Below, in pieces: positions 1-64,000 of a stretch of DNA of 64,000 nt. The position numbers and the translations under genes were made by a program. The DNA is taken from contig NZ_SHKK01000001.1 of assembly GCF_004217135.1 (NCBI RefSeq), positions 2,976,001-3,040,000 of the forward strand, read 5' to 3'. This stretch comes from Micromonospora violae (GTDB taxonomy: Bacteria > Actinomycetota > Actinomycetes > Mycobacteriales > Micromonosporaceae). Positions within the stretch are counted from its first letter, which is position 1. Each line of letters starts with the position of its first letter. The notes beneath the pieces are model-generated. The model searched no databases and was not told where the DNA came from. It saw only the letters and a program-made list of their open reading frames with translations.

Positions 1-44
1 ACGGCGATGGCCGCCGACCCCGTGGGGTAGGCGGCCATCGCCGT
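1..44 (-). terminator. Long hairpin downstream of the Kelch subtilase
   Basis: Bases 1-15 are perfectly complementary to 30-44, with a further inner stem (17-21 with 24-28). It sits 17 bases beyond the stop codon of the leftward protease gene, as expected for a GC-rich actinomycete terminator. There is no U-tract. Confidence 0.7.
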
Positions 45-60
45 CAGGTAACCGGGCGTA

Positions 61-3000
61 TCAGATTCCACCCAGCCGGCTGCCGCACGGCGTCGCCGGC
101 GCCAGGGCGACGTCGTACGTCAGGGTGATCCCGGCCTCGACCGTCCGCCGCTTGGCGACCGAAGTCCAGCCGTCCCTGCTGACCACCGCCTGGTACGTCC
201 CGGCCGGCAGCCAGTGGACGTAGCGTCCCTGGCTGTCCGCCAGCACCGTGTAACCGGTTTTGCCGCCCGTTCCGGCGAGGTTGAGACGGACGCTGGCCGC
301 CAGCGGCAGCCGTTGCCCGGCACAGCTCTCACCGGTGACGGTGCCCTGGATCTTCCCCCAGTCCGCGGGGACGGAGACACCGACGGCGACGTCGACGGCG
401 GGCACCGGGTACGGGGTGTCCGTCAGCAGACCGAACTCGGCCCGGTAGGTGCCGGGTTGGCTGATACCGGCCTCGGGGGCGGCCGTCACGGTGACCGTGA
501 TCTTCTTCGACTCCCCCGCCGCCAGGGTGAAGGCCGCCGGCGTCGTCGCCAGCCACGGGGCGTCCACCGTGTCGCAGCCGCCGAATCCGCCCAGGTGCTC
601 GGCGTCGCTGAGCCTCCCGGCGGGCCGGACACCACCGATCTTGTACAGCCCACACGCCATGGCACCACGGAACGCGGCGACCTGCGCGTTGGGCAGCTGC
701 TTCCAGATGCGGGTGCCGGGGTCGTAGGCCACGGTCCGGTTGGTGACGCTGGTCGAGTCGCTGCTGAGCCCACCGGACAGGATCAGTGCTCCGCCCGCGA
801 CGGCGGTCTGTGCGCCCCACACCTCGACGGGCAGGTCCGGCAACTGCGTCCAGGCGTCCACGGCCGGGTCGTACCCGTAGGTGCTGCGCAGGGTCTGCCC
901 GTTGGTGCCACCGGCGCAGTAGACACCATTGCCGATGCCACCGCAGGACACGAAGGACACGGTCACCGGGTATCGGGCCCCGCTGCTGAACGTACGGCTG
1001 GTCGGGTCGAAGACCAGCACATCGTCCGACTCGGCGCAGTCACTGTCGACGCAGCCGCCGACCAGGACGATCCGGCCGCCGACGACCGCCGTGCCGGCCG
1101 CCGCTCGCGGCGCCGGGCTCAACACGCCGACCAGGGTGCTCCAGGTGCCCGCCGTCGGGTCGTAGACGTCCACGGTCGGAATCGGGGCACCCGTGGCGGA
1201 CCAGCCACCGAGCACGTAGATCTTGCCGTCCACCACCGCCGCTGAGGGCTGGATGCGGCCCCTGGGCATCTCGGCCAGCGCAGTCCAGACGTTGGTGTCG
1301 GGGTCGTAGCGCCAGAGCGACCGCTCCGCGCCCTGTCCACCCAGGGAGTAGACCTTGCCACCGAAGGTGACGGCGGCGTTGTCGTAGATCGGCGCCGGGG
1401 TGTTCGCGATCCTGCTCCACGCCGGGTCACCGCCCGAGGGCTGGCTGACCGAGGCCATCGACCCGGCGGACACGCCGGTGCGGGAGTTGGTCACACCGGC
1501 GACCCGCTGCTCGATCAGCGGCGTCCCCTTCTGCGCGGTGAGCGCGTCGAGTTGACCGGCCCGCTTCAGCACCTCGACGGTGGCGGGGGCGCTGCCGGTG
1601 TTCTTGACCGTCACGGTGGTGGACCGTGTGCCGCCGTACGGCTGGTTCATCTCGATGCTGCTCTGGTTGACGGTGACGCGTCCCGCCGTGAGGGCGATGT
1701 TCGCCCTGGTCGTCTTGTCCGCGACCACCGTGACGTCCTTGGCCACCGCCTGGTAGGGCCGCTTGGCGGCCTCGAACGCGTGCGTTCCGGTGAGGCTGGT
1801 CGTGAGCCAGTAGAACCCGTCGCCGATGCTCGCGTCCTGCGGCGTCGCCTCGGTGACCGCCCGCTGCTGCGGTGCGGCCGGGCTGGCCACGCTCACACCG
1901 ACGAGCCCACTGCCGGTGTTCTTGTCCGTGACGAAGCCCACCACCAGCCCGGCCGGCGTCGGTACGCAGACCCGGTCGACCACCTCGACGTTGTCCACTC
2001 CCCACCACCAGCCGTAGTAGCCCTGGTAGCGGAACCGCAGCGTGACGTTCGCCGCGCCCGCGGCCGCCTCCAGCGGGACCACCTCCTGCCTCGGGCCCGT
2101 CCGGTAGTCGTCGCCGTGCCAGACGTTCTGCCAGGTGGTGCCGCCGTCGAGGGAGAGGTCGACGTCGCCCATGTCCTCCGGGCTGGTGGCCAGCAGATCG
2201 CTGTTGAACCGCAGGTAGGGGGCGCGCGTGCCGCTGAGGTCGTACGTCCGGGAGACGAGATCGGAATCCTGGGGCTCGCTGCCCTGCCGGAAGCTGTCGG
2301 CGACGGCGAAGTTGCCGCTGCCGCCGGTGTTGTTGCCCCGGTGACCGGGGTCGTCGAACGCCCAGGCCGGGGACGTGGTCCGGTCCCGCACCGACCAGCC
2401 CGCCGGAACGGTGGCCGCGTCGAAGGTCTCGGTGTCCACCAGCGGCGCGGAGAAGCTTCCCGAGTAGCCCGCGGCGGTGCAGCCGTGATCGACGGGGACC
2501 TTGATGTTGAGCGTCTTGGCCTCATCCGTCACCCGTACGGTGCTGAAGACCTTCCGGTAACCGGAGTAGCGCACCGTCGTGCCGACGGCGTACGTGGTGT
2601 CGGCCGGCACGGTGAACGAGAACTTGCCGGTGATCGGGTCGGTGAAGACCGGCCCGCCGGGACGACCACCGACCTCGATGCTGGCGTAGAGCGGCCAGCC
2701 GTGGCCGGAGCCGTCGGTGACCCTTCCGGAGACCGTGACCACCGGCTGCGGCGCCAACGCGAAGTTCTCGGTGTGCGAGCGGCCGGCGACGGCCGTCACC
2801 GTCGCGGTCCGGCTCCCGTAACCGTATTTGAGGGCGGTCACCGAGTACGTGCCGTCCGGCAGTGCGAGCGCGTAGCCGCCGTCGGCACCGGTCGTCGCGT
2901 GCACGTCACCGGCAGCGACGGCGACGCCAGCCAGGGGCGCACCGGTAGCGGCGTCGGTGACGGTGCCGCTGACCCGCCCGACAGCGCCCCGGGGTGCCTT

Positions 3001-4443
3001 CAGCACCGCCTGGTAGGCGTTCAGCCGCCCCTCACCGAAGACGTTGTTGTTGGCGGCCGTGCCACCACACTCGGTCGCGTCGACATCCGTGGCGGTCTCG
3101 TTGAGCAGCTTCTCGGTCGCCGCGACGTCACCGCGCAGGCTCGGCGCGGCGGACCAGATCAGCGCCACCGCTCCGGAGACGTGCGGGGTGGCCATCGAGG
3201 TGCCGCTGATCGTCTCGTATCCGCTACCGGGCCAGGTGGACCGGACGTTCTCTGCGGGCGCGGAGATGTTCGGTTTGATCCCACCGTCGGCCCCGGAGCT
3301 GCCCCGGCTGGAGTACTCGTAGACCTGGTTGGCGGCGTTGTACCCGCCGACGGCGTACGACGTGGGGTAGTCACTCGGTGAGTTGGCGGTGTTGCAGTCC
3401 GGGCCCTCGTTGCCCGCGGCGAACGCCGCGAAGATGCCGGCCGCGCGCCACGCGTCGACCACCTGCTGGTACCACAGGTCGCCCTGGCCGCCGCCCCACG
3501 AGTTGTTGACCACGTCCGGCCGCAGGTCGGGCCGCGGGTTCTGGCCGTTGCGGTCGGTCGGGGCGAGCATCCACTGACCGGCGAGCATCAAAGAACTGTT
3601 GGAGCAGAACGCCCGTTCGCAGGCCTTCGCCGCGATCCATGTCGCGCGCGGCGCGACGCCGACCTGGTTGCCGGCACCGCCGTCACCGACCATGGTGCCC
3701 ATGGTGTGGGTGCCGTGGCCGGCGGTGTCGCAGGGCGCGTCGCCGCCGCAGACCCCGGACGGGTCGTACCAGTTGTAGTCGTGGGTGAAGGTGCCGTCAC
3801 CGTTGTTGCCCCGGTACGTGTCGACAAGTGCCGGGTGGTCGTACTGGACCCCGCCGTCGATGTTGGCGACGACGATGCCCTCGCCCCGGTCAGCGAACTC
3901 GTCCCAGACGCGGTCCGCCCCGATGTTCGTGACGCCCCATTCGGCCGCGGCCGTGGCGACCTTGGCTTCCGTGCCGGGCGTCGGCTTGACCACCGGGTAC
4001 TGGCGTACCGGCTCGATCCGCGCCACCTCGGAGCGGGCGGCGATCGCGTCGAGCAGCGCACGATCGCCGGTCACCTGGATGGCGTTCGCGATCCAGTACG
4101 GGGTGTACGCGGCCCGCTTCGTGCGCAGCAGGTTGCGCAGGCCCGCCTGGGTGCGATCGGCGGTGTCCCTGAGCTGGTGGTGCACCTCGGTCGCCCGGGC
4201 GTCGGCACCGCGTACCTTCGCCGCCTGGTCCAGGTGCGCCCGCTCCTTGAGGTAGACCAGGAACGTGGTGCTGCCCTTGGCCGCCGCCTCCGTGGTCACC
4301 TGAGTGTCCACAGTGGCCACCGATGGGGCGGCGTGCGCCGCCGCCGGCTGCGCGACGAGACCGAGCAGGGCGACCGTCGCGAGGACGAGCGCGCGCCGTG
4401 TCCTTCGTCTACCGGCTGTCCATCGCATGTGTCGTGTTGACAA
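61..4443 (-). CDS. Secreted S8 subtilisin-like protease with Kelch repeats
   Basis: Large secreted serine protease of about 1460 residues. A basic N-terminus and hydrophobic segment ending in Ala-rich AHAAP form a signal peptide. An I9-like propeptide follows, then the S8 domain with Asp about 196 (ANIDGG), His about 243 (GHGTHT) and Ser about 416 (GTSMATPH). The C-terminal half carries carboxypeptidase-regulatory-like beta-sandwich repeats, a jelly-roll-like segment and a Kelch-like propeller (several GG...YDP..W units). The TTG at 4443 is preceded by a GGAGG core at 4449-4453 with ideal spacing. ATG at 4428 is the alternative. Kelch repeats on a secreted protease suggest a binding platform; the substrate cannot be inferred. 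Confidence 0.88.
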   Translation of the reverse strand: MSTRHMRWTAGRRRTRRALVLATVALLGLVAQPAAAHAAPSVATVDTQVTTEAAAKGSTTFLVYLKERAHLDQAAKVRGADARATEVHHQLRDTADRTQAGLRNLLRTKRAAYTPYWIANAIQVTGDRALLDAIAARSEVARIEPVRQYPVVKPTPGTEAKVATAAAEWGVTNIGADRVWDEFADRGEGIVVANIDGGVQYDHPALVDTYRGNNGDGTFTHDYNWYDPSGVCGGDAPCDTAGHGTHTMGTMVGDGGAGNQVGVAPRATWIAAKACERAFCSNSSLMLAGQWMLAPTDRNGQNPRPDLRPDVVNNSWGGGQGDLWYQQVVDAWRAAGIFAAFAAGNEGPDCNTANSPSDYPTSYAVGGYNAANQVYEYSSRGSSGADGGIKPNISAPAENVRSTWPGSGYETISGTSMATPHVSGAVALIWSAAPSLRGDVAATEKLLNETATDVDATECGGTAANNNVFGEGRLNAYQAVLKAPRGAVGRVSGTVTDAATGAPLAGVAVAAGDVHATTGADGGYALALPDGTYSVTALKYGYGSRTATVTAVAGRSHTENFALAPQPVVTVSGRVTDGSGHGWPLYASIEVGGRPGGPVFTDPITGKFSFTVPADTTYAVGTTVRYSGYRKVFSTVRVTDEAKTLNIKVPVDHGCTAAGYSGSFSAPLVDTETFDAATVPAGWSVRDRTTSPAWAFDDPGHRGNNTGGSGNFAVADSFRQGSEPQDSDLVSRTYDLSGTRAPYLRFNSDLLATSPEDMGDVDLSLDGGTTWQNVWHGDDYRTGPRQEVVPLEAAAGAANVTLRFRYQGYYGWWWGVDNVEVVDRVCVPTPAGLVVGFVTDKNTGSGLVGVSVASPAAPQQRAVTEATPQDASIGDGFYWLTTSLTGTHAFEAAKRPYQAVAKDVTVVADKTTRANIALTAGRVTVNQSSIEMNQPYGGTRSTTVTVKNTGSAPATVEVLKRAGQLDALTAQKGTPLIEQRVAGVTNSRTGVSAGSMASVSQPSGGDPAWSRIANTPAPIYDNAAVTFGGKVYSLGGQGAERSLWRYDPDTNVWTALAEMPRGRIQPSAAVVDGKIYVLGGWSATGAPIPTVDVYDPTAGTWSTLVGVLSPAPRAAAGTAVVGGRIVLVGGCVDSDCAESDDVLVFDPTSRTFSSGARYPVTVSFVSCGGIGNGVYCAGGTNGQTLRSTYGYDPAVDAWTQLPDLPVEVWGAQTAVAGGALILSGGLSSDSTSVTNRTVAYDPGTRIWKQLPNAQVAAFRGAMACGLYKIGGVRPAGRLSDAEHLGGFGGCDTVDAPWLATTPAAFTLAAGESKKITVTVTAAPEAGISQPGTYRAEFGLLTDTPYPVPAVDVAVGVSVPADWGKIQGTVTGESCAGQRLPLAASVRLNLAGTGGKTGYTVLADSQGRYVHWLPAGTYQAVVSRDGWTSVAKRRTVEAGITLTYDVALAPATPCGSRLGGI

Positions 4444-4641
4444 GCGTTCCTCCAGTTCGACCGACGCCCCGGGTCGCGGGTTTCGGGGTCCGCGCCGCGG
4501 CGCTCCCGGTCGTCCGGGAGTGCCACGTCGCACACGAGTTGCCATCTGCACGTCGATCGCCGGACGTTTTCGGTTCAACCGACGTCCAAATCGTGATCTC
4601 GTGGCGGGGAGGAACGCACGGCACGCGGTGGGTGCCGATGG

Positions 4642-4679
4642 GCCCGGTACGGCCGACTGTCGGGTCGGCCGCACCGGGC
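4642..4679 (-). terminator. Hairpin downstream of the second subtilase
   Basis: GCCCGGT (4642-4648) and the next eight bases pair with 4664-4679, with one internal mismatch (4649/4672). It begins eight bases after the stop codon of the leftward gene at 4687. Confidence 0.7.
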
Positions 4680-4686
4680 GCGACGG

Positions 4687-7600
4687 TCAGCCGGCCTGGT
4701 ACGCCCGGATGATCGTCTGATCGATGCCGCTACCGGCGTCGCCCTCCGCCTTCACCCGCAGCGACACGGCCTTGCCGGTCTTCACCGTGGGCAGCTCGAC
4801 CCGGTAGCTGTCTGCGCTGCGGGTGACCCGGGCCGTCTGCCAGGTGCCACCGTCGTCAGTGGAGGTCCACACCTGGAAGGTGGTCACCTTCTGCGCGGAC
4901 AGGACGCGGGACTGCCGGACGGTGAACTCCGCCGTGCCACCCGTGGGGTGGTTGGCGAGGTCCAACGGCAGCGCGTAGTCGAGCGCGAGCAGCGGCAGTG
5001 CCACGCTTCCGGTTCCCGACGGTCCGGCGGACCGGAACGTCCACGTGGTGCTGGTCCGGGAGGAGACGGGCAGCAGCAGGCTCGCGTCGACGTCGTAGGT
5101 CAGCCGGTAGTCGGCCGCCTGCTGCGGCACACCGAAGTCGGCGTACGGGCCGCTGCCCTTGGCGACCAGCTTGCCGTCGCGGTAGAGGGCCAGGTCGCGG
5201 GTCACCCCGATCAGCTTGCCCCGGAGGCAGTCGACGCGGTCGTGCTGGTCGATGAACGTGACGAGGTCGACGTGCAGGTTGCCGCGCGTCCGCGACGGAG
5301 CGGTCGGGTTGCTCGCGCATCCGTAGCCGGTGCCGGCCGGGTTGTCGGACCAGCCGGGGTGCAGTGGCTGACGCGCCCAGATCTTGGTCTGCTGGCTGCC
5401 CGGCAGGTAGGTGCGCGGCGGCTCGTGGGCCGGCGTGCCGCCGTACGTGCCGTGGTCGCGCCAGACGACACCGGGCGAGAGGTAGTCGGTGCGGTTCCCC
5501 GTCAGGCCGCCCTCGGAGGTCTGCGCCACCGGGATCCCGTCCTCGGTGTACCCGCCGCGCAGGAGCTGGGTCTCCATCGACTCCAGGTCGACCTGGTGGA
5601 ACCGCTCGTCGATCCGGGCCAGCTTGGCCCGGTCGGCCGCGGTGACCCGGAACGCCGGGTCGGCCGGCACGCCCTTCGGGTACTCGTGCACGAGGTAGTA
5701 GTGGTACGGGGTGGTTACCGCGGCCGGCGACTCCAGGCTGACGGCGGACCAGGCCCGCTGGGAGCCGATGCCGGGCTGCGGCAGCTCCCCCACCGACACC
5801 TTCGCCGCGGGGCCGACGCCGTTGACCTGGCTCAGCCACGAGGAACCGTTGGCGGCGGTCCGGAGCATGGTGTAGTCGACCTGGAAGGGGTTGGCGGAGA
5901 CGCCGTCGACCTTCGCGAGCACGGGCCGGGCCTGTGCCGGGTCGAGGGTCAGGCTACGGGCGCCCGTCACCGTGACGTCGGTGCTGCCGACGACCGCCGC
6001 CTGCTGCTCGGTGGTCCAGCCGCCGTAGTACGAGATGTACGCGCCGATGAACGCGTACCGCCCGGCCGGCACCCGCACCGTGAGGGTGTCGCCCGGCGCT
6101 CCGGCAACCATGCCGGCGTAGATCAGCGGGTCCTTCAGGTTGGTCACCTCGACGAAGACCGAATTGTCCGCGTCCTCCCGCACCGCGGGGATGGGCTTGG
6201 TGTGGATCGTCAGGTCGTAGGTGGGAGGCTCGACGTAGAAGCTCACCGGGGTGGTCGAGACCAGCTTGTGGCCGGGGCCGCGAGCGGTGACAGTGGCCAC
6301 GTAGTAGCCGGGGTGGTCGGCCAGGGCGGGGCGGTTGAGCCGGAGCCTCACGCCGTCCGGGCCGCCGCGCTTGAGCGCCAGCCGGGACGACGACAGCGAC
6401 GCCGCGCCGCGCTGCACCGGAGCGCCGTCGTGGGCGGTGACCGTCACGTCGAGATCGAGGTTGACGGTCGCCGGCGTCTTGTCGCCGCTCCAGGTCAGCG
6501 TCGTCTCGCTGACGCCGGACTGCGGGTAGGCGAAGGTGCCGAGGTTGACCACCGGCTGGTTGCTGACCGGGCCGTCGAGGGCCCGGAGAGCGTTGAGCCG
6601 TCCCGCGCCGACCGCGTACGGGTCGTTGCCGGCCAGCGGGTCGGCGGCGCCGACGAGAGCGGCCTTGAGCTGCGCACCCGTCCAGTCCGGGTGCCGCTGC
6701 GCGAGCAGGGCGGCGGCGCCGGCCACGTGCGGGGCGGCCATCGACGTGCCGGTGGAGCCCTCGTAGTACTGGTCGATCGGGTCCTGCAGGTTCGTCCCGG
6801 CGGCGCGGGCGGCGATGATGTCGATGCCCGGTGCGACGAGCTCGGGCTTCGCCACGCTCCCGCCGACCAGCGGCCCACGGCTGGAGAAGTAGCCGAGCTT
6901 GTCGTCACCGTCGACCGCGCCGACGGTGAGGGCGGTCGCCGCGGAGCCGGGCGAGGAGATGGCGGCGCCGCTGTTGCCGGCGGAGATGACGAACAGCGCG
7001 CCGCTGGACCGGCTCAGCGCGTCGACGGCCAGCGACAGCGGGTCGTTGCCGTCGTCACCGTCCTCACCGCCGAGGCTCATGTTGATGACGTCAGCCCGGG
7101 AGGCGGCCCACTCCATGCCCGCGATGATGCCGGAGTCGTCGCCGAAGCCGTGGTCGTCGAGAACCTTGCCGATCACCAGCTTGGCGTCCGGTGCCACCCC
7201 GCGGCGGTCACCGTTCGCGGCGGCGCCGGTGCCGGCGATTGTCGACGCCACGTGCGTCCCGTGTCCCATGTGGTCGACGGCGTCACCGCCCTCGACCGTG
7301 AAGTCGGCCCGGTCGACCACCCGGCCGACCAGGTCGGGGTGGGTGAAGTCGGCGCCGGAGTCGAGGACCGCGACCCGGACGCCCTTGCCGGTGTAGCTGG
7401 CCTTCCACGCCTCCGGCGCGGCGATCTGGCCCAGGTTCCGGTCGAGGCCACGACCGGGAGCCGCGCCGTGGCCACCGCCGGTGAGCGCGGTCGCGCGGAC
7501 CTTGCGGTCGAGCCACACCTTCGTCGCACCGGCGAGCAGCGCGTCGCCGGCCCGCTTCGCGGTGGCGCTCGTCTTCTTGGGTACGTGGCCGGCCACCGCG

Positions 7601-8058
7601 TTGATGCTCGGCAACGTCAGCGCGTCGTCGAGGCCGGTGACGCGCGCGTTCTGCGTGGCCGACCGCACGATGACGGGCAGCGTGTCGCTGTTCTCGTCGT
7701 CGTAGCCGTCGGCGATGAGCGCGCTGACGTCGAACAGGTCGGGGTCCAGGAGACCGCCGACCTTCGCCGCGACCTTCGCGGGGATCACGTGCAGGTGCCC
7801 GTCCGGCCCGCAGGTCTGCCGGATCACGGCATCGGGGTCGGCGGGTCGCACCGTGGCCCGCGGGCATCCCGAACCGGTGGTCTGGACCGTCACCACGTCT
7901 CCGGTCAGGAGGGTGACGGTGTGGGTGGTCCCGCCGGCGGTGTCGGACGCGCCGGCCAGGGCGGCCTCACCGGGGTCGGCTGTGGCCGGCGCCGGTACGG
8001 CGCCGAGCGCCGTCGCCGTGACGGCGATGGCCAGCAGCCATCGCGTTTTCCTGAACAT
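4687..8058 (-). CDS. Secreted S8 subtilisin-like serine protease
   Basis: About 1123 residues. The start is ATG 8058, behind AAGGGAG. A signal peptide (FRKTRW then a hydrophobic run ending PATADP) is followed by a propeptide and the S8 domain: Asp about 233 (AVLDSGAD), His about 266 (GHGTHVAS) and Ser about 439 (GTSMAAPH). A C-terminal region of roughly 600 residues, probably beta-sandwich modules, resembles the large Streptomyces subtilases. It lies in tandem with the Kelch subtilase on the same strand, but with its own terminator between them, so the two are probably separate units. Role: extracellular protein degradation or processing of secreted proteins. Confidence 0.9.
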   Translation of the reverse strand: MFRKTRWLLAIAVTATALGAVPAPATADPGEAALAGASDTAGGTTHTVTLLTGDVVTVQTTGSGCPRATVRPADPDAVIRQTCGPDGHLHVIPAKVAAKVGGLLDPDLFDVSALIADGYDDENSDTLPVIVRSATQNARVTGLDDALTLPSINAVAGHVPKKTSATAKRAGDALLAGATKVWLDRKVRATALTGGGHGAAPGRGLDRNLGQIAAPEAWKASYTGKGVRVAVLDSGADFTHPDLVGRVVDRADFTVEGGDAVDHMGHGTHVASTIAGTGAAANGDRRGVAPDAKLVIGKVLDDHGFGDDSGIIAGMEWAASRADVINMSLGGEDGDDGNDPLSLAVDALSRSSGALFVISAGNSGAAISSPGSAATALTVGAVDGDDKLGYFSSRGPLVGGSVAKPELVAPGIDIIAARAAGTNLQDPIDQYYEGSTGTSMAAPHVAGAAALLAQRHPDWTGAQLKAALVGAADPLAGNDPYAVGAGRLNALRALDGPVSNQPVVNLGTFAYPQSGVSETTLTWSGDKTPATVNLDLDVTVTAHDGAPVQRGAASLSSSRLALKRGGPDGVRLRLNRPALADHPGYYVATVTARGPGHKLVSTTPVSFYVEPPTYDLTIHTKPIPAVREDADNSVFVEVTNLKDPLIYAGMVAGAPGDTLTVRVPAGRYAFIGAYISYYGGWTTEQQAAVVGSTDVTVTGARSLTLDPAQARPVLAKVDGVSANPFQVDYTMLRTAANGSSWLSQVNGVGPAAKVSVGELPQPGIGSQRAWSAVSLESPAAVTTPYHYYLVHEYPKGVPADPAFRVTAADRAKLARIDERFHQVDLESMETQLLRGGYTEDGIPVAQTSEGGLTGNRTDYLSPGVVWRDHGTYGGTPAHEPPRTYLPGSQQTKIWARQPLHPGWSDNPAGTGYGCASNPTAPSRTRGNLHVDLVTFIDQHDRVDCLRGKLIGVTRDLALYRDGKLVAKGSGPYADFGVPQQAADYRLTYDVDASLLLPVSSRTSTTWTFRSAGPSGTGSVALPLLALDYALPLDLANHPTGGTAEFTVRQSRVLSAQKVTTFQVWTSTDDGGTWQTARVTRSADSYRVELPTVKTGKAVSLRVKAEGDAGSGIDQTIIRAYQAG

Positions 8059-8710
8059 CTTGCTCCCTTGACGATGGTGACGGCGCGCGTTCAGCACGCC
8101 GCGGGGCGCGGGTCACACGGGCTGCCGGAGCAGGATCCGGGCCCTGGGAGAGGCCCTCTCCCCTCCGCCGGCGCCACACCGCGCCGCCTGGGCACCCTTG
8201 CGGTGCCGCGTTTCTAGATCATTTCCCGAGTGGCACAGCTTCGTGTCGGCGGGTGACCCGCCCGCGCGGGCCGATCGTCTCCGTGCCGTCCGACCATCGA
8301 CGAAACCCCAGCTCACGACGTGGATGCGGATCGATGCTCGATGACGTCGACTCGTCAGCCGAGGGTTTCGGCCACGTTTCGCGGCGGCGGGAGGCCGGGG
8401 TCGCGACCTCGCGGTGCGCCCCTGACGTTCACGTGGTCGCCCCCTTCCCGACACCGGCAGTTCACCGTTTGTTCAGATAAGGCCCCGACGCTCTCCACCG
8501 GAAGATCATCGCGTTGCTCCGGCGGTGTCGTGGCGGCGTGGCCACCAGCAGACCGGAGGCGGACGAGAGCGAAAGTCACCCGCTGCTCCGGCCTGATCGC
8601 GGCGACAGGTCGGGCGGTCGTCGAGGGCCGAACCCGCGAATGTGGCGCCCGTCGGGTCTTCCCCGCCCGGCCGGCCGCGCCGGGACCCCCTTTCCCAGGA
8701 GGCCTTTGAC
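8059..8710. other. 652-bp divergent intergenic region
   Basis: Separates the leftward subtilase from the rightward 8711 gene. It holds a short perfect hairpin at 8146-8162 (7-bp stem, 3-base loop) in the presumed protease leader. I see no convincing gene and could not assign a promoter with good spacing. Confidence 0.5.
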
Positions 8711-10168
8711 GTGGGTGACGCGCGAGCACGGTGGTACGGGACCACCCTGGTGATCGGGGCGGACGACCGGCTCCCCGGTGACCTGGTGGCAGCCCTGCCC
8801 CGCGAGCGAGGTCGGCACATGGTGCTGCTGGCCGGCGACGAACCGATCGCACCCGAACTCGTCGACGAGGTCATCCGCAGCGAGTTGCAGGACCCGACGT
8901 CGATCCGGCTCGCATCGACCGGAGGTCGCGCCGGCGCTGTCGCGCAGCGGCTCGCCGATCGGGCCGGAATCGAGGTCGTCGCCCCGGCGGGGCCGACCAT
9001 GCTGGTCGCGCCGGGCGCGCTGTTCGTCGCCAGCAGATCCGGTCTGGGAGCCTGGCGCATCCACCGGCCGGGAGGCAGGGCCACCAAGGTCCTCGACATG
9101 CCCCGCCATCCCACCCCGCCGTGGCGAACCCCGCTGCCCGGCCGGCCGGGCCGGCGACCGGGCCGGCTGTCGGCCCGGATCCTGCCGGCGGGATACTGGG
9201 TGACGAGCGCGCGCTGGGCGTCCGTCGCCCGCGACGACCCCGCCTTCGCGATCGAGATCGACAACGACCGGGTCGTGGTCCTCGTCGGCCAGCCGGACCG
9301 CCGCCCGCCGTCCGCGCGACGGCTGTACCGGTGGCTGTCCCACCTGCCCGAGAGCACCCTGGGTCAGCTGACTCTCATGCCGTACGGCCCCTGGGACGCC
9401 CTGCTCGACGAGGTCGCCACCCACCTCAGCACCGAACTGCACGTCACCGTACGTCGCACCGCCGGGCTTCCGGTGCGGGTCCGCGACACGACGTGCTACG
9501 TGCCGGTGAACCGTGCCGGCGGGATCGGGGCGAGGTCCCCGGCGCAGACGATGTCCTATGTCACCAACGACCCGGCACCTCGCGTCGAGTCGTGGATCAG
9601 CCCGGTGACACAGCGCGTCGAGACCGGCTCACCGGTCGTGGAGGTCGACGGCCGGTGGATCCTGGAGGTGGTGCGCAGCGGTTACTGGCTGCGCGAGGCC
9701 GGCGCCTCCGCCCCGGACGAGGTGCGGCTGCGACCCACGGTCGTGGGCGGCACCGAGTTCGTGGTCTCCGCGTCCGGTGCCGAGTCGCTCGACCTGGCTC
9801 ACCGGCTCGCCGCACGTCTTCCGGCCGACGTCCGCAGCAACCTGCGCGTCACGCAGATCACTCAGACGGCGTCGCCCCGTTCGTCGTCGCCGCAGAGTGT
9901 GGGCCGGCAGACCCCGATCGTCCCGCCGGCTCCCCGTACGCGAACAGCCCCGGCGACACCGGCCGTCGCGGCCGCTGCGCCCCGCCCGTCCCTGCCCGTC
10001 GTCGAGCCCCTTCTCGCACCGCACCCCCCGCTGGTCCCCACGGAGCAGCCGGTCCTCTCGGCGCCGACGCCGATCGGACGGACGGAACACGTCAGCGCCC
10101 CGCCGACCGCCGCCGAGGCGACCGCTTCCCCCGCAACCGACCACGATCGGACCAAGGATCACCCGTGA
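8711..10168 (+). CDS. Unrecognised protein, first gene of a beta-helix/AAA block
   Basis: Encodes 485 residues from GTG 8711, chosen because AGGAGG (8697-8702) lies eight bases upstream. I do not recognise the family. The first 350 residues look like folded alpha/beta sequence with no signal peptide or obvious membrane segment. The last 110 are Pro/Ala/Thr-rich and probably disordered. The stop overlaps the next start (GTGA at 10165-10168), so it is translationally coupled to the ricin-domain membrane protein and probably acts with it and with the AAA protein downstream. Confidence 0.75.
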   Translation: MGDARARWYGTTLVIGADDRLPGDLVAALPRERGRHMVLLAGDEPIAPELVDEVIRSELQDPTSIRLASTGGRAGAVAQRLADRAGIEVVAPAGPTMLVAPGALFVASRSGLGAWRIHRPGGRATKVLDMPRHPTPPWRTPLPGRPGRRPGRLSARILPAGYWVTSARWASVARDDPAFAIEIDNDRVVVLVGQPDRRPPSARRLYRWLSHLPESTLGQLTLMPYGPWDALLDEVATHLSTELHVTVRRTAGLPVRVRDTTCYVPVNRAGGIGARSPAQTMSYVTNDPAPRVESWISPVTQRVETGSPVVEVDGRWILEVVRSGYWLREAGASAPDEVRLRPTVVGGTEFVVSASGAESLDLAHRLAARLPADVRSNLRVTQITQTASPRSSSPQSVGRQTPIVPPAPRTRTAPATPAVAAAAPRPSLPVVEPLLAPHPPLVPTEQPVLSAPTPIGRTEHVSAPPTAAEATASPATDHDRTKDHP

Positions 10169-11106
10169 GCGCCGTGCCCACCGACAGCGACAGCCAGCCC
10201 AACGACGTGCCGGGTGCCATCCCGCGCCCCTACCTCCTGGCGGGGTTGCGCGGCGACTCCGGGATGGCCGTCGTCAGCATGGGCCGCTGGCAGGGGAAAG
10301 CCCTCGTCGCTGTCGGCCTGGCCCTGATCCCCGTCATCGCCCTGGCGATCCTGCTCCCCCGTGGCGGCTCGGCCGACGGTGACCCGGTGGCGACGCCGGG
10401 AACGTCCGGGGCGGCCGCCCACGGCGGCCTGCCGTTGGGTGCGCCGCCGAACCCGGCGAATCAGGTGGATCTGGCGGGCAACTCCACCTCCAGTCCGTCG
10501 CCGGGCGCACCGCTGGGCACGCCGTCGGCGGGCAGCGGATCCCCGCAGGTGCCGATCACGGGCACACCCAACCTGCCACCGGGCGGCACCGCTGTGGCCC
10601 CGCCACCGGGCGGTACCACGCAGGCCCCGCCACCGGGCACCCCGGCCCCGCCGCAGGACATCCCTGCTCCGCCGCCGGGCACGCCGGCACAGACACCGTC
10701 CCCGGGCAAGACGACCAGCCCTGCGGCGTCGACCGGTCGCCCGATCGCCAGCCACGACTCGGGCAAGTGCCTCCAGGCCGCGGCCAAGGACGGCTCGGCG
10801 GTGCGGATCTGGTCCTGTGACGGCTCCGCGGCGCAGCGGTGGAGCGTCGGCTCCGACGGCACGCTCAGGACCGGCGGCTTCTGCCTGGACGCGCCCTGGG
10901 GCGCCACCGCCGACGGCACCACCCTCCAGGTCGCGCGCTGCAACGGCGGCTCGGCGCAGAAGTTCGCCCTGAACTCCGCCCACGACATCGTCGGCCGGCA
11001 GTCGGGCAGCTGCGTCGACGTCCGCGACTTCAGCACCGCCAACGGCACCGCCGTTCAGCTGTGGAGTTGCACGGGGGCCAACAACCAGAAATGGAGCTGG
11101 CGGTAG
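10165..11106 (+). CDS. Membrane-anchored protein with ricin-type lectin domain
   Basis: Encodes 313 residues from the GTG overlapping the upstream stop. About 45 N-terminal residues precede one hydrophobic helix (ALVAVGLALIPVIALAILL). Then come a low-complexity Pro/Gly/Thr stretch (repeated PPPGT) and a C-terminal ricin-B-type beta-trefoil of about 120 residues with QxW-like motifs (AQRW, AQKF, NQKW). Topology is probably cytoplasmic N-terminus and external lectin. The neighbours are an unrecognised protein and a beta-helix/AAA fusion, so it may be the envelope-facing part of a multi-protein machine. The partner sugar is unknown. Confidence 0.8.
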   Translation: MSAVPTDSDSQPNDVPGAIPRPYLLAGLRGDSGMAVVSMGRWQGKALVAVGLALIPVIALAILLPRGGSADGDPVATPGTSGAAAHGGLPLGAPPNPANQVDLAGNSTSSPSPGAPLGTPSAGSGSPQVPITGTPNLPPGGTAVAPPPGGTTQAPPPGTPAPPQDIPAPPPGTPAQTPSPGKTTSPAASTGRPIASHDSGKCLQAAAKDGSAVRIWSCDGSAAQRWSVGSDGTLRTGGFCLDAPWGATADGTTLQVARCNGGSAQKFALNSAHDIVGRQSGSCVDVRDFSTANGTAVQLWSCTGANNQKWSWR

Positions 11107-11184
11107 CCCTCCTGTCGAACCCCACCGCCCCGGGTTGATCCCGCTGCTCGCGCCCAGCCGACCCCATCGTGAACGGCAGTCCAG

Positions 11185-14100
11185 TTGAACCAGCCCCGTC
11201 TCACCGTCTCCGCCACCGGCGAGGACTCCCACCGCACCATCGCGGCAGCGCTGCAGGCGGCACCACCGGACGCCATCATCGACGTGGAGCCCGGCACCTA
11301 CCCGGAGTCGCTGACCGTCGGCTCGCCCTGCACCATCCGAGCCGCCCAGGGATCAGGGACAGTCGTCGTCTCGGCGTCCGCCGGCAGCGCCGTGGTGTCG
11401 CAGGCCGAGGACGTGGTGCTCGACGGCCTGACGCTCACCGGCGTCGACCCGGACCTCGCGGTGCTGGACGTGCCGAGTGGACGGTTGCGCCTCGCGACGT
11501 GCGAGATACAGGCGGAGGCGGGTGCCGCGATCTACGCTCGCGCCTCGTCGAACCTGTCCGTGACGGGCTGCCAGATTCGCAACCCCGGCGGCGCGGGGAT
11601 CATCGCGGTCGACGAGGCTGCCGTCCTGGTACGGGACAGCAGCGTCACCGAGGTCCGCACCTCCGCGGTGGTGGTGCGGGACTCGGCGACGATGGTGCTG
11701 CGCAACAGCGTCGTCGCCGACGCCGGAGGGAACGGCGTCTGCGGCACCGACCAGTCCTGGCTCACGGTGGAACGCTGCACCGTCACCCGCATGACGGGCC
11801 CGGCGATCGCCGTCGAGGGTGCCTGCAACGCGGTGTTGCGCTCGACCGTCGTGCGGGGCACGTACGACGTCGGGCTCCTGGTGACCGGTGGGGCCCGCCC
11901 TGTCGTGGAGGAGTGCCGGATCACCGGCACGGGCGGGGCTGGCATCGTCGTCGACGGCGGTGCCGACCCCCACCTGGTCAACGGCTCGATCGCCGAGGCG
12001 GCCACCCACGGCCTCGTGGTCACGGGGAACGCCACCGGCACGTACATGGGCCTCACCATCGCCGACAGCGGCGCGGGCGTGACGGTGCTCAAGGGCGCCG
12101 ACCCGGTCTTCCAGCGGCTGTCGGTGACCGGCAGCCGCAGCCACGGGATCGCCGTCGACTCCGACGGGCATGGACGGTGGGAGGACTCGACGGTCGACGG
12201 TTCGCACAGCGCGAACCTGCACGTCGCCCACGGCGGCGCGCCGGAGCTGGTCCGCACCCGACTGACCAACTCCGGAGACTCGGGGGTGGTCGCCGACGAC
12301 GGCGCGGTGGCCGTCCTCCGCGGCTGTGACATCGGCGAGTCCGGCCGCGACGGTGTGTCCGTCCTGAGTGGCGGCGAGGTGATGCTGGAGGACTGCACCA
12401 TCCGCCGCAACGGCGACCTGGGTGTCCGGGTCGACGACGCGGCCACCGCCTGGATCCTGCGCTGCGAGGTGTTCGAGAACACGTCGGACGGCATCCGGAT
12501 CGACGGCCTCCCGGCCGGCTCGATCGAGGAGGGCTCGGCGCACCACAACGGCGGCCGGGGCCTGCGTCGGGCGGTCGCGGACAGCGGGCTGACGGTGACC
12601 GGCCTCGCGACCCACGACAACGCTGAGACCGACCACGACCCGGAGCCGGGCGAACGCCCGGCCGCGCCGCCCCACACGGAACACCCGGTCGCGATCGGAC
12701 GCGCGGAGGTGACCCCACGCCCGCAGCCGGTCGGGTACGACACGGTCAGTGACGAGCACGACGACGCCCTCGCCGCCCTGGCCGAACAGCCACCGGTGGT
12801 CGTCGGCCCGACGCCCGAGGAGCCTCCCGCGCCGACCGATTCCCCGGAGGTGGTCGCGGACGAGGGTGCGGACCTGCCGCCGGACTCCGAGGTCGACGCC
12901 GACCCGCCGGGACAGGATGCGCACCCCCAGGGACAGGATGCGTACCCGCCGGAAGCCGGGACGGCCGGGCCGTCGGACGCGGACGACGACGAGTCACCCT
13001 CGGTCGTCGAGGTCGAGGAGCGCTCACCGTCGATCCGCGAGTCCGGCCACGCCGCGGCGGCGCCGGCGTTGGCGGGGGTGCTGGCCGAACTCGACGGGCT
13101 GGTCGGGCTGAGCGGGGTCAAACAGGAGGTCACCATGCTGGTCGACCTGCACCTGCTGACCGCCCGCCGGGCCGCCGCCGGGCTGCCACCACCACCGATG
13201 AGTCGGCATCTCGTCTTCGCCGGCCCGCCCGGCACCGGTAAGACCACTGTGGCGCGCCTGTACGGGCAGATCCTGCGGGCGCTGGGCACCCTGCGCAAGG
13301 GCCATGTGGTCGAGGTGGCCCGCGCGGACCTCGTCGCCCAGATCGTCGGCGGCACGGCGATCAAGACGACCGAGAAGTTCCGGGAGGCGTTGGGTGGGCT
13401 TCTCTTCATCGATGAGGCGTACGCGCTGACCGACGACAGCCTCGGCAACGGCCCGTCCTTCGGTCAGGAGGCCATCGAGACTCTGGTCAAGCTCATGGAG
13501 GACCACCGTGACGACATCGTCGTCGTGGTCGCCGGCTACTCGCCGCAGATGCGGACGTTCCTGTCGTCCAACCCGGGCCTCGCCTCCCGGTTCACCAAGA
13601 CCATCGAGTTCGAGAGCTACTCCGACGATGAGCTGGTCACGATCGTCGAAGGGTTCTGCCGGCGCCATCGCTACACGCTCGACGGCACCGCGACGGGCGC
13701 GCTGCGGGATCTCTTCGCCCACATGCCCCGCGACGCCACGTTCGGCAACGGCCGCACGGCCCGGAAGGTGTTCGAGGACGCCATCGGCCGGCAGGCCCAG
13801 CGGCTGTCGCAGCTGGCCGTGATCCCCGCCGGCGAGTTGAGCGCCCTGCGCGCCCAGGACGTCCGACCGCCGGCCGCCGGGCGACTGCGCGTCGACTCCA
13901 CCCGGGACGCCACACTCGCGCAGCTGCGCGCCAAGCTCACCGGCATGGTCGGCCTGGCGGAGGCCAAACAGGAGATCGACAACAGCGTCAACCTGCTGAC
14001 CATCGCGCGCCGACGGGCCGAGGCGGGCCTGCCGCTGCCGGCGCTCGCCCGGAACCTGGTCTTCTGCGGTGCCCCGGGCACCGGCAAGACCACCGTCGCC

Positions 14101-14718
14101 CGTCTCTATGGCCAGGTGCTCGCCGCGCTGAACGTGCTCCCCACCGGGCAACTCGTCGAGGTCAGCCGGGCCGACCTGGTCGCCGAGTACCTGGGTCGTA
14201 CCGCGCAGCGCATGCGCGAGGTGTTCGAGCGGGCGCGCGGCGGGGTGCTCTTCATCGACGAGGCGTACGCCCTGGCGTCCCCCGATCAGGGGCGTGCGGA
14301 CGTCGCCCGGGAAGCCCGGGAGCTGCTGGTCAGGATGATCGACGACAGCCGCGACGACGTGGTGGTGATCGCCGCCGGCCAGCACGCGGAGATGACGGCC
14401 TTCCTGGAGGCGAGCCCGGCCCTGAGCGCCCGGTTCGCCCGCACGGTCCACTTCGCGGACTACGGCCCGCAGCAGCTGGTCACGATCGTGGAGCAGCACG
14501 CCGGCACGGCCGGGTACGAGGTCGACCCGCAGACCCGCACGGCGCTGCTCGGCTACTTCGCCGCGCCGAGCGGGGAGCCGGGGCTGCGCAATGGCCGCCT
14601 CGCCGAGCGGGTGCTGGAGAACATGATCCTGCACCAGTCGGGGCGTGTCTGCGGCATTCCCGACCCCAGCCGGGAAGACCTCGTCCGCCTGCTGCCACAG
14701 GACCTGACCAGATCCTGA
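11185..14718 (+). CDS. Right-handed beta-helix protein fused to two AAA ATPase domains
   Basis: About 1177 residues. Residues 1-460 are regular short repeats typical of right-handed parallel beta-helices. A disordered acidic/Pro-rich linker (about 460-630) follows. Then two CbxX/EccA-like AAA+ modules: Walker A GPPGTGKT near 680 and GAPGTGKT near 962, each with Walker B LFIDEAYAL. EccA, the AAA protein of mycobacterial type VII secretion, has a TPR domain at this position; here the partner is a beta-helix. No EccB/C/D or WXG100 gene is visible nearby. The TTG start at 11185 has only a weak ribosome site, so the start is uncertain. Confidence 0.82.
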   Translation: MNQPRLTVSATGEDSHRTIAAALQAAPPDAIIDVEPGTYPESLTVGSPCTIRAAQGSGTVVVSASAGSAVVSQAEDVVLDGLTLTGVDPDLAVLDVPSGRLRLATCEIQAEAGAAIYARASSNLSVTGCQIRNPGGAGIIAVDEAAVLVRDSSVTEVRTSAVVVRDSATMVLRNSVVADAGGNGVCGTDQSWLTVERCTVTRMTGPAIAVEGACNAVLRSTVVRGTYDVGLLVTGGARPVVEECRITGTGGAGIVVDGGADPHLVNGSIAEAATHGLVVTGNATGTYMGLTIADSGAGVTVLKGADPVFQRLSVTGSRSHGIAVDSDGHGRWEDSTVDGSHSANLHVAHGGAPELVRTRLTNSGDSGVVADDGAVAVLRGCDIGESGRDGVSVLSGGEVMLEDCTIRRNGDLGVRVDDAATAWILRCEVFENTSDGIRIDGLPAGSIEEGSAHHNGGRGLRRAVADSGLTVTGLATHDNAETDHDPEPGERPAAPPHTEHPVAIGRAEVTPRPQPVGYDTVSDEHDDALAALAEQPPVVVGPTPEEPPAPTDSPEVVADEGADLPPDSEVDADPPGQDAHPQGQDAYPPEAGTAGPSDADDDESPSVVEVEERSPSIRESGHAAAAPALAGVLAELDGLVGLSGVKQEVTMLVDLHLLTARRAAAGLPPPPMSRHLVFAGPPGTGKTTVARLYGQILRALGTLRKGHVVEVARADLVAQIVGGTAIKTTEKFREALGGLLFIDEAYALTDDSLGNGPSFGQEAIETLVKLMEDHRDDIVVVVAGYSPQMRTFLSSNPGLASRFTKTIEFESYSDDELVTIVEGFCRRHRYTLDGTATGALRDLFAHMPRDATFGNGRTARKVFEDAIGRQAQRLSQLAVIPAGELSALRAQDVRPPAAGRLRVDSTRDATLAQLRAKLTGMVGLAEAKQEIDNSVNLLTIARRRAEAGLPLPALARNLVFCGAPGTGKTTVARLYGQVLAALNVLPTGQLVEVSRADLVAEYLGRTAQRMREVFERARGGVLFIDEAYALASPDQGRADVAREARELLVRMIDDSRDDVVVIAAGQHAEMTAFLEASPALSARFARTVHFADYGPQQLVTIVEQHAGTAGYEVDPQTRTALLGYFAAPSGEPGLRNGRLAERVLENMILHQSGRVCGIPDPSREDLVRLLPQDLTRS

Positions 14719-14760
14719 TCGGGGTGTGGACGCCCGTCACCGCGCGGCGACTGCTCGCCG

Positions 14761-17547
14761 TCACCCAGGGCTGCGGCTGTCCAGGTCGACAAGGGTGTCC
14801 CGGAGCGCGACCCGCGACGAGATCCCCAGTTTGGGGAAGATCTGGTAGAGGTGGGCGCCCACGGTGCGGTGGGAGATGAACAGTCGCTCGCCGATCTGAC
14901 GGTTCGTCAGCCCTGAGGCGGCCAGCAGTGCGATCTCCCGCTCCTGTGGTGTCAGCACCGCGTCGGGATGCACGTCGTCCTGGTCCCCGACCCAGCGCGC
15001 GGCCCGCAGCTCGACCCGGGTCCGTTCCGCCCACGGCACGGCGCCCAACTCCTCGAACACCTTCAGCGCCTGGATCAACGGCCCCCGTGCCTCGCTCGTG
15101 GCGCGGGCACGGCGCAGCCGCTCTCCGTAGGCCAGCCGCACCCGGGCCAGGTCGAAGGGCCACCGGTGGGCGCCGTCCTCGCTCACGGCGCGCTGGTACG
15201 ACGTCAGCGCCCGCTCATCGTCCGGCTCGACCATCGCGGCGAGCGCCACCATGAGGAATCCGTGCAGCGGAGAGATCCGTGCCACGCCGGCCCGTTGCAG
15301 GGTCGCCACGTGTGCGACGGCCTCGGCATGGCGTCCGGTCCGCAGTGCGGCCTCCACCAGGTCGATCGCCGCCCACAGGGAGACCTGCACGTGTGCGGCC
15401 AGTTCCCCGGGCTTGCTGATCCGCGAGACGGCGAGGAACGCCTGTTCGTAGTCTCCGCCGCCGAGTTCGGCCAGAGTGCGGGCGTGGTGGCCCCAGCGGA
15501 CAGCGGTCTGGGCACCGCGGGCGGCGTTCATGCTGATCATCCGTTCGCTGAGCTCGATCGCCGCGGCGGTGTCGCCGCGGCCGGCGGCGAGCAGCGCCTG
15601 GATGTACTCGAAGTACCAGGTGAAGAAGGGGCACTGCGACTGCTCGCACACCTGCAGCCCTTCGGCGGCAAGCTCGTCGGCCTCGGCCCACAGGCCCATC
15701 TTGAAGTCGTCCCGAGCGAGCTGCAGCAGCGCGCTGAGGTGCAGTCGGGCGGGGCCGCCGTCGCGGCCCTGACGGATGACGTGCCACAGGGCGTCGCGCA
15801 TGTCGCCGTGGCGGTCCGTGTGCTGGGCGGCGAGACCCAGGCGGAGGATGCGGGATGGATCGGTCTCCTGGTGGACGCCGGCGATCAGGGTGTCCAGGTG
15901 CTCGATCATCTCCGTTGAGACGCGTCCCGGGTCGAGGACCGTGGCGCCGGCCACCACCAGCAGGTGTTCGGGTTGCGGCCGGACCATGGCCAGCAGTCGG
16001 GCGAAATCCGCCCACCCTTCGGGTCGCCCGCTGAAGAAGCACAGCAGGAGCAGCAGGTGCAGCGCCTCGGTCAGGGCCGGCTCACGCGCGTCGAAGCCGT
16101 GGTCACCGGACTCGATCGCGTGCACCAGCAAGCGGTGGGCGGTGTCCAGGTGGCCGCCGTTGTTGATGACCACGAGGGTCGTCGCCGCGGCCGCGTGCAG
16201 CGACGGCGTCGCGTGCGGCTGGGCGTGCCGCGCCGACGCCAGCAGCTGCGCGGCGCTGTGGAAATCCCCCGCCGCGTGCGCGTCGAGGTAGGCGGCCTCC
16301 GCGAGACGGCGGGCTCGGCCGGCGGCGGGGCTCAGCTCGGCGGCGCGGATCAGCGCGGCCACGGCACCGCGGATGTCGCCGCGGGTCGCCTTCTGCCGCG
16401 CGGCGTCCTCCAGCAGGGCGGCGACCGGCTCGTCGGTGCCCACCGTCGCCTGCCCCAGATGCCAGGCTCGACGCTCGGAGTGGTTGGTCGCGGCGGCCAG
16501 CGCCGTGTGGGCGCGCCGACGGTCGGTGCTCGTCGAGGCGCGGATGACTCCGGAGCGTGTCAGCGGGTGGCGAAACGTCAGCACGCCACTCGACTCGTCC
16601 ACCGAGATGAGGAGGTCCGCCTCCGCCGGCACCAGGTCGGCGAGCTCCGGCGGGTCGGCCAACCGCTGTGCCGCCGCCTGCAACACGCCCAGATCGCCGG
16701 TGCCCTCCAGCGTCGCCAACAGCAGCAGCTCGCGGGTCGGGCGCGGCAGGTTCGCCACCCGGCGGACGAACAGCACCTCCAACCGATCACCGAGTGGAAG
16801 CACTGCGGGCAGGTCGACGTTGCCTTCACGTTGCCCCCGGCTCAGGGCCGAGGGCAACTCCAGCAACGCCAGCGGGTTACCTTTCGCCCCGGCGAGGACC
16901 CGGTCGGCCACCGTACGGGTCAGCCCGGGGTGGCGGGCGTCGAGCAGTTGCCGGGCAGCCGTCTCCCGCAGCGGCATCACCACGTGCCGGCGCAGGCCGC
17001 TGTTCTCGAACACCCCGCAGCTTCCCGTCCGCATCGCGCCGAGGAAGCGTACGCGGGTGCCGGACAGCCGCCGGGCGACGAACGCGACGACGTCGACGCT
17101 GGCCCGGTCCATCCACTGCAGGTCATCCATGAGCAGCAGCAGGGGCTGCTCGGCGGCCCCGCGCTGCAACAGCATCAGCGCCGCGTGCGACGCCAGCAGC
17201 CGATCCGGCGCCGGACCCGTTCCGAAACCGAGGGCGACCCGCAGCGCGACGCGGTGCTCGGGGTCGAGGTTGTCCACTTCCCCGGCCAGCGGAAACAACA
17301 GTTGGTGCAGGACCGCGTAGGCGACGTCGGCCTCGAACTCGACACCGGAGGCCCGTATCACCCGCATCCCGGCGTCTGTCGCGGTCACGGACGCCGCCGC
17401 CATCAGCGCGGTCTTGCCGACCCCTGGCTCACCGAGAAGCACCAGGGAGTTCGTCGCGTCGTCCAGGAGGAAGCCGCGGATCAGAGCGAGGTCGTCGTCG
17501 CGCCCCAGCAGATCTGCGTCGACGTCGCGTCGCCCCGCCTCACTCAC
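14761..17547 (-). CDS. LAL-type LuxR family transcriptional regulator
   Basis: About 928 residues from GTG, preceded by a GGGGGAGAGG stretch. An N-terminal AAA/STAND ATPase has Walker A GEPGVGKTAL and Walker B LLLLMDDLQW. A long helical repeat middle (about 400-830) follows, then a C-terminal LuxR helix-turn-helix (LTPQEREIALLAASGLTNRQ, then SHRTVGAHLYQIF). LAL proteins are large activators often tied to secondary metabolism or catabolic clusters. It converges on the AAA gene and is co-oriented with the SDR gene. Its target cannot be read from the sequence. Confidence 0.9.
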   Translation of the reverse strand: MSEAGRRDVDADLLGRDDDLALIRGFLLDDATNSLVLLGEPGVGKTALMAAASVTATDAGMRVIRASGVEFEADVAYAVLHQLLFPLAGEVDNLDPEHRVALRVALGFGTGPAPDRLLASHAALMLLQRGAAEQPLLLLMDDLQWMDRASVDVVAFVARRLSGTRVRFLGAMRTGSCGVFENSGLRRHVVMPLRETAARQLLDARHPGLTRTVADRVLAGAKGNPLALLELPSALSRGQREGNVDLPAVLPLGDRLEVLFVRRVANLPRPTRELLLLATLEGTGDLGVLQAAAQRLADPPELADLVPAEADLLISVDESSGVLTFRHPLTRSGVIRASTSTDRRRAHTALAAATNHSERRAWHLGQATVGTDEPVAALLEDAARQKATRGDIRGAVAALIRAAELSPAAGRARRLAEAAYLDAHAAGDFHSAAQLLASARHAQPHATPSLHAAAATTLVVINNGGHLDTAHRLLVHAIESGDHGFDAREPALTEALHLLLLLCFFSGRPEGWADFARLLAMVRPQPEHLLVVAGATVLDPGRVSTEMIEHLDTLIAGVHQETDPSRILRLGLAAQHTDRHGDMRDALWHVIRQGRDGGPARLHLSALLQLARDDFKMGLWAEADELAAEGLQVCEQSQCPFFTWYFEYIQALLAAGRGDTAAAIELSERMISMNAARGAQTAVRWGHHARTLAELGGGDYEQAFLAVSRISKPGELAAHVQVSLWAAIDLVEAALRTGRHAEAVAHVATLQRAGVARISPLHGFLMVALAAMVEPDDERALTSYQRAVSEDGAHRWPFDLARVRLAYGERLRRARATSEARGPLIQALKVFEELGAVPWAERTRVELRAARWVGDQDDVHPDAVLTPQEREIALLAASGLTNRQIGERLFISHRTVGAHLYQIFPKLGISSRVALRDTLVDLDSRSPG

Positions 17548-17827
17548 CCTCGGCCTCTCCCCCGCGCCAACCGTTGTGCACGCGCCGCGACCAGGGGTAC
17601 GTCTTTTGCATAACGCTCAGACGTCACTTCGGCCCGACGACACGAGGCGGGATCATAGCGTCCGTAGGTGACCGCAATGCGTCACGTGGGTATCGGAGGG
17701 CGGCACGACACCCACCGGCGCGGCCATTCCCTGACCCTCTCGCCACCTTGAGCATGGGTCGCGTCTGGGATGGCAAAGCCGTTCGAGCGTGGATCGCCAA
17801 GAACCGGCCCGGCCCAGCTGACGGGGA

Positions 17828-18766
17828 TTAATCACCGACGCCCTCGGAACAGTCCAGCCACCGCCTTGACGACGCTGGGCCCATCCTTCGGGTCGGTGTC
17901 CCGGACCGCCAACGCCCTGATGATCTTCCGGTGACATTCATGACAGGCCGCCCCTCGCCGTCCAGCAGTACGTGGCACGGCAGCGGGTCGGCGTGGCCGA
18001 GCAGACCGACGACGGCCTGGGCGATCGCGGCAGCGACCACCTCGTCCTGGCCCGCGACCGTCGTCTCCGGCCCGGTACCGGCGGGCCGGCCCGCCGGTGT
18101 GGTCCAGCCCGCCGCAGCCGGGGCACCGCTTTCCGGCCAGGCCGCGTAGGCCTCGGCGACCCCCCGGTCGGCGGGCAGCTCGGGGTGCAGGAGGATGCGG
18201 TCGACCTCCACCGTGACGGCGCACACCTCGACTCCCAGGGGCGTCAGCTCATCGGCGTAGCCGGCCACGATCCGATCGCTCAGCGCACTGAACCCGGAGA
18301 CCAGCCCGACGTCCGGGCGGCCCGCGGTGGCCGGGCGCAGGTTGACCCAGAGGATCCGGCCGGACCCCTGATCCCGCAGGTGCGGAAGGACGGCACGGTT
18401 GACTCGCTGGCCGCTCAGGACGGCCCGGTCGAACATCTGGGTGAGCTGGTAGGCGGTGAAGGACTCGACGGGACCTGTGACAGCGCACTCGGTCACGTGC
18501 ACCACCGTGTCGATGTGCCCGGCCTGCCGTACCACCGTGGCCACCCCGCCCTCGACCGCGCGCTGATCTCCCAGCGGCAGGTCGACGCCGGTAAGGGACT
18601 TTGCATGCTCCCGCGCATACGCGGCGTGCTCGGTCAGGGCCGCCCGGTACCCCTCGCGCTGCGGGTCGACCCCGGCGAACACGCGGTGGCCACCGTCGGC
18701 CAGCGTTCGCGCCAGCGTCGCCCCCAGCACACCGCCGGCGTCGGTCACCAGAACAACCTTGGACAT
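17828..18766 (-). CDS. Degenerate short-chain dehydrogenase/reductase-like protein
   Basis: 312 residues from ATG 18766. It has an SDR-like Rossmann N-terminus, but the NAD-binding TGxxxGxG is altered to TDAGGVLG. The YxxxK catalytic pair appears replaced: the aligned stretch is FSALSDRIVAGYADEL, where active SDRs have YSxSK. Sequence beyond residue 220 diverges from the family and the last 30 residues are Arg/Ser-rich. Probably a non-catalytic or repurposed SDR. It is divergent from the acetoacetate-decarboxylase-like gene across a 372-bp spacer. Confidence 0.7.
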   Translation of the reverse strand: MSKVVLVTDAGGVLGATLARTLADGGHRVFAGVDPQREGYRAALTEHAAYAREHAKSLTGVDLPLGDQRAVEGGVATVVRQAGHIDTVVHVTECAVTGPVESFTAYQLTQMFDRAVLSGQRVNRAVLPHLRDQGSGRILWVNLRPATAGRPDVGLVSGFSALSDRIVAGYADELTPLGVEVCAVTVEVDRILLHPELPADRGVAEAYAAWPESGAPAAAGWTTPAGRPAGTGPETTVAGQDEVVAAAIAQAVVGLLGHADPLPCHVLLDGEGRPVMNVTGRSSGRWRSGTPTRRMGPASSRRWLDCSEGVGD

Positions 18767-19138
18767 GGGTACCCCACCACCACTCACACCGATGACAGTC
18801 GAACCGCGAGTATCTGCGGGATCGGCGCGGGCGGCATCAGTCAGATGACTGTCTCCCTGGTGGTGGTGCCCGCCCGGGCGGGTGCGAGCTGCTCCTCGCG
18901 TTCGCGTCCCGCCGGGTCGTCGGGTGAGACGCCGCCGTCGGCAGCGGGCAGCCGGGGGTGTGGCGACGACGGCGCTGCTCAATCACGGTCGCAACGGCAG
19001 TCATTCGCCCGATGATCCGGCTCACCCGACGGTCACACACTGTCCGCGTCGGTGCCACCGGTCACCCGGCCGTGGCCCGCGTCCGCACCGACGACCAAAC
19101 GGTTCGCCGTGAACGTCCGCTACCACAAGGAGTGACCC
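18767..19138. other. 372-bp divergent spacer between SDR and ADC-like genes
   Basis: Must hold promoters for the leftward SDR gene and the rightward 19139 gene. I see no RNA gene or clear palindrome. A good ribosome site (AAGGAG) ends it before ATG 19139. Confidence 0.5.
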
Positions 19139-19936
19139 ATGCAGGGCTACACCGTTCCCCTGTCGCCGCGCGGCGTCGCCAACCTCGCGCCAACCCCGCC
19201 GTGGCACTACGCGGGCACCGTGGTTGCCGTCGAGTTCTTCGCCGACCCGGCCGCCGCCGCGGCGACGCTGCCCGAGGGGCTCGTCCTCGACCCGGACACG
19301 CCGGGTCACGGTGTGGCCCTGTTCATCGACTGGCAGTACTCCTCGACCGGTAAGGAGTACCTGGACCCGGCCCGCGCCCAGTATCACGAGTTCTTCGTCA
19401 CGCTGGACGCCCGGTGGAACGACACCCCGGTGGCGTGGTGCCCGTACATCTACGTCGACAACGACGCCGCGATGGCCCGCGGCTGGGTCCAGGGTTTCCC
19501 GAAGAAGCTCGGCAGCGTCCACCAGACGCGCGCCTACCCCATCGGCGAGCCCGCCACCCCGGCCGTCGCGGCCGGTGGGCAGTTCGGCGCCACCGCCTCA
19601 GCCTCCGGCCGGCGGATCGCGGAGGCTCGGGTGACGCTGCAGCAGCCGGTGGCCGACCCGAGGGCCCTCGCGTTGCGACCGGTGGTCAACCTCCGCCACT
19701 TCCCCCGCCTCGCCAAGGAGCGGCAGGACCAGCCGGCCGTGCACGAACTGGTGCTGGCCGTCCTCGACGACCTCGCCGTCGCCGAGGCCTGGGCCGGCAC
19801 CGGCGAGTTGTCCTTCCCCGACGCGCCCGGTGAGGAGCTCGCCGACCTCAACATCCAGCGCACGGGTGCCGGCTACCGCTTCCACCTCGCCTACACGGTG
19901 ACCGACCTGAAGACCCTCATCGACTACACCGCCTGA
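19139..19936 (+). CDS. Acetoacetate decarboxylase family protein
   Basis: 265 residues, ATG behind AAGGAGTGACCC. The family signature is clear: WHYAG, the central [14 protein letters not shown], then GFPKKLG, which carries the Schiff-base lysine region of acetoacetate decarboxylases. Family members decarboxylate beta-keto acids, or as relatives (MppR/SgrAl type) act as aldolase-dehydratases in secondary metabolism. True acetoacetate specificity is not assured. It is followed by a hairpin (19961-20009) and then a membrane protein gene. Confidence 0.85.
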
Positions 19937-19960
19937 CCCGAACGGCAGGCCCGCCGGACG

Positions 19961-20009
19961 GCGGACGAGGGCCCCGCGCCCGACCACCGGGCACGGATCC
20001 CTCGTCTGC
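19961..20009 (+). terminator. Hairpin after the ADC-like gene
   Basis: An 11-bp outer stem (19961-19971 with 19999-20009, one G-U) encloses an inner GCCCG/CGGGC stem. It lies 25 bases after the stop. Confidence 0.55.
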
Positions 20010-20088
20010 CGGACGTCGCGCGAACCCCTGTGCCGGCCCGGCACCACTTCCGCATTTGCCTCCCTGGCGCTGAGCGACGAAGGACGAC

Positions 20089-21171
20089 ATGGCTACCACG
20101 ACAACATCCACCGACACCACCGACGGCCCGGCATCGACCACACCCCGGTCACGATTCGGCGCCGAGCTACGCGACGCGGTCAGCGCGCGCACCATCCTGC
20201 TCGTCGTCGCCGTTCTCGCGGTGCAGATGGGGTTCGTCCTCTCCTACATCGGCGCGTTCCACGCGCCGAAACCGCACCACATTCCCATCGCGGTGGTGGC
20301 ACCCGCCTCGGTGTCCGACGCTGCCGTCGCGCAGCTCAACCGCCTGCCCGATGAGCCGCTCCTCGCGCGCGGCATCCCCGGCGAGCAGCAGGCACGCGCC
20401 CTCATCCTCGACCGGAGCGTCGAGGCGGCCATCGTCGTGGACGCTGGCGGCACCACCGACACCCTGCTGGTCGCGTCCGCCGGTGGCGTCGCGGTCTCCA
20501 CCACCGTGCAGCAGATCGCGCAGGCGGTGCAGGCCCAGCAGCATCGGCAGCTGCAGGTGGTGGACATCCGGCCGCCCGATGCCGGCGACGGCCGGGGGAT
20601 GTCCTCGTTCTACCTGGCCCTCGGTTGGATCGTCGGGGGCTATCTCGCCGCGGCCATCCTCGGCATGGCCGCCGGAGCGCGCCCGGCGAACGTCCACCGC
20701 ACCGTCATCCGGCTCGGCGTCCTCGCGCTCTACGCGCTCGGGTCCGGACTCGGAGGAGCCGTCATCGTCGGCCCGGTCATGAACGCCCTGCCGGGGCACT
20801 TCGGTGCGTTGTGGCTGTTCGGCTCACTTGTCGTCTTCGCGGCCGCGGCCACCACCGTCGCACTGCAGAACCTGATGGGCATCATCGGCGTCGGCGTCGC
20901 CGTCACCCTCTTCGTCGTCCTGGGCAATCCGAGCGCCGGCGGGGCCTACCCGTACAGCCTGCTGCCACCGTTCTGGAGCGGCATCGGTCCGTGGCTGCCG
21001 CCGGGCGCCGCGACGACCGCGGTCCGCAACACCGTCTACTTCGCCGGTCACGCCGTCGCCCACTCGGTCTGGGTGCTCGCCGGATATGCGGTGGTGGGCT
21101 CCGTCGCCGCGCTCGTGGCCAGCCGCGGGAAGGCACAGGTCAGCTCGGCGGCGTCGCCGAGCCAGGCGTAG
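20089..21171 (+). CDS. DUF3533-like multi-pass membrane protein
   Basis: 360 residues. One membrane helix near residues 35-55 is followed by an extracytoplasmic domain of about 120 residues. Then come five or six C-terminal helices, including a Gly-rich segment and the YPYSLLPPFWSGIGPWLPPGAAT motif region. This one-helix/loop/helical-bundle layout is that of YhgE/DUF3533 and ABC-2-permease-like proteins. No ATPase partner is adjacent. The pyruvate oxidase gene follows 77 bases downstream, so co-transcription is possible. Function unknown. Confidence 0.75.
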   Translation: MATTTTSTDTTDGPASTTPRSRFGAELRDAVSARTILLVVAVLAVQMGFVLSYIGAFHAPKPHHIPIAVVAPASVSDAAVAQLNRLPDEPLLARGIPGEQQARALILDRSVEAAIVVDAGGTTDTLLVASAGGVAVSTTVQQIAQAVQAQQHRQLQVVDIRPPDAGDGRGMSSFYLALGWIVGGYLAAAILGMAAGARPANVHRTVIRLGVLALYALGSGLGGAVIVGPVMNALPGHFGALWLFGSLVVFAAAATTVALQNLMGIIGVGVAVTLFVVLGNPSAGGAYPYSLLPPFWSGIGPWLPPGAATTAVRNTVYFAGHAVAHSVWVLAGYAVVGSVAALVASRGKAQVSSAASPSQA

Positions 21172-21248
21172 CCGTACCGATCACGATTCCGCACCCGGTC
21201 GGCGGGCCTACCCCGCGACGAGTGCTACCGATATCAGGGGGAGAAACC

Positions 21249-22985
21249 ATGGCCAGGACAGTGGCCGACGCCATCATCGCCACGTTGTCAGCATCCGGTG
21301 TGCAGCGCGTGTACGGTCTGCCCGGTGATTCGCTGAACGGGTTCACTGACGCCCTACGTCGCAGCGACGTGCAGTGGGCGCACGTGCGTCACGAGGAAGC
21401 CGCCGCCTTCGCCGCTGCCGGCGAGGCCGCGGTCACCGGGGAGCTGGCAGTAACGGCCGGCAGTTGCGGGCCGGGAAACCTGCACCTGATCAACGGGCTG
21501 TTCGACGCGCAGCGCAGCCGGGTGCCGGTGCTGGCGATCGCGGCGCACATCCCGCGCGAGGAGATCGGCAGCGAGTACTTCCAGGAGACGCATCCGCAGG
21601 AACTCTTCCGCGAGTGCAGTGTCTACTGCGAGATGGCGAGCACCGCCGAGCAGGTGCCGCGGCTGTTGCGCATCGCCATGCGCAATGCCCTGGAGCGTCG
21701 CGGGGTCGCCGTCGTGGTGATCCCGGGCGAGCTGTTCCTCGCCGATGCCGCGCCCGCGCCGCGGCCCCGCCCGGTGACCGGCACCTCATCGCACGTGGTC
21801 CCGGACGATGCCGCCCTCGCCCGCGCCGCCGACGTGCTCAACACCGCGCGGCGGGTGGCCATCCTGGCCGGCGCGGGGTGCCACGACGCGCACGACGAAA
21901 CGGTCGAGGTCGCGCGGCTGTTGCAGGCCCCGATCGTGCACGCGTTACGTGGCAAGGAGTACCTGGAGTACGACAACCCGTACACCGTCGGGCTCACCGG
22001 GCTGATCGGCTACAGCTCCGGTTACCGGGCCATGGAGCACTGCGACGCGCTGCTCATGCTCGGCACTGACTTCCCCTACCGGCAGTTCTACCCGAAACCG
22101 CAGGTCCCGGTGGTGCAGGTGGATGTGCGGGGTGAGCACATCGGGCGACGCACGGAGGTCGACGTGCCGCTGGTAGGCACGGTCAAGGACACCGCCCGGG
22201 CGCTGCTGCCCCTGCTGCGACCCAAGGTCGACAGCGACTTCCTGGACACCATGACCGGCCACTACCGGCGCGTACGCGCGAATCTGGACCGGCTGGCCGC
22301 ACCGACACCGCCGGACCGGCCCATGCACCCGCAGTACGTCGCCGCGCGGGTCGACGAGATCGCCGACGTCGACACGGTGTTCACCGCCGACGTCGGCACG
22401 CCGACGGTGTGGGCGGCCCGCTACCTGAGCATGAACGGTCGTCGGCGGCTCATCGGCTCGTTCAGCCACGGCAGCATGGCGAACGCCCTCCCCCAGGCCA
22501 TCGGCGTCCAGGCCGCGCAGCCGGGCCGGCAGGTCGTCGCCCTGTGCGGCGACGGCGGCCTCACCATGCTCCTCGGCGAACTCGTGACGCTGCGTCAGCT
22601 GAACCTGCCGGTGAAGGTCGTCGTGTTCAACAACAGCGCGCTCTCGTTCGTGGAGCTGGAGATGAAGGCCTCCGGCATCGTGAACTACGGCACGGAGCTC
22701 GACCACGTCGACCTGGCGGCGGTGGCCCGGGGCGCCGGGCTGTTCGGGGCGCGGGTGGACCGCGCGGACCAGCTGGACGAGACCCTGCGCGCCGCGTTCG
22801 CGCACGACGGGCCAGCCGTCGTGGACGCCCGCACCGCCCGGCAGGAGCTCTCCATTCCACCGAAGATCACGTACGAGCAGCTCAAGGGCTTCACGCTGTT
22901 CGCGACGCGCACGGTGCTGTCCGGCCGGGGTGACGAGATCGTCGAGCTGGTCAAGACCAACCTGCACGAGCTTCCGCTCATCTGA
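21249..22985 (+). CDS. poxB: Thiamine-dependent pyruvate oxidase/dehydrogenase
   Basis: 578 residues, ATG 21249 behind GGGGGAGA. A complete TPP-enzyme architecture is present: N-terminal PYR domain with the activating Glu in VRHEEAAAFAA, central FAD-type domain, and C-terminal PP domain with the GDGG...NN thiamine diphosphate and Mg motif. The C-terminal tail (ELVKTNLHELP) resembles the membrane-binding end of PoxB-type pyruvate dehydrogenase (quinone). It would convert pyruvate to acetate plus CO2 and pass electrons to quinone. Acetolactate synthase is the main alternative but fits the tail less well. A strong terminator follows. Confidence 0.88.
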   Translation: MARTVADAIIATLSASGVQRVYGLPGDSLNGFTDALRRSDVQWAHVRHEEAAAFAAAGEAAVTGELAVTAGSCGPGNLHLINGLFDAQRSRVPVLAIAAHIPREEIGSEYFQETHPQELFRECSVYCEMASTAEQVPRLLRIAMRNALERRGVAVVVIPGELFLADAAPAPRPRPVTGTSSHVVPDDAALARAADVLNTARRVAILAGAGCHDAHDETVEVARLLQAPIVHALRGKEYLEYDNPYTVGLTGLIGYSSGYRAMEHCDALLMLGTDFPYRQFYPKPQVPVVQVDVRGEHIGRRTEVDVPLVGTVKDTARALLPLLRPKVDSDFLDTMTGHYRRVRANLDRLAAPTPPDRPMHPQYVAARVDEIADVDTVFTADVGTPTVWAARYLSMNGRRRLIGSFSHGSMANALPQAIGVQAAQPGRQVVALCGDGGLTMLLGELVTLRQLNLPVKVVVFNNSALSFVELEMKASGIVNYGTELDHVDLAAVARGAGLFGARVDRADQLDETLRAAFAHDGPAVVDARTARQELSIPPKITYEQLKGFTLFATRTVLSGRGDEIVELVKTNLHELPLI

Positions 22986-23003
22986 CGCGCGGGGCTGCCT
23001 CGT

Positions 23004-23036
23004 CGAGGTCGGCCGGGCGATGCCCGGTCGGCCTCG
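23004..23036 (+). terminator. Terminator of the pyruvate oxidase gene
   Basis: 15-bp stem (23004-23018 with 23022-23036) with two wobble pairs and a 3-base loop, 18 bases after the stop. Confidence 0.8.
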
Positions 23037-23118
23037 TCGCACATTGCGGTGAACCGTACCCATTCGTAACCCGTCGTGGTACCCGGACAACACGCAACAC
23101 TGAAAGGACGACCCGCCG

Positions 23119-25296
<2,178 letters not shown>

Positions 25297-25353
25297 CGCC
25301 CGAGCGCGCCGTGGGCCCCCACTCCGGCACCACGGTGCAACACCAGCCGAACC

Positions 25354-25384
25354 GGCCGCCGGGAGGAGACCCCTCCCGGCGGCC
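25354..25384 (+). terminator. Strong hairpin between two glycosidase genes
   Basis: A perfect 13-bp stem (25354-25366 with 25372-25384) with a 5-base loop, ending only 26 bases before the next start codon. It may terminate the upstream transcript or attenuate read-through into the next gene. Confidence 0.7.
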
Positions 25385-25410
25385 TCGGCACGATCATCGG
25401 AAGGATCTTC

Positions 25411-28400
25411 GTGAAGTTCACCAAGCCGCTGCGTGTGGCGGCGGCCCTCCTGCTCGCGGGAGCGTTGGTCGCCACCGCCCCGCCCCAAGCGGCCCCGGCC
25501 GCGGCGACGGACACCGCGTTCAACGCGGCCACCGGCGCCCTCAACGTCGACTACGCGAGCTACCTCGCCAAGCATGACGTCGTCTACAACCGGCCCAACA
25601 CCAACCCGCTGCACGGCCTGACCGTCGGCAACGGTCGGACCGGCGCGATGGTCTGGAGCGAGAAGGGCCTGTCGATGCAGGTCTCCGGGGTGGACCTGGC
25701 CGAGCAGTCCACCTACGCGGCCGGCACCGTCAACCTGTTCAGCAACCCCGGCTTCGACACCGGCTACACCACCTTCCAGCAGCGGCTGTCGCTGTACGAC
25801 GGAACGCTGACCACGAAGTACGACAGCAACCGCACCGTCACCGTCATGGGTTCGCCGAACTCCGAGGTGATGGGCATCCACGTCGAGGACACCCGCACCG
25901 GGGTCAGCAGCATCGGCCTGGACCTGAGTCTCTGGGACCCGAACACGGTCCAGAACATCGCCGACGTGCCCGACCTCAACACCTGGCGCACGTACTCGAC
26001 CTTCGCCGACGCCTCCGGGGTCGGGATCAGCCGTGGCCAGGCCGACCCGAACCACTTCGGTTACACCCTCGCCGCGACGGTGGAGGGGGCTGCCTTCACC
26101 TCACAGGTCGTGGACGGCCGGCGGGTGCGGCTGAACATCACCCCGACGAACAGCTACACCATCTGGTTCACCGCGGCCAGCCGCGTCAACGCTCCCAGCT
26201 TCGACTCGGTGAGCCAGGCGCGTAACCAGCTCGCCACGGTCAAGACCACCGGGTACACGACCACCCTGAGCAGCTACCGCACCTGGTGGCACGACTTCTG
26301 GGCGAAGTCCTTCGTGCAGTACTCCAACGCCAGCGGTGACGCCGACTACCTGGAGAACGTCTACTACCTGGCGACGTACATGATCGCCGCGGGCGGCTAC
26401 GGGAACTACCCGTTCCACTTCATCAACGGTGTGTTCCGGGCGACGCAGGATCAGAGCAAGTGGACCAACGCGTACTGGCACTGGAACCAACGCGCCATCT
26501 ACAACTCGTTCTTCGCCTCGAACCACGCCGACCTGGTGGCGACCTCCAACCGGCTCTGGAGCCGCAACTACGACGCCTTGAAGGCGTACACGACCACCCG
26601 GTACGGCAGCGACGGGCTCTGGGTGCCGGAGACGATGGGCTGGGACGGCAACGCCCGGGGCACCATCAACAGCGACTTCGTCAACGACCTCTACTCGACC
26701 GGCCCCGAGGTCGCCTACCAGATGTACCTGCAGTACCGGTACACCAACGACGAGACGTACCTGCGCAACACCGCGTACCCGTTCATGCGGGAGGTGGTGA
26801 AGTTCTACGAGGACAAGCTCTCCTACGACGCCGCCAAGGACCAGTACTACATGGCGTCCTCGAACGCCCGCGAGACCTACTGGGACGTCCGCAACGCCAT
26901 CAGTGACCTCGCCGCGGTCCGGATGCTCTTCCCGCTGACCGTCGCGGCCAGCCAGCAGCTCGGCCTCGACTCGGGGCTGCGCTCGAACTGGCAGACGATT
27001 GTCAGCAAGCTCGCCCCGTACCAGGTGCAGAACGGCAGCTACCTGCCGCACGACCCGCCGACCTCGCCGATCCGCAACGGCGAGAACGTCGCGCTCGAGG
27101 TGCTCTGGCCCAACGACCAGAGCGGCATCGGCTACTCCGACCAGCAGACGATGATCAACACCTGGAACACGCGGCCGCACCCGTACGACAACATCTGGGC
27201 CAACGACCAGGTGCACGCCGCCCGGCTGGGCCTGGGCAACGAGGCGTTCCAGGGCATGAAGTACCTGACGCAGCGGTACCAGAACTACCCGAACGGCCTG
27301 ACCGCCAACGACAACGGTGTCTTCGAGTACCTCGGCAACCACCTGATGGCGATCAACGAGTCGCTGCTGCAGTCGTACAACGACAAGATCCGGGTCTTCC
27401 CGGCCGTGCCGACCGACTCCAGCTTCGTCGGGAAGTTCACCCTGCTGGCGAAGGACGGCTTCCAGGTCAGCTCCGAGCGTGAGTCCGGCGATGTCAAGTA
27501 CATCGGCATCAAGAGCCTGTACGGAAAGCAGGCCAAGGTCGTCAACCCGTGGAGCGGCCAGCAGCTGCGGGTGCGTCGTACCTCGGACAACGCGATCCTG
27601 ACCACCAGCTCCGCCGCGGAGATCAGCTTCGCCACCGCGGCGAACACGACGTACGTCGTCGAGCGCACCGCCAAGCCGCTCTCCGGCTACACCGCCACCA
27701 CCCTGCGTGGCACCGCCAACCAGGTGGAGAAGCACCTCGCGGGCACGGCCTCCACGCTCGGCCTCGACGCGAAGAGCTCCATGGTCAACAACACCCTGCT
27801 GACGTACGACAGCAACTGGCTCCTCACGAACAAGCGCGGCGTGGGCGACTACAGCGACGACGTCCACTACACCTCCGTGGTCGGCGCGACCGCGTCGTAC
27901 ACCTTCCAGGGCACGGGCGTCGAGTACATCACCGAGCGCAACGGCGACGAGGGCACCGTCGACGTCTACATCGACGACGTGTTCCAGAAGAACATCAACC
28001 TGTACGTCAACACGGGCCGGCAGGTCCAGCAGGTGGTGTTCAGCCGCACCGGAATGACGAACGGCACGCACACCATCCGCATCGTCAACAAGGGTCCGTC
28101 GGGCATCGGCATGGTGGATGCACTGCGGATCCTCGTCGGCACGACCAGCACCGCGACGCCGACGGCCTCCCCCACGCCGACGCCGACTCCGACGGCCTCG
28201 CCCACGCCGACGCCCACGCCCAGCCAGCAGGGGCCGGTCGTGCTGCGCGCGGTCGTCAACAACAAGTACGTCAGCGCCTCGGACGCCGGTGCGGGCCCAC
28301 TGGTCGCCGCGGCCGGCGCGATCGGCGTCTGGGAACGGCTCGACCTGATCGACCTGGGTAACGGCAACGTCGCCCTCCGCGCCCGGATCAACAACCAGTA

Positions 28401-28623
28401 CGTGTCCGCCGCCGAGAAGGGCACCAAGCCGTTGATCGCCAACAAGGCGGCCATCGGCACGTGGGAGACGTTCGCGTTGATCCGGAACTCGGACGGCACG
28501 GTCAGCCTGCGGGCCGCGGTGAACGGCAAGTACGTCACCGCCCCGAACTACGGCGCTGATCCGCTGATCGCCAACCGCGACGCGATCGACACCTGGGAGA
28601 AGTTCACCCTTCTCAACGGCTGA
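25411..28623 (+). CDS. Secreted GH95-like glycoside hydrolase with C-terminal beta-trefoil
   Basis: 1070 residues from GTG behind GGAAGGA. Signal peptide 1-33. The N-terminal beta-sandwich contains GLTVGNGRTGAMVW, similar to the PLGNGRLGA motif of GH95 (alpha-fucosidase/galactosidase). An (alpha/alpha)6-like helical catalytic region spans about 300-700. A beta-sandwich module (about 770-905; DDVHYT...VDVYIDD) is followed by a Thr/Pro linker and a fascin-like trefoil (repeated NNKYVSA, NNQYVSA, NGKYVTA). A DUF5703-type family assignment is also possible. Probably releases sugars from plant or fungal polymers. Confidence 0.75.
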   Translation: MKFTKPLRVAAALLLAGALVATAPPQAAPAAATDTAFNAATGALNVDYASYLAKHDVVYNRPNTNPLHGLTVGNGRTGAMVWSEKGLSMQVSGVDLAEQSTYAAGTVNLFSNPGFDTGYTTFQQRLSLYDGTLTTKYDSNRTVTVMGSPNSEVMGIHVEDTRTGVSSIGLDLSLWDPNTVQNIADVPDLNTWRTYSTFADASGVGISRGQADPNHFGYTLAATVEGAAFTSQVVDGRRVRLNITPTNSYTIWFTAASRVNAPSFDSVSQARNQLATVKTTGYTTTLSSYRTWWHDFWAKSFVQYSNASGDADYLENVYYLATYMIAAGGYGNYPFHFINGVFRATQDQSKWTNAYWHWNQRAIYNSFFASNHADLVATSNRLWSRNYDALKAYTTTRYGSDGLWVPETMGWDGNARGTINSDFVNDLYSTGPEVAYQMYLQYRYTNDETYLRNTAYPFMREVVKFYEDKLSYDAAKDQYYMASSNARETYWDVRNAISDLAAVRMLFPLTVAASQQLGLDSGLRSNWQTIVSKLAPYQVQNGSYLPHDPPTSPIRNGENVALEVLWPNDQSGIGYSDQQTMINTWNTRPHPYDNIWANDQVHAARLGLGNEAFQGMKYLTQRYQNYPNGLTANDNGVFEYLGNHLMAINESLLQSYNDKIRVFPAVPTDSSFVGKFTLLAKDGFQVSSERESGDVKYIGIKSLYGKQAKVVNPWSGQQLRVRRTSDNAILTTSSAAEISFATAANTTYVVERTAKPLSGYTATTLRGTANQVEKHLAGTASTLGLDAKSSMVNNTLLTYDSNWLLTNKRGVGDYSDDVHYTSVVGATASYTFQGTGVEYITERNGDEGTVDVYIDDVFQKNINLYVNTGRQVQQVVFSRTGMTNGTHTIRIVNKGPSGIGMVDALRILVGTTSTATPTASPTPTPTPTASPTPTPTPSQQGPVVLRAVVNNKYVSASDAGAGPLVAAAGAIGVWERLDLIDLGNGNVALRARINNQYVSAAEKGTKPLIANKAAIGTWETFALIRNSDGTVSLRAAVNGKYVTAPNYGADPLIANRDAIDTWEKFTLLNG

Positions 28624-28637
28624 TCCGGCAGCTGGAC

Positions 28638-28676
28638 GGCCAGGTGTGGCACGACGAATCCGTGCCACACCTGGCC
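28638..28676. terminator. Bidirectional terminator between GH95-like and epoxide hydrolase genes
   Basis: A perfect 16-bp stem (28638-28653 with 28661-28676) with a 7-base loop, lying between two convergent genes. Confidence 0.85.
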
Positions 28677-28698
28677 CTGGGCCGCACAACCACGTCAC

Positions 28699-29775
28699 CT
28701 ACTGAAGGTGAGCAAAGAAGTCCCGGATGTCCTCGGCGAGGAGGTCCGGCACTTCCATCGCGGCGAAGTGGCCGCCGCGGTCGAACTCCGACCAGTGCCG
28801 GATGTCGTACAGCCGCTCGGCCAGCGGGCGCACCGACTGCGTGATGTCGTGGGCGAACACCGCCACGCCGAGCGGCACGCGGCACGGCTGCTGGCTCCCC
28901 CGCGGGGCGTCGTGGTGGAACCGGCCCGACGAGGCCGCGGTCGCCGTCAGCCAGTACAGCGAGATATCGGTGAGCATCCGATCGTCGCTGACCGGCGTGG
29001 CGGGGTCGGTCCACTGCGCGAACCGCTCGGCGATCCAGACCAGTTGCCCGACCGGGGAGTCGGTCAGCGCGTAGCCGATGGTCTGTGGGGTGAGCGCCTG
29101 CAGAGCTTGGTACGGCGGACGGTTCGCCATCAGCTGCCGGACCTTGTCCAGTCGGGCCTCATCCGCTTCGGACACCTCGACGTCGGGGTCGGGCCGGGTC
29201 GGCAGGTAATTGACGTGGACCCCGACGACCTGCTCGGGTGCCACCGCCCCGAGCGTCGTGGAGATGCCCGCGCCGAAGTCACCGCCCTGCGCGCCATAGC
29301 GCTCGTACCCCAGGCGGCGCATCAGCTCGGCCCAGGCTCGCGCGACCCGGACGGTGTCCCAGCCGCGTTCGTGGGTCGGGCCGGAGAACCCGAAGCCGGG
29401 GATGGACGGAATCACCAGGTGGAAGTCGCGCGACAGCGGCTCGATCACGTCGAGGAACTCCAGGAACGAGCCGGGCCAGCCGTGGGTGAGGATCAGTGCG
29501 AGTGCGTCCGGTTTCGAGGACCGGACGTGGACGAAGTGGATGTTCTGGCCGTCGATGTCGGTCGTGAAGTGCGGAAGCTCGTTGAGTCTGGCCTCGTGCT
29601 CGCGCCAGTCGTAACCGGTGCGCCAGTGCTCAGCCAGCGCCTTGAGCCGCCCCAGCGGGAAGCCGTAGTCCCACCCGGCGTCGGCGACCTCGTTGGGCCA
29701 ACGGGTGCGGGCGAGTCGGTCGGTCAGGTCGTCGAGGTCGGCCTGCGGGATGTCGATGCGGAACGGCTTGATCAT
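28699..29775 (-). CDS. Epoxide hydrolase (alpha/beta hydrolase with EHN domain)
   Basis: About 358 residues from ATG 29775, which has a GGAG eight bases upstream. ATG 29799 is possible but has no such site. An N-terminal EHN domain ([17 protein letters not shown]...RTRWP) precedes the hydrolase core: oxyanion motif HGWPGS, nucleophile Asp in AQGGDFGAG, and catalytic His in GGHFAAME. It hydrolyses epoxides to diols; the substrate is unknown. It is divergent from the MarR gene over about 110 bp rich in AACG-type palindromes, so it is a likely target of that regulator. Confidence 0.9.
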
Positions 29776-29854
29776 GCTCTTGACTCCAGCGCTGTTCATT
29801 CGACGTTCAAATGTTCGGGTCGCTAACGTTTACTGCCCGAACGATATCGCAATC

Positions 29855-29882
29855 ATTGGCGCTCCGAACGATTCGTTAGGCT
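29855..29882 (+). promoter_or_regulatory. MarR promoter with palindrome, leaderless start
   Basis: TAGGCT at 29877-29882 lies six bases before the ATG at 29889, implying a leaderless mRNA. A weak -35 (ATTGGC, 29855-29860) is 16 bases upstream. The palindrome AACGATTCGTT (29867-29877) overlaps the -10 and is a candidate MarR operator for autoregulation. Confidence 0.5.
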
Positions 29883-29888
29883 TGTCAC

Positions 29889-30356
29889 ATGGAGAACCCA
29901 CCCGACCAGACGCCCACCACCTGGGAGAACCTGCCCAGCTGGCTGCTCACCCAGACCGCCAGCCATGCGCACCGCCTGGTGGCCGAGGGCTTCTCGTCGG
30001 TCGGCGCCCGCGGCTACCACTACCGGCTGCTGGCGACGCTGAAGGAGTTCGGCCCGGCCAGCCAGGCCACGCTCGGCCGCCGCAGCGGCATCCACCTCAG
30101 CGACATGGTGGCGGCGATCAACGAACTGGCCGACCAGAAACTGGTCGAACGCGCCCCCGACCCCGCCGACCGGCGGCGCAACATCGTCACCCTGACCGCC
30201 GCCGGCAATCGGCAGCTGCGGCGACTCGAGCAGCGGCTGACCGAAACCCAGGACGAACTGCTCGCCCCGCTGTCACCCGAGGAGCGGCAGCGGCTGACCG
30301 AGCTGCTGTCCACGCTGTTGAACCACCACAACCGGCGAACCGGCACCCCCGAGTAG
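29889..30356 (+). CDS. MarR family transcriptional regulator
   Basis: 155 residues with a winged helix-turn-helix (LATLKEFGPASQATLGRRSG, then wing DPADRRRNIVTLT) and helical dimerisation ends. It is divergent from the epoxide hydrolase gene, so it probably represses that gene and itself, with release by a small aromatic or electrophilic ligand as is usual in the family. The start codon sits six bases after a -10 element. Confidence 0.9.
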   Translation: MENPPDQTPTTWENLPSWLLTQTASHAHRLVAEGFSSVGARGYHYRLLATLKEFGPASQATLGRRSGIHLSDMVAAINELADQKLVERAPDPADRRRNIVTLTAAGNRQLRRLEQRLTETQDELLAPLSPEERQRLTELLSTLLNHHNRRTGTPE

Positions 30357-30414
30357 CCGTGGCACCGCGACGATGACGGTCGTCGTAGGCTCGGCGGCGG
30401 CCGGCCGCCTCTCG

Positions 30415-30420
30415 TAGGCT
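30415..30420 (+). promoter_or_regulatory. -10 element of a leaderless promoter for the phosphatase gene
   Basis: TAGGCT ends six bases before GTG 30427. The nonamer TCGTAGGCT also occurs about 30 bases upstream, making a direct repeat. Confidence 0.45.
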
Positions 30421-30426
30421 CCGAGG

Positions 30427-31683
30427 GTGCAGAGCGGTCCGGGCCCGATAATGGCCCACATGTTGGATGCGGCGGAGAACGCCTCGCCGGTCGAGGCGGT
30501 CGAGGCGGTCACCCGGGAACTCGGCGCGGCGCTGGGAGCACGCAACGTCGCGTTCCTGATCGCGGACCTCAGCGGCCGGGCGTTGGTGCGGCTGGCCCAC
30601 GTGCCGTTCACGGATGCCGGCGCCGGGCGCCGCGACGGTGAGGAACTTGCCACCGTGCTGCCCTTCGACGGCGGCCCCGCCGAGCAGTCGTTGCGCACCC
30701 AGACGGTGCGCGTCATGGCGCAGTCAGACGGGTGGACGGTGTGGGCGCCGGTGACCGACCGCGGTGAGGCGATCGGCCTGCTACAGATGGTCCTGCCGAA
30801 CGAGCCGGACGCGCGGGAACTCGCGGAGATCGGCCGCACCGCGCACGTGCTGGCGTTCGTGGTGATCGCCAACCGGCGGCACACCGACCTCTTCGAGTGG
30901 GGGCAACGCACGACCCCATTCACCCTGTCCGGGGAGATCCAGCGCCGCCTGCTGCCCGGCTCGTTCACCTGTGAGGCCAGCGCGTTCACCTTGTCCGGCT
31001 GGCTGGAGCCCGCCGCGAGCGTCGGTGGGGACACCTTCGACTACAGCCTCGCCCGCGACGTGCTGCACTTCAGCGTCACCGACGCGATGGGTCACGGGGT
31101 GGCCAGCGCGCTGACGGCCACCCTCGGCGTGGGCAGCCTGCGCAACGGTCGCCGGCGCGGGGTGGGCCTGGTGGAACAGGCCGCGGCCGCGAGTGCCGAC
31201 CTGGCCGGGCACAGCGCCGTGCCCGGCAGTTTCGTCACCGCGGTGCTGGGCCGCCTCGACCTGCGCAGCGGGGTGTGCGCCCTGCTCAACGCCGGGCACG
31301 TCCCGCCGATGCTGGTACGCGACGGGGACACCCAGGCGGTGCCGCTGCCGGGCAACTTTCCCCTGGGCATGTTCGCCGAGGCCGATTACCAGGCCGGCGA
31401 GATCACGCTGCGCCCTGGCGACCGCCTGGTGGTGGTCACCGACGGCGTGCGGGAGCGCAACGCCGCCAGCCTGGATCTGCCGACCATGCTGCGGTCGCTC
31501 GCCGGTCTGCACCCGCGCGAGGCCGTCCGGGCGTTGGCCGACGCCGTCCTGAAGGTCAGCGGACCGACGCTGGCTGACGACGCCACCCTGTTCATCGTCG
31601 ACTGGCACGGCGGGCACAGCGAGGACCGCCACACCAGCGCCGGCGCCGACCAGGCACGCGCCAGCACCGCGCTGCCCGACTGA
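30427..31683 (+). CDS. PP2C-type SpoIIE-like serine phosphatase
   Basis: 418 residues. An N-terminal GAF-like sensor region (about 15-150) is followed by the SpoIIE/RsbU PP2C domain with metal-binding motifs GGDTFDYS, TDAMGHG and VTDGVRERN. Such enzymes dephosphorylate STAS anti-anti-sigma factors and so release alternative sigma factors. GTG 30427 fits a leaderless promoter; internal ATGs at 30451 and 30460 are alternatives. Its stop abuts the stop of the convergent STAS gene, the likely partner. Confidence 0.88.
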   Translation: MQSGPGPIMAHMLDAAENASPVEAVEAVTRELGAALGARNVAFLIADLSGRALVRLAHVPFTDAGAGRRDGEELATVLPFDGGPAEQSLRTQTVRVMAQSDGWTVWAPVTDRGEAIGLLQMVLPNEPDARELAEIGRTAHVLAFVVIANRRHTDLFEWGQRTTPFTLSGEIQRRLLPGSFTCEASAFTLSGWLEPAASVGGDTFDYSLARDVLHFSVTDAMGHGVASALTATLGVGSLRNGRRRGVGLVEQAAAASADLAGHSAVPGSFVTAVLGRLDLRSGVCALLNAGHVPPMLVRDGDTQAVPLPGNFPLGMFAEADYQAGEITLRPGDRLVVVTDGVRERNAASLDLPTMLRSLAGLHPREAVRALADAVLKVSGPTLADDATLFIVDWHGGHSEDRHTSAGADQARASTALPD

Positions 31684-32046
31684 CTACCGGCCCGCCGTGT
31701 CGGTGGGACGCACATCCGCTTCCGCCGCCGGCACGCTGTCGTAGACGTCGATAGCCCGGTCCACCGACGTGACCGCCAGCACGCTGCGCACAGCGGGCTG
31801 CACCGCGGCCAGGCACAACCGCCCCCCGACATCCCGCAGCGCCTTGAACATCGCCACCAGCGTGCCCAGCCCGCTGGAGTCCATGAATCCCACCCCGGCG
31901 AAATCCACCACAATGTGCCGGTCGCCGCCGTCGACCAGCCGTTGCAGACCGTCGCGCAGCTGCGGGGACGTCGCCATGTCCAGCTCGCCGCGCACCTCCA
32001 GCACGGTGCAACCCCGCCCCGGCCGGACCGACATCAGCAGATCCAC
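31684..32046 (-). CDS. STAS-domain anti-sigma factor antagonist
   Basis: 120 residues from GTG 32046, preceded by GGGGAGGAT with five-base spacing. An ATG 18 bases further upstream lacks a ribosome site. The STAS fold carries FMDSSGLGTL, where one Ser is the usual phosphorylation site of SpoIIAA/RsbV proteins. The predicted cycle is: a kinase (not in the window) phosphorylates it and the neighbouring PP2C reactivates it. The two genes are tail to tail with no bases between the stops. Confidence 0.88.
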   Translation of the reverse strand: MDLLMSVRPGRGCTVLEVRGELDMATSPQLRDGLQRLVDGGDRHIVVDFAGVGFMDSSGLGTLVAMFKALRDVGGRLCLAAVQPAVRSVLAVTSVDRAIDVYDSVPAAEADVRPTDTAGR

Positions 32047-32218
32047 GGCATCCTCCCCACCCATGATCCCGCTCAGCCTAGTGCGCGAACAGGTGAACCG
32101 CCGTTTGCCGGCGTAGGTCGAACCTCACCGTTTCGTCGGCAACCCAGCCGCGCTCAGTTTCGCCAGCCACTCGGTCAGTTCGCCAGGCGAAATATCCGGC
32201 GGCCATCGTTGGTCGTTT

Positions 32219-32386
32219 CTACAGGTCGCCGGGTGTGCCCGTGGCGGCGAACACCTCGACCGTGTCACGTAGCCGGTCGAGAAATTCCGTCAGATCAGGT
32301 GCCACCACGTCGCATCGCGGGTCATCGCCGCGGTAGACGCCAGCGACGGTCTCGCCGACCGCCGGTCCGGCGTGTGATCGCCGCAC
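32219..32386 (-). pseudogene. Small ORF or gene remnant after the radical SAM gene
   Basis: A 55-residue reading frame (GTG 32386 to TAG 32219) with actinomycete-like codon use: ...GETVAGVYRGDD... then FLDRLRDTVEVFAA. The open frame continues upstream into the radical SAM gene in another phase, and there is no strong ribosome site. It looks like the C-terminus of a small globular protein, perhaps SMI1/KNR4-like, left after a rearrangement. A tiny genuine gene is the alternative. Confidence 0.3.
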
Positions 32387-32411
32387 TCGCTCGGCGCCCC
32401 GAGGGCTCGGA

Positions 32412-34538
32412 TCAGCGCGCCGGCTCGGCGGGGAGCCGATGCCGGCGAATCAACCGCTGCCCGATGAAGGTCCGCCAGACCCGGTCCGCGACGGTCGGTT
32501 CGACAATCCAGAGCCGACGCTGTGCCTCGGCGAGGGTGAGCGGCGCGCTGAAGAGATCCAGGAACAGCCGGCTGCTGCGGTTGAGGGCGAACACCTGACC
32601 GTCGACCCGGCGGAACAGGTGCCGGTCCGCCGGCAGGTCGCCCGGGGTGCCCTCCTGCTCGTCGGACCGGATCCGCCGGTACGCCTCCCAGACCTGCTCG
32701 TCGTCGCGGTCCACGAAGGCGCCGTTGGCGAGGAACTCGGTCTGGTCGTCGGTGTCGTGCCGGACCCGGTCGTTGGCGAGAACGCCGCGTACCGCCGTGC
32801 CGTACCGGTCGTGGTAGAAGAACGTGTGCGGGGTGTCGGTGCTGCCCAGCCACGGACGGTGGTAGTGCCCGGGGTTCAGGCCAGCCTTGGCCTGGGCGAT
32901 CTCGGCCTGCGCCGCCTCGGTCACCGGCTCGTCGTAGCGGAGCATCCGGACGATGTCCGACCCTTCCACCGGCCGCACGTTGGTGATGCCGAACCGGTCG
33001 GGTTCCTTGGCGACGATGGCGCCCGGGGTGAGCATGAAGTCACCGAGCCCGCCGAGGGTCCACAGGTCCGGGTTGTCGCGCAGGAAGGTGATGCTGTCCA
33101 GCGCCTCCTCGCGGGTCTCGGTGGGGAAACCGGTGAAGCCCATCATCTGCACACCGATGTTGGCCTTGGTCATCGCGGTCATGGTGCGGCGTACCTGCTC
33201 CGGCTTCGTGCCCTTGTCGATCAGGTCGAGGATGCGCTGGTTGCCGGACTCGAAGCCGACCGAGATGGCCACGCAGCCGCTGCGCCGCAGCAACTCGCAG
33301 CGCTCGTCCGACCAGTACTTCTCCAGCCGGATCTCGGCACCCCAGCGGAAGTCCAGCCCTCGCTCGACGACCTGCTCGGCGAAGCGCAGGATGGTCGCGG
33401 GAGCGAGCACGTCGACCGAGAAGTAGATGAACTTGGCGAACTTCGACAACTCGGTGACGTCCGCGATCATGGTGCTCACCGTGTCCTGCCGCCATGGGCT
33501 GGTGGGACCGTCGGTGTTCAGCCCGTAGTCGCAGAACGTGCACTTGTTCCAGTAGCAGCCCCGGGTCGGCGAGTAGTAGACGAACCGCTCCGGGCTGAGG
33601 TAGAGGTCCCAGGGCAGGCCGGAGAAGTCCGGCACCGGCACCTGCGCCAGGCGTTCGTAGCGCAGGGGCAGGTGACGCTGGCGGCCGTACTTGGGGTGCA
33701 GCCGGACGTTGGGGTGCCCGGCCGGGAGGGTGCCGGCCGCCACCGCGTCCAGGATCTCCGTGTACGCGCTCTCCCCCTCGCCGACCACGATGGCGTCGAA
33801 GTCGGCCAGCACCTGGAAGACGTACTCCGGTTTGCTGGCGCACTTCCAGACGTCGGAGATCTCCGTGCCGCCCGCGATGAGGAAGACGTCCGGGCAGGCC
33901 TGCCGGACGAGTCGGGCGATCCAGAGCGCGAACGGCAGCTGCCACTGGTAAGTGGCGCTGATGCCGATCACCTGGTGCCCACCGGCGGCCAGCCGGGGGA
34001 TCAGCACGTCCTCGTAGTACGGCAGGAAGGGCCGGTTGAGCCGAGCGAGCAGCGCCTCGTCGGTCAGCGCGGCCACCGAGCCGATCGAGATCATCGGCGG
34101 CGGGTGGAGCCGGAAGCCGGCGTGGAACTGCCCGGGGAACCCGACCGTGCCGAGCGCGTCCATCCACGAGATCACGCCGTCGACAGCGTCCTGGTAGTGC
34201 CGGTAGTCGTAGAACAGTGTCGGGTCCTGCAGGACCGCAACCGACCGACGTAGCCGCTCCGGATCCGGGTCGGGCAGGCCGAGTTGGTTCGCGCGGGCCA
34301 TCAGCGCGTCCGGGCCGCTGAGGTCGTCGATCGAGAGCCGGGACAGCTCCTTGCGAAGCCAGTCGTACGCCGATGGGGTGTACGAGTGGTGGAACGCCTC
34401 GATGTTGGCGTCGATGATCTCCGCCGGCCGGTGTCCCTGGGCCCGGGCGTACGAATCGAGGTAGTTCAGGGAGTGGTATCCCGAGGTGGGATCGGTCAGC
34501 GGGGGGTAGATCAGTGCCGCCTTCACCGTGCCGCTCAT
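32412..34538 (-). CDS. B12-binding radical SAM RiPP maturase
   Basis: 708 residues from ATG 34538 behind GAGGAGG. Residues 1-310 are a cobalamin-binding-like Rossmann region (GHQVIGISATYQWQ, FLIAGGTEISDV, VVGEGESAYTEI). The radical SAM core begins at Cys328/333/336 (GCYWNKCTFC, a CX4CX2C spacing) and runs to about 560. A C-terminal helical region with a PqqD-like or family-specific tail ends it. The family (RiPP maturation radical SAM type 1, as in polytheonamide PoyB/C) commonly C-methylates unactivated carbons. Its gene is last in the unit precursors-YcaO-TfuA-rSAM, ten bases after TfuA, so its likely substrate is the Val/Ile/Asn-rich precursor. Confidence 0.87.
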   Translation of the reverse strand: MSGTVKAALIYPPLTDPTSGYHSLNYLDSYARAQGHRPAEIIDANIEAFHHSYTPSAYDWLRKELSRLSIDDLSGPDALMARANQLGLPDPDPERLRRSVAVLQDPTLFYDYRHYQDAVDGVISWMDALGTVGFPGQFHAGFRLHPPPMISIGSVAALTDEALLARLNRPFLPYYEDVLIPRLAAGGHQVIGISATYQWQLPFALWIARLVRQACPDVFLIAGGTEISDVWKCASKPEYVFQVLADFDAIVVGEGESAYTEILDAVAAGTLPAGHPNVRLHPKYGRQRHLPLRYERLAQVPVPDFSGLPWDLYLSPERFVYYSPTRGCYWNKCTFCDYGLNTDGPTSPWRQDTVSTMIADVTELSKFAKFIYFSVDVLAPATILRFAEQVVERGLDFRWGAEIRLEKYWSDERCELLRRSGCVAISVGFESGNQRILDLIDKGTKPEQVRRTMTAMTKANIGVQMMGFTGFPTETREEALDSITFLRDNPDLWTLGGLGDFMLTPGAIVAKEPDRFGITNVRPVEGSDIVRMLRYDEPVTEAAQAEIAQAKAGLNPGHYHRPWLGSTDTPHTFFYHDRYGTAVRGVLANDRVRHDTDDQTEFLANGAFVDRDDEQVWEAYRRIRSDEQEGTPGDLPADRHLFRRVDGQVFALNRSSRLFLDLFSAPLTLAEAQRRLWIVEPTVADRVWRTFIGQRLIRRHRLPAEPAR

Positions 34539-34548
34539 CGATGCCTCC

Positions 34549-35946
34549 TCAGCCGACCCGGGCCGCTGAACCGGCCAGGGTGTCCTCCTGCGCTTGCGTG
34601 CCCACCGCTGGCAGTCGCGGGGCACCGAACGCCTTGACGTATGCGACCAACGGTTCGGCGGCGTACCGGAACGCCGCGAGGTCGACGAAGCCCCGGTCCC
34701 ACGCCGCCGCTTCCACCTCGTCGACGGCACAGCCCCACAGCCGGGCGAAGCACGCGTCGACGATCTCGGTGCGGAAGTGCAGCCGACCACCCGGGCGGCG
34801 ATTCCCCGTCGTACGCGGGACGAGCGTCTCGTTCAGCGACGCCGCCGTCGCCGCGACCTGCCGCGCCGCGGTGAGCATCGCGGGGGTACGCAACGGCGCC
34901 GCGACCATCCACAGCGCCAAACTGCGGTACGGCGTGGTGCCGAACGCCCGCACCAGCAGCCGCAGCACCGCCTCGCGGTCGTCGAGACCCCGTTCCCGGT
35001 CGGTCAGCCAGTCCCACCCGCTCCGCGGCGCACCGATCAGCCCGCGCCGACGGGCGACCTCGCCGGCGCGCTCCTCGACCATCGGGTCGGCGATGTCGAC
35101 CTCGGCCAGCCCGGCCAGCACCCCCCGCCGGTGCCAGGTCGCCGACTCGGGATGCAGCAGCATCAGCACCGCGGCGGCCTCCCGGTCGCTGGCCCAGTGC
35201 CCGCCGACCGACTCGCCGGCGAACCGCGAGCGCCAGCTGTCGAGGAAGCGGGTGTGCAGGTTGTCGATCGGCTGGTCACCGGCGTGCGCTGGGCACAGCT
35301 CCGGAGCGTTGTCCGCCGCCATCGACAGCAGCATCCGCGCGTCGGCGCCCTTGGTGTCGCAGGGGTCCTGCCGGTGCCAGGTCAGGAACCGGTCCACCAT
35401 GGCTGCCGCCTCGGGTGGTGCGCTGCGCTCCAGCGCCCGGTACGACCGCCGCCGGAACGGCAGGTCCCGGCCGATGGTCAGCAGCAGCGCAGCCTCGGCG
35501 TCGCTGAGCGCGCCGGCCGCGACGGCGCGGCGCAGCGCGACCCTGATGTTCACCAGGGGGACGCTCAAGGCGCGGTGGCCTTCCTCGGCGGGCCCGTGCA
35601 CGACGGCGACCTCGTCGTCGCCCGTGACGACCCCGTCGCGGTAGAGCTGGAACACCTCGCCCACACCACGCATACCGAACGGCCACAGCTCGGCGGCGCG
35701 CAGTGCGCCCATGCTGGCGGCCCCGGCCACGGTCACGCCACGGTCCAGCAGGTCGAGGATCTCCCGGTGGCGGACCGGCGGGTGTTGCAGGAAGAACCCG
35801 TCGATGACGAGGACCCGGTCGCCGGGGGCGACGTCGAGGCGGAGCAGGTCGCCGTGCGCGACGGGCGGCAGCACCACCGCGTCGGGCAGCAGCCGACCGA
35901 CCTCGTCGACCGGCAGGCTCGGACCGATGAAGACGACGTCAGTCAC
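34549..35946 (-). CDS. TfuA-like RiPP modification partner of YcaO
   Basis: 465 residues from a GTG that overlaps the end of the YcaO gene by eight bases (translational coupling). The N-terminal 200 residues are TfuA-like (VVFIGPSLP, VLVIDGFF, GAASMGALRAAEL, VGEVFQLYRDG). TfuA proteins partner YcaO enzymes that install backbone thioamides, as in thioviridamide-type peptides and methyl-coenzyme M reductase. The remaining 260 helical residues are longer than a minimal TfuA and of unknown role. Confidence 0.87.
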   Translation of the reverse strand: MTDVVFIGPSLPVDEVGRLLPDAVVLPPVAHGDLLRLDVAPGDRVLVIDGFFLQHPPVRHREILDLLDRGVTVAGAASMGALRAAELWPFGMRGVGEVFQLYRDGVVTGDDEVAVVHGPAEEGHRALSVPLVNIRVALRRAVAAGALSDAEAALLLTIGRDLPFRRRSYRALERSAPPEAAAMVDRFLTWHRQDPCDTKGADARMLLSMAADNAPELCPAHAGDQPIDNLHTRFLDSWRSRFAGESVGGHWASDREAAAVLMLLHPESATWHRRGVLAGLAEVDIADPMVEERAGEVARRRGLIGAPRSGWDWLTDRERGLDDREAVLRLLVRAFGTTPYRSLALWMVAAPLRTPAMLTAARQVAATAASLNETLVPRTTGNRRPGGRLHFRTEIVDACFARLWGCAVDEVEAAAWDRGFVDLAAFRYAAEPLVAYVKAFGAPRLPAVGTQAQEDTLAGSAARVG

Positions 35947-37105
35947 GGGGCACTCCCGGTCGGGTACTCAGGGCCCGCTCGTCGAACATCCGCAGGCCGG
36001 GGGCGAAAACCTTGCTCACCGGTATGCCGATGTCGTCGTGGGTCAGGTCGACGCTGAACGGCTCGACGCCGGTGACCCGCTGCACCCGCGACGCCAGTTC
36101 GCGCAGCACCTGGGTCACGTCCCCGACCGGTGGCGGGTCCCGGCGGACCGGCCGGACGGGCCGGTCGACGGTGGGCGGCGGCACCGGCGGACCGCCGACA
36201 TCCTGGTACGCGGTGGCGTCGATGTCGTCCCGGGCTCCGGAGACCATGACCAGCCGCGATTGCGCTGCCTCCGCCATGGCGCGACCGACGGCGATCTCCG
36301 GGTCCAGGTGGCAGCCGAAGCCGCCGAAGGTGACCGGCAGGTCCTCCGACCAGATCGAGGCGGCGTAGCAGGGTACGTCGACGGCGTTGGTGATGTCGCA
36401 GACCTCCACCCAGCAACCGGCCCGCAGCAGTGCGTCGTGCACCGTGCGGGTCATCGCGTTGGTGGCGGTGCCCGGGTCGGCGTAGGTGCGCTCGGCCAGC
36501 GGTGCGGTGCAGTACGGGGCGATGCAGTCGCGTTCGACGACCTCCAGCAGAGCGTGCAGGCTGGCCTCGGCGAAGGTGTTCCCGGTGGCCAGCCCGTTGC
36601 TGCTGGGGGTGAACAGAGCGCGGTCCCAGCCACGCCGGATGGTGAAATCGAGTTCGATGGTGGCGCGGGGCACCAGGCAACCTGTGCCGGTCACCAGCCC
36701 ACGGCCAGCCACCCAGTCGAGCTCGACGGCAGGGGTCAGGGGAGACCGTTCCGCCAGGTGCAGCCACCGGACGTCGTAGGGCAGGTCGAGCGCCTCGGCC
36801 GGGGACCGGACGACGGTCCCCGGCCGGAGGTTCTCGGCATGCCAGGACTCGATGCTCTCCATGACCGCGCTGACCCGGGCCTGCATCGCCGTGGCGCCGG
36901 TGCCGACGCTCACCGCCATGGTGGCTCCCACCGGCCGGTAGGCGACGTGCACCGGTAGGCCGATCTCGTCGAGCCGGGTGATGTCGGCGACCCGGGTGAT
37001 CCGGAACCGGTCGAGCAGGTGTCCGACCCGCTCCCAGGTCTGCTCCACGGTGGCCGTCCGGTAGGTGCCGGATCGGAAGGCGATGGTCTCGGTCGTGTCA
37101 GTCAT
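35939..37105 (-). CDS. Stand-alone YcaO (TfuA-associated)
   Basis: 388 residues consisting of a single YcaO domain. ATP-site motifs are present: AVMESIESW (about 75), SLHALLEVVERD and AEAAQSRL. YcaO enzymes activate a backbone amide with ATP; with TfuA they usually make thioamides rather than azolines. It lacks the leader-binding domain found in the cluster's other YcaO, so leader recognition must come from elsewhere. It starts 27 bases after the stop of the Cys-free precursor. Confidence 0.9.
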   Translation of the reverse strand: MTDTTETIAFRSGTYRTATVEQTWERVGHLLDRFRITRVADITRLDEIGLPVHVAYRPVGATMAVSVGTGATAMQARVSAVMESIESWHAENLRPGTVVRSPAEALDLPYDVRWLHLAERSPLTPAVELDWVAGRGLVTGTGCLVPRATIELDFTIRRGWDRALFTPSSNGLATGNTFAEASLHALLEVVERDCIAPYCTAPLAERTYADPGTATNAMTRTVHDALLRAGCWVEVCDITNAVDVPCYAASIWSEDLPVTFGGFGCHLDPEIAVGRAMAEAAQSRLVMVSGARDDIDATAYQDVGGPPVPPPTVDRPVRPVRRDPPPVGDVTQVLRELASRVQRVTGVEPFSVDLTHDDIGIPVSKVFAPGLRMFDERALSTRPGVPRD

Positions 37106-37132
37106 CGAGGCTCCCGGCGGGGGGTGGGGAAC

Positions 37133-37507
37133 TCAGAGGATGAGGACGGCGATGATGTTGACGTTGTTGTCGGCGATGGGGGCCACGCCGCCGGCGACCG
37201 TCTCCAGCTCGGCCTCGGTGAGCTCGTTGAGGTCGACCAGCGGCACCTCGGGCACGTGCAGGATGTGCAGGCCGGGCGTGCCGGCCCAGTCGGCGACGAT
37301 CTGGTCCTTGGTGTAGAGCGTGGCGGGCTGGGCGCGGTCGACCTCGACCCGGGCTCCGGGGGTGACCGGCAGGCCGGCCGCGGTCGCGTAGCCGGTCGGG
37401 TCGGCGAGCAGGCGCTGCAGTTCCTCGTCGCTGCGCCACACTGCGGTGACCAGTTCCGAGTATTTGGTCACGAACCTCGCGCCATATTCCTGTTCGTCGT
37501 TGCTCAT
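37133..37507 (-). CDS. NHLP-type RiPP precursor A, core without Cys, Ser or Thr
   Basis: 124 residues from ATG 37507, behind GAAAGGA; an upstream in-frame extension has no ribosome site. The leader (about 107 residues) matches nitrile-hydratase-alpha-like (NHLP) leaders: LQRLLADPTGYATAAGLPV, then VPLVDLNELTEAELETVAGG. After the double-Gly cleavage site the core is VAPIADNNVNIIAVLIL. It has no residue that can form azolines or lanthionines, but many Val/Ile/Asn carbons as in proteusin (polytheonamide) cores. It lies directly upstream of YcaO, TfuA and the radical SAM enzyme. Confidence 0.85.
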   Translation of the reverse strand: MSNDEQEYGARFVTKYSELVTAVWRSDEELQRLLADPTGYATAAGLPVTPGARVEVDRAQPATLYTKDQIVADWAGTPGLHILHVPEVPLVDLNELTEAELETVAGGVAPIADNNVNIIAVLIL

Positions 37508-37562
37508 CGTTCGGTCCTTTCCTCGGGTGGCTGTAAGACGGGGTGTGAGCGCCGTGGCGAGA

Positions 37563-37592
37563 ACGCTACGAAGATCGAGCTTCGACAATCAA
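37563..37592 (-). promoter_or_regulatory. Candidate internal promoter for precursor A
   Basis: Leftward -35 TTGATT (37587-37592) and -10 TAGCGT (37563-37568) are 18 bases apart. A CGAAG-N6-CTTCG dyad (37569-37584, within the spacer) could be an operator. Confidence 0.4.
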
Positions 37593-37617
37593 CGATTTCG
37601 GCTGACTGCCATCAGAA

Positions 37618-37645
37618 TCTGCCGCGCCGACCAATGGGCGGCAGA
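37618..37645 (-). terminator. Hairpin between precursors B and A
   Basis: An 8-bp stem TCTGCCGC/GCGGCAGA with a 12-base loop, starting just after the stop of precursor B. There is no U-tract, so it is probably a partial terminator or a stabilising 3' end that gives more B than downstream mRNA. Confidence 0.45.
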
Positions 37646-37653
37646 CTTCGGTG

Positions 37654-38016
37654 TCAGGTGCAGCAGCACGGGCAGCAGCAGGCGCAGCTGGGGTCCAGCC
37701 CGGCGACGACGCTGTCCAGTTCGTCCTCGGCCAATTCCGCCTGAGCCACCGGCAGCAGCGACGGCACGAAGAGCACGAACGTGCCGGTGCTGCCGGCCTG
37801 TTGCCAGGACTCGATCTGCACCTCCAGGTCCGGATCGGCGTCGGTGACGTCCCGGACGACCCGGACCTGCACGTCCTCGGACAGCTGGAGCCCGTAGCCG
37901 GCGAGGAAGCCGCGCGGGTCCCGGTCGAGCGCCTGTTCCTTGGCCGGGTCGGCCCAGACGTCGGCGACCAGCCGGCTGTACGCGGCCACGAAGACCGCTC
38001 GATCGACAGGTGTCAC
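37654..38016 (-). CDS. NHLP-type RiPP precursor B, Cys-rich core
   Basis: 120 residues from GTG 38016 behind GAAGGGAG. The leader of about 106 residues has the same NHLP plan as precursor A (RDPRGFLAGYGLQL, VQVRVVRD, AELAEDELDSVVAG). The core is LDPSCACCCPCCCT: seven Cys, one Ser and one Thr in 14 residues, a strong substrate for azoline/thiazole formation. It is the first gene of the leftward precursor unit and is divergent from the MerR gene. The leader-binding YcaO fusion and SagB-type dehydrogenase of this cluster are the natural modifying enzymes. Confidence 0.88.
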   Translation of the reverse strand: MTPVDRAVFVAAYSRLVADVWADPAKEQALDRDPRGFLAGYGLQLSEDVQVRVVRDVTDADPDLEVQIESWQQAGSTGTFVLFVPSLLPVAQAELAEDELDSVVAGLDPSCACCCPCCCT

Positions 38017-38373
38017 ACCCTGCTCCCTTCGATGGTCGACCGCCCCGGGGCGGCGACAGGCAGCGCGGGAGGTTCCGGGCCGCCGGTTTCGTTTCATCGT
38101 GGGTCACCGGTGGATCCGGTCCGCCCGGAGAGCGGGAATTTCATCGAATGTGGCCGCGAAAAGGTCGCGCTGCGGCGAAAGTCGGGTAATTGGGAATCAG
38201 CGACTTGCGGCGGATGGTGATCCTAATGATTGTCACCACATTGGACAAGTAGTAATTCCTCGCCTGTTACCCGCCCGGTGCCCAGCCTTACGCTGCGATC
38301 GGCGGACCGCCCAGCGTGACAGCGGTTCGACGGGGTTGTCGTGTTCCGTCACCGAGTGCTGCCGGAGGCCACC
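38017..38373. other. 357-bp divergent control region of the RiPP cluster
   Basis: Contains the leftward precursor promoter and dyad near 38230 and about 200 bases of untranslated leader. I see no small ORF with a ribosome site and no recognised riboswitch. Confidence 0.55.
38220..38248 (-). promoter_or_regulatory. Precursor promoter with MerR-like dyad
   Basis: Leftward -35 TTGTCC (38243-38248) and -10 TAGGAT (38220-38225), 17-base spacer. An inverted repeat TTGTC-N9-GACAA (38230-38248) lies across the spacer, where MerR proteins bind. On the other strand TTGTCA (38230-38235) and TAATTC, 17 bases apart, could drive the MerR gene. The leader to precursor B would be about 197 nt. Confidence 0.6.
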
Positions 38374-39120
38374 GTGACCATCGACGAGGTGACGACGACG
38401 CCCGGCGGCCCGGTCGGGTACAGCGTGGAGGAGCTCGCCCGCAAGGTGGGGATGTCGCCGCGCAACATCCGAGCCCACCAGGCCCGCCGTTTGCTGCCCC
38501 CACCGGTGCGGCACGGTCGGGCCGCGCTCTATGACGACTCCCATGTCCGCCGACTGGACGCGATCCTCGCCCTGCAACGACAGGGCTTCAACCTGGTGTC
38601 CATCGAGGCGATGCTCGGGGTCCGGGCCAGTGACGAGGCGCCCGACGGGCTCACCGCGATGCTGCAACGCCTGACCGCCGACCGTCCCGCGCTGGCCCAC
38701 GCGCTGACCCGGCACGGCGTGATCGGCCGGACCACCGACGGCACCGTCCGCACCGTCCGGCCCCGCCCGCTGCGCGCCGCCCTGGACCTGCATCGGGTCC
38801 GAGTGGGTACGGTGCCGGCCCTGCAAACCCTCAGCGAGGTGCTGGACAGCCTCCGGCCGGTCGCCGACGAGCTGGTCGCCGCCGTCACCGCCCGGCTGCT
38901 GACCCTCGCCCCGGAGCTGGTACGCAGCGACGCCCGGTCGTCCTGGGCCGATCTCGACCGGGAAACCCTGTTGCTGACCCAGGGCGTGGTCAACGTGCTC
39001 ACCGAGGCGTTCCGGCTCGCCGTGGAGAACCAGTCGGAGGCGCACATCGCCGAGCTGCTGGAGAACCACCTCGACGCGGACGTGTGCCTGGAGGACAGCA
39101 CTGTCATCGACATCGGCTGA
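38374..39120 (+). CDS. MerR family regulator of the RiPP cluster
   Basis: 248 residues from GTG 38374, chosen because GGAGG (38364-38368) is five bases upstream; an upstream GTG at 38341 has no such site. An N-terminal MerR winged helix (YSVEELARKVGMSPRNIRAH, then RLDAILALQRQGFNLVSIE) precedes an effector region of about 170 residues that is longer than in metal sensors and resembles ligand-binding MerR proteins. It is divergent from the precursors, and its stop is seven bases from the convergent ABC transporter stop. Likely controls precursor transcription, perhaps in response to product. Confidence 0.85.
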   Translation: MTIDEVTTTPGGPVGYSVEELARKVGMSPRNIRAHQARRLLPPPVRHGRAALYDDSHVRRLDAILALQRQGFNLVSIEAMLGVRASDEAPDGLTAMLQRLTADRPALAHALTRHGVIGRTTDGTVRTVRPRPLRAALDLHRVRVGTVPALQTLSEVLDSLRPVADELVAAVTARLLTLAPELVRSDARSSWADLDRETLLLTQGVVNVLTEAFRLAVENQSEAHIAELLENHLDADVCLEDSTVIDIG

Positions 39121-39127
39121 CCGGCTG

Positions 39128-42100
39128 TCAGCTGGTGGCGGGCTGGCCGTCCGCCCGCTGGTTCTCCGGCACTGTGTCGGACCGTTCCGGTTCGGTGAGC
39201 AGTTGCCGCCGCGCCAACCGGTGGAACAGCCCCTCGGGTTGGTTCATCAACTCGTCGAAGGTGCCCCGCTGGACGATCCGCCCGGCGTCCAGGACGACGA
39301 TGGTGTCCGCCGCACGGACCGTGGACAACCGGTGGGCGATGACCACCCGGGTCGCGGCCAGGGCCGCGGTGCTCCGGCTGACCACCTCCTGGGTCCGGTT
39401 GTCCAGGGCGCTCGTCGCCTCGTCGAGGAAGATGATCCGGGGTAGCGGGGCCAGCGCGCGGGCGATCAGCACCCGTTGCCGCTGCCCGACGGAGAGCGTC
39501 CCGCCGCCGAACGGCACCATCGTGCTCATCCCCATCGGCAGCGCCTCCAGGTCGTCGGCGAGGCCGGCCATCCGCGCCGCTTCCCAGACCTGGTCGAGGG
39601 GGAAGCTGCCGGCGCCGCAGATGTTGTCGCGTACCGAGCCGGCGAAGAGCTGACCGTCCTGCAGGACCACGCCGCACTGCCTGCGGACCGCGTGCACGTC
39701 GAGTTCGGAGAGGTCCTGGCCGTCGTAGAGCACGGCGCCCTGCTGCTGGCGTTCAAAGCCGAGCAGCAACCGCAGCAGTGTGGACTTCCCGCAGCCACTC
39801 GGTCCGACGATGGCGACGAACTCACCCGGGCGGACGTGCAGGTCGATGTCGGTGAGCACCGGCGGGTCGTCCGGCTGGTAGGCGAAGGTGAGCCGGTGCA
39901 GCGCGATCTCGCCGCGCAACTCGCCCGGGTCCACCCGGTCCGGCCGTGCCTCGGGGTCGGCGCGCAGGATCTCCCGCAGGCTGCCCAGTCGGGGCACCGC
40001 CGCGATCACCTCGACCCCGGCCGACACCAGCACCAACAGCGCGCCCAGCAGCATCGCGAAACCAACGTTGAGGATGAAGAAGTCGGCCGGCGCGACCCGA
40101 CCGGCGAGTGGCCCCATCAGCACGGCGAACAGGACCAGTTGACCGGCGATCGGCAGCACGGTGCCGAAGGCGACCAGGCCCGCCTGACTCTGCCGGACCC
40201 GTTGCAGCGCCGCTCGGGCCGTCGCGGTCACCTCCGACCAGCGTGCGTGGGCACGGGTTTCGGCGGCCGCTAGTTTGATCTTGACGATGCCGCCGAGCAA
40301 CTGGTTGGTCATCGCCGCCGCCCGGTGCTCGGCCGGCAACGCGGATCGCTGCTGGCGGACGATGAGCACGGCGAACCCGCCGAAGGTCAGCATCGTGACG
40401 GCGACGATCCCCGCTCCCCACAGCCCGAGCACGGGCTCGACCACCAGGAGCATGCCGAGGGTCACCGCGACGGTGGCGGCCGCCGTGACGAGTTGCGGCA
40501 GCAGCGCGCTCAACGACTCACCGACGAACGAGATCCCCAACATCGAGTTGGCGATCTCGCCGCTGCTGCGACCGGCGAAGAACCGGGCCGGCAGCCGCAT
40601 CAACCGGTCCCAGATCGCCAACTGCGCGCCGGACTGCATCCGGCCGTCCAACCGCAGCAGACGCAGGTTCTGCACCACACCCACCAGCCCCGCGACCACC
40701 GCGGCGCTGAGCATCAGCGCCAGAAAACCGACAAGACCGGTCACCTCGCCCTGCCGGGCCAGTTGGCCGAGCACCTCGCCGGTGGCCAGCGGCACGCCCA
40801 GGCCCAGCAGTGCCACGCAGATGGCGGCGAACACCAGACCACGCACGTCACGGGACGCACCGACCAGCCCGGCCCGCAGCAGGTGGCGCATCCGAGCGGC
40901 CGGCGGCAGCGGCGCCTGCACCTCGGTCGCCTCGGCGGCGAACGTGGCGGCCGCTGTCGCGTCGATCGAAGCGTACGCCCGGGTGTCCGGGTCGACCTGG
41001 TGGTAGCGGCCCCGGCGGAACATCAGCGGCACCGCGACGGGCCGCTCCGGGTCATCGCCGGCCCGCCACCCCACCAGTGGTCCCAGGTCCCGCCGCCACC
41101 ATCGCTCCGGAAGCCGCACCTCACGCAGGAACAGGCTGGACGCCCGGGTCACCGCGTGCACCGCCGCCCGGTCGTCGAGCGGGGCGCGGCTGCGGTCGGC
41201 CGGCTCGTTGATCGGGCTGCCCATCCCCTCGGTGACCACCCGCACCACCGACGCCGCCCGCCCGTACCTGTCGAATCCGGCCTCGTCATCGGGAACCGGA
41301 ACCGCACCGCCGGCGCCGATCACCCCGATCGACCGGCGGGCCGCCGCCGCGAGCATCGCCGCGTCGGTCTCCCGGCGCCGCCGCACGGCGCTCAGCAAGG
41401 CCGCGTCGGCCTCCTCGATCCGGGTCTCCACCATCCGCAGCAGCCGGGCCACATGCTGGTCGACGGCCGACCGAAGCTGACCGTTGACCAGCAGGTCCCA
41501 GCTGCCGTGGCTCTCCACCGCGCACGGCGACTCGGCCACCACCCAGTCCCGCTCGGCGACCAGCAGCAACTCCCGCTCCCCCGACATCTCCGCCGGGCCA
41601 CCGTCATTGCGTCGCAGTTGCCCACCGGCGCTGCGCAGCCACCACGCCCCGCCGGTGGAGGTGAGGGCACTCCCCTGCGCCAGCGAAATGATCTCGCGTC
41701 CGCGGAGGGTGGACGCCTGCCGGGGCGCCTGCCCGCGGCGCAACGCGTCAGCGACGGTGACCAGCACCCGGTCCACCGCTGCGACCAGCTCCACCGCGGC
41801 GGCCCGCGCCCGCAGCGACGCCCCCTCGTCCGCCACTCGACCGAGCCGAACATGCCGCTCCAGCACGGACAGGTCGCGCCGGGACAGCCCGCGCAACTCC
41901 GTACCGGGCAACGGCACCAGGATCAACTGCCACGCGCCGATCGCGGTGGACGTCGGCACCAGGCCACCCGCCGGCAGCCGGGCCACATGGTGCCGACGCG
42001 AGGGGCTGATCCCGGCCCGACGAACCGCGAACAGGTCGGCCTCACCTCCGGTCACCAGCCAGCCGGCCGCCGGGCCGTCCAGACGGCAGACCTGGCGTAC

Positions 42101-42160
42101 GCCGTCCGAGCAGAAGCCGATCAGGCCGCCGGCCGACGGATCCTCCACCGCGCCACCCAT
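39128..42160 (-). CDS. NHLP-type RiPP exporter ABC transporter (permease-ATPase)
   Basis: 1010 residues, ATG behind GAGGAGA. The N-terminal region of about 400 residues is specific to NHLM-type systems, with a cyclic-nucleotide-binding-like segment and no C39 peptidase motif. Six membrane helices (about 430-700) follow, then the ATPase domain with Walker A GPSGCGKST, signature LSVGQRQRV and Walker B RIIFLDEATSALD. Paired with the peptidase-bearing transporter just upstream (24-bp gap), it probably forms a heterodimeric exporter for the processed peptides. Confidence 0.9.
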   Translation of the reverse strand: MGGAVEDPSAGGLIGFCSDGVRQVCRLDGPAAGWLVTGGEADLFAVRRAGISPSRRHHVARLPAGGLVPTSTAIGAWQLILVPLPGTELRGLSRRDLSVLERHVRLGRVADEGASLRARAAAVELVAAVDRVLVTVADALRRGQAPRQASTLRGREIISLAQGSALTSTGGAWWLRSAGGQLRRNDGGPAEMSGERELLLVAERDWVVAESPCAVESHGSWDLLVNGQLRSAVDQHVARLLRMVETRIEEADAALLSAVRRRRETDAAMLAAAARRSIGVIGAGGAVPVPDDEAGFDRYGRAASVVRVVTEGMGSPINEPADRSRAPLDDRAAVHAVTRASSLFLREVRLPERWWRRDLGPLVGWRAGDDPERPVAVPLMFRRGRYHQVDPDTRAYASIDATAAATFAAEATEVQAPLPPAARMRHLLRAGLVGASRDVRGLVFAAICVALLGLGVPLATGEVLGQLARQGEVTGLVGFLALMLSAAVVAGLVGVVQNLRLLRLDGRMQSGAQLAIWDRLMRLPARFFAGRSSGEIANSMLGISFVGESLSALLPQLVTAAATVAVTLGMLLVVEPVLGLWGAGIVAVTMLTFGGFAVLIVRQQRSALPAEHRAAAMTNQLLGGIVKIKLAAAETRAHARWSEVTATARAALQRVRQSQAGLVAFGTVLPIAGQLVLFAVLMGPLAGRVAPADFFILNVGFAMLLGALLVLVSAGVEVIAAVPRLGSLREILRADPEARPDRVDPGELRGEIALHRLTFAYQPDDPPVLTDIDLHVRPGEFVAIVGPSGCGKSTLLRLLLGFERQQQGAVLYDGQDLSELDVHAVRRQCGVVLQDGQLFAGSVRDNICGAGSFPLDQVWEAARMAGLADDLEALPMGMSTMVPFGGGTLSVGQRQRVLIARALAPLPRIIFLDEATSALDNRTQEVVSRSTAALAATRVVIAHRLSTVRAADTIVVLDAGRIVQRGTFDELMNQPEGLFHRLARRQLLTEPERSDTVPENQRADGQPATS

Positions 42161-42184
42161 CAGCGTCTCCTCGGATCGTCGTGG

Positions 42185-44368
42185 TCAGTGGTCCCGGACC
42201 AGGCGCGCGTACGCCCCGTCCTGAGCGACCAAGTGCTCGTGGGTGCCACGCTCCACCTCCCGACCGCCGTCCAGCACGACGATCAGGTCGCAGTCGCGGA
42301 CCGTGGACAGGCGGTGGGCCACGATCAGGCAGGTCGCGCCCCGCCGGCGCAGGTGCCTGTCGATCCGGCGTTCGGTCTCGGCGTCCAGCGCGCTGGTGGC
42401 CTCGTCCAGCACCAGCACCCGGGGGTTGCGCACGAGCGCTCGGGCGATCTCCAGCCGTTGCCGCTGCCCTCCGGAGAAGTTGCGGGCGTTCTCCCGCACC
42501 GGGCTGCCGAGGCCACCTGGGCGGGCCGCGACCTCGTCGTAGAGGCACGCGTCGGTCAGCGCGGCGACGACGTCCTCATCGGCGACCGTGAGGTCCCACA
42601 TGGTGACGTTGTCCCGCACCGTCCCCTCGAACAGCCGTTGGTCCTGGTCCACCATCGCGACGGTGGCCGCCCAGAGGCCGTCGTCGGCCGCGACCCGCTC
42701 AAGGCCGTCCACGGTGACCCGTCCGGTCCAGGGACGGTAGAGCCCGGCGACCAGCCGACCAACCGTCGACTTGCCACTGCCCGACCGCCCGACGAGCGCC
42801 ACCCGGGCACCCGGCGGCAGGTCCAGGCTGAAGTTCTCCAGCAGCGGACGGCCCAACGGGTTGTAACCGAAGGTGACCTCCTCGATGCGCAGATGCCCCT
42901 CCATCGGTGCCACCGGGCGGGCGGATCGGTCCTGGGCCGAGGGCAGTGGGTACCGCTCCACGTCGCGCAGCCGGTTGAGGTCGGCGCTCATGTCCTGCAA
43001 CCGCGAACCCAGCGCGGTCAGATTGCCCAACGGACGGTTCATGGCGGCCGCCAGGCTCTGCATGCCGACCAGCACGCCGACGCTCATCGCCTCTGCCACG
43101 ACCTGTCGGCTGCCCAGCCCCAGCAGCACCGCTGTGGTCGCCGAGGCGAGCAGCGCCGGCAGGACCGACAGCACCGCGGTGGGCACCCCCAGCCGCTGCT
43201 GCCGGGTGGCGACGGTGGCATGGCGCGCGGCGAACCGGGCCACCGCGCGCTCCTCCTCCCCGCCGGCCTTCACCGTCTCGATCATCTGAACCGTGGTGTA
43301 GACGGTCGTCACCAACTTGCTGCGATCTGCCTGAAGGCCGGCGACAGCGGTGGACCGGGTCGACGCGACATAGCGCAGCACGCTGACGTTCAGCCCGGCG
43401 AGGACCACCGCGCACAGCCCGAGCAGCAGGTCGTACTGGCAGAGCAGAGCCCCGTACGCCAGCACCAGGCCGGTGTCCACCACAGTGGTGGCCGTCCGGC
43501 GGGTGAGCACCTCGGCGACCACCTCGTTGCCCCGGACCCGCTGGCTGAGGTCGGCGGCCTGCCGCTGGTCGAAGAAGGTCGGCGGCAGCCGCAGCAGATG
43601 TCGGAAGAACCGGGCGGCGCTGGAGAGGGCGAGCGCCGTCTCCGCGCGTACGGTCAGGCGTTGCTGAAGCAGGCTGGCCAGGAAGGTCAGCACGGTGGCC
43701 ACCGCCACCGCCGCCACCAGGCCGGCGAACGCGGCCCGATCCTCCTGCAGCAGCACCCGGTCGACGAAGACCTTGGCCATCACCGGGATGGTCAGACCGA
43801 CCACGGCGATCAGCAGGCCGAGCAGCAACATCTGCGCGATCGCCGAACCCGGGCCGCGCCACCGCTCGGCCAGCGCCCGCACCAGCCGGTAGCGGGTGCC
43901 GCCGGGTCGGAACTCGGGGCCGGGCTCCATGGTGAGCACGATGCCGGTGAAGGCGCCGTCGAACTCCTCCCAGCTCACCGCGCGGGGACCGGTGGCCGGA
44001 TCGTTGATGAAGACCTTACGGCCGAGCCCTTCCAGCACCACGAAGTGCTCGAACCGCCAGAACAGCACCGCCGGCAGCGCCACGGTGGCCAGGCCGGCCA
44101 GGTCCATCTGGAAACCCTTGGCCACCATCCCGTACCGGCGGGCACCCTTGAGCACGGTGGCCGCGGTGGAGCCGTCCCGGCTGACGCCGCACACCCGGCG
44201 CAGCTCCTCCAGGGGCACGTGCCGACCGTGGTGCGCGAGCAGGATGCCCAACGCGGCGGCACCGCACTCCACCGCCTCCATCTGGATCAGGGTGGGGGTA
44301 CGGACCCGTCGACGCCGGATCCTGGGCAGCTCCGGCGCTGCGCTGGCGGCGGTCGTCGGCGCGCTCAT
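42185..44368 (-). CDS. C39-peptidase-containing ABC transporter (NHLP type)
   Basis: 727 residues. The ATG at 44368 overlaps the HlyD stop (ATGA). An N-terminal C39 peptidase has Cys35 (MEAVECGAAAL), His108 (FEHFVVLEG) and Asp123 (INDPATG), all intact, so it should cut leaders after Gly-Gly/Ala-Gly motifs. Six membrane helices follow, then the ATPase domain (GRSGSGKST; FSGGQRQRLEIARAL; VLVLDEATSALD). The cleavage sites predicted in both precursors (VAGG, VVAG) suit it, so one protease may serve both. Confidence 0.92.
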   Translation of the reverse strand: MSAPTTAASAAPELPRIRRRRVRTPTLIQMEAVECGAAALGILLAHHGRHVPLEELRRVCGVSRDGSTAATVLKGARRYGMVAKGFQMDLAGLATVALPAVLFWRFEHFVVLEGLGRKVFINDPATGPRAVSWEEFDGAFTGIVLTMEPGPEFRPGGTRYRLVRALAERWRGPGSAIAQMLLLGLLIAVVGLTIPVMAKVFVDRVLLQEDRAAFAGLVAAVAVATVLTFLASLLQQRLTVRAETALALSSAARFFRHLLRLPPTFFDQRQAADLSQRVRGNEVVAEVLTRRTATTVVDTGLVLAYGALLCQYDLLLGLCAVVLAGLNVSVLRYVASTRSTAVAGLQADRSKLVTTVYTTVQMIETVKAGGEEERAVARFAARHATVATRQQRLGVPTAVLSVLPALLASATTAVLLGLGSRQVVAEAMSVGVLVGMQSLAAAMNRPLGNLTALGSRLQDMSADLNRLRDVERYPLPSAQDRSARPVAPMEGHLRIEEVTFGYNPLGRPLLENFSLDLPPGARVALVGRSGSGKSTVGRLVAGLYRPWTGRVTVDGLERVAADDGLWAATVAMVDQDQRLFEGTVRDNVTMWDLTVADEDVVAALTDACLYDEVAARPGGLGSPVRENARNFSGGQRQRLEIARALVRNPRVLVLDEATSALDAETERRIDRHLRRRGATCLIVAHRLSTVRDCDLIVVLDGGREVERGTHEHLVAQDGAYARLVRDH

Positions 44369-45174
44369 CGCCGCAGCAACCAGTCGATCGGGTGTTCCCG
44401 GTCCACTGTGAACCACGCGGTGACCTCGCTGGCCGAGTTGAGCTGGAACGGCGGCGGGGACTTGGTCCAGCGCAGACCGCCCGGGGCGGCCGGGTCGGGC
44501 TCCAGGGCCACCGTCACCCGCACCACGCTGCCCCGGGCGAGCAGCCGCCGGACGTCCGGCCCGGTGCCCAGGAAGGCGCGCAGCGAGGCCTCGGTCTCCG
44601 GGAAGGCGCCGACCGTGGTGACCTGGCCGGCCAGGGTGCCGAACACGTTGCGCGGCGCGGCGGCGGCGGCCACCTCGACGGACACGCCGGGTTGCAGCAG
44701 TGGGGCGGCGACGGCGGGCGCGTAGACGACGGCCTGCAACGCGTCGCCTGCGGTGTCGAGCCGTTCCAGGTCGGCCAGGTGTGTCCCCGGGGTGACGATC
44801 TCACCTTCCGAGACCAGCCAGGCGACGACGTACGCGTCACCCGGCGCGGTCTCCACCCGCACCTTGCCGTCCGTGGTGCGCAGGCTGTAGAGGGGCATGC
44901 CCTTCGGCACCCGCTGGTGCGGTGACGCCCACACCTTGGTGACCTGACCGGCGTCGAGCGCGTCGAGCGCGGAGATCCCGTTCGAGTGGATCAGCACCCC
45001 GGCCGCCTCGACGGTCCGGGGCACCACCGTACGCACCGACCAGACCCCCGCGGCGACCACGACGATGACCAGCGCGGTGGTGGCCAGCCAGTTCGGCACG
45101 GTGGTCAGCCGGACCGCCCGGTCCAGTTGCTCGGGCGCCTCCAACTGGCGCAGCGCCTGCCGTCGGAACTTCAT
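44365..45174 (-). CDS. HlyD-like NHLM secretion protein
   Basis: 269 residues from ATG 45174, overlapping the SagB stop by ATGA, and overlapping the next start at its own end. One N-terminal membrane helix (ATTALVIVVVAAGVWSV) and a beta-barrel/lipoyl-like periplasmic-adaptor body follow, as in membrane fusion proteins of NHLM bacteriocin systems. In a Gram-positive it would extend the exporter through the wall. Four-base overlaps on both sides show tight coupling to SagB and the peptidase transporter. Confidence 0.87.
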   Translation of the reverse strand: MKFRRQALRQLEAPEQLDRAVRLTTVPNWLATTALVIVVVAAGVWSVRTVVPRTVEAAGVLIHSNGISALDALDAGQVTKVWASPHQRVPKGMPLYSLRTTDGKVRVETAPGDAYVVAWLVSEGEIVTPGTHLADLERLDTAGDALQAVVYAPAVAAPLLQPGVSVEVAAAAAPRNVFGTLAGQVTTVGAFPETEASLRAFLGTGPDVRRLLARGSVVRVTVALEPDPAAPGGLRWTKSPPPFQLNSASEVTAWFTVDREHPIDWLLRR

Positions 45175-46679
45175 GGCCGGCTCCGCGCCGCGTCCGGGCC
45201 GGTGGCTCGGCACGAGCCGAGCAGGAAGTCGGCCACGCTCGGCTCGACCAGCGGGTCGAGCCCGGACAGCTCGGCGAAGGCCTGGGAGTCCCCGGCTCCG
45301 AGTGCACACGGTGCCAACCCCATGGCGGTGGCCACAAGGTACATCTGCTGGGTCAGCACACCCGCGTCCTTGAGAATCATGGCGTAGCTCATCCCTTCGT
45401 ACTTCCACATGAGCCGCTGGACCCGGGCGGTGACCACCAGGACCGTCTGCGGCGGCCGAGGTAGCGCGCCGGACGCCCGGGCGTACGCCAGCAGCCGGTC
45501 GGCGGCCGCTCCCCAGGCGGCGACCGGCTCCAGCCGGTGCCCGACCGGGTCGTAGTGGTAGAGCCCCGGATCGAGCCCGGCGCAGCGCGCGACCAGTGGA
45601 TAAATCTCCAGCTCGTAGACGCCGCCGCCGCCCGGGTAGGGCCGGTGGCCGACCTCCTGCCCGCCGGCCTCGCCGACGGCGGTGGTGTGCTGCGACCGGT
45701 AGAGGAATTCCGCCAGCCGGTCCAGGGGCAGCGGCGCCGCGTCGTCGTGGTCGCGCACGCTGCGCCGGTCCGCGACGACCTGGCTGAACGAGGGGTCCGC
45801 CTTGGCGATCGGCGCCAGGTCCGGCAGTGGCAGTTCGACCGCCCGGCTCCCGTCGTACGGGCGGCGCAGCGGTTGGGGGGCGAAGCGCTCCCGCATCCGG
45901 TAGGTGCCGCCCACCGGCAGCGCGTGCCGGCCGGCGCGGGAGCGGTGGTGCAGCCGCAACTCCTCCGGCGACCAGTAGGCCAGCGGCGCCTCGTCGCACT
46001 CCGCCTCGAACTCGGCGTCGGTGACCAGGACCCGGGCGGTGGCCAGCTCGTCGAGCACCCGTCCGGCGACGTCCAGCGGCACGCCGAGGGTGCGGGCCAC
46101 CGCGTCGGGTCCGACGCCCGGCACGGCGGCGGCCAGCACCGCACCGAGGGCGGCGTCGGCGCACCCGACGACGAGGGTGCTCAGCGGCGACGCGGCCACC
46201 AGCATGCCCCGTTCGTGCTGAAGGGTGGCGAAGCGGGAGAGCCGGTAGCGGACCCCGGGGGTGTGCAGGCGAGTCTCCGGCAGACTGCCCCGGCCCAGGC
46301 CGGTGGGCACCAGGTCGAGCAGTGGCCGATCGTCGACCTGGACGCGGCGCTCCAGCCAGGAGTGGGCGAGCAGCCGGCGCAGCAGCAACTGCGCGGGCAA
46401 CACCCGGTTCTCCCCCTCCAGGCCGCTGATCAGCCGACCGACCTCGACGTCGTTGACCCAGTCGGCGGCGAGCCGCAGCAGCAGCGCCCGCCGGCCCATG
46501 CCCGGCTGCTCCAGGGTGAGCTGGAAGCGGGTCTGCCGCAGCGTCAGCGCGCCGTCCTCACCGAGCCGCAGCTCCGCGTCACGGCGCAGCCGGTACGACT
46601 CCTGAATCGGCGGACCGCCGACGGAGCCGCTCACGACGGTCGCCGACCGGCCGGGTCCACCACGGTGGTCATCCCCCAC
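45171..46679 (-). CDS. SagB-type nitroreductase-fold peptide dehydrogenase
   Basis: 502 residues. An N-terminal domain of about 250 residues (winged-helix/leader-interaction type) precedes the FMN-binding nitroreductase domain (RRSVRDHDDAAPLPLDRLAEFLY; GGGGVYELEIYPLV; VTARVQRLMWKYEGMSYAMILKDAG). SagB enzymes oxidise azolines to thiazoles or oxazoles, which fits the Cys-rich precursor B and makes no sense for precursor A. GTG 46679 starts 28 bases after the YcaO fusion; its ribosome site is crowded, so the start is less certain. Confidence 0.87.
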   Translation of the reverse strand: MGDDHRGGPGRSATVVSGSVGGPPIQESYRLRRDAELRLGEDGALTLRQTRFQLTLEQPGMGRRALLLRLAADWVNDVEVGRLISGLEGENRVLPAQLLLRRLLAHSWLERRVQVDDRPLLDLVPTGLGRGSLPETRLHTPGVRYRLSRFATLQHERGMLVAASPLSTLVVGCADAALGAVLAAAVPGVGPDAVARTLGVPLDVAGRVLDELATARVLVTDAEFEAECDEAPLAYWSPEELRLHHRSRAGRHALPVGGTYRMRERFAPQPLRRPYDGSRAVELPLPDLAPIAKADPSFSQVVADRRSVRDHDDAAPLPLDRLAEFLYRSQHTTAVGEAGGQEVGHRPYPGGGGVYELEIYPLVARCAGLDPGLYHYDPVGHRLEPVAAWGAAADRLLAYARASGALPRPPQTVLVVTARVQRLMWKYEGMSYAMILKDAGVLTQQMYLVATAMGLAPCALGAGDSQAFAELSGLDPLVEPSVADFLLGSCRATGPDAARSRP

Positions 46680-46707
46680 ATCCTTCCCACGGTTCCGGGA
46701 TCGCCGG

Positions 46708-48984
46708 CTAGAAGAAGACGTTCAGCGGGTTGGCCGACGTCTCGTCGACGGCCAACGGGCTGCGGCCGAGGTGAGCCGGCACGTCCCACAGCCGGCCGGG
46801 ACCGAGCCGGCGCCAGAAGTGCCGCAGTCCCGGCACGACGACTTTCACCACCGCCAGGTCGACATCCGGACGGGACTGGTCGACGACGATCACCTCCAGG
46901 CCAGCACGCTCCGCCCGACGTACGCATCGACGCACGTCATCCCCGACGTCGCCGGTGGTCAGTGCCGGGTGGTCCGCCACGGTACGTGGCGGCCGGCTGG
47001 GATCCGGGGCCAGCCACTGCTGGTCGGCCACCCGCACGGTGCCGAACCAGCGCGCGGTGTCCGGGTCGTCGACGCCGTACCGGTTGCGGGTGGAGGCGGG
47101 CCCGGCGACGGCGGGCAGGAACTGATTCACCTCGGTGAGCGCCCGGGTCAGCGCGACCCGCGCGTCCAGGTGCGCGCCGAAGCCGACCAGGACGTCCTCC
47201 GGCCCGCCGTCGACCCGACGGGACACCGCGGCGAACGTGGGTACGCCCAGGTCGGCGGTCAGGTCGAGGGCCCACAGTTCGCGGCGCAGCGCGGTGGCGT
47301 GGTGGTCGACGCAGGCGGCCATCCACGGGTCGGCGAACGAGGCGAGCTCCACGCCAGGTATCCGGGATCGGTGGTACCACCACAGGGCCACGCTGTCGCG
47401 CTCCACGAGTTCGCAGAAGCCTTGCAGGATCGCCTCGGACAGGGTGTTGCCGGCCGCGCAGCCGTTCGAGTCGGCCGAGGACACTGCCAGCCCGGTCAGC
47501 TCCGGATGCCCATACCAGCAGTGCGCGGCGGGCAGCTCGCGCGGTGTCTCCCGGGTCAGCGACCAACCCGTGGTCCAGTCCAGCTCCACCTCGTCGGGCA
47601 GTGGGTGGGGAATGCGGTGCAGGTGGCCCAGGTCGCGGTTGAGCCGGTCCCGGTCGGCGTACTGGCGTTCCGAGAACAGCAGCAGCTCACGCAGGTGCAC
47701 CGCGCGCTCCGGGCCCAACTGCTGGTAGGACGCCCGGTGCACCGGGCGGTCGCCACGCCACACCCCGCAGTAGCGCTCCACCGCCTCCCCGACCGCGCTC
47801 ATCCGGGCCTGCAGGTCGGTCCGGCCCTTGCCGCCGCTCTGCCCGCGCAGATTGCGGCGCAATGCGGCGAGCTGGCGGGGCTGGGCGAAGTTGTGCCCGG
47901 CCGAGTAGGTGTGGGTGACCCCGTTGTCGGTCGCCTCCAGGGAGGTCAGCCTGCTCACCACACCCAGGTACCGGCTGACGTGGTGGGCGAGCGCGGCGTA
48001 CGCCTCGGCGGGTTCCCTGGTGCGGGCGTCCCCGGCCCGACTGGGTTGGGTGCCGCTCGGTGGCAGGTCGATCCGTGGCTCGGCCTTGCGGACGAGGTCC
48101 GGGTCGCCGCAGGCGGGGCACTGCGGCTGGCGTACCAGTTGGTGGCTCTCGGTGCTCAGGTCCCGGGTGTCCAGGGCGACCAGCCGCCCGGTGAGTCGGG
48201 GCGACGCGCCGCGGACGGCGAGCACGGCGAGCTCGGCGGCGAGCAGCCCGGCGACCATGGTGGCGAGTCCGGGCAGGACCGCGCGGCCGGGCTGGGGCAG
48301 CGGAGCGGCCAGGTCCTGCCCGTCGAGGAAGGCGTTCACCTGTTCGTTCTCCTGCCAACGTTGCCGCAGGCAGGCCCAGCAGCCGGTGCGGCCCGGCACG
48401 AGGTGGGGGCCGAGGAAGACGACGTTGCCGTGTGGCCGGGCCAGGGTCCACGCGCGACCGGCGGCGAGCTGCCGGTCGTTGATCAGCGCCAGCCGAGGGT
48501 CGAGCATCGACGACGGCAGCACCAGCACCTGGGCGGTGGCCGGGCCGGGGTCCGGTGCGTCCGGCCCGACCACTGTCGGGGTGAGCCCGAGGGCGCGCAG
48601 CGCGTCGGCGGTCTCGACCACCCGGGGCGCGCCGAGGTCCACGATGGTGACCGGCCCCCCGGCCATCCACCGGCGGCCGGCGTCGGGCGGGACACCCCGG
48701 GCGTCCCAGCCTGCGGCTTCGGCTGCCGAGGTGTGCGCCGGGCCGGACACCAGAAGACCGTGGTCGCGCAGCCGGGCGAGGGCCGCGGCGACGGCGGCGA
48801 CCGGGTGTCGGGTGGCCAGCCGAGCTACCACGTCGGCCAGCGACGCGTCCCCGTCGAGCTGGTCGGCCAGGTCCGCGGCGACCGGGTCGTCGATGAGGAG
48901 GCTGCGGGTCTCCCCCAACACCACCAGCGGGCCGTCAGGCAGCCGCACCGGCACGTAGTCCGTTCGGAAGCGCGGACGCCACAT
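46708..48984 (-). CDS. Fused leader-binding domain and YcaO cyclodehydratase
   Basis: 758 residues, ATG behind GGGAGGAA. The N-terminal half (about 1-330) is an E1/ThiF-like leader-binding domain with zinc-type cysteines (CWACLRQRW and CPACGD). The C-terminal half is a YcaO domain (SAVGEAVERYCG; ILQGFCELVERDS; RALTEVNQF). This is the C-D fusion of TOMM clusters, which converts Cys/Ser/Thr to azolines using ATP. Most azoline-forming YcaOs end in a Pro-rich PxPxP; this one ends NPLNVFF, which may alter activity. Likely acts on precursor B with the SagB dehydrogenase next door. Confidence 0.9.
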   Translation of the reverse strand: MWRPRFRTDYVPVRLPDGPLVVLGETRSLLIDDPVAADLADQLDGDASLADVVARLATRHPVAAVAAALARLRDHGLLVSGPAHTSAAEAAGWDARGVPPDAGRRWMAGGPVTIVDLGAPRVVETADALRALGLTPTVVGPDAPDPGPATAQVLVLPSSMLDPRLALINDRQLAAGRAWTLARPHGNVVFLGPHLVPGRTGCWACLRQRWQENEQVNAFLDGQDLAAPLPQPGRAVLPGLATMVAGLLAAELAVLAVRGASPRLTGRLVALDTRDLSTESHQLVRQPQCPACGDPDLVRKAEPRIDLPPSGTQPSRAGDARTREPAEAYAALAHHVSRYLGVVSRLTSLEATDNGVTHTYSAGHNFAQPRQLAALRRNLRGQSGGKGRTDLQARMSAVGEAVERYCGVWRGDRPVHRASYQQLGPERAVHLRELLLFSERQYADRDRLNRDLGHLHRIPHPLPDEVELDWTTGWSLTRETPRELPAAHCWYGHPELTGLAVSSADSNGCAAGNTLSEAILQGFCELVERDSVALWWYHRSRIPGVELASFADPWMAACVDHHATALRRELWALDLTADLGVPTFAAVSRRVDGGPEDVLVGFGAHLDARVALTRALTEVNQFLPAVAGPASTRNRYGVDDPDTARWFGTVRVADQQWLAPDPSRPPRTVADHPALTTGDVGDDVRRCVRRAERAGLEVIVVDQSRPDVDLAVVKVVVPGLRHFWRRLGPGRLWDVPAHLGRSPLAVDETSANPLNVFF

Positions 48985-49122
48985 GGGTTCCTCCCGAGCC
49001 TGGTGGCCGGACCGACGGGTCCCGCCCTGATCACGGCTGCTGCCATCGTCGCGGTCCGGTGCGCCCCGATCCGAGGGATGCCATGGGTTTCTGCCGTCGC
49101 CGTGGAAGCTGCGCGGCAGGGG

Positions 49123-50172
49123 TCAGTCGACGGTGACGGTCAGGGCGGTGTCGTTGAGCCCCAGCACCGATGCGCCGACGGTCTGCGCCGGCACGAGCAG
49201 CACGAAGGTCTCCACCCGGGTGACCCGGATCGACTTTCCGGTGGCCGCCGTGCGGTGACCGGTGGCGATCAGGTCCGGGCTCTGTGGCTCCAGTCGGACG
49301 GTGGCGGGGCCGCCCGGCGCCGGGCGCAGGGTGTCGGTGGCGTGGATCGTCAGAAAGGTGAGCGTGCCGGTGGGCACCGCGACCGCGCAGTCGGACCATT
49401 CCGCCTTGTCCATCGTCCGCTGCACGGCCGCGCCGACACCGGAGAGCTGCTGCCCATAGACCTCCCAACCGCCGGCGAACTGGCCGTCGAGCAGCGGGCT
49501 CGACGTGACGAGGGACCGGTTGCCCGTCGTGGACCCGATGCTGCGGGCGAACACCTCGGCGGCAAGGGCACGGCGGCTGGTCTCGTCCAGGGCGGTGCCG
49601 CCGGCGGTGGCCGCCTGCCCGTCGATGCTCCTGGCCACCACCAGCGAAGGTTGGGTCACCTGGACGTTGTGGCTGAGCTTCCACTGGCCGTCGGCGCCGC
49701 GCACGAACTGGCTGACGTCGGTGGGTGCCAGCTCCGATCCGGTCAGCCGGAGAGTGGCGGTGGCGAGGAAACAGGACGGTTCACCAGGCGGCACCGCGAA
49801 GACCGGGTTGATGTGCTGGAAGGACGGCTGTGGACGCTGGTTGTACTCGGCCCGACGGATTGCGGCGATGCTGAGGTCCAGCGAGGGCGAAACCTCCTGG
49901 GCCCGCAGCGCCTCGACGTCACCGGCCACCGAGGCGGCCGAGTCGGCCTGGTCGAAGGCGGTGAGCACCAGCGCGGCCCGGTCCCGACCGAACGCGGCCG
50001 AACCGTGGGGCGCCGGGGTCGCCGCGTCCACCGGCTCGCCACCGCAGCCAGTCAGCACGAGCAGCGCCAGCGTGGCGGCGGCGAACGGCAGCGCCGGCAC
50101 CGGCACCGGCACCGGCACCGGCACCGGCACGGCGAGGGTACGCGGGCTCCTGACGGACCTTCTGCGCAGCAT
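49123..50172 (-). CDS. Secreted lipoprotein of the RiPP cluster
   Basis: About 349 residues from ATG 50172, with GGAGG five bases upstream; several upstream in-frame starts lack a site. A basic N-terminus, then six Val-Pro units from a hexanucleotide repeat, a hydrophobic stretch and a lipobox (VLTGC, Cys about 43). The mature part is unrecognised: mixed alpha/beta with no catalytic motif. It heads the leftward modification/export unit, so an immunity, lipid-anchored chaperone or export-assist role is possible, but none is shown. Confidence 0.78.
   Translation of the reverse strand: MLRRRSVRSPRTLAVPVPVPVPVPVPALPFAAATLALLVLTGCGGEPVDAATPAPHGSAAFGRDRAALVLTAFDQADSAASVAGDVEALRAQEVSPSLDLSIAAIRRAEYNQRPQPSFQHINPVFAVPPGEPSCFLATATLRLTGSELAPTDVSQFVRGADGQWKLSHNVQVTQPSLVVARSIDGQAATAGGTALDETSRRALAAEVFARSIGSTTGNRSLVTSSPLLDGQFAGGWEVYGQQLSGVGAAVQRTMDKAEWSDCAVAVPTGTLTFLTIHATDTLRPAPGGPATVRLEPQSPDLIATGHRTAATGKSIRVTRVETFVLLVPAQTVGASVLGLNDTALTVTVD
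50096..50130 (-). repeat. (GGCACC)n hexanucleotide repeat in a signal peptide
   Basis: Almost six uninterrupted GGCACC units encode the Val-Pro string in the lipoprotein signal region. Slippage would add or remove whole VP pairs without shifting the frame. Confidence 0.85.
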
Positions 50173-50323
50173 CTCGTCCTCCATCCACCACCGGCCCACG
50201 GGAATCGCGCCGGATGCAGTCGAGTATGTGAGCGGCTGTCCGGCCAGGACGGTGGCGGCGCGGGCTCGTGCTGCGCGGCCTGTCGGCGTTGCACCGAACG
50301 ACGCCATCCGGCCTGAATCGTCG

Positions 50324-53206
50324 TCACCGATCAGTGTCATCGACCCGGGCGACCCAGGCGACCAGACCCGATCGGGAGGCGACGCCCGCTTTACGGTAGA
50401 TGCGGGTCAGGTGCGCCTCCACCGTGCGAGGGCTGATGTTCAGCTGCCGGCCGATCAGTCGGCTGGTGGCCCCGGTCGCTGCCAGCCGCGCGATGTGCCA
50501 CTCCCGGTCGGTGAGGGCGGCGACCTCGCGCGGGCCGACCGGACGGGCCAGTCGCAGGCCGACCCGTTCCGTTCCGCACCAGGCGGCCAGTTCCAGCGCC
50601 CGGCGGCGGGCCCGCGCCGACACAGCGGTCTGGTCGGCGGCGTCCGCCGCCCGGGCCAGGGAGGCCAGCGCAAGACTGCGCCGCAGCACCATCCCGCTGG
50701 CGCGGAACAGGCCGGCCGCCGCCTCCAGGTGCGGCAGCGCTGCCCCGACCTCGCCGCAGGCGAGCAGCACCTCGCCGTACGCCGACTCGGCGAAGCCCCG
50801 TTGCCCGGGCAGACCAACCTGATCCGCCTCGGCCATCGCCAGCCGCGCCTGCCGCTCGGCGTCAGCCACATCGCCGGCGGCGAGCGCGGCGGCGCAGAGC
50901 AGCTCGTACCACCGGGGCCGCAGGGACGCCTGGAGACGACTGAGTCTGCTGTCCCCGCCAGCGGAGAGCACCAGCTCGGTGCAGGTCGCCGGATCACCCG
51001 ACAGCAGCGCCCCGGTCGCCAGCGCCGTCGCGGCGGTACGACCGCACCAGGTGGCGAGGTCGGTGGCGATTCCGACGGCGCTGCGGGCCAGCGCCACCGC
51101 CCGCTCGTCGTCCCGAAGGCCACCACGCCACGCAGTCGCCTCCGCCTCGAACGCCAGGGCGAAGCTCAGCAGGTGGTGACTGCCGATCCGTCGAGCGACG
51201 ATGCCCGCCTCGGTCGCCAATCCGATGGCGGTGTTCAGCTGCCCGCACTGGTAGGCCACCTGACTACGACCGAGCAGCAACTGGCACAGTCCGTCGTCGC
51301 GGTGCGCGGCGCGGACGAGCGTCAACCCCCGGTCGAGGTGTCGCACGGCGTCGGCCTGCCGTTCGAGGTACAACTCGCTCAGGCCGAGTGCGGTGAGGCA
51401 GTCGGGGTGGTCCCGCACGTCCCGGTCGGGCAGCGAGTCGACGATCCGGGCGCCGGCATCGAGCAGACCCCGGGCGTCGTCGAGGACGCCGTCGAGCGCG
51501 GCGGCCAGACCGCGGACGGCCAGCAGGCTGGCCCGGTCCGCGTCGGAGCCGCCACGATCTCCGTTGAGGACGTCGGGCAGTTCGGTCACGGGGTGGCCGG
51601 CCAGGATGCCGGCGACGCCGATCTCAGTGGCGAGTCGGTAGCCGTCGGCGGGGCCGGCACCGGCTGGCAGGGCGGCCAACTCCCGTCGGCTGATGGCCGC
51701 CGCCTCCGCGTAGTTGCCGAGCAGACGTTCCACGCGCGCCCAGAGAGCCACCACCTGCACCCGCCGCCCCTGCGGGTCGGCGGGGAACAGCGGCACGATC
51801 TCCTGCAGCAGGGCCCTGCTCTCGGCCAGATCCCCCGCCTCCCCGGTGATCTGCGCCAGCGCGAGCGACACGTCCTGGCGACGTTGCGCCAGCCCGGCTG
51901 TGGGCCGCAGCGCACGCAGCGCCAGCCGCAGCCAACGGATGGCCAGGTCCGGCGTCTCACACCGGACCTCCTGCGCGGCCCGGCAGAGCACGTTGACGCA
52001 GCGGTCGACCCAGCCGCCGTTCGGCAGGGCGAGCAGGCGCTCCGCGTAGCGGGCCCGATCCGCAGGTGGCGCGCCCAGGTCGACAAGCGCGGTGAGCGCC
52101 CGCGCGCACGCCTGCACCTGCCACGCCGGGTCGGTGTCCTGAGCGACCGCCATCCGCAGTACCGGATGCCGGAAGGCGAACCGCCCGGTGCCGGGTACGC
52201 GGCGGATCAGGTCAAGCCGGGCCAACCGCCAACCGGCCTCGACCGCCAGTGACACCGGGACCTGCGCGACCTCGGCGAGCAGATCCGCGGTGAAGGGTGC
52301 GTCGACGATCGCCCCGGCCCGCAGGCAGGCCAGCTCGACGGGGGGCCGGTCCGCCCATTCGCGGCGCAGCACGGCCACCGCCGCGTCGGACAGCCGGGCG
52401 CCGTGTGCCTCACCGGTCGGGTCCGACCCACTCGGGGTAGGTCCGTTCGGCAGCACCGCCAGGTAACCGGGGTTGCCGCCGGTCAGGTCGTACCGGGCGC
52501 GCAGCTCCACCTGGTCGGTCTGAGGGTGCAGGAGCGCGACCTCGGCGAGGCTGAGCGGGCGAAGTTCGACCCGGTCGTGTGACGTCGGTTGCGTGTTGGT
52601 GTGCCCATCGGGCGGATCCGGTGGCCCGAACGGCATCGGGGTCGCCATCTGCCGCGGGCGGTAGACGAGCACGAGCAGCAGCGGGGCGCGCACCGGGTAC
52701 CGCAGGAGGTGGGCGATCAGGCCGGTCGAGGAGGCATCCGCCCAGTGCAGGTCGTCGAGGACCAGCACGAGACCGTCCCGGGCCGCCACGCCGATCAGCC
52801 GGCGGGCCAACTGGTAGGTCCGAAACCGCCGGGCGTCCGATACCCGCGCCGGCGCCGCTGGTGCCGCGGCGACGGACTCCGCCCAGCTCTTTTCAGTGGG
52901 CCGTCCGGCACGCACCACACGCCGGGGTGTCCGCCCCTGCGTGAAGGCGTGTCGAAAGACATGAAAGGGGACTCCTCGCTCATCGGGCGAGCAGGTCCCG
53001 AAGGCCCAGGGGACGGTGGGGGCGCACCGCTCCAGGGCCTCGCGGACAAACCAGGTCTTTCCGATGCCGGGCTCCCCGACCACCTCGCACACCATTTGCC
53101 AGCCACGGTTCAGCACGGTGGCCTGGGCTCTCCCGATACGGGCCAACTGTTCTCGTCGCCCGACGAAGCGCGGGCTCGATGGTGCTCTTTCCAGCCCAGG
53201 TGTCAT
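50324..53206 (-). CDS. LAL-type LuxR family regulator at the RiPP cluster edge
   Basis: About 960 residues from ATG 53206. I reject an upstream start because codons before this point lose the G/C third-base bias and a promoter lies there. N-terminal ATPase: VGEPGIGKTW, Walker B LVLVLDDLHWAD. A long TPR-like middle follows. C-terminal LuxR helix-turn-helix: LTDREWHIARLAATGATSR, then PRTVEAHLTRIYRKAG. It is co-oriented with, and 151 bases upstream of, the lipoprotein gene, so it is a candidate pathway activator. Link to the cluster is by position only. Confidence 0.88.
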   Translation of the reverse strand: MTPGLERAPSSPRFVGRREQLARIGRAQATVLNRGWQMVCEVVGEPGIGKTWFVREALERCAPTVPWAFGTCSPDERGVPFHVFRHAFTQGRTPRRVVRAGRPTEKSWAESVAAAPAAPARVSDARRFRTYQLARRLIGVAARDGLVLVLDDLHWADASSTGLIAHLLRYPVRAPLLLVLVYRPRQMATPMPFGPPDPPDGHTNTQPTSHDRVELRPLSLAEVALLHPQTDQVELRARYDLTGGNPGYLAVLPNGPTPSGSDPTGEAHGARLSDAAVAVLRREWADRPPVELACLRAGAIVDAPFTADLLAEVAQVPVSLAVEAGWRLARLDLIRRVPGTGRFAFRHPVLRMAVAQDTDPAWQVQACARALTALVDLGAPPADRARYAERLLALPNGGWVDRCVNVLCRAAQEVRCETPDLAIRWLRLALRALRPTAGLAQRRQDVSLALAQITGEAGDLAESRALLQEIVPLFPADPQGRRVQVVALWARVERLLGNYAEAAAISRRELAALPAGAGPADGYRLATEIGVAGILAGHPVTELPDVLNGDRGGSDADRASLLAVRGLAAALDGVLDDARGLLDAGARIVDSLPDRDVRDHPDCLTALGLSELYLERQADAVRHLDRGLTLVRAAHRDDGLCQLLLGRSQVAYQCGQLNTAIGLATEAGIVARRIGSHHLLSFALAFEAEATAWRGGLRDDERAVALARSAVGIATDLATWCGRTAATALATGALLSGDPATCTELVLSAGGDSRLSRLQASLRPRWYELLCAAALAAGDVADAERQARLAMAEADQVGLPGQRGFAESAYGEVLLACGEVGAALPHLEAAAGLFRASGMVLRRSLALASLARAADAADQTAVSARARRRALELAAWCGTERVGLRLARPVGPREVAALTDREWHIARLAATGATSRLIGRQLNISPRTVEAHLTRIYRKAGVASRSGLVAWVARVDDTDR

Positions 53207-53252
53207 CACACAGACCAGACGCCTTCCGCCACACTCAAGGGGAATTGGTCGC

Positions 53253-53281
53253 ACTATACCGGAGCGTCGCCAAGTGTCGAA
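53253..53281 (-). promoter_or_regulatory. Promoter of the LAL regulator gene
   Basis: Leftward -35 TTCGAC (53276-53281) and -10 TATAGT (53253-53258) with a 17-base spacer, about 40 bases before ATG 53206. Confidence 0.6.
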
Positions 53282-53856
53282 ACATACGTTGCGACCAATC
53301 CTCATTCAACGATTAGAGCCGAGATGCAGGTTCTTTCCGGCATCGCACCGCAACTCGCAGAAAAGGACCGGCAACCAGAATCGTGGAATGATGCCCATAA
53401 ATCGGATGCCACCCCCTCGGCCTAGGCAGGCAGCAACAACCTCGAGCCGCTGCCGGGCCTGTCGGGCTACGGCCAGGGACTCGACATTCACCGGAAGGCC
53501 GCGCCTAATCTGATATCGCCACGATCATGGCCGCCTGTAGTGAATCACCCGAAGCGGCCATATCAGTACCTCAACCTCCAACTCTGACGCTCATCCCACC
53601 TCATCGAGCCGTCGGCGGTCGTTCCCACGGTGACAAATGACTGGAGTAGCACCTCGAATTGGCCGCCCGCCGCCAATCTTCAACATGCCAACAGCAACAT
53701 GCATGCGACGAGCACATAAGAGGCGACCCGAGAAAGGTCAGCGGCGCATCCAGTTGACGGAAACGGGGGCGACGGAACAGGTAGCCGGCAGCCGTGGCAC
53801 CTGCTGAGGGTCGGGTCGCGCTCCGGTTGACTCGTAGCCAGGAAAGCGCAACCCTG
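53282..53856. other. Gene-free, AT-richer spacer
   Basis: Nearly 600 bases between the two divergent genes with lower GC than the surroundings. I see no convincing coding frame or RNA. The CAACATGC element occurs twice near 53680-53705. The right end carries the GH44 promoter. Confidence 0.5.
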
Positions 53857-53870
53857 TGGAAGCGCTCCCA
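53827..53870 (+). promoter_or_regulatory. GH44 promoter and CebR-like operator
   Basis: TTGACT (53827-53832) could be a -35 with a weak -10 17 bases on. The 14-mer TGGAAGCGCTCCCA (53857-53870) differs by one base from the TGGGAGCGCTCCCA box bound by the cellobiose-responsive repressor CebR in streptomycetes. Its place just downstream of the promoter fits repression. Confidence 0.7.
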
Positions 53871-53900
53871 TCGGCGAGCTCCTATGTGAAAGGAATGCTC

Positions 53901-56174
53901 GTGCGTCCCACCACCACAGCTCTACTCCCGGTCGTGCTCGCCACGGCCCTCGGTGGTCTGGCCCTGCCGGAACCCGCCCTGGCCGCGACCGGCCCCGCGC
54001 TGGCCGTCGACACCACCGCCGCCCGCCACCAGATCAGCCCGTACGTCTACGGCATGAACTTCGCCGACGAGGCCCTCGCCCGCGACCTGCGGCTGCCCGT
54101 GCACCGCTACGGCGGCAACGCCACCACCCGTTACAACTTCCGTGCCGACACCACCAACCGCGCGTCGGACTGGTTCTTCGAGAACATCCCCAACGACAAC
54201 CCGAACCCGGACGACCTCCCCGAGGGCTCGGAGAGCGACCGGTTCGTGCAGCAGAACAAGGCCACCGGCGCCGCCACGGTCATGACGATGCCAATGCTCG
54301 GCTGGATCGCCAAGGACCGGTCGCGGGCGTGTGGCTTCAGCGTCGCCAAGTACGGCCCGCAGCAGTCCACCGACACCTGGGCACCGGACTGCGGCAACGG
54401 CGTGAAGCCGGACGGGTCACCGGTCACCGGCAACGATCCGGAGGACACCAGCGTCGCCGTCGGTCCGGAGTACGCCACGGACTTCGTCAACCACCTCAAG
54501 GGGCAGTTCGGTGCTGCCGCCGACGGCGGGGTCCAGTTCTACAACCTGGACAACGAGCCGGACCTGTGGCACGCCACCCACCGCGACGTCCGCCCCACCG
54601 GGCTGGGCTATGACGAGCTCCGCGACCGCACCTACGAGTACGCCGCCGCGATCAAGGCCGCCGACCCCGGCGCGAAGACGCTCGGTCCGGTCGGCTGGGG
54701 CCTCAACTCGATCATCTTCTCGGGCCTCGACCAGGACACCTGCTCGCGCACCGGATGCTGGTCGAACCCGCCGGACAAGGCCGCGCACGGCGGCCAGGAC
54801 CTCGGCCCGTGGTACCTGGACCGGATGCGCGAGTACGAGCAGCAGCACGGCACCCGCATCCTCGACTACTTCGACGTCCACCTCTACCCGCAGCAGTCCG
54901 GCGTGCTCGGCGAAGCGGCCGGCGACGCCGCCACCCAGGCACTGCGACTGCGCTCGACCCGCCAACTGTGGGACCCGACCTACGTGGACGAGAGCTGGAT
55001 CAACAGCCCGGTCCGGTTCATCCCGCGCATGCGCGAGCTGGTCGACCAGCACTACCCGGGCACGAAGATCGCGATGACCGAGTACAACTGGGGCGGATTC
55101 GGGTCGCTCAACGGCGCGCTCGCCCACGCTGACGTGCTCGGCATCTTCGGCCGCGAAGGGCTCGACCTGGCCACCCTCTGGACCGCACCGACGGCCGACC
55201 AGCCGGTGGCGAACGCCTTCCGTATCTACCGCAACTACGACGGCCAGGGCGGCGCGTTCGGCGAGACCTCCGTCCAGGCGACCAGCGCCGACCAGGGAAA
55301 ACTGGCCGTGTACGCCGCTGAGCGGAGCGCCGACAAGGCCCTCACCCTGGTCGTCGTGAACAAGACCGGCGACGACCTGACCAGCCCGATCGCCCTCACC
55401 GGCGCTTCCGCCAGCACCGCTCAGGTCTACCGTTACAGCGGTGCGGACCTCACCGGCGTCGTCCGGGAGGCAGACCTTCCGGTGAGCGCCAGCGGCCTCA
55501 CGACCACCTTCCCAGCCAACTCGATCACCCACCTGGTGCTGCCGCGCGACACCACGCCCGGTGACACCCAGGCGCCGACCGCCCCGGGCAAGCCGACCGC
55601 CGGCACGATCACCGGCGACAGCGTCGCGCTGACCTGGACGCCGTCCACCGACGACACCGCCGTCACCGGCTACGACGTGCACCGCGTCGACGCCACCGGC
55701 ACCGTGAAGGTGGGCAGCGCCACCGGCACCACGTACACCGTGACGGGGTTGACGCCGGACACTCCGTACACCTTCGTGGTGACCGCCCGCGACGCGGCGG
55801 GCAACGTCTCGGCGGCCTCGCCCGGCCTGACCGTGCGGACCGCGCCCACCGCCCCGACCGTCGGCTGCACGGTCGGCTACACGGCGAACAGTTGGCCGGG
55901 GGGCTTCACCGCGACCGTGACGGTCAAGAACACCGGCACCACCGCGATCGACGGCTGGAAGCTCGCCTTCGACTTCCCCACCGCCGGCCAGAAGGTCGCC
56001 CAGGGCTGGTCGGCTACCTGGAAACAGAACGGAACGAGCGTCACCGCGGACAGCATGAGCTGGAACGGCAAACTCACTCCCGGCGCGTCCACCAGCATCG
56101 GCTTCAACGGCACGTGGAGCGGCACCAATCCGGCGCCAACGTCCTTCACCCTCAACGGTCAACGCTGCGGGTGA
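53901..56174 (+). CDS. Secreted GH44 endoglucanase/xyloglucanase with Fn3 and CBM2
   Basis: 757 residues. GTG 53901 is preferred: AAAGGA lies seven bases upstream, and ATG 53895 abuts it. Signal peptide ending ALAAT. The GH44 catalytic domain (to about 520) has the acid/base Glu in NLDNEPDLW and the nucleophile Glu in MTEYNWGGFG. A fibronectin type III domain (about 545-635) and a C-terminal CBM2 (about 650-757; WPGGF, GWKLAFDF, SWNGKL) follow. It would cut beta-1,4-glucans such as cellulose or xyloglucan. The CebR-like operator upstream suggests cello-oligosaccharide induction. Confidence 0.92.
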   Translation: MRPTTTALLPVVLATALGGLALPEPALAATGPALAVDTTAARHQISPYVYGMNFADEALARDLRLPVHRYGGNATTRYNFRADTTNRASDWFFENIPNDNPNPDDLPEGSESDRFVQQNKATGAATVMTMPMLGWIAKDRSRACGFSVAKYGPQQSTDTWAPDCGNGVKPDGSPVTGNDPEDTSVAVGPEYATDFVNHLKGQFGAAADGGVQFYNLDNEPDLWHATHRDVRPTGLGYDELRDRTYEYAAAIKAADPGAKTLGPVGWGLNSIIFSGLDQDTCSRTGCWSNPPDKAAHGGQDLGPWYLDRMREYEQQHGTRILDYFDVHLYPQQSGVLGEAAGDAATQALRLRSTRQLWDPTYVDESWINSPVRFIPRMRELVDQHYPGTKIAMTEYNWGGFGSLNGALAHADVLGIFGREGLDLATLWTAPTADQPVANAFRIYRNYDGQGGAFGETSVQATSADQGKLAVYAAERSADKALTLVVVNKTGDDLTSPIALTGASASTAQVYRYSGADLTGVVREADLPVSASGLTTTFPANSITHLVLPRDTTPGDTQAPTAPGKPTAGTITGDSVALTWTPSTDDTAVTGYDVHRVDATGTVKVGSATGTTYTVTGLTPDTPYTFVVTARDAAGNVSAASPGLTVRTAPTAPTVGCTVGYTANSWPGGFTATVTVKNTGTTAIDGWKLAFDFPTAGQKVAQGWSATWKQNGTSVTADSMSWNGKLTPGASTSIGFNGTWSGTNPAPTSFTLNGQRCG

Positions 56175-56216
56175 CCTGAGTGACCCCTGCTCCGTCCCAG
56201 CGGCGGAGCAGCTTCA

Positions 56217-56248
56217 GGGGTCCGAGGTGCCGCGGCACCCCGGACCCC
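56217..56248. terminator. Bidirectional terminator between GH44 and DUF3159-like genes
   Basis: Nested perfect stems: 56217-56224 with 56241-56248, and GGTGCC/GGCACC at 56226-56239. Lies between convergent genes. Confidence 0.85.
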
Positions 56249-56274
56249 CCTCGCTCTCGGGCAGAGCACGGGCG

Positions 56275-56956
56275 TCAGTGGTCCCGGCAGTAGTCGAGGC
56301 GATAATCCGCGCGACGCACGGCCCACACGATGACGACCAGCGCGAGCGCCCACAGCGGATAGTTCATCGCGATCTTCGAGAACGTCAGCCAACCGACCTC
56401 GTTCTGCGCGTACAACCCGTGCAGCACGACGAACCGGGCCGCGAACACGGCCGCGAGCACGGCGGTGGCGATGTCGTATCGCCGCCGCGACGGACCGTCG
56501 TGGCGCCACCACAGGCCGGCGCCCTTCATGGCGCTCCAGATCACGCCGACCAGCGGCCGGCGGACCAGGATCGAGAGGGTCAGGATGATGGCCGCCACGC
56601 CATACCACCAGATGTCGGCCAAGAAGAAGTCGCGGGCCTCACCGCTGCGTGCGGCGAGGGTGCCGGCCACCGCCACGCCGACGAAGCCGCCGAACGCCGG
56701 ACGCCGGACGCAAGGGTTGTCGCCGCACCAGGCGTAGCGCCGTGATGAGCACGCCGGCGGCGACGGCGGCGGCGATCGCGGGGTAGACGCCCCACAGCGA
56801 GTTGGAGATCACCAGCACCGTGGGTGGGAGGGACGACTGGATCAACCCGGTCAGGCCACCGGTGCGCTCCCACAGCGTCGTCATCGTGGTCGGCGACCCG
56901 GCCCCGGCGGGAGGATCGCTCTCCGCGCTGCCCGGCGGCACAGGCTCTCCGGTCAT
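56275..56956 (-). pseudogene. DUF3159-like membrane protein gene broken by a 7-bp duplication
   Basis: Two frames together make one DUF3159-like protein of about 225 residues with five or six membrane helices. The first (from ATG 56956) ends in nonsense after ALRLVRRQPLRPA. The second resumes at FGGFVGVAVAGTLAARSG. At the junction ACGCCGG is present twice in tandem (56694-56707); removing one copy restores the frame exactly. The start overlaps the TetR stop (ATGA). It is either a recent mutation or a sequencing error. Confidence 0.75.
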
Positions 56957-57600
56957 GACATGATCTCCTCTGCATCGGCCGTAGCGCGGGTCCCCTGCTC
57001 AATCGACTGCTTGGCTCGACCCGGGTCGTCGCCGTAGCCGACCAGGAGCCGGTAGGTCATGTCGTCAAGGACGAACCGGGCCTGCTCGCTCGGCAGCAGC
57101 TCGGCCACCGTCATGGTGACCAGCCCGTGTCGCATGCTCCACAACTGGGCCGCCCAGACCGGCACCAGAGACTCCCGCGCGGCAGGGAAGCGCCCGGCGG
57201 CCACACACCGCTGGATGAGCGCGACCAGCCGCTCGAACGTCTCGGCGCCGAGGTTGTCGTCCTCGGGCGGGCGGTCGATGAACATCGCCTTGTACATGTG
57301 TGGGTTTGCCAGGCCACTGTTGAAGAACACCGCGCCGGCCGCGACGAGGTCGGCGACTGGGTCGTCCGAGGCTGCCAGCGCGTCGAGCCGGGCGTTGAGC
57401 CGGGCGAAGCCTTCCTCTCGGACCGCCCAGTGGATCTCCGCCATGCTCTGGAACCGACTGAAGACGACCATCGTGGAGGAACCAATCTCGGCGGCGAGCC
57501 GGCGACTGGTCAGTGCGGCCGCACCCTCCTCAGCCAACACCCGTGCAGCTGCTTCGACCAGCATCGTCCGCACCCTGGGGTCGGCAGCTCGAGGACTCAC
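56953..57600 (-). CDS. TetR family transcriptional regulator
   Basis: 215 residues from GTG. An N-terminal TetR helix-turn-helix (RTMLVEAAARVLAEEGAAALTSRRLAAEIG) is followed by a WHG-type ligand domain. The start codon is six bases from a -10 element, and a near-perfect 24-bp palindrome covers the promoter spacer, so it is probably self-repressed. The stop overlaps the start of the DUF3159-like gene, which is therefore its co-transcribed partner. Confidence 0.9.
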   Translation of the reverse strand: MSPRAADPRVRTMLVEAAARVLAEEGAAALTSRRLAAEIGSSTMVVFSRFQSMAEIHWAVREEGFARLNARLDALAASDDPVADLVAAGAVFFNSGLANPHMYKAMFIDRPPEDDNLGAETFERLVALIQRCVAAGRFPAARESLVPVWAAQLWSMRHGLVTMTVAELLPSEQARFVLDDMTYRLLVGYGDDPGRAKQSIEQGTRATADAEEIMS

Positions 57601-57606
57601 CCGGAT

Positions 57607-57636
57607 AACATACCAGCGTTATATATCGGTGGTAAA
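57607..57636 (-). promoter_or_regulatory. Leaderless TetR promoter with 24-bp operator palindrome
   Basis: Leftward -35 TTTACC (57631-57636) and -10 TATGTT (57607-57612) with an 18-base spacer; six bases later is the GTG start. The palindrome 57611-57634 pairs at 10 of 12 positions (arms TACCA/TGGTA). Confidence 0.65.
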
Positions 57637-57656
57637 GAATTCTGCTCGGATCGTCA

Positions 57657-57797
57657 CGCCCCCATGGCACCGCCTCGAACGAGGCGACCATCAGGAGACT
57701 CGCCGGCAAGATCCTGCGCGAATCCCGCCGCCCCGCCCACACGTTGGCCGAGGCCGCCTCCGGGATCGCCAACCTCCGCAACACTAGGGACGGGTGA
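57657..57797 (+). pseudogene. Remnant of an abortive-infection-type C-terminal domain
   Basis: A rightward frame reads ...TIRRLAGKILRES... then LAEAASGIANLRNTRDG and stop. The shape LA(x)GIANLRN with a final basic/Gly end resembles the C-terminal module of Abi-family proteins (GLAELRN...GHG). It lacks a start and its 3' end overlaps the leftward 57784 gene, so it is a decayed fragment. The family assignment is from memory of the motif only. Confidence 0.35.
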
Positions 57798-58188
57798 CCG
57801 CCGTCGCGGCGACCGGGCGCCGGGATCGGCGGACCTGGAGCCCGATGACCAGGCCCAGGATGACGATGGCGATCGGGTCGAACACGAGTGAGATGACGTT
57901 CATCTCGGCCCGCATTCCGGCATCGACAGCTGTCAAGGCCAGGAATGTGGTCTTGGTGACGATGGCGGTCGCCGCCGCTGGAACGCGGGCCGGCAGGTAG
58001 AAGGCCCCCCAGATGATGGCCGCGCCGAGCGCGGCCTGCAACACGCCCCGATGCTGGAGCAGCGCGATGGTCATGCGATCGGGATTGGTCAAGCCATAGC
58101 TGCTTTCCAGCAGCCCTGGGGAGAGCAAGGCGATCGCGGGGGTGGCGGTGATCGCGCCGACGGCGATGAGGACGATGCGCAGCTTCAT
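57784..58188 (-). CDS. Small multi-pass membrane protein
   Basis: 134 residues from ATG 58188, with AGGAG six bases upstream. Four hydrophobic helices (LIAVGAITATPAIALL; ALGAAIIWGAFYL; a third near VTKTTFLALTAV; ISLVFDPIAIVILGLVIGL) end in a basic tail. No motif identifies a function; it resembles DUF4345-like small integral membrane proteins. Confidence 0.75.
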   Translation of the reverse strand: MKLRIVLIAVGAITATPAIALLSPGLLESSYGLTNPDRMTIALLQHRGVLQAALGAAIIWGAFYLPARVPAAATAIVTKTTFLALTAVDAGMRAEMNVISLVFDPIAIVILGLVIGLQVRRSRRPVAATAVTRP

Positions 58189-58365
58189 GCCAGCTCCTAA
58201 ATTCTCAAGCTCCCTCATCCATCAGCCACCGCGTGCCCACACCCCGTGCCGTACGCAAGAACGCCGCGGTCGGCTGACTTCCGGGAGGGCTGGGTGGGCG
58301 CACTGTCAGCGGAGGGCCGCAGGCTGCGCCCGGTGCGGGCACGCGGTGGAACGTGGTGAACGACG

Positions 58366-59139
58366 TCAGCAGCCGAGCCGCCTGGTCGAGAGAGCGATGT
58401 CGTCGATCCAGAGATCGAATTCAGCCGGCGTGGTGCCGCCCTGATAGAGCTGCCAGCCGACCTTCACGGTGTTGACCGTCGGCAGGACGAAGGGCACGTC
58501 GTTGCCGCCGTGGTCGGTCGTCGACGCGGTCAGCCCCGGGATCGCCACACCGTCGATCCACACCGCCACACGGTTGTCGGCCGGGTCGAGTTTCCACTCG
58601 AAACACTGCCAGGTGTCCTCGGTAACCGGGGCGGTCTCCCGCCAGTTGGTCCAGTCACCGGTCGGGCCACCGTCGGCGCCTACCCCCCAGAAGATTCCGG
58701 GGACGGTGGGCGCGTACTGCCCGCCGATCGGACGGACGACCTCCGAACTGCCGGTGCCGGTCGCCTCCACCAGCGTGAAGTGCGCCCAGTCGGGGGCGGT
58801 GGGGAACGCATCCACGCGCAGCCGCATCCGACCATAGAAGCGGTTGCCCGGCGCGGCGAAATCGTCGACGCGCAGGAAGGCCCGGCCGTTGTCGACCGTG
58901 TGCACGTGCAGCACCTGGTTGCCGTGGCGGGCACGCTCGACGGTCAGCGTGCCGTTGCGGGTGTCGACGCCCCAGTCCAGCGTGCTCGCACCACCCCGCG
59001 GCAGACGCTCAAAGTCTTCACAGAAGAGCAGGCCACGGGTGCACGAACCGTGGGAGGCACCCGACGCGCCGGCCGGGACACTACCAACTGTGGTGCCGAG
59101 GATCAGGGCGGCGGTGATCACCGCGAGGGAACGGCGCAT
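58366..59139 (-). CDS. Secreted Cip1-like / lyase-fold protein
   Basis: About 257 residues from ATG 59139; AAGG is six bases upstream, while the other ATG abuts it. Signal peptide ending AGASGAS. The rest is a single beta-jelly-roll (CEDFERLPRGG; RFYGRMRLRVDAFP; WQCFEWKLD; VGWQLYQGG; DLWIDDIALS) similar to Cip1-type and polysaccharide-lyase-like proteins often secreted with cellulases. A plant-polymer-related role is plausible given the GH44 gene nearby; catalytic activity is not shown. Confidence 0.72.
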   Translation of the reverse strand: MRRSLAVITAALILGTTVGSVPAGASGASHGSCTRGLLFCEDFERLPRGGASTLDWGVDTRNGTLTVERARHGNQVLHVHTVDNGRAFLRVDDFAAPGNRFYGRMRLRVDAFPTAPDWAHFTLVEATGTGSSEVVRPIGGQYAPTVPGIFWGVGADGGPTGDWTNWRETAPVTEDTWQCFEWKLDPADNRVAVWIDGVAIPGLTASTTDHGGNDVPFVLPTVNTVKVGWQLYQGGTTPAEFDLWIDDIALSTRRLGC

Positions 59140-59525
59140 GGTCATCCTTCATGGCGTTGGGCCCTACCGAGCGGGCTGGGGCCGGATCAGTGCTGTCGTC
59201 GTGGAGACGGTTCGGCGGTGCGGCGCGCGTCCGCCGAAGCGGCGCTGTGCCCGCACTACGAGGCTCCCGCGCTGACCGTTCCCAGCGCGGTTGCCCCCGC
59301 GCTGCAGCGATGCTCGCCATTCCAGCACACCTGCGACGATCCGACAACATCGAAGGTCATCACAGGAAGGGTTCCTGGCGATGAGGCCACCGGAACCCGG
59401 TGGCCTCATCGCGAGGGCCGAGGAGAGCGCAGGAGCTGGAATAGCCACACCCTCCGCTGGCGCGGAGGTTTCCGAGTCGAACGGAAATAGAAGGAAGCGC
59501 CTGCATGGCCTCGGCTGTCGCACAC
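59140..59525. other. 386-bp intergenic region with a strong hairpin
   Basis: Between two leftward genes. Holds the perfect hairpin at 59378-59412 and presumably the promoter of the Cip1-like gene. I see no gene. Confidence 0.5.
59378..59412 (-). terminator. Terminator of the TerD-domain gene
   Basis: A perfect 16-bp stem (59378-59393 with 59397-59412) and a 3-base loop, 114 bases beyond the stop at 59526. Confidence 0.75.
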
Positions 59526-61685
59526 CTACTCAGGGATCAGCTCACTGAGCCGATCCAATGTATACGCCTCCGACCCGTCCGGCAGACCCTCGGGCGCCTG
59601 AACGCCGATGAACGTGACCGGCTCATCCGGGAGCCGACCGTCCCACATCATCACCTCAGCCCCGGCGCGCCACCGCTCGACCAGGTAGGCGACGGTGAGG
59701 TAGCGCCTCTGCATCAGTGCTCGTACGCGGTCCGACGTGGTGAACGTGTTGTCCTCCACGCGGTTGAATGACGGCCTTCCCCGCAGGTACAGGTGCAGCC
59801 ACACGGCCTGCCAGCCGCTGTCGCTCCTGGCGAACACCATCGGCAGCGCGATCCGCCCCTGACCGCGCAGGTGCGAACGCGCCCGGACCGTCCGTGCGTC
59901 GAAGGGGGCACCGAGCTGATCCTGTGTGCGGGTCTGGTAGCCGAACATCGACTCGGCTACCTCGTCGAACGACTCACCCGCGTAGATGTGGACCTGCGGA
60001 ACGACATAGTGCCCACCGGTCGTCAGGGGCATGTCGATGAACTCGGTCGCACCGTTCGTCGCGTCGGTGACGTCGCCGGAATGCACCACGCCGTTGTGGT
60101 GGTAGTTCGTCCACGACACCTGGCCTGCACCATGGAACTCCTCATCGAGCAGCAGTACCGACAGGTCGTAGTCGGTAGAACGACTGGTCTGGCGCCAGTA
60201 CATGAAGAACCGCACCAGGTCGCCGGACACCGGTGCGCGCGATCCCCGTGGCAGGACCGCGAAGCCGCCCTCTGCCGCCTTGCCGGACAGCGGCAGGGAG
60301 ACGTCGAGCACCTCCGGATCCACCAGCAGCGGCCGATCCGGCTTCGGCAGTCGCGCGCTGATCTCGGCGTCGAGCAGCGACGACAGCTCGGCCACCAGCT
60401 CAGCCGGCAGCGGCGGCCGCCGGTCGGGGCCGATCCACGCGGTGCGTGAACGGCTCGCGTACATCCGGGCTGACGCGGGCGTCAACCGGTTGTCGACATG
60501 CTCCCGCAGCGAGAGCAGCACTCGGCCCGACGCCGACGCGAGCGCACCGGTGACTGCGTCGACGACAGCGGTCCGCTCCGACGCCGACGCCAGCCGCAGC
60601 AGCCGGTCCGCCGATCGCAGGAGCAGGCCCGGCGCCGCCGACAGTACCGACGCGGCCGGGCCGATGGCGCCGGCACGGATCGCCGCCTCGGCGCGGCCGG
60701 CGAGATTGTGTACCCGCCGCTCGCCACGCGCGACCGCGAAGACCTCCTGCGCGTGCGGCCACTGGTCGTACTCGTGCGGATGCAACCGCTCCGCCAGCCG
60801 CTTCCACCGCTCCGCGTAGCGCACCACGTCACCGAGCTTGTCCGGACTCGCGCCGACGACGTTGTCCAGGGCGGCAAGCAGCACCCGCCGCTCCGGGCGC
60901 CGGAAGGCGCGGAATCGCGTGGGCGTCACGAGTGCGACGTCCCCGCCGGAGGCCTGGCAGGCAACACGCAGCACGTCGGTCGTCGTGTCCACGCCGACCA
61001 GGGCCCGACCGAGGACGAGCCGGATCCCGTTGAGCACGGCACGGTTCTCCCGGACCGGGATCTCGGCCGGCTGCACCCCGTCCACGCAGGCGACCGCGAG
61101 CTCGCTGAGGATCGCGAGGTCCGCCTCACCGAGTGGCGTCGAGCTACCCGCCAAGGCGACATAGAGCCGCGCTGCCTCCACGTCGACGGTGTCGCCGAGA
61201 CGCAGCAGGGTCAGCCGGTCACCGGCAGCGGTGATGAGCTCGTCATGCGCGGCCAACAGTTGGGCGTAGGTGTGCTGGTAGGTCCCGTAACCGGGCAGGT
61301 CGAGCAGGTTCACCCCACCCGAGGTGACGGCGTCGCGCAACTGTGCGTCAGTGGCCGTGCCCCCACCGGTGAGTACGGCCGCCCGAAGCCGGTCCGTCCA
61401 GAACTCGACGGTGTCCGGCACGTCATCCGGGAACCCGATGAAGTAGGCGTTGTGCTGGACGTGATCGCCCACCAGCTCGCGTACCGCCGAGACGACCATG
61501 GCGGCCAGGTCCATCGCCGGCGCGGGGGCCAGGCTGCCGATGTGTTCCAGCAGAGCCCGTGACGCCGAGAACCCGACACCGAGCAGGGCCGCATCCAGTT
61601 GCCGGGCCACCGACGTGCCATCGCCGACCGCGCCCGTGCTGGCCGGCACACACAGGCTCTTCTGAATGATCAGCTTCTCGAGCAC
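59526..61685 (-). CDS. TerD-domain protein, SCO0854-like
   Basis: 719 residues from GTG 61685, behind GAGGAA. An upstream in-frame ATG would put the start inside the tRNA-like gene and is rejected. The large N-terminal part is helical and unrecognised. The last 230 residues contain a TerD-like beta-sandwich (LPRGSRAPVSGD; DYDLSVLLLDEEF; HSGDVTDATNGATEFIDMPL). In actinomycetes such proteins (SCO0854 type) belong to Ter-like stress or defence-linked systems that bind calcium. No other ter genes are visible here. Confidence 0.72.
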   Translation of the reverse strand: MLEKLIIQKSLCVPASTGAVGDGTSVARQLDAALLGVGFSASRALLEHIGSLAPAPAMDLAAMVVSAVRELVGDHVQHNAYFIGFPDDVPDTVEFWTDRLRAAVLTGGGTATDAQLRDAVTSGGVNLLDLPGYGTYQHTYAQLLAAHDELITAAGDRLTLLRLGDTVDVEAARLYVALAGSSTPLGEADLAILSELAVACVDGVQPAEIPVRENRAVLNGIRLVLGRALVGVDTTTDVLRVACQASGGDVALVTPTRFRAFRRPERRVLLAALDNVVGASPDKLGDVVRYAERWKRLAERLHPHEYDQWPHAQEVFAVARGERRVHNLAGRAEAAIRAGAIGPAASVLSAAPGLLLRSADRLLRLASASERTAVVDAVTGALASASGRVLLSLREHVDNRLTPASARMYASRSRTAWIGPDRRPPLPAELVAELSSLLDAEISARLPKPDRPLLVDPEVLDVSLPLSGKAAEGGFAVLPRGSRAPVSGDLVRFFMYWRQTSRSTDYDLSVLLLDEEFHGAGQVSWTNYHHNGVVHSGDVTDATNGATEFIDMPLTTGGHYVVPQVHIYAGESFDEVAESMFGYQTRTQDQLGAPFDARTVRARSHLRGQGRIALPMVFARSDSGWQAVWLHLYLRGRPSFNRVEDNTFTTSDRVRALMQRRYLTVAYLVERWRAGAEVMMWDGRLPDEPVTFIGVQAPEGLPDGSEAYTLDRLSELIPE

Positions 61686-61737
61686 GTCGTTCCTCGTTCC
61701 GGTCAACTCCGGCTGTTGCCGCCACGCAACCGCGGCA

Positions 61738-61869
61738 TGGTGGGTCGCCGGGGACTCGAACCCCGAACCCTTCGATCCAACTAGGAGAAGGAAGCGCACC
61801 CATCACCGCGCAAGCGGAGAGCGGACGCGCTACTCAGTCGAATGCTCTAGCCAGTTGAGCTAGCGACCC
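61738..61869 (-). tRNA. tRNA-like gene with 55-nt insertion in the anticodon loop
   Basis: Every tRNA part is present on the minus strand: acceptor GGGTCGC/GCGACCC, discriminator A and encoded CCA (61738-61740), D-arm GCTC/GAGC, anticodon stem TTCGA/TCGAA, variable GGGTT and T-arm with TTCGAGT. After loop bases CT (61837-61836) come 60 bases where 5 are expected, before the closing stem at 61775. The insert folds a CCGC/GCGG hairpin. Joining options give no clear amino-acid identity; the body resembles Lys and the anticodon arm Asn tRNAs. Intron, defective gene or excision scar are all possible. Confidence 0.7.
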
Positions 61870-62019
61870 AGAAGTCGATCATCGCACCGACCGGGATGGC
61901 GAGGCTATCCGGTTTCGCCCCGGACCGCCGTCGGGCAGGATCCCGGCTCGTACGCCCGGGCCCTGCCCGCCCATCGCTTCGTCTAGGTCATGAGCCGCTA
62001 CGCAGGATGGGAGTGACTT

Positions 62020-62025
62020 TAGGAT
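62020..62025 (+). promoter_or_regulatory. -10 of leaderless GNAT promoter
   Basis: TAGGAT ends six bases before GTG 62032, the spacing of a leaderless transcript. Confidence 0.45.
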
Positions 62026-62031
62026 CATCGC

Positions 62032-62520
62032 GTGATCGATATCGAGGTGACGGTGCGTCGGGCTTCCGATGCGGACGCGCCCGCCCTGGCCGGGCTGCGC
62101 TGGAGGCGAGCCATCCAGGAGCGCGGGTACCAGGGCGACAACCTGGACGAGTTTGTCGCGACGCTCGGCGATTGGATGCGCGACCACCCCGAGCACCGGG
62201 CGTTCGTGGCCGAGGTCGCCGGCGAGGTGATCGGGATGGCCTGGCTCGCAGTGCTAGACCGTGTGCCCACGGCAAACAAGTACGCCCGGCGGGGCGGCGA
62301 CGTGCAGTCCGTGTTCGTCGTCCCTGAGCTGCGCGACCGCCGGGTCGGCGCCCTGCTGATGTCGGCCGTGCTGGAAGAGGCCCGTCGCTTGGAGCTAGAG
62401 CATGTGACGGTGCACTCCAGCACCCGGGCGGTGCCCTTCTACGAGCGCAACGGCTGGGGTCACGATCCCGAGTGGCTTAGACCGTGTGTCAGTTGGGCTT
62501 GTTGCTGGTCAACAGGTTGA
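62032..62520 (+). CDS. GNAT acetyltransferase with 3' end rewritten by an IS
   Basis: 162 residues with a complete GNAT core: N-terminal VTVRRASDADAPALAGLRW, acetyl-CoA loop VQSVFVVPELRDRRVGALLMSAVLEEA, and final VPFYERNGW. Up to codon 149 the reading frame is native. The last 13 residues (RPCVSWACCWSTG) come from the inserted IS. Without the IS the frame would end SWASEA and stop at 63396 (155 residues). The core is untouched, so activity may survive. Substrate unknown. Confidence 0.88.
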   Translation: MIDIEVTVRRASDADAPALAGLRWRRAIQERGYQGDNLDEFVATLGDWMRDHPEHRAFVAEVAGEVIGMAWLAVLDRVPTANKYARRGGDVQSVFVVPELRDRRVGALLMSAVLEEARRLELEHVTVHSSTRAVPFYERNGWGHDPEWLRPCVSWACCWSTG

Positions 62521-63373
62521 GTCGGTCGGCGCGGCGGTAGCAGATGAGAGCGCAGGCCAGGCGCAGGAATCCGAGGTAGTGGGAAGCCTTCCGGTCGTAG
62601 CGGCGGACCAGCCGCCGGGACCGGGTGGTCCATTCCAGGCAGCGTTCGATCACGTAGCGGTGCCGGCCGAGCCGCTTCGATGACTCGATGCCCTTGCGGG
62701 CGATCCGCGCGGTGATGTTGCGCTCGCGGAGCAGCTCGCGGCATTCGCGGTAGTCGTAGCCCTTGTCGCCGTGCAGCTTGGCCGGTCGTTTCCGGGGCCG
62801 GCCGACCGGCTGGCGGATCGGCTGGATGCTGTCGACCATGTCCTCGAGCAGCTTGTGGTCGTTGATGTTGCCGGCAGAGATATCCACATGCAGCGGCAAC
62901 CCGCCCCGCTCACCGACGACGTGAATTTTGGAGCCGGGCTTGCCCCGGTCGACCGGGCTGGGCCCGGTCAGGTCCCCCTTTTGAGCGCACGAACGTGCAT
63001 GCTGTCGATACTCGCCCTTGACCAGTCGATCTGCCCGGCGACGCCGAGCACGTCAAGCGTCGCCTGGTGCAGCGCGCTCATCACTCCCGCGGCAACCCAT
63101 TCGGCGAAGCGGCGGTGAGCGGTACGCCAGTGCACAGGGAACGACCCCGGCAACTTACGCCACGAGCAACCCGACTCCAACACGTACACAATCGCCGCGA
63201 GCATCGCCCGGTCATCGGTCCGGCGCCGCCCACCGCCTTGATGCCTTTCCGGGTGCGCTGGCAACAACGGCTGCGCGAGGTGCCACAACGCGTCCGGGCA
63301 GTACTTCTCCACGTCACTCACACCAGCTCAACGAATGACCTTGCACCTCAACAACCCCAAACGACACACGGTC
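62480..63373 (-). mobile_element. IS5-family (IS427-like) insertion sequence, 894 bp
   Basis: Ends are inverted repeats whose outer 11 bases are identical (GACCGTGTGTC), extending imperfectly to about 25. It is flanked by direct TTA repeats (62477-62479 and 63374-63376), a 3-bp target duplication typical of the IS427 group. The two-frame transposase fills the element. Intact ends and duplication suggest recent insertion. Confidence 0.9.
62489..63321 (-). CDS. IS5-family transposase, two frames joined by -1 frameshift
   Basis: orfA (GTG 63321 to stop at 62968, 117 residues) holds the N-terminal domain and the first catalytic Asp (SIDSMHVRALKRG). orfB, in the -1 frame, runs to 62489 with the second Asp in HGDKGYDYREC and the Glu in ERCLEWTTRSRRLVRRYDRK. 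They overlap at AAAAGGGGG (62974-62982), a slippery run where a -1 shift gives one 277-residue DDE transposase. All three catalytic residues are present. Confidence 0.87.
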
Positions 63374-63497
63374 TTAGCTGGGCCTCTGAGGCGTAGAGCC
63401 GCCTCCAGCGTCGGCCCACCCAATCTGCCGGGTGCATCGTGCCGCCGGTCTGACGCAGGTGCCCAAATGGCTCAATCGTCGTCATGCGCTGGGACGG

Positions 63498-64000
63498 CTA
63501 CTCGCCAGCCAGCCCGAGTTGCTGGCTGATCTCCTCGCCGAGCGCCGCTGCTGCTCTTGCCGTCGACGCCAGAAGCTCAGCGTGTTCCGCCTCAGTGACC
63601 TGCAACTCCGGTCTCGGGCTCCGGCGCCACGTCGTCCGCGTCATGTCACGGGTGATGCGGGTGGCATCGGCCTTACCGCGCTCGGCCAGGCGCGGGTTAG
63701 CGTCAACGGCCAGTAACAGAGCTGCCCGCAACTCGACGTCGACACCGCGACCGCGTAAGAGTCGGTAACCGGCCCGACGCAACTCTGTTCGCTCGTCCCG
63801 GAGCAGTTCCCAAGGCAGGTCCGGCGGCAGCGCGCCAGCCACCGGGCGCAGCGCCGCAGTCACCTCCCGCACCACCGCCGGTGACGGATCGCGCACCAAT
63901 GCCGCCATCTCCCCCGCCACCACCGCGTCCAGGAGCCGCAGACTCCGTACCGCCTGAGCACGGACCCTTGCCCGCTCATGGCTCAGCAGTCGTTGGAGCA
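63498..64000 (-). CDS. HEAT-repeat protein, truncated by the window end
   Basis: The frame is open from the stop at 63498 to the window edge (167 residues visible); the start lies beyond 64000. The helical repeats (RVRAQAVRSLRLLDAVVAGEMAALVRDPSPAVVREVTAALRP, in shorter units) are typical of HEAT/armadillo scaffolds. Function and partners cannot be judged from this part. Confidence 0.65.
   Translation of the reverse strand, partial: LQRLLSHERARVRAQAVRSLRLLDAVVAGEMAALVRDPSPAVVREVTAALRPVAGALPPDLPWELLRDERTELRRAGYRLLRGRGVDVELRAALLLAVDANPRLAERGKADATRITRDMTRTTWRRSPRPELQVTEAEHAELLASTARAAAALGEEISQQLGLAGE

Follow-up and report, generated by a model that had tools for sequence, protein, structure and literature searches.

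An azole- and thioamide-type YcaO locus in Micromonospora with two paralogous precursors of unlike cores and, most likely, two products

A 64,000-nucleotide stretch of Micromonospora violae DNA (hereafter the window) holds, between positions 32412 and 50172, an azole set, a thioamide set, a B12 radical SAM protein, two NHLP-type precursors, a MerR-type regulator and one NHLP exporter (Table 1), which raises the question of whether two chemistries act here on two peptides, converge on a single one, or are neighbours by chance. Judging from sequence comparison, we consider it probable that two paralogous precursors with unlike cores, preA and preB, are served by two modification sets and give rise to two products. 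Every part listed in the original prediction is present. The SagB gene lies at 45171-46679; the frame 49123-50340 has zero Pfam matches and was rejected as SagB, and 49123-50172 encodes a lipoprotein-like protein. A homologue of the latter, for which an immunity role is possible, accompanies all ten non-Micromonospora clusters that carry both halves, and a LuxR-type regulator lies beside three of them. For the radical SAM gene, 34538 is a more probable start than 34790, and the adjacent tfuA and ycaO reading frames overlap by 8 bases.

Table 1. Features of the locus (window coordinates; roles and cores as predicted)
Feature	Position	Strand	Basis
B12-binding radical SAM protein, 708 aa, predicted C-methyltransferase	32412..34538	-	PF04055 54.4 bits
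TfuA, predicted thioamidation partner, C-terminal extension of ~250 aa	34549..35946	-	PF07812
TfuA-partner YcaO, predicted thioamide synthetase	35939..37105	-	PF02624 211.8 bits
preA, aliphatic-core precursor, 124 aa	37133..37507	-	start and RBS; homologues; ends VAGG-VAPIADNNVNIIAVLIL
preA core (predicted) VAPIADNNVNIIAVLIL	37136..37186	-	stretch after GG motif; putative cleavage site
preB, Cys-rich precursor, 120 aa, GTG start	37654..38016	-	leader_NHLP; TIGR04351; 69 homologues
preB core (predicted) LDPSCACCCPCCCT	37657..37698	-	ACCCPCC conservation; putative cleavage site
MerR-type regulator, divergent	38374..39120	+	several MerR models, weak, all below cut-off
NHLP exporter subunit 2, ABC permease/ATPase	39128..42160	-	TIGR03797 690.4 bits, cut-off 709.4
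NHLP exporter subunit 1 with C39 leader peptidase	42185..44416	-	TIGR03796 898.9 bits, above cut-off 853.3; PF03412
HlyD-type exporter adaptor	44365..45174	-	TIGR03794 124.3 bits, cut-off 156.2
SagB/ThcOx azoline dehydrogenase, WKYEG (Lys-Tyr) motif	45171..46679	-	TIGR03605; PF22767
Leader-binding/YcaO fusion, predicted azoline cyclodehydratase	46708..48984	-	TIGR03882; TIGR03604; LynD
Lipoprotein-like protein	49123..50172	-	weak lipoprotein models below cut-off; lipobox-like LTGC read from sequence
Large LuxR-type regulator with AAA domain, start uncertain	50324..53305	-	PF13191, PF00196

In the azole half, the cyclodehydratase exceeds the cut-offs of both TIGR03882 (116.5 bits) and TIGR03604 (261.7 bits) and matches LynD at E 8.8e-149 across residues 20-754, thus combining the leader-binding C domain and YcaO D domain expected of a TOMM system. 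SagB scores 163.7 bits against TIGR03605 (cut-off 78.4), also surpasses the cut-off of the ThcOx model PF22767, and displays in its WKYEG stretch the Lys-Tyr motif of FMN-type TOMM dehydrogenases, described as important in excerpts of PMC11055893. On the thioamide side, adjacent TfuA and YcaO genes (PF07812, PF02624) are the arrangement typical of thioamidated RiPPs, and the TfuA-partner YcaO reaches 181.8 bits with TIGR03266, the McrA thioamidation model, compared with 108.1 bits for the SagD azole model, both below cut-off; the profile-model scores do not favour two azole-type YcaOs. The TfuA structure, modelled as a whole protein, reached a mean pLDDT of 83 (fair), and no comparison match extended beyond residue 232 to indicate a leader-binding fold in the extension.

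The radical SAM protein carries a CxxxCxxC motif, read from the sequence, and a B12-binding domain scoring slightly below cut-off (PF02310, 30.4 versus 32.1 bits); its 75.6 bits against the RiPP C-methyltransferase family TIGR03975 (cut-off 281.85) place it outside that family, its best curated match, the PhpK family, is likewise below cut-off, and it aligns with TokK (7kdx) at E 5.3e-5. Because radical SAM and B12-type domains are present, it may still act as a C-methyltransferase. Its counterparts in ten non-Micromonospora clusters are 61-65% identical to it. Its structure model is poor (mean pLDDT 55.5), and the strand-strand-helix-helix-helix arrangement at its end (residues 639-693) gives no more than a hint of a PqqD-like domain.

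The original prediction described the two precursors as dissimilar and as bearing NHLP leaders. The cores do differ, but the leaders are recognisable paralogues: a search with either also finds the other, at ~35% identity in Actinoplanes. Matches to leader_NHLP at E<=0.01 in 21 of 22 preB and 13 of 16 preA members support the leader assignment, the window's own members scoring 28.7 (preB) and 19.2 bits (preA), below the curated NCBI cut-off of 50.9. The Pfam NHase_alpha model matches 6 of the 22 preB members and none of the 16 preA members. preB also matches the putative TOMM peptide model TIGR04351 below cut-off (18.4 bits). preA slightly exceeds the cut-off of the class IIb bacteriocin model TIGR03949 (22.3 versus 21.5 bits), but over residues 94-112 alone, a stretch running from the leader end across the GG site into the start of the core, and membership of that class was rejected.

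The two cores evolve in opposite modes. The preB core LDPSCACCCPCCCT is rich in Cys/Ser/Thr, as befits a TOMM substrate, and its ACCCPCC motif is frozen: it occurs in all 22 rows of the preB alignment (A2) and in 67 of 69 database homologues collected by similarity, the remaining two being one truncated and one odd-framed entry. Codons of the core show synonymous changes, in a comparison whose search pattern, ACCCPCC[C/S], partly predetermined invariance; of 63 stretches, all 59 in which preB was to be expected matched it, the four misses being G006, G283, G321 and G183, of which the last three, weak preB leader matches within the Micromonosporaceae, belong to other azole clusters. More distant relatives depart from ACCCPCC (NCCCCPCCCCT, NYCCCPCCCCT, SCCCCCSSPCCCCT), and neither CACCCPCCC, CCCPCCCT nor ACCCPCC was found in the published papers searched as text. 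The preA core VAPIADNNVNIIAVLIL, in contrast, has no Cys, Ser or Thr and falls outside the TOMM pattern. A preA pattern placed the core in 83 of 102 proteins (19 were not placed; among the parsed rows, the tail of P0172 is odd-framed), and these cores vary in both length and sequence: 28 of the 83 lack Cys, Ser and Thr altogether, but Cys is common, occurring in 43, and azole chemistry may take place on such Cys-bearing cores.

Are the two halves together by chance? Among 354 Micromonosporaceae genomes searched with the preA model, 39 matched. In 37 of these, spread over three genera (g1, g4 and g14), a single locus carries the two precursors together with the two YcaOs, whose domain starts lie 4.6-11.9 kb apart; TfuA was found in 38 of the 39, as was preB (in G025 by partial match only). 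Gene order was compared in 14 loci (10 non-Micromonospora and 4 Micromonospora, with G052 and G289 touching a contig end). The block preB-preA-YcaO-TfuA-radical SAM is constant in all of them, and the block cyclodehydratase-SagB-HlyD-ABC precedes it in the same direction in ten and diverges from it in four. The halves are thus interleaved: the gene for the azole substrate belongs to the thioamide block, that for the azole enzyme to the export block. Two independent clusters that share nothing would agree with the existence of either half alone elsewhere (G440 and G006, below), but not with two arrangements of interleaved genes around a single export set, nor with homologous loci that, far from always carrying one half only, unite both in 37 of 39 genomes; we therefore reject a chance neighbourhood, which is close to refuted. 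Conservation accordingly supports the predicted single cluster with two chemistries and one exporter.

In a class-wide sample of 394 genomes searched with both precursor models, preB matched 14, two of them from the window's genus, seven at E 1e-23 or better (G440, G474, G495, G620, G644, G650 and G729) and five at E 7e-7 or worse (G433, G626, G666, G710 and G732). The preA model matched ten: the two of the window's genus, the seven strong preB places, and G376 with 20 bits. As its matches thus fall on preB places apart from the 20-bit one, we find no preA proper outside the Micromonosporaceae in this sample.

Whether the two chemistries meet on one peptide is best judged from loci in which one half is missing. 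In G006, preB and the azole cyclodehydratase are both absent and SagB bears WRY where all 17 other aligned SagB proteins bear WKY, whereas preA, TfuA and the TfuA-partner YcaO, the sole YcaO there, are retained. The joint loss of preB and the cyclodehydratase, seen in one genome, and the 28 of 83 preA cores that offer no Cys, Ser or Thr for azole formation favour two peptides over one, the first of the two options in the original prediction. Its proposal of shared leader recognition is not supported, as the sole leader-binding domain detected by curated models is on the azole enzyme and the thioamide half persists without it in G006. The G006 cluster may be decaying, since the radical SAM frame has one interruption in the sequence as deposited and the HlyD match spans just 58 residues; it retains SagB, which is superfluous under a strict two-module reading, and it sits on long branches without a settled position in the SagB and ABC1 trees. 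The mirror case is G440, from another bacterial family, which combines cyclodehydratase, SagB, HlyD, ABC1 and ABC2 with a precursor ending in NCCCCPCCCCT, and in which no TfuA or radical SAM match was found across 31 kb. Radical SAM genes are not confined to the thioamide half, as the azole-type locus of G474, likewise from outside the Micromonosporaceae, has a short match (29%) beside its cyclodehydratase.

These cases also bear on the converse proposal that preB alone would become a combined azole and thioamide product, akin to thioamidated thiopeptides, with preA as a helper. Azole-bearing thiopeptides with TfuA-YcaO thioamides do exist (saalfelduracin, thiopeptin and Sch 18640; PMC8120280), and preB shares its block with TfuA and the TfuA-partner YcaO. 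This proposal nevertheless appears quite unlikely: in G440 a Cys-rich, preB-like precursor accompanies an azole set and TfuA has no match across 31 kb, G006 keeps preA and TfuA-YcaO without preB, and the tails of preA proteins behind the Gly motif are diverse and short, as in genuine cores.

We therefore favour two peptides and propose the following scheme. With its own leader-binding domain, the cyclodehydratase would engage the preB leader; it would then cyclise Cys, and perhaps Thr/Ser, residues of ACCCPCC[C/S] to thiazolines, whose oxidation by SagB would yield a polythiazole. TfuA would assist the second YcaO in replacing backbone carbonyl oxygens by sulfur in the preA core, which is aliphatic and often contains N[V/I], and the radical SAM enzyme would C-methylate unactivated carbons of that core. 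The one C39 exporter would likely remove both leaders and export both products.

How two such products would relate is a further question. The locus may produce two antibiotics or signals that differ in kind but belong together. More specifically, and tentatively, the two could form a two-component RiPP in which a constant ACCCPCC polythiazole and a fast-evolving, thioamidated and C-methylated aliphatic chain, made side by side from the paralogous precursors, leave through the single transporter and jointly act on a shared target, the constant partner fixing the target and the variable one tuning specificity. A role for preA as the sole weapon, with the frozen polythiazole serving as signal, metal binder or inducer of the thioamide product, seems improbable; the opposite evolutionary modes of the cores and the MerR-type regulator gene divergent from the precursors would suit it, but both leaders finish in a Gly motif that fits the C39 exporter.

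If our reading is right, two YcaO chemistries, each with its own paralogous precursor, share one locus and one transporter, and the system is a clean natural experiment on how a pair of YcaO enzymes divides its substrates. That the polythiazole core is frozen suggests a fixed molecular target, and its variable partner supplies about a hundred related natural precursors as a ready-made series. Thioamides on peptides devoid of Cys, Ser and Thr would also usefully probe the substrate range of TfuA-YcaO.

Several known systems share part of this set. Thioamitides of the thioviridamide type have AviMeCys ring enzymes beside TfuA-YcaO; a Pfam scan of 20 proteins (28699-56174) revealed no AviMeCys or thioviridamide-type ring domains, which places the locus outside that class. 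It has tfuA adjoining ycaO in common with TfuA-YcaO thioamidated RiPPs in general (thioviridamide, thiovarsolin and orphan networks), but adds an azole-type YcaO and a second, Cys-rich precursor. Proteusins of the polytheonamide type feature an NHLP-type leader, a B12 radical SAM enzyme beside an aliphatic, Asn-bearing core, and a PoyD-type radical SAM epimerase. An NHLP-type leader, the B12 enzyme and the core type recur here, but the cores are short, thioamide and azole sets are added, and the proteins scanned include one radical SAM protein, with a B12 domain, and no PoyD-type epimerase. The cyclodehydratase is related to cyanobactin LynD/TruD over nearly its full length, as SagB is to ThcOx, but here the leader is NHLP-type, export is of the C39 kind, and no PatA/PatG-type protease occurs among the proteins scanned.

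Thioamidated thiopeptides and other TfuA clusters with an extra azole YcaO likewise unite both YcaO types; according to PMC8120280, most azole-bearing clusters there carry split lanthipeptide dehydratases and the extra YcaOs are interpreted as modifying the thioamidated peptide, whereas our locus has two peptides and no dehydratase among the proteins scanned. The original prediction knew of no family described with these genes combined, which is partly right. Clusters of the NHLP azole kind, of the TfuA-YcaO kind and with both YcaOs are already published, and two surveys mention NHLP precursors linked to TfuA as well as TfuA clusters in which a nitroreductase and a second YcaO occur (PMC8120280, PMC6511847); for the pair of a constant and a variable precursor, we found no description in the texts consulted. 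Network 7, an actinobacterial TfuA-YcaO network with nitrile hydratase-type precursors (PMC6511847), may include this cluster family. NHLP/Nif11 TOMM clusters resemble it in their NHLP-type leader and in a cyclodehydratase akin to the cyanobactin ones, and tandem NHLP-Burk precursors have been suggested to form a two-peptide product (passages of PMC4603692); here, by comparison, a second core, often without Cys, Ser or Thr, is accompanied by a TfuA-YcaO pair and a B12 radical SAM enzyme of its own, and the Cys-rich core is frozen, whereas NHLP cores are termed hypervariable in that source.

Within the Micromonosporaceae (354 genomes), models of the two precursors, preA with its aliphatic core and the Cys-rich preB, match 39 and 42 genomes, respectively, the latter comprising 37 with a full-length preB, a partial match in G025, a cross-hit at the preA position of G006, and weak, leader-only matches inside other azole clusters in G283, G321 and G183. 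preA adjoins preB in all 37 genomes with full-length preB (27 from the window's genus, counting the window's genome, plus nine from genus g4 and a single one from g14), and both YcaOs lie on one contig in each of them, with domain starts 4.6-11.9 kb apart. TfuA is matched in 38 of the 39 preA-model genomes; the exception, the 220-contig draft G025, yields neither a YcaO nor a TfuA match and its locus therefore looks like a remnant. Both halves were also found by sequence search in Micromonospora (12 loci) and Actinoplanes (one locus), several of these loci overlapping the model-search genomes, so that the counts are not additive. Against the protein database, the preA profile retrieves 117 proteins (E<=0.01) and preB 69 homologues (E<=10; weakest E 4.4e-11); because a Jatrophihabitans preA (P0100) and preB (P0031) reside on equally long contigs (71694), the pair is suggested to be present outside the family as well. 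Separately, one preB is accompanied by two different preA-type precursors in G026 (L081), G050 (L087) and G063 (L093).

Comparison of 14 loci (10 non-Micromonospora and 4 Micromonospora, with G052 and G289 reaching a contig end) reveals an unchanged preB-preA-YcaO-TfuA-radical SAM block throughout, while the cyclodehydratase/SagB/exporter block is located upstream and in the same direction in ten loci and is divergent in G047, G052, G054 and G073. In both arrangements the gene for the azole substrate groups with the thioamide enzymes, that for the azole enzyme with the exporter; that such interleaving outlasted a rearrangement speaks for a single integrated system.

In the window, VAGG precedes the C-terminal VAPIADNNVNIIAVLIL of preA (124 aa), a core devoid of Cys, Ser and Thr, and VVAG precedes the C-terminal LDPSCACCCPCCCT of preB (120 aa). 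Their leaders are mutually related and weakly resemble NHLP models; 21 of 22 preB members match the putative TOMM peptide family TIGR04351 (E<=0.01), the window's own preB lying under that family's cut-off. ACCCPCC is found in 67 of the 69 preB homologues, the exceptions being one odd-framed and one truncated entry, and persists unchanged among 22 aligned proteins with identities to the window down to 49%. Since its Ala, Cys and Pro codons vary synonymously across 38 distinct genes from the loci, in a comparison whose search pattern itself demanded ACCCPCC[C/S], the preB core is held by selection at the protein level. preA shows the reverse mode, with a conserved leader and variable, mostly aliphatic cores whose length runs from eight residues to about twenty-two, GNNNINLYQSK and FVVIIIAIP being examples of the spread. 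Excluding the 15 weakest of the 117 proteins (P0014, P0175-P0188; more distant NHLP-type proteins), 83 of 102 cores could be parsed (the other 19 could not, and in one of those parsed the tail is odd-framed): 51 carry N[V/I/L/F], 43 contain Cys, and 28 lack Cys, Ser and Thr and thus cannot undergo azole formation.

Besides the preA cores free of Cys, Ser and Thr, two kinds of genome point to separate peptide substrates for the azole and thioamide sets. One is G006, which retains preA, TfuA and its partner YcaO, the sole YcaO match genome-wide, and has no preB or cyclodehydratase. Its preA is 54% identical to the window's, versus 44-47% in the ten other non-Micromonospora clusters; relative to the same ten, TfuA identity falls inside the range, the YcaO and radical SAM pieces slightly below it, and SagB, ABC1, HlyD and MerR farther under. 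SagB also carries Arg for Lys in its Lys-Tyr motif; with no azole cyclodehydratase genome-wide, this SagB may be a vestige or serve a new role. The argument from G006 is weakened in that its radical SAM frame has one interruption and its HlyD match spans 58 residues, that it is a single genome, with preA in one of the four of its genus, and that the trees favor neither loss nor original absence of the azole half.

Conversely, the azole half can exist without TfuA, as seen in the class-wide sample: G440, of another family, pairs the azole enzymes and the exporter with a precursor whose end reads NCCCCPCCCCT, and neither TfuA nor radical SAM is matched across 31 kb; G729 and G644 encode cyclodehydratase, SagB and precursors ending in NYCCCPCCCCT; G620 a cyclodehydratase with a precursor of that type; and G474 a cyclodehydratase, SagB and Cys-rich precursor, together with a short radical SAM match. 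Elsewhere, L041, L042 and L044-L048 (Granulosicoccus, Myxococcaceae, Ruegeria) carry a SagB-like gene and a second YcaO-like match, 26-30% related to the window's YcaO, and L028 (a Polyangium metagenome genome), possibly an independent combination, unites matches to TfuA, its YcaO, SagB and cyclodehydratase inside 13 kb.

Coordinates of individual features in the window and in related stretches
Feature	Stretch	Position	Observation
TfuA C-terminal extension	window	34549-35298	about 250 residues; no fold match among the matches listed
Lipoprotein-like gene	window	49123-50172	homologue in 13/14 loci with both halves (G289 contig starts within cyclodehydratase)
GH44 glycoside hydrolase	window	53856-56174	fn3 and cellulose-binding domains; adjoins cluster
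SagB of G006	L102	10092-11549
MerR, SagB, HlyD, ABC1, ABC2 and NHLP-like precursor ending SHPALSDIAR, G495	L143, L144 (joined)	~6.1-15.1 kb	YcaO/TfuA unmatched across 32 kb; SagB and exporter set with no cyclodehydratase nearby

The sequence comparisons show the genes, domains, motifs, linkage and conservation. By the families' established enzymology, azolines would be formed and then oxidized on preB, whereas preA would be thioamidated and perhaps C-methylated, the weakest step because the radical SAM enzyme falls under the RiPP cut-off; the C39 domain would cut both leaders after the Gly motif, and export would be common to the two peptides, whose products may also work jointly. The lipoprotein-like protein is a candidate immunity or uptake protein. 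As for TfuA, several actinobacterial homologues are equally long and Azospirillum-type ones shorter.

In the available portions of earlier papers, azole clusters of the NHLP type along with tandem NHLP-Burk precursors with a suggested two-peptide product (PMC4603692), a TfuA-linked network with nitrile-hydratase-type precursors (PMC6511847), and a second YcaO next to TfuA in a Nakamurella cluster (PMC10676384) are reported, as are TfuA clusters with an additional YcaO and dehydrogenase, B12 radical SAM genes in those of Bradyrhizobium and Desulforegula, and thioamidated thiopeptides (PMC8120280). Two precursors with split chemistries are not described in those portions of the four papers, and we therefore count the cluster as a new assembly of known parts, whose unusual feature, by that comparison, is its constant-plus-variable precursor pair.
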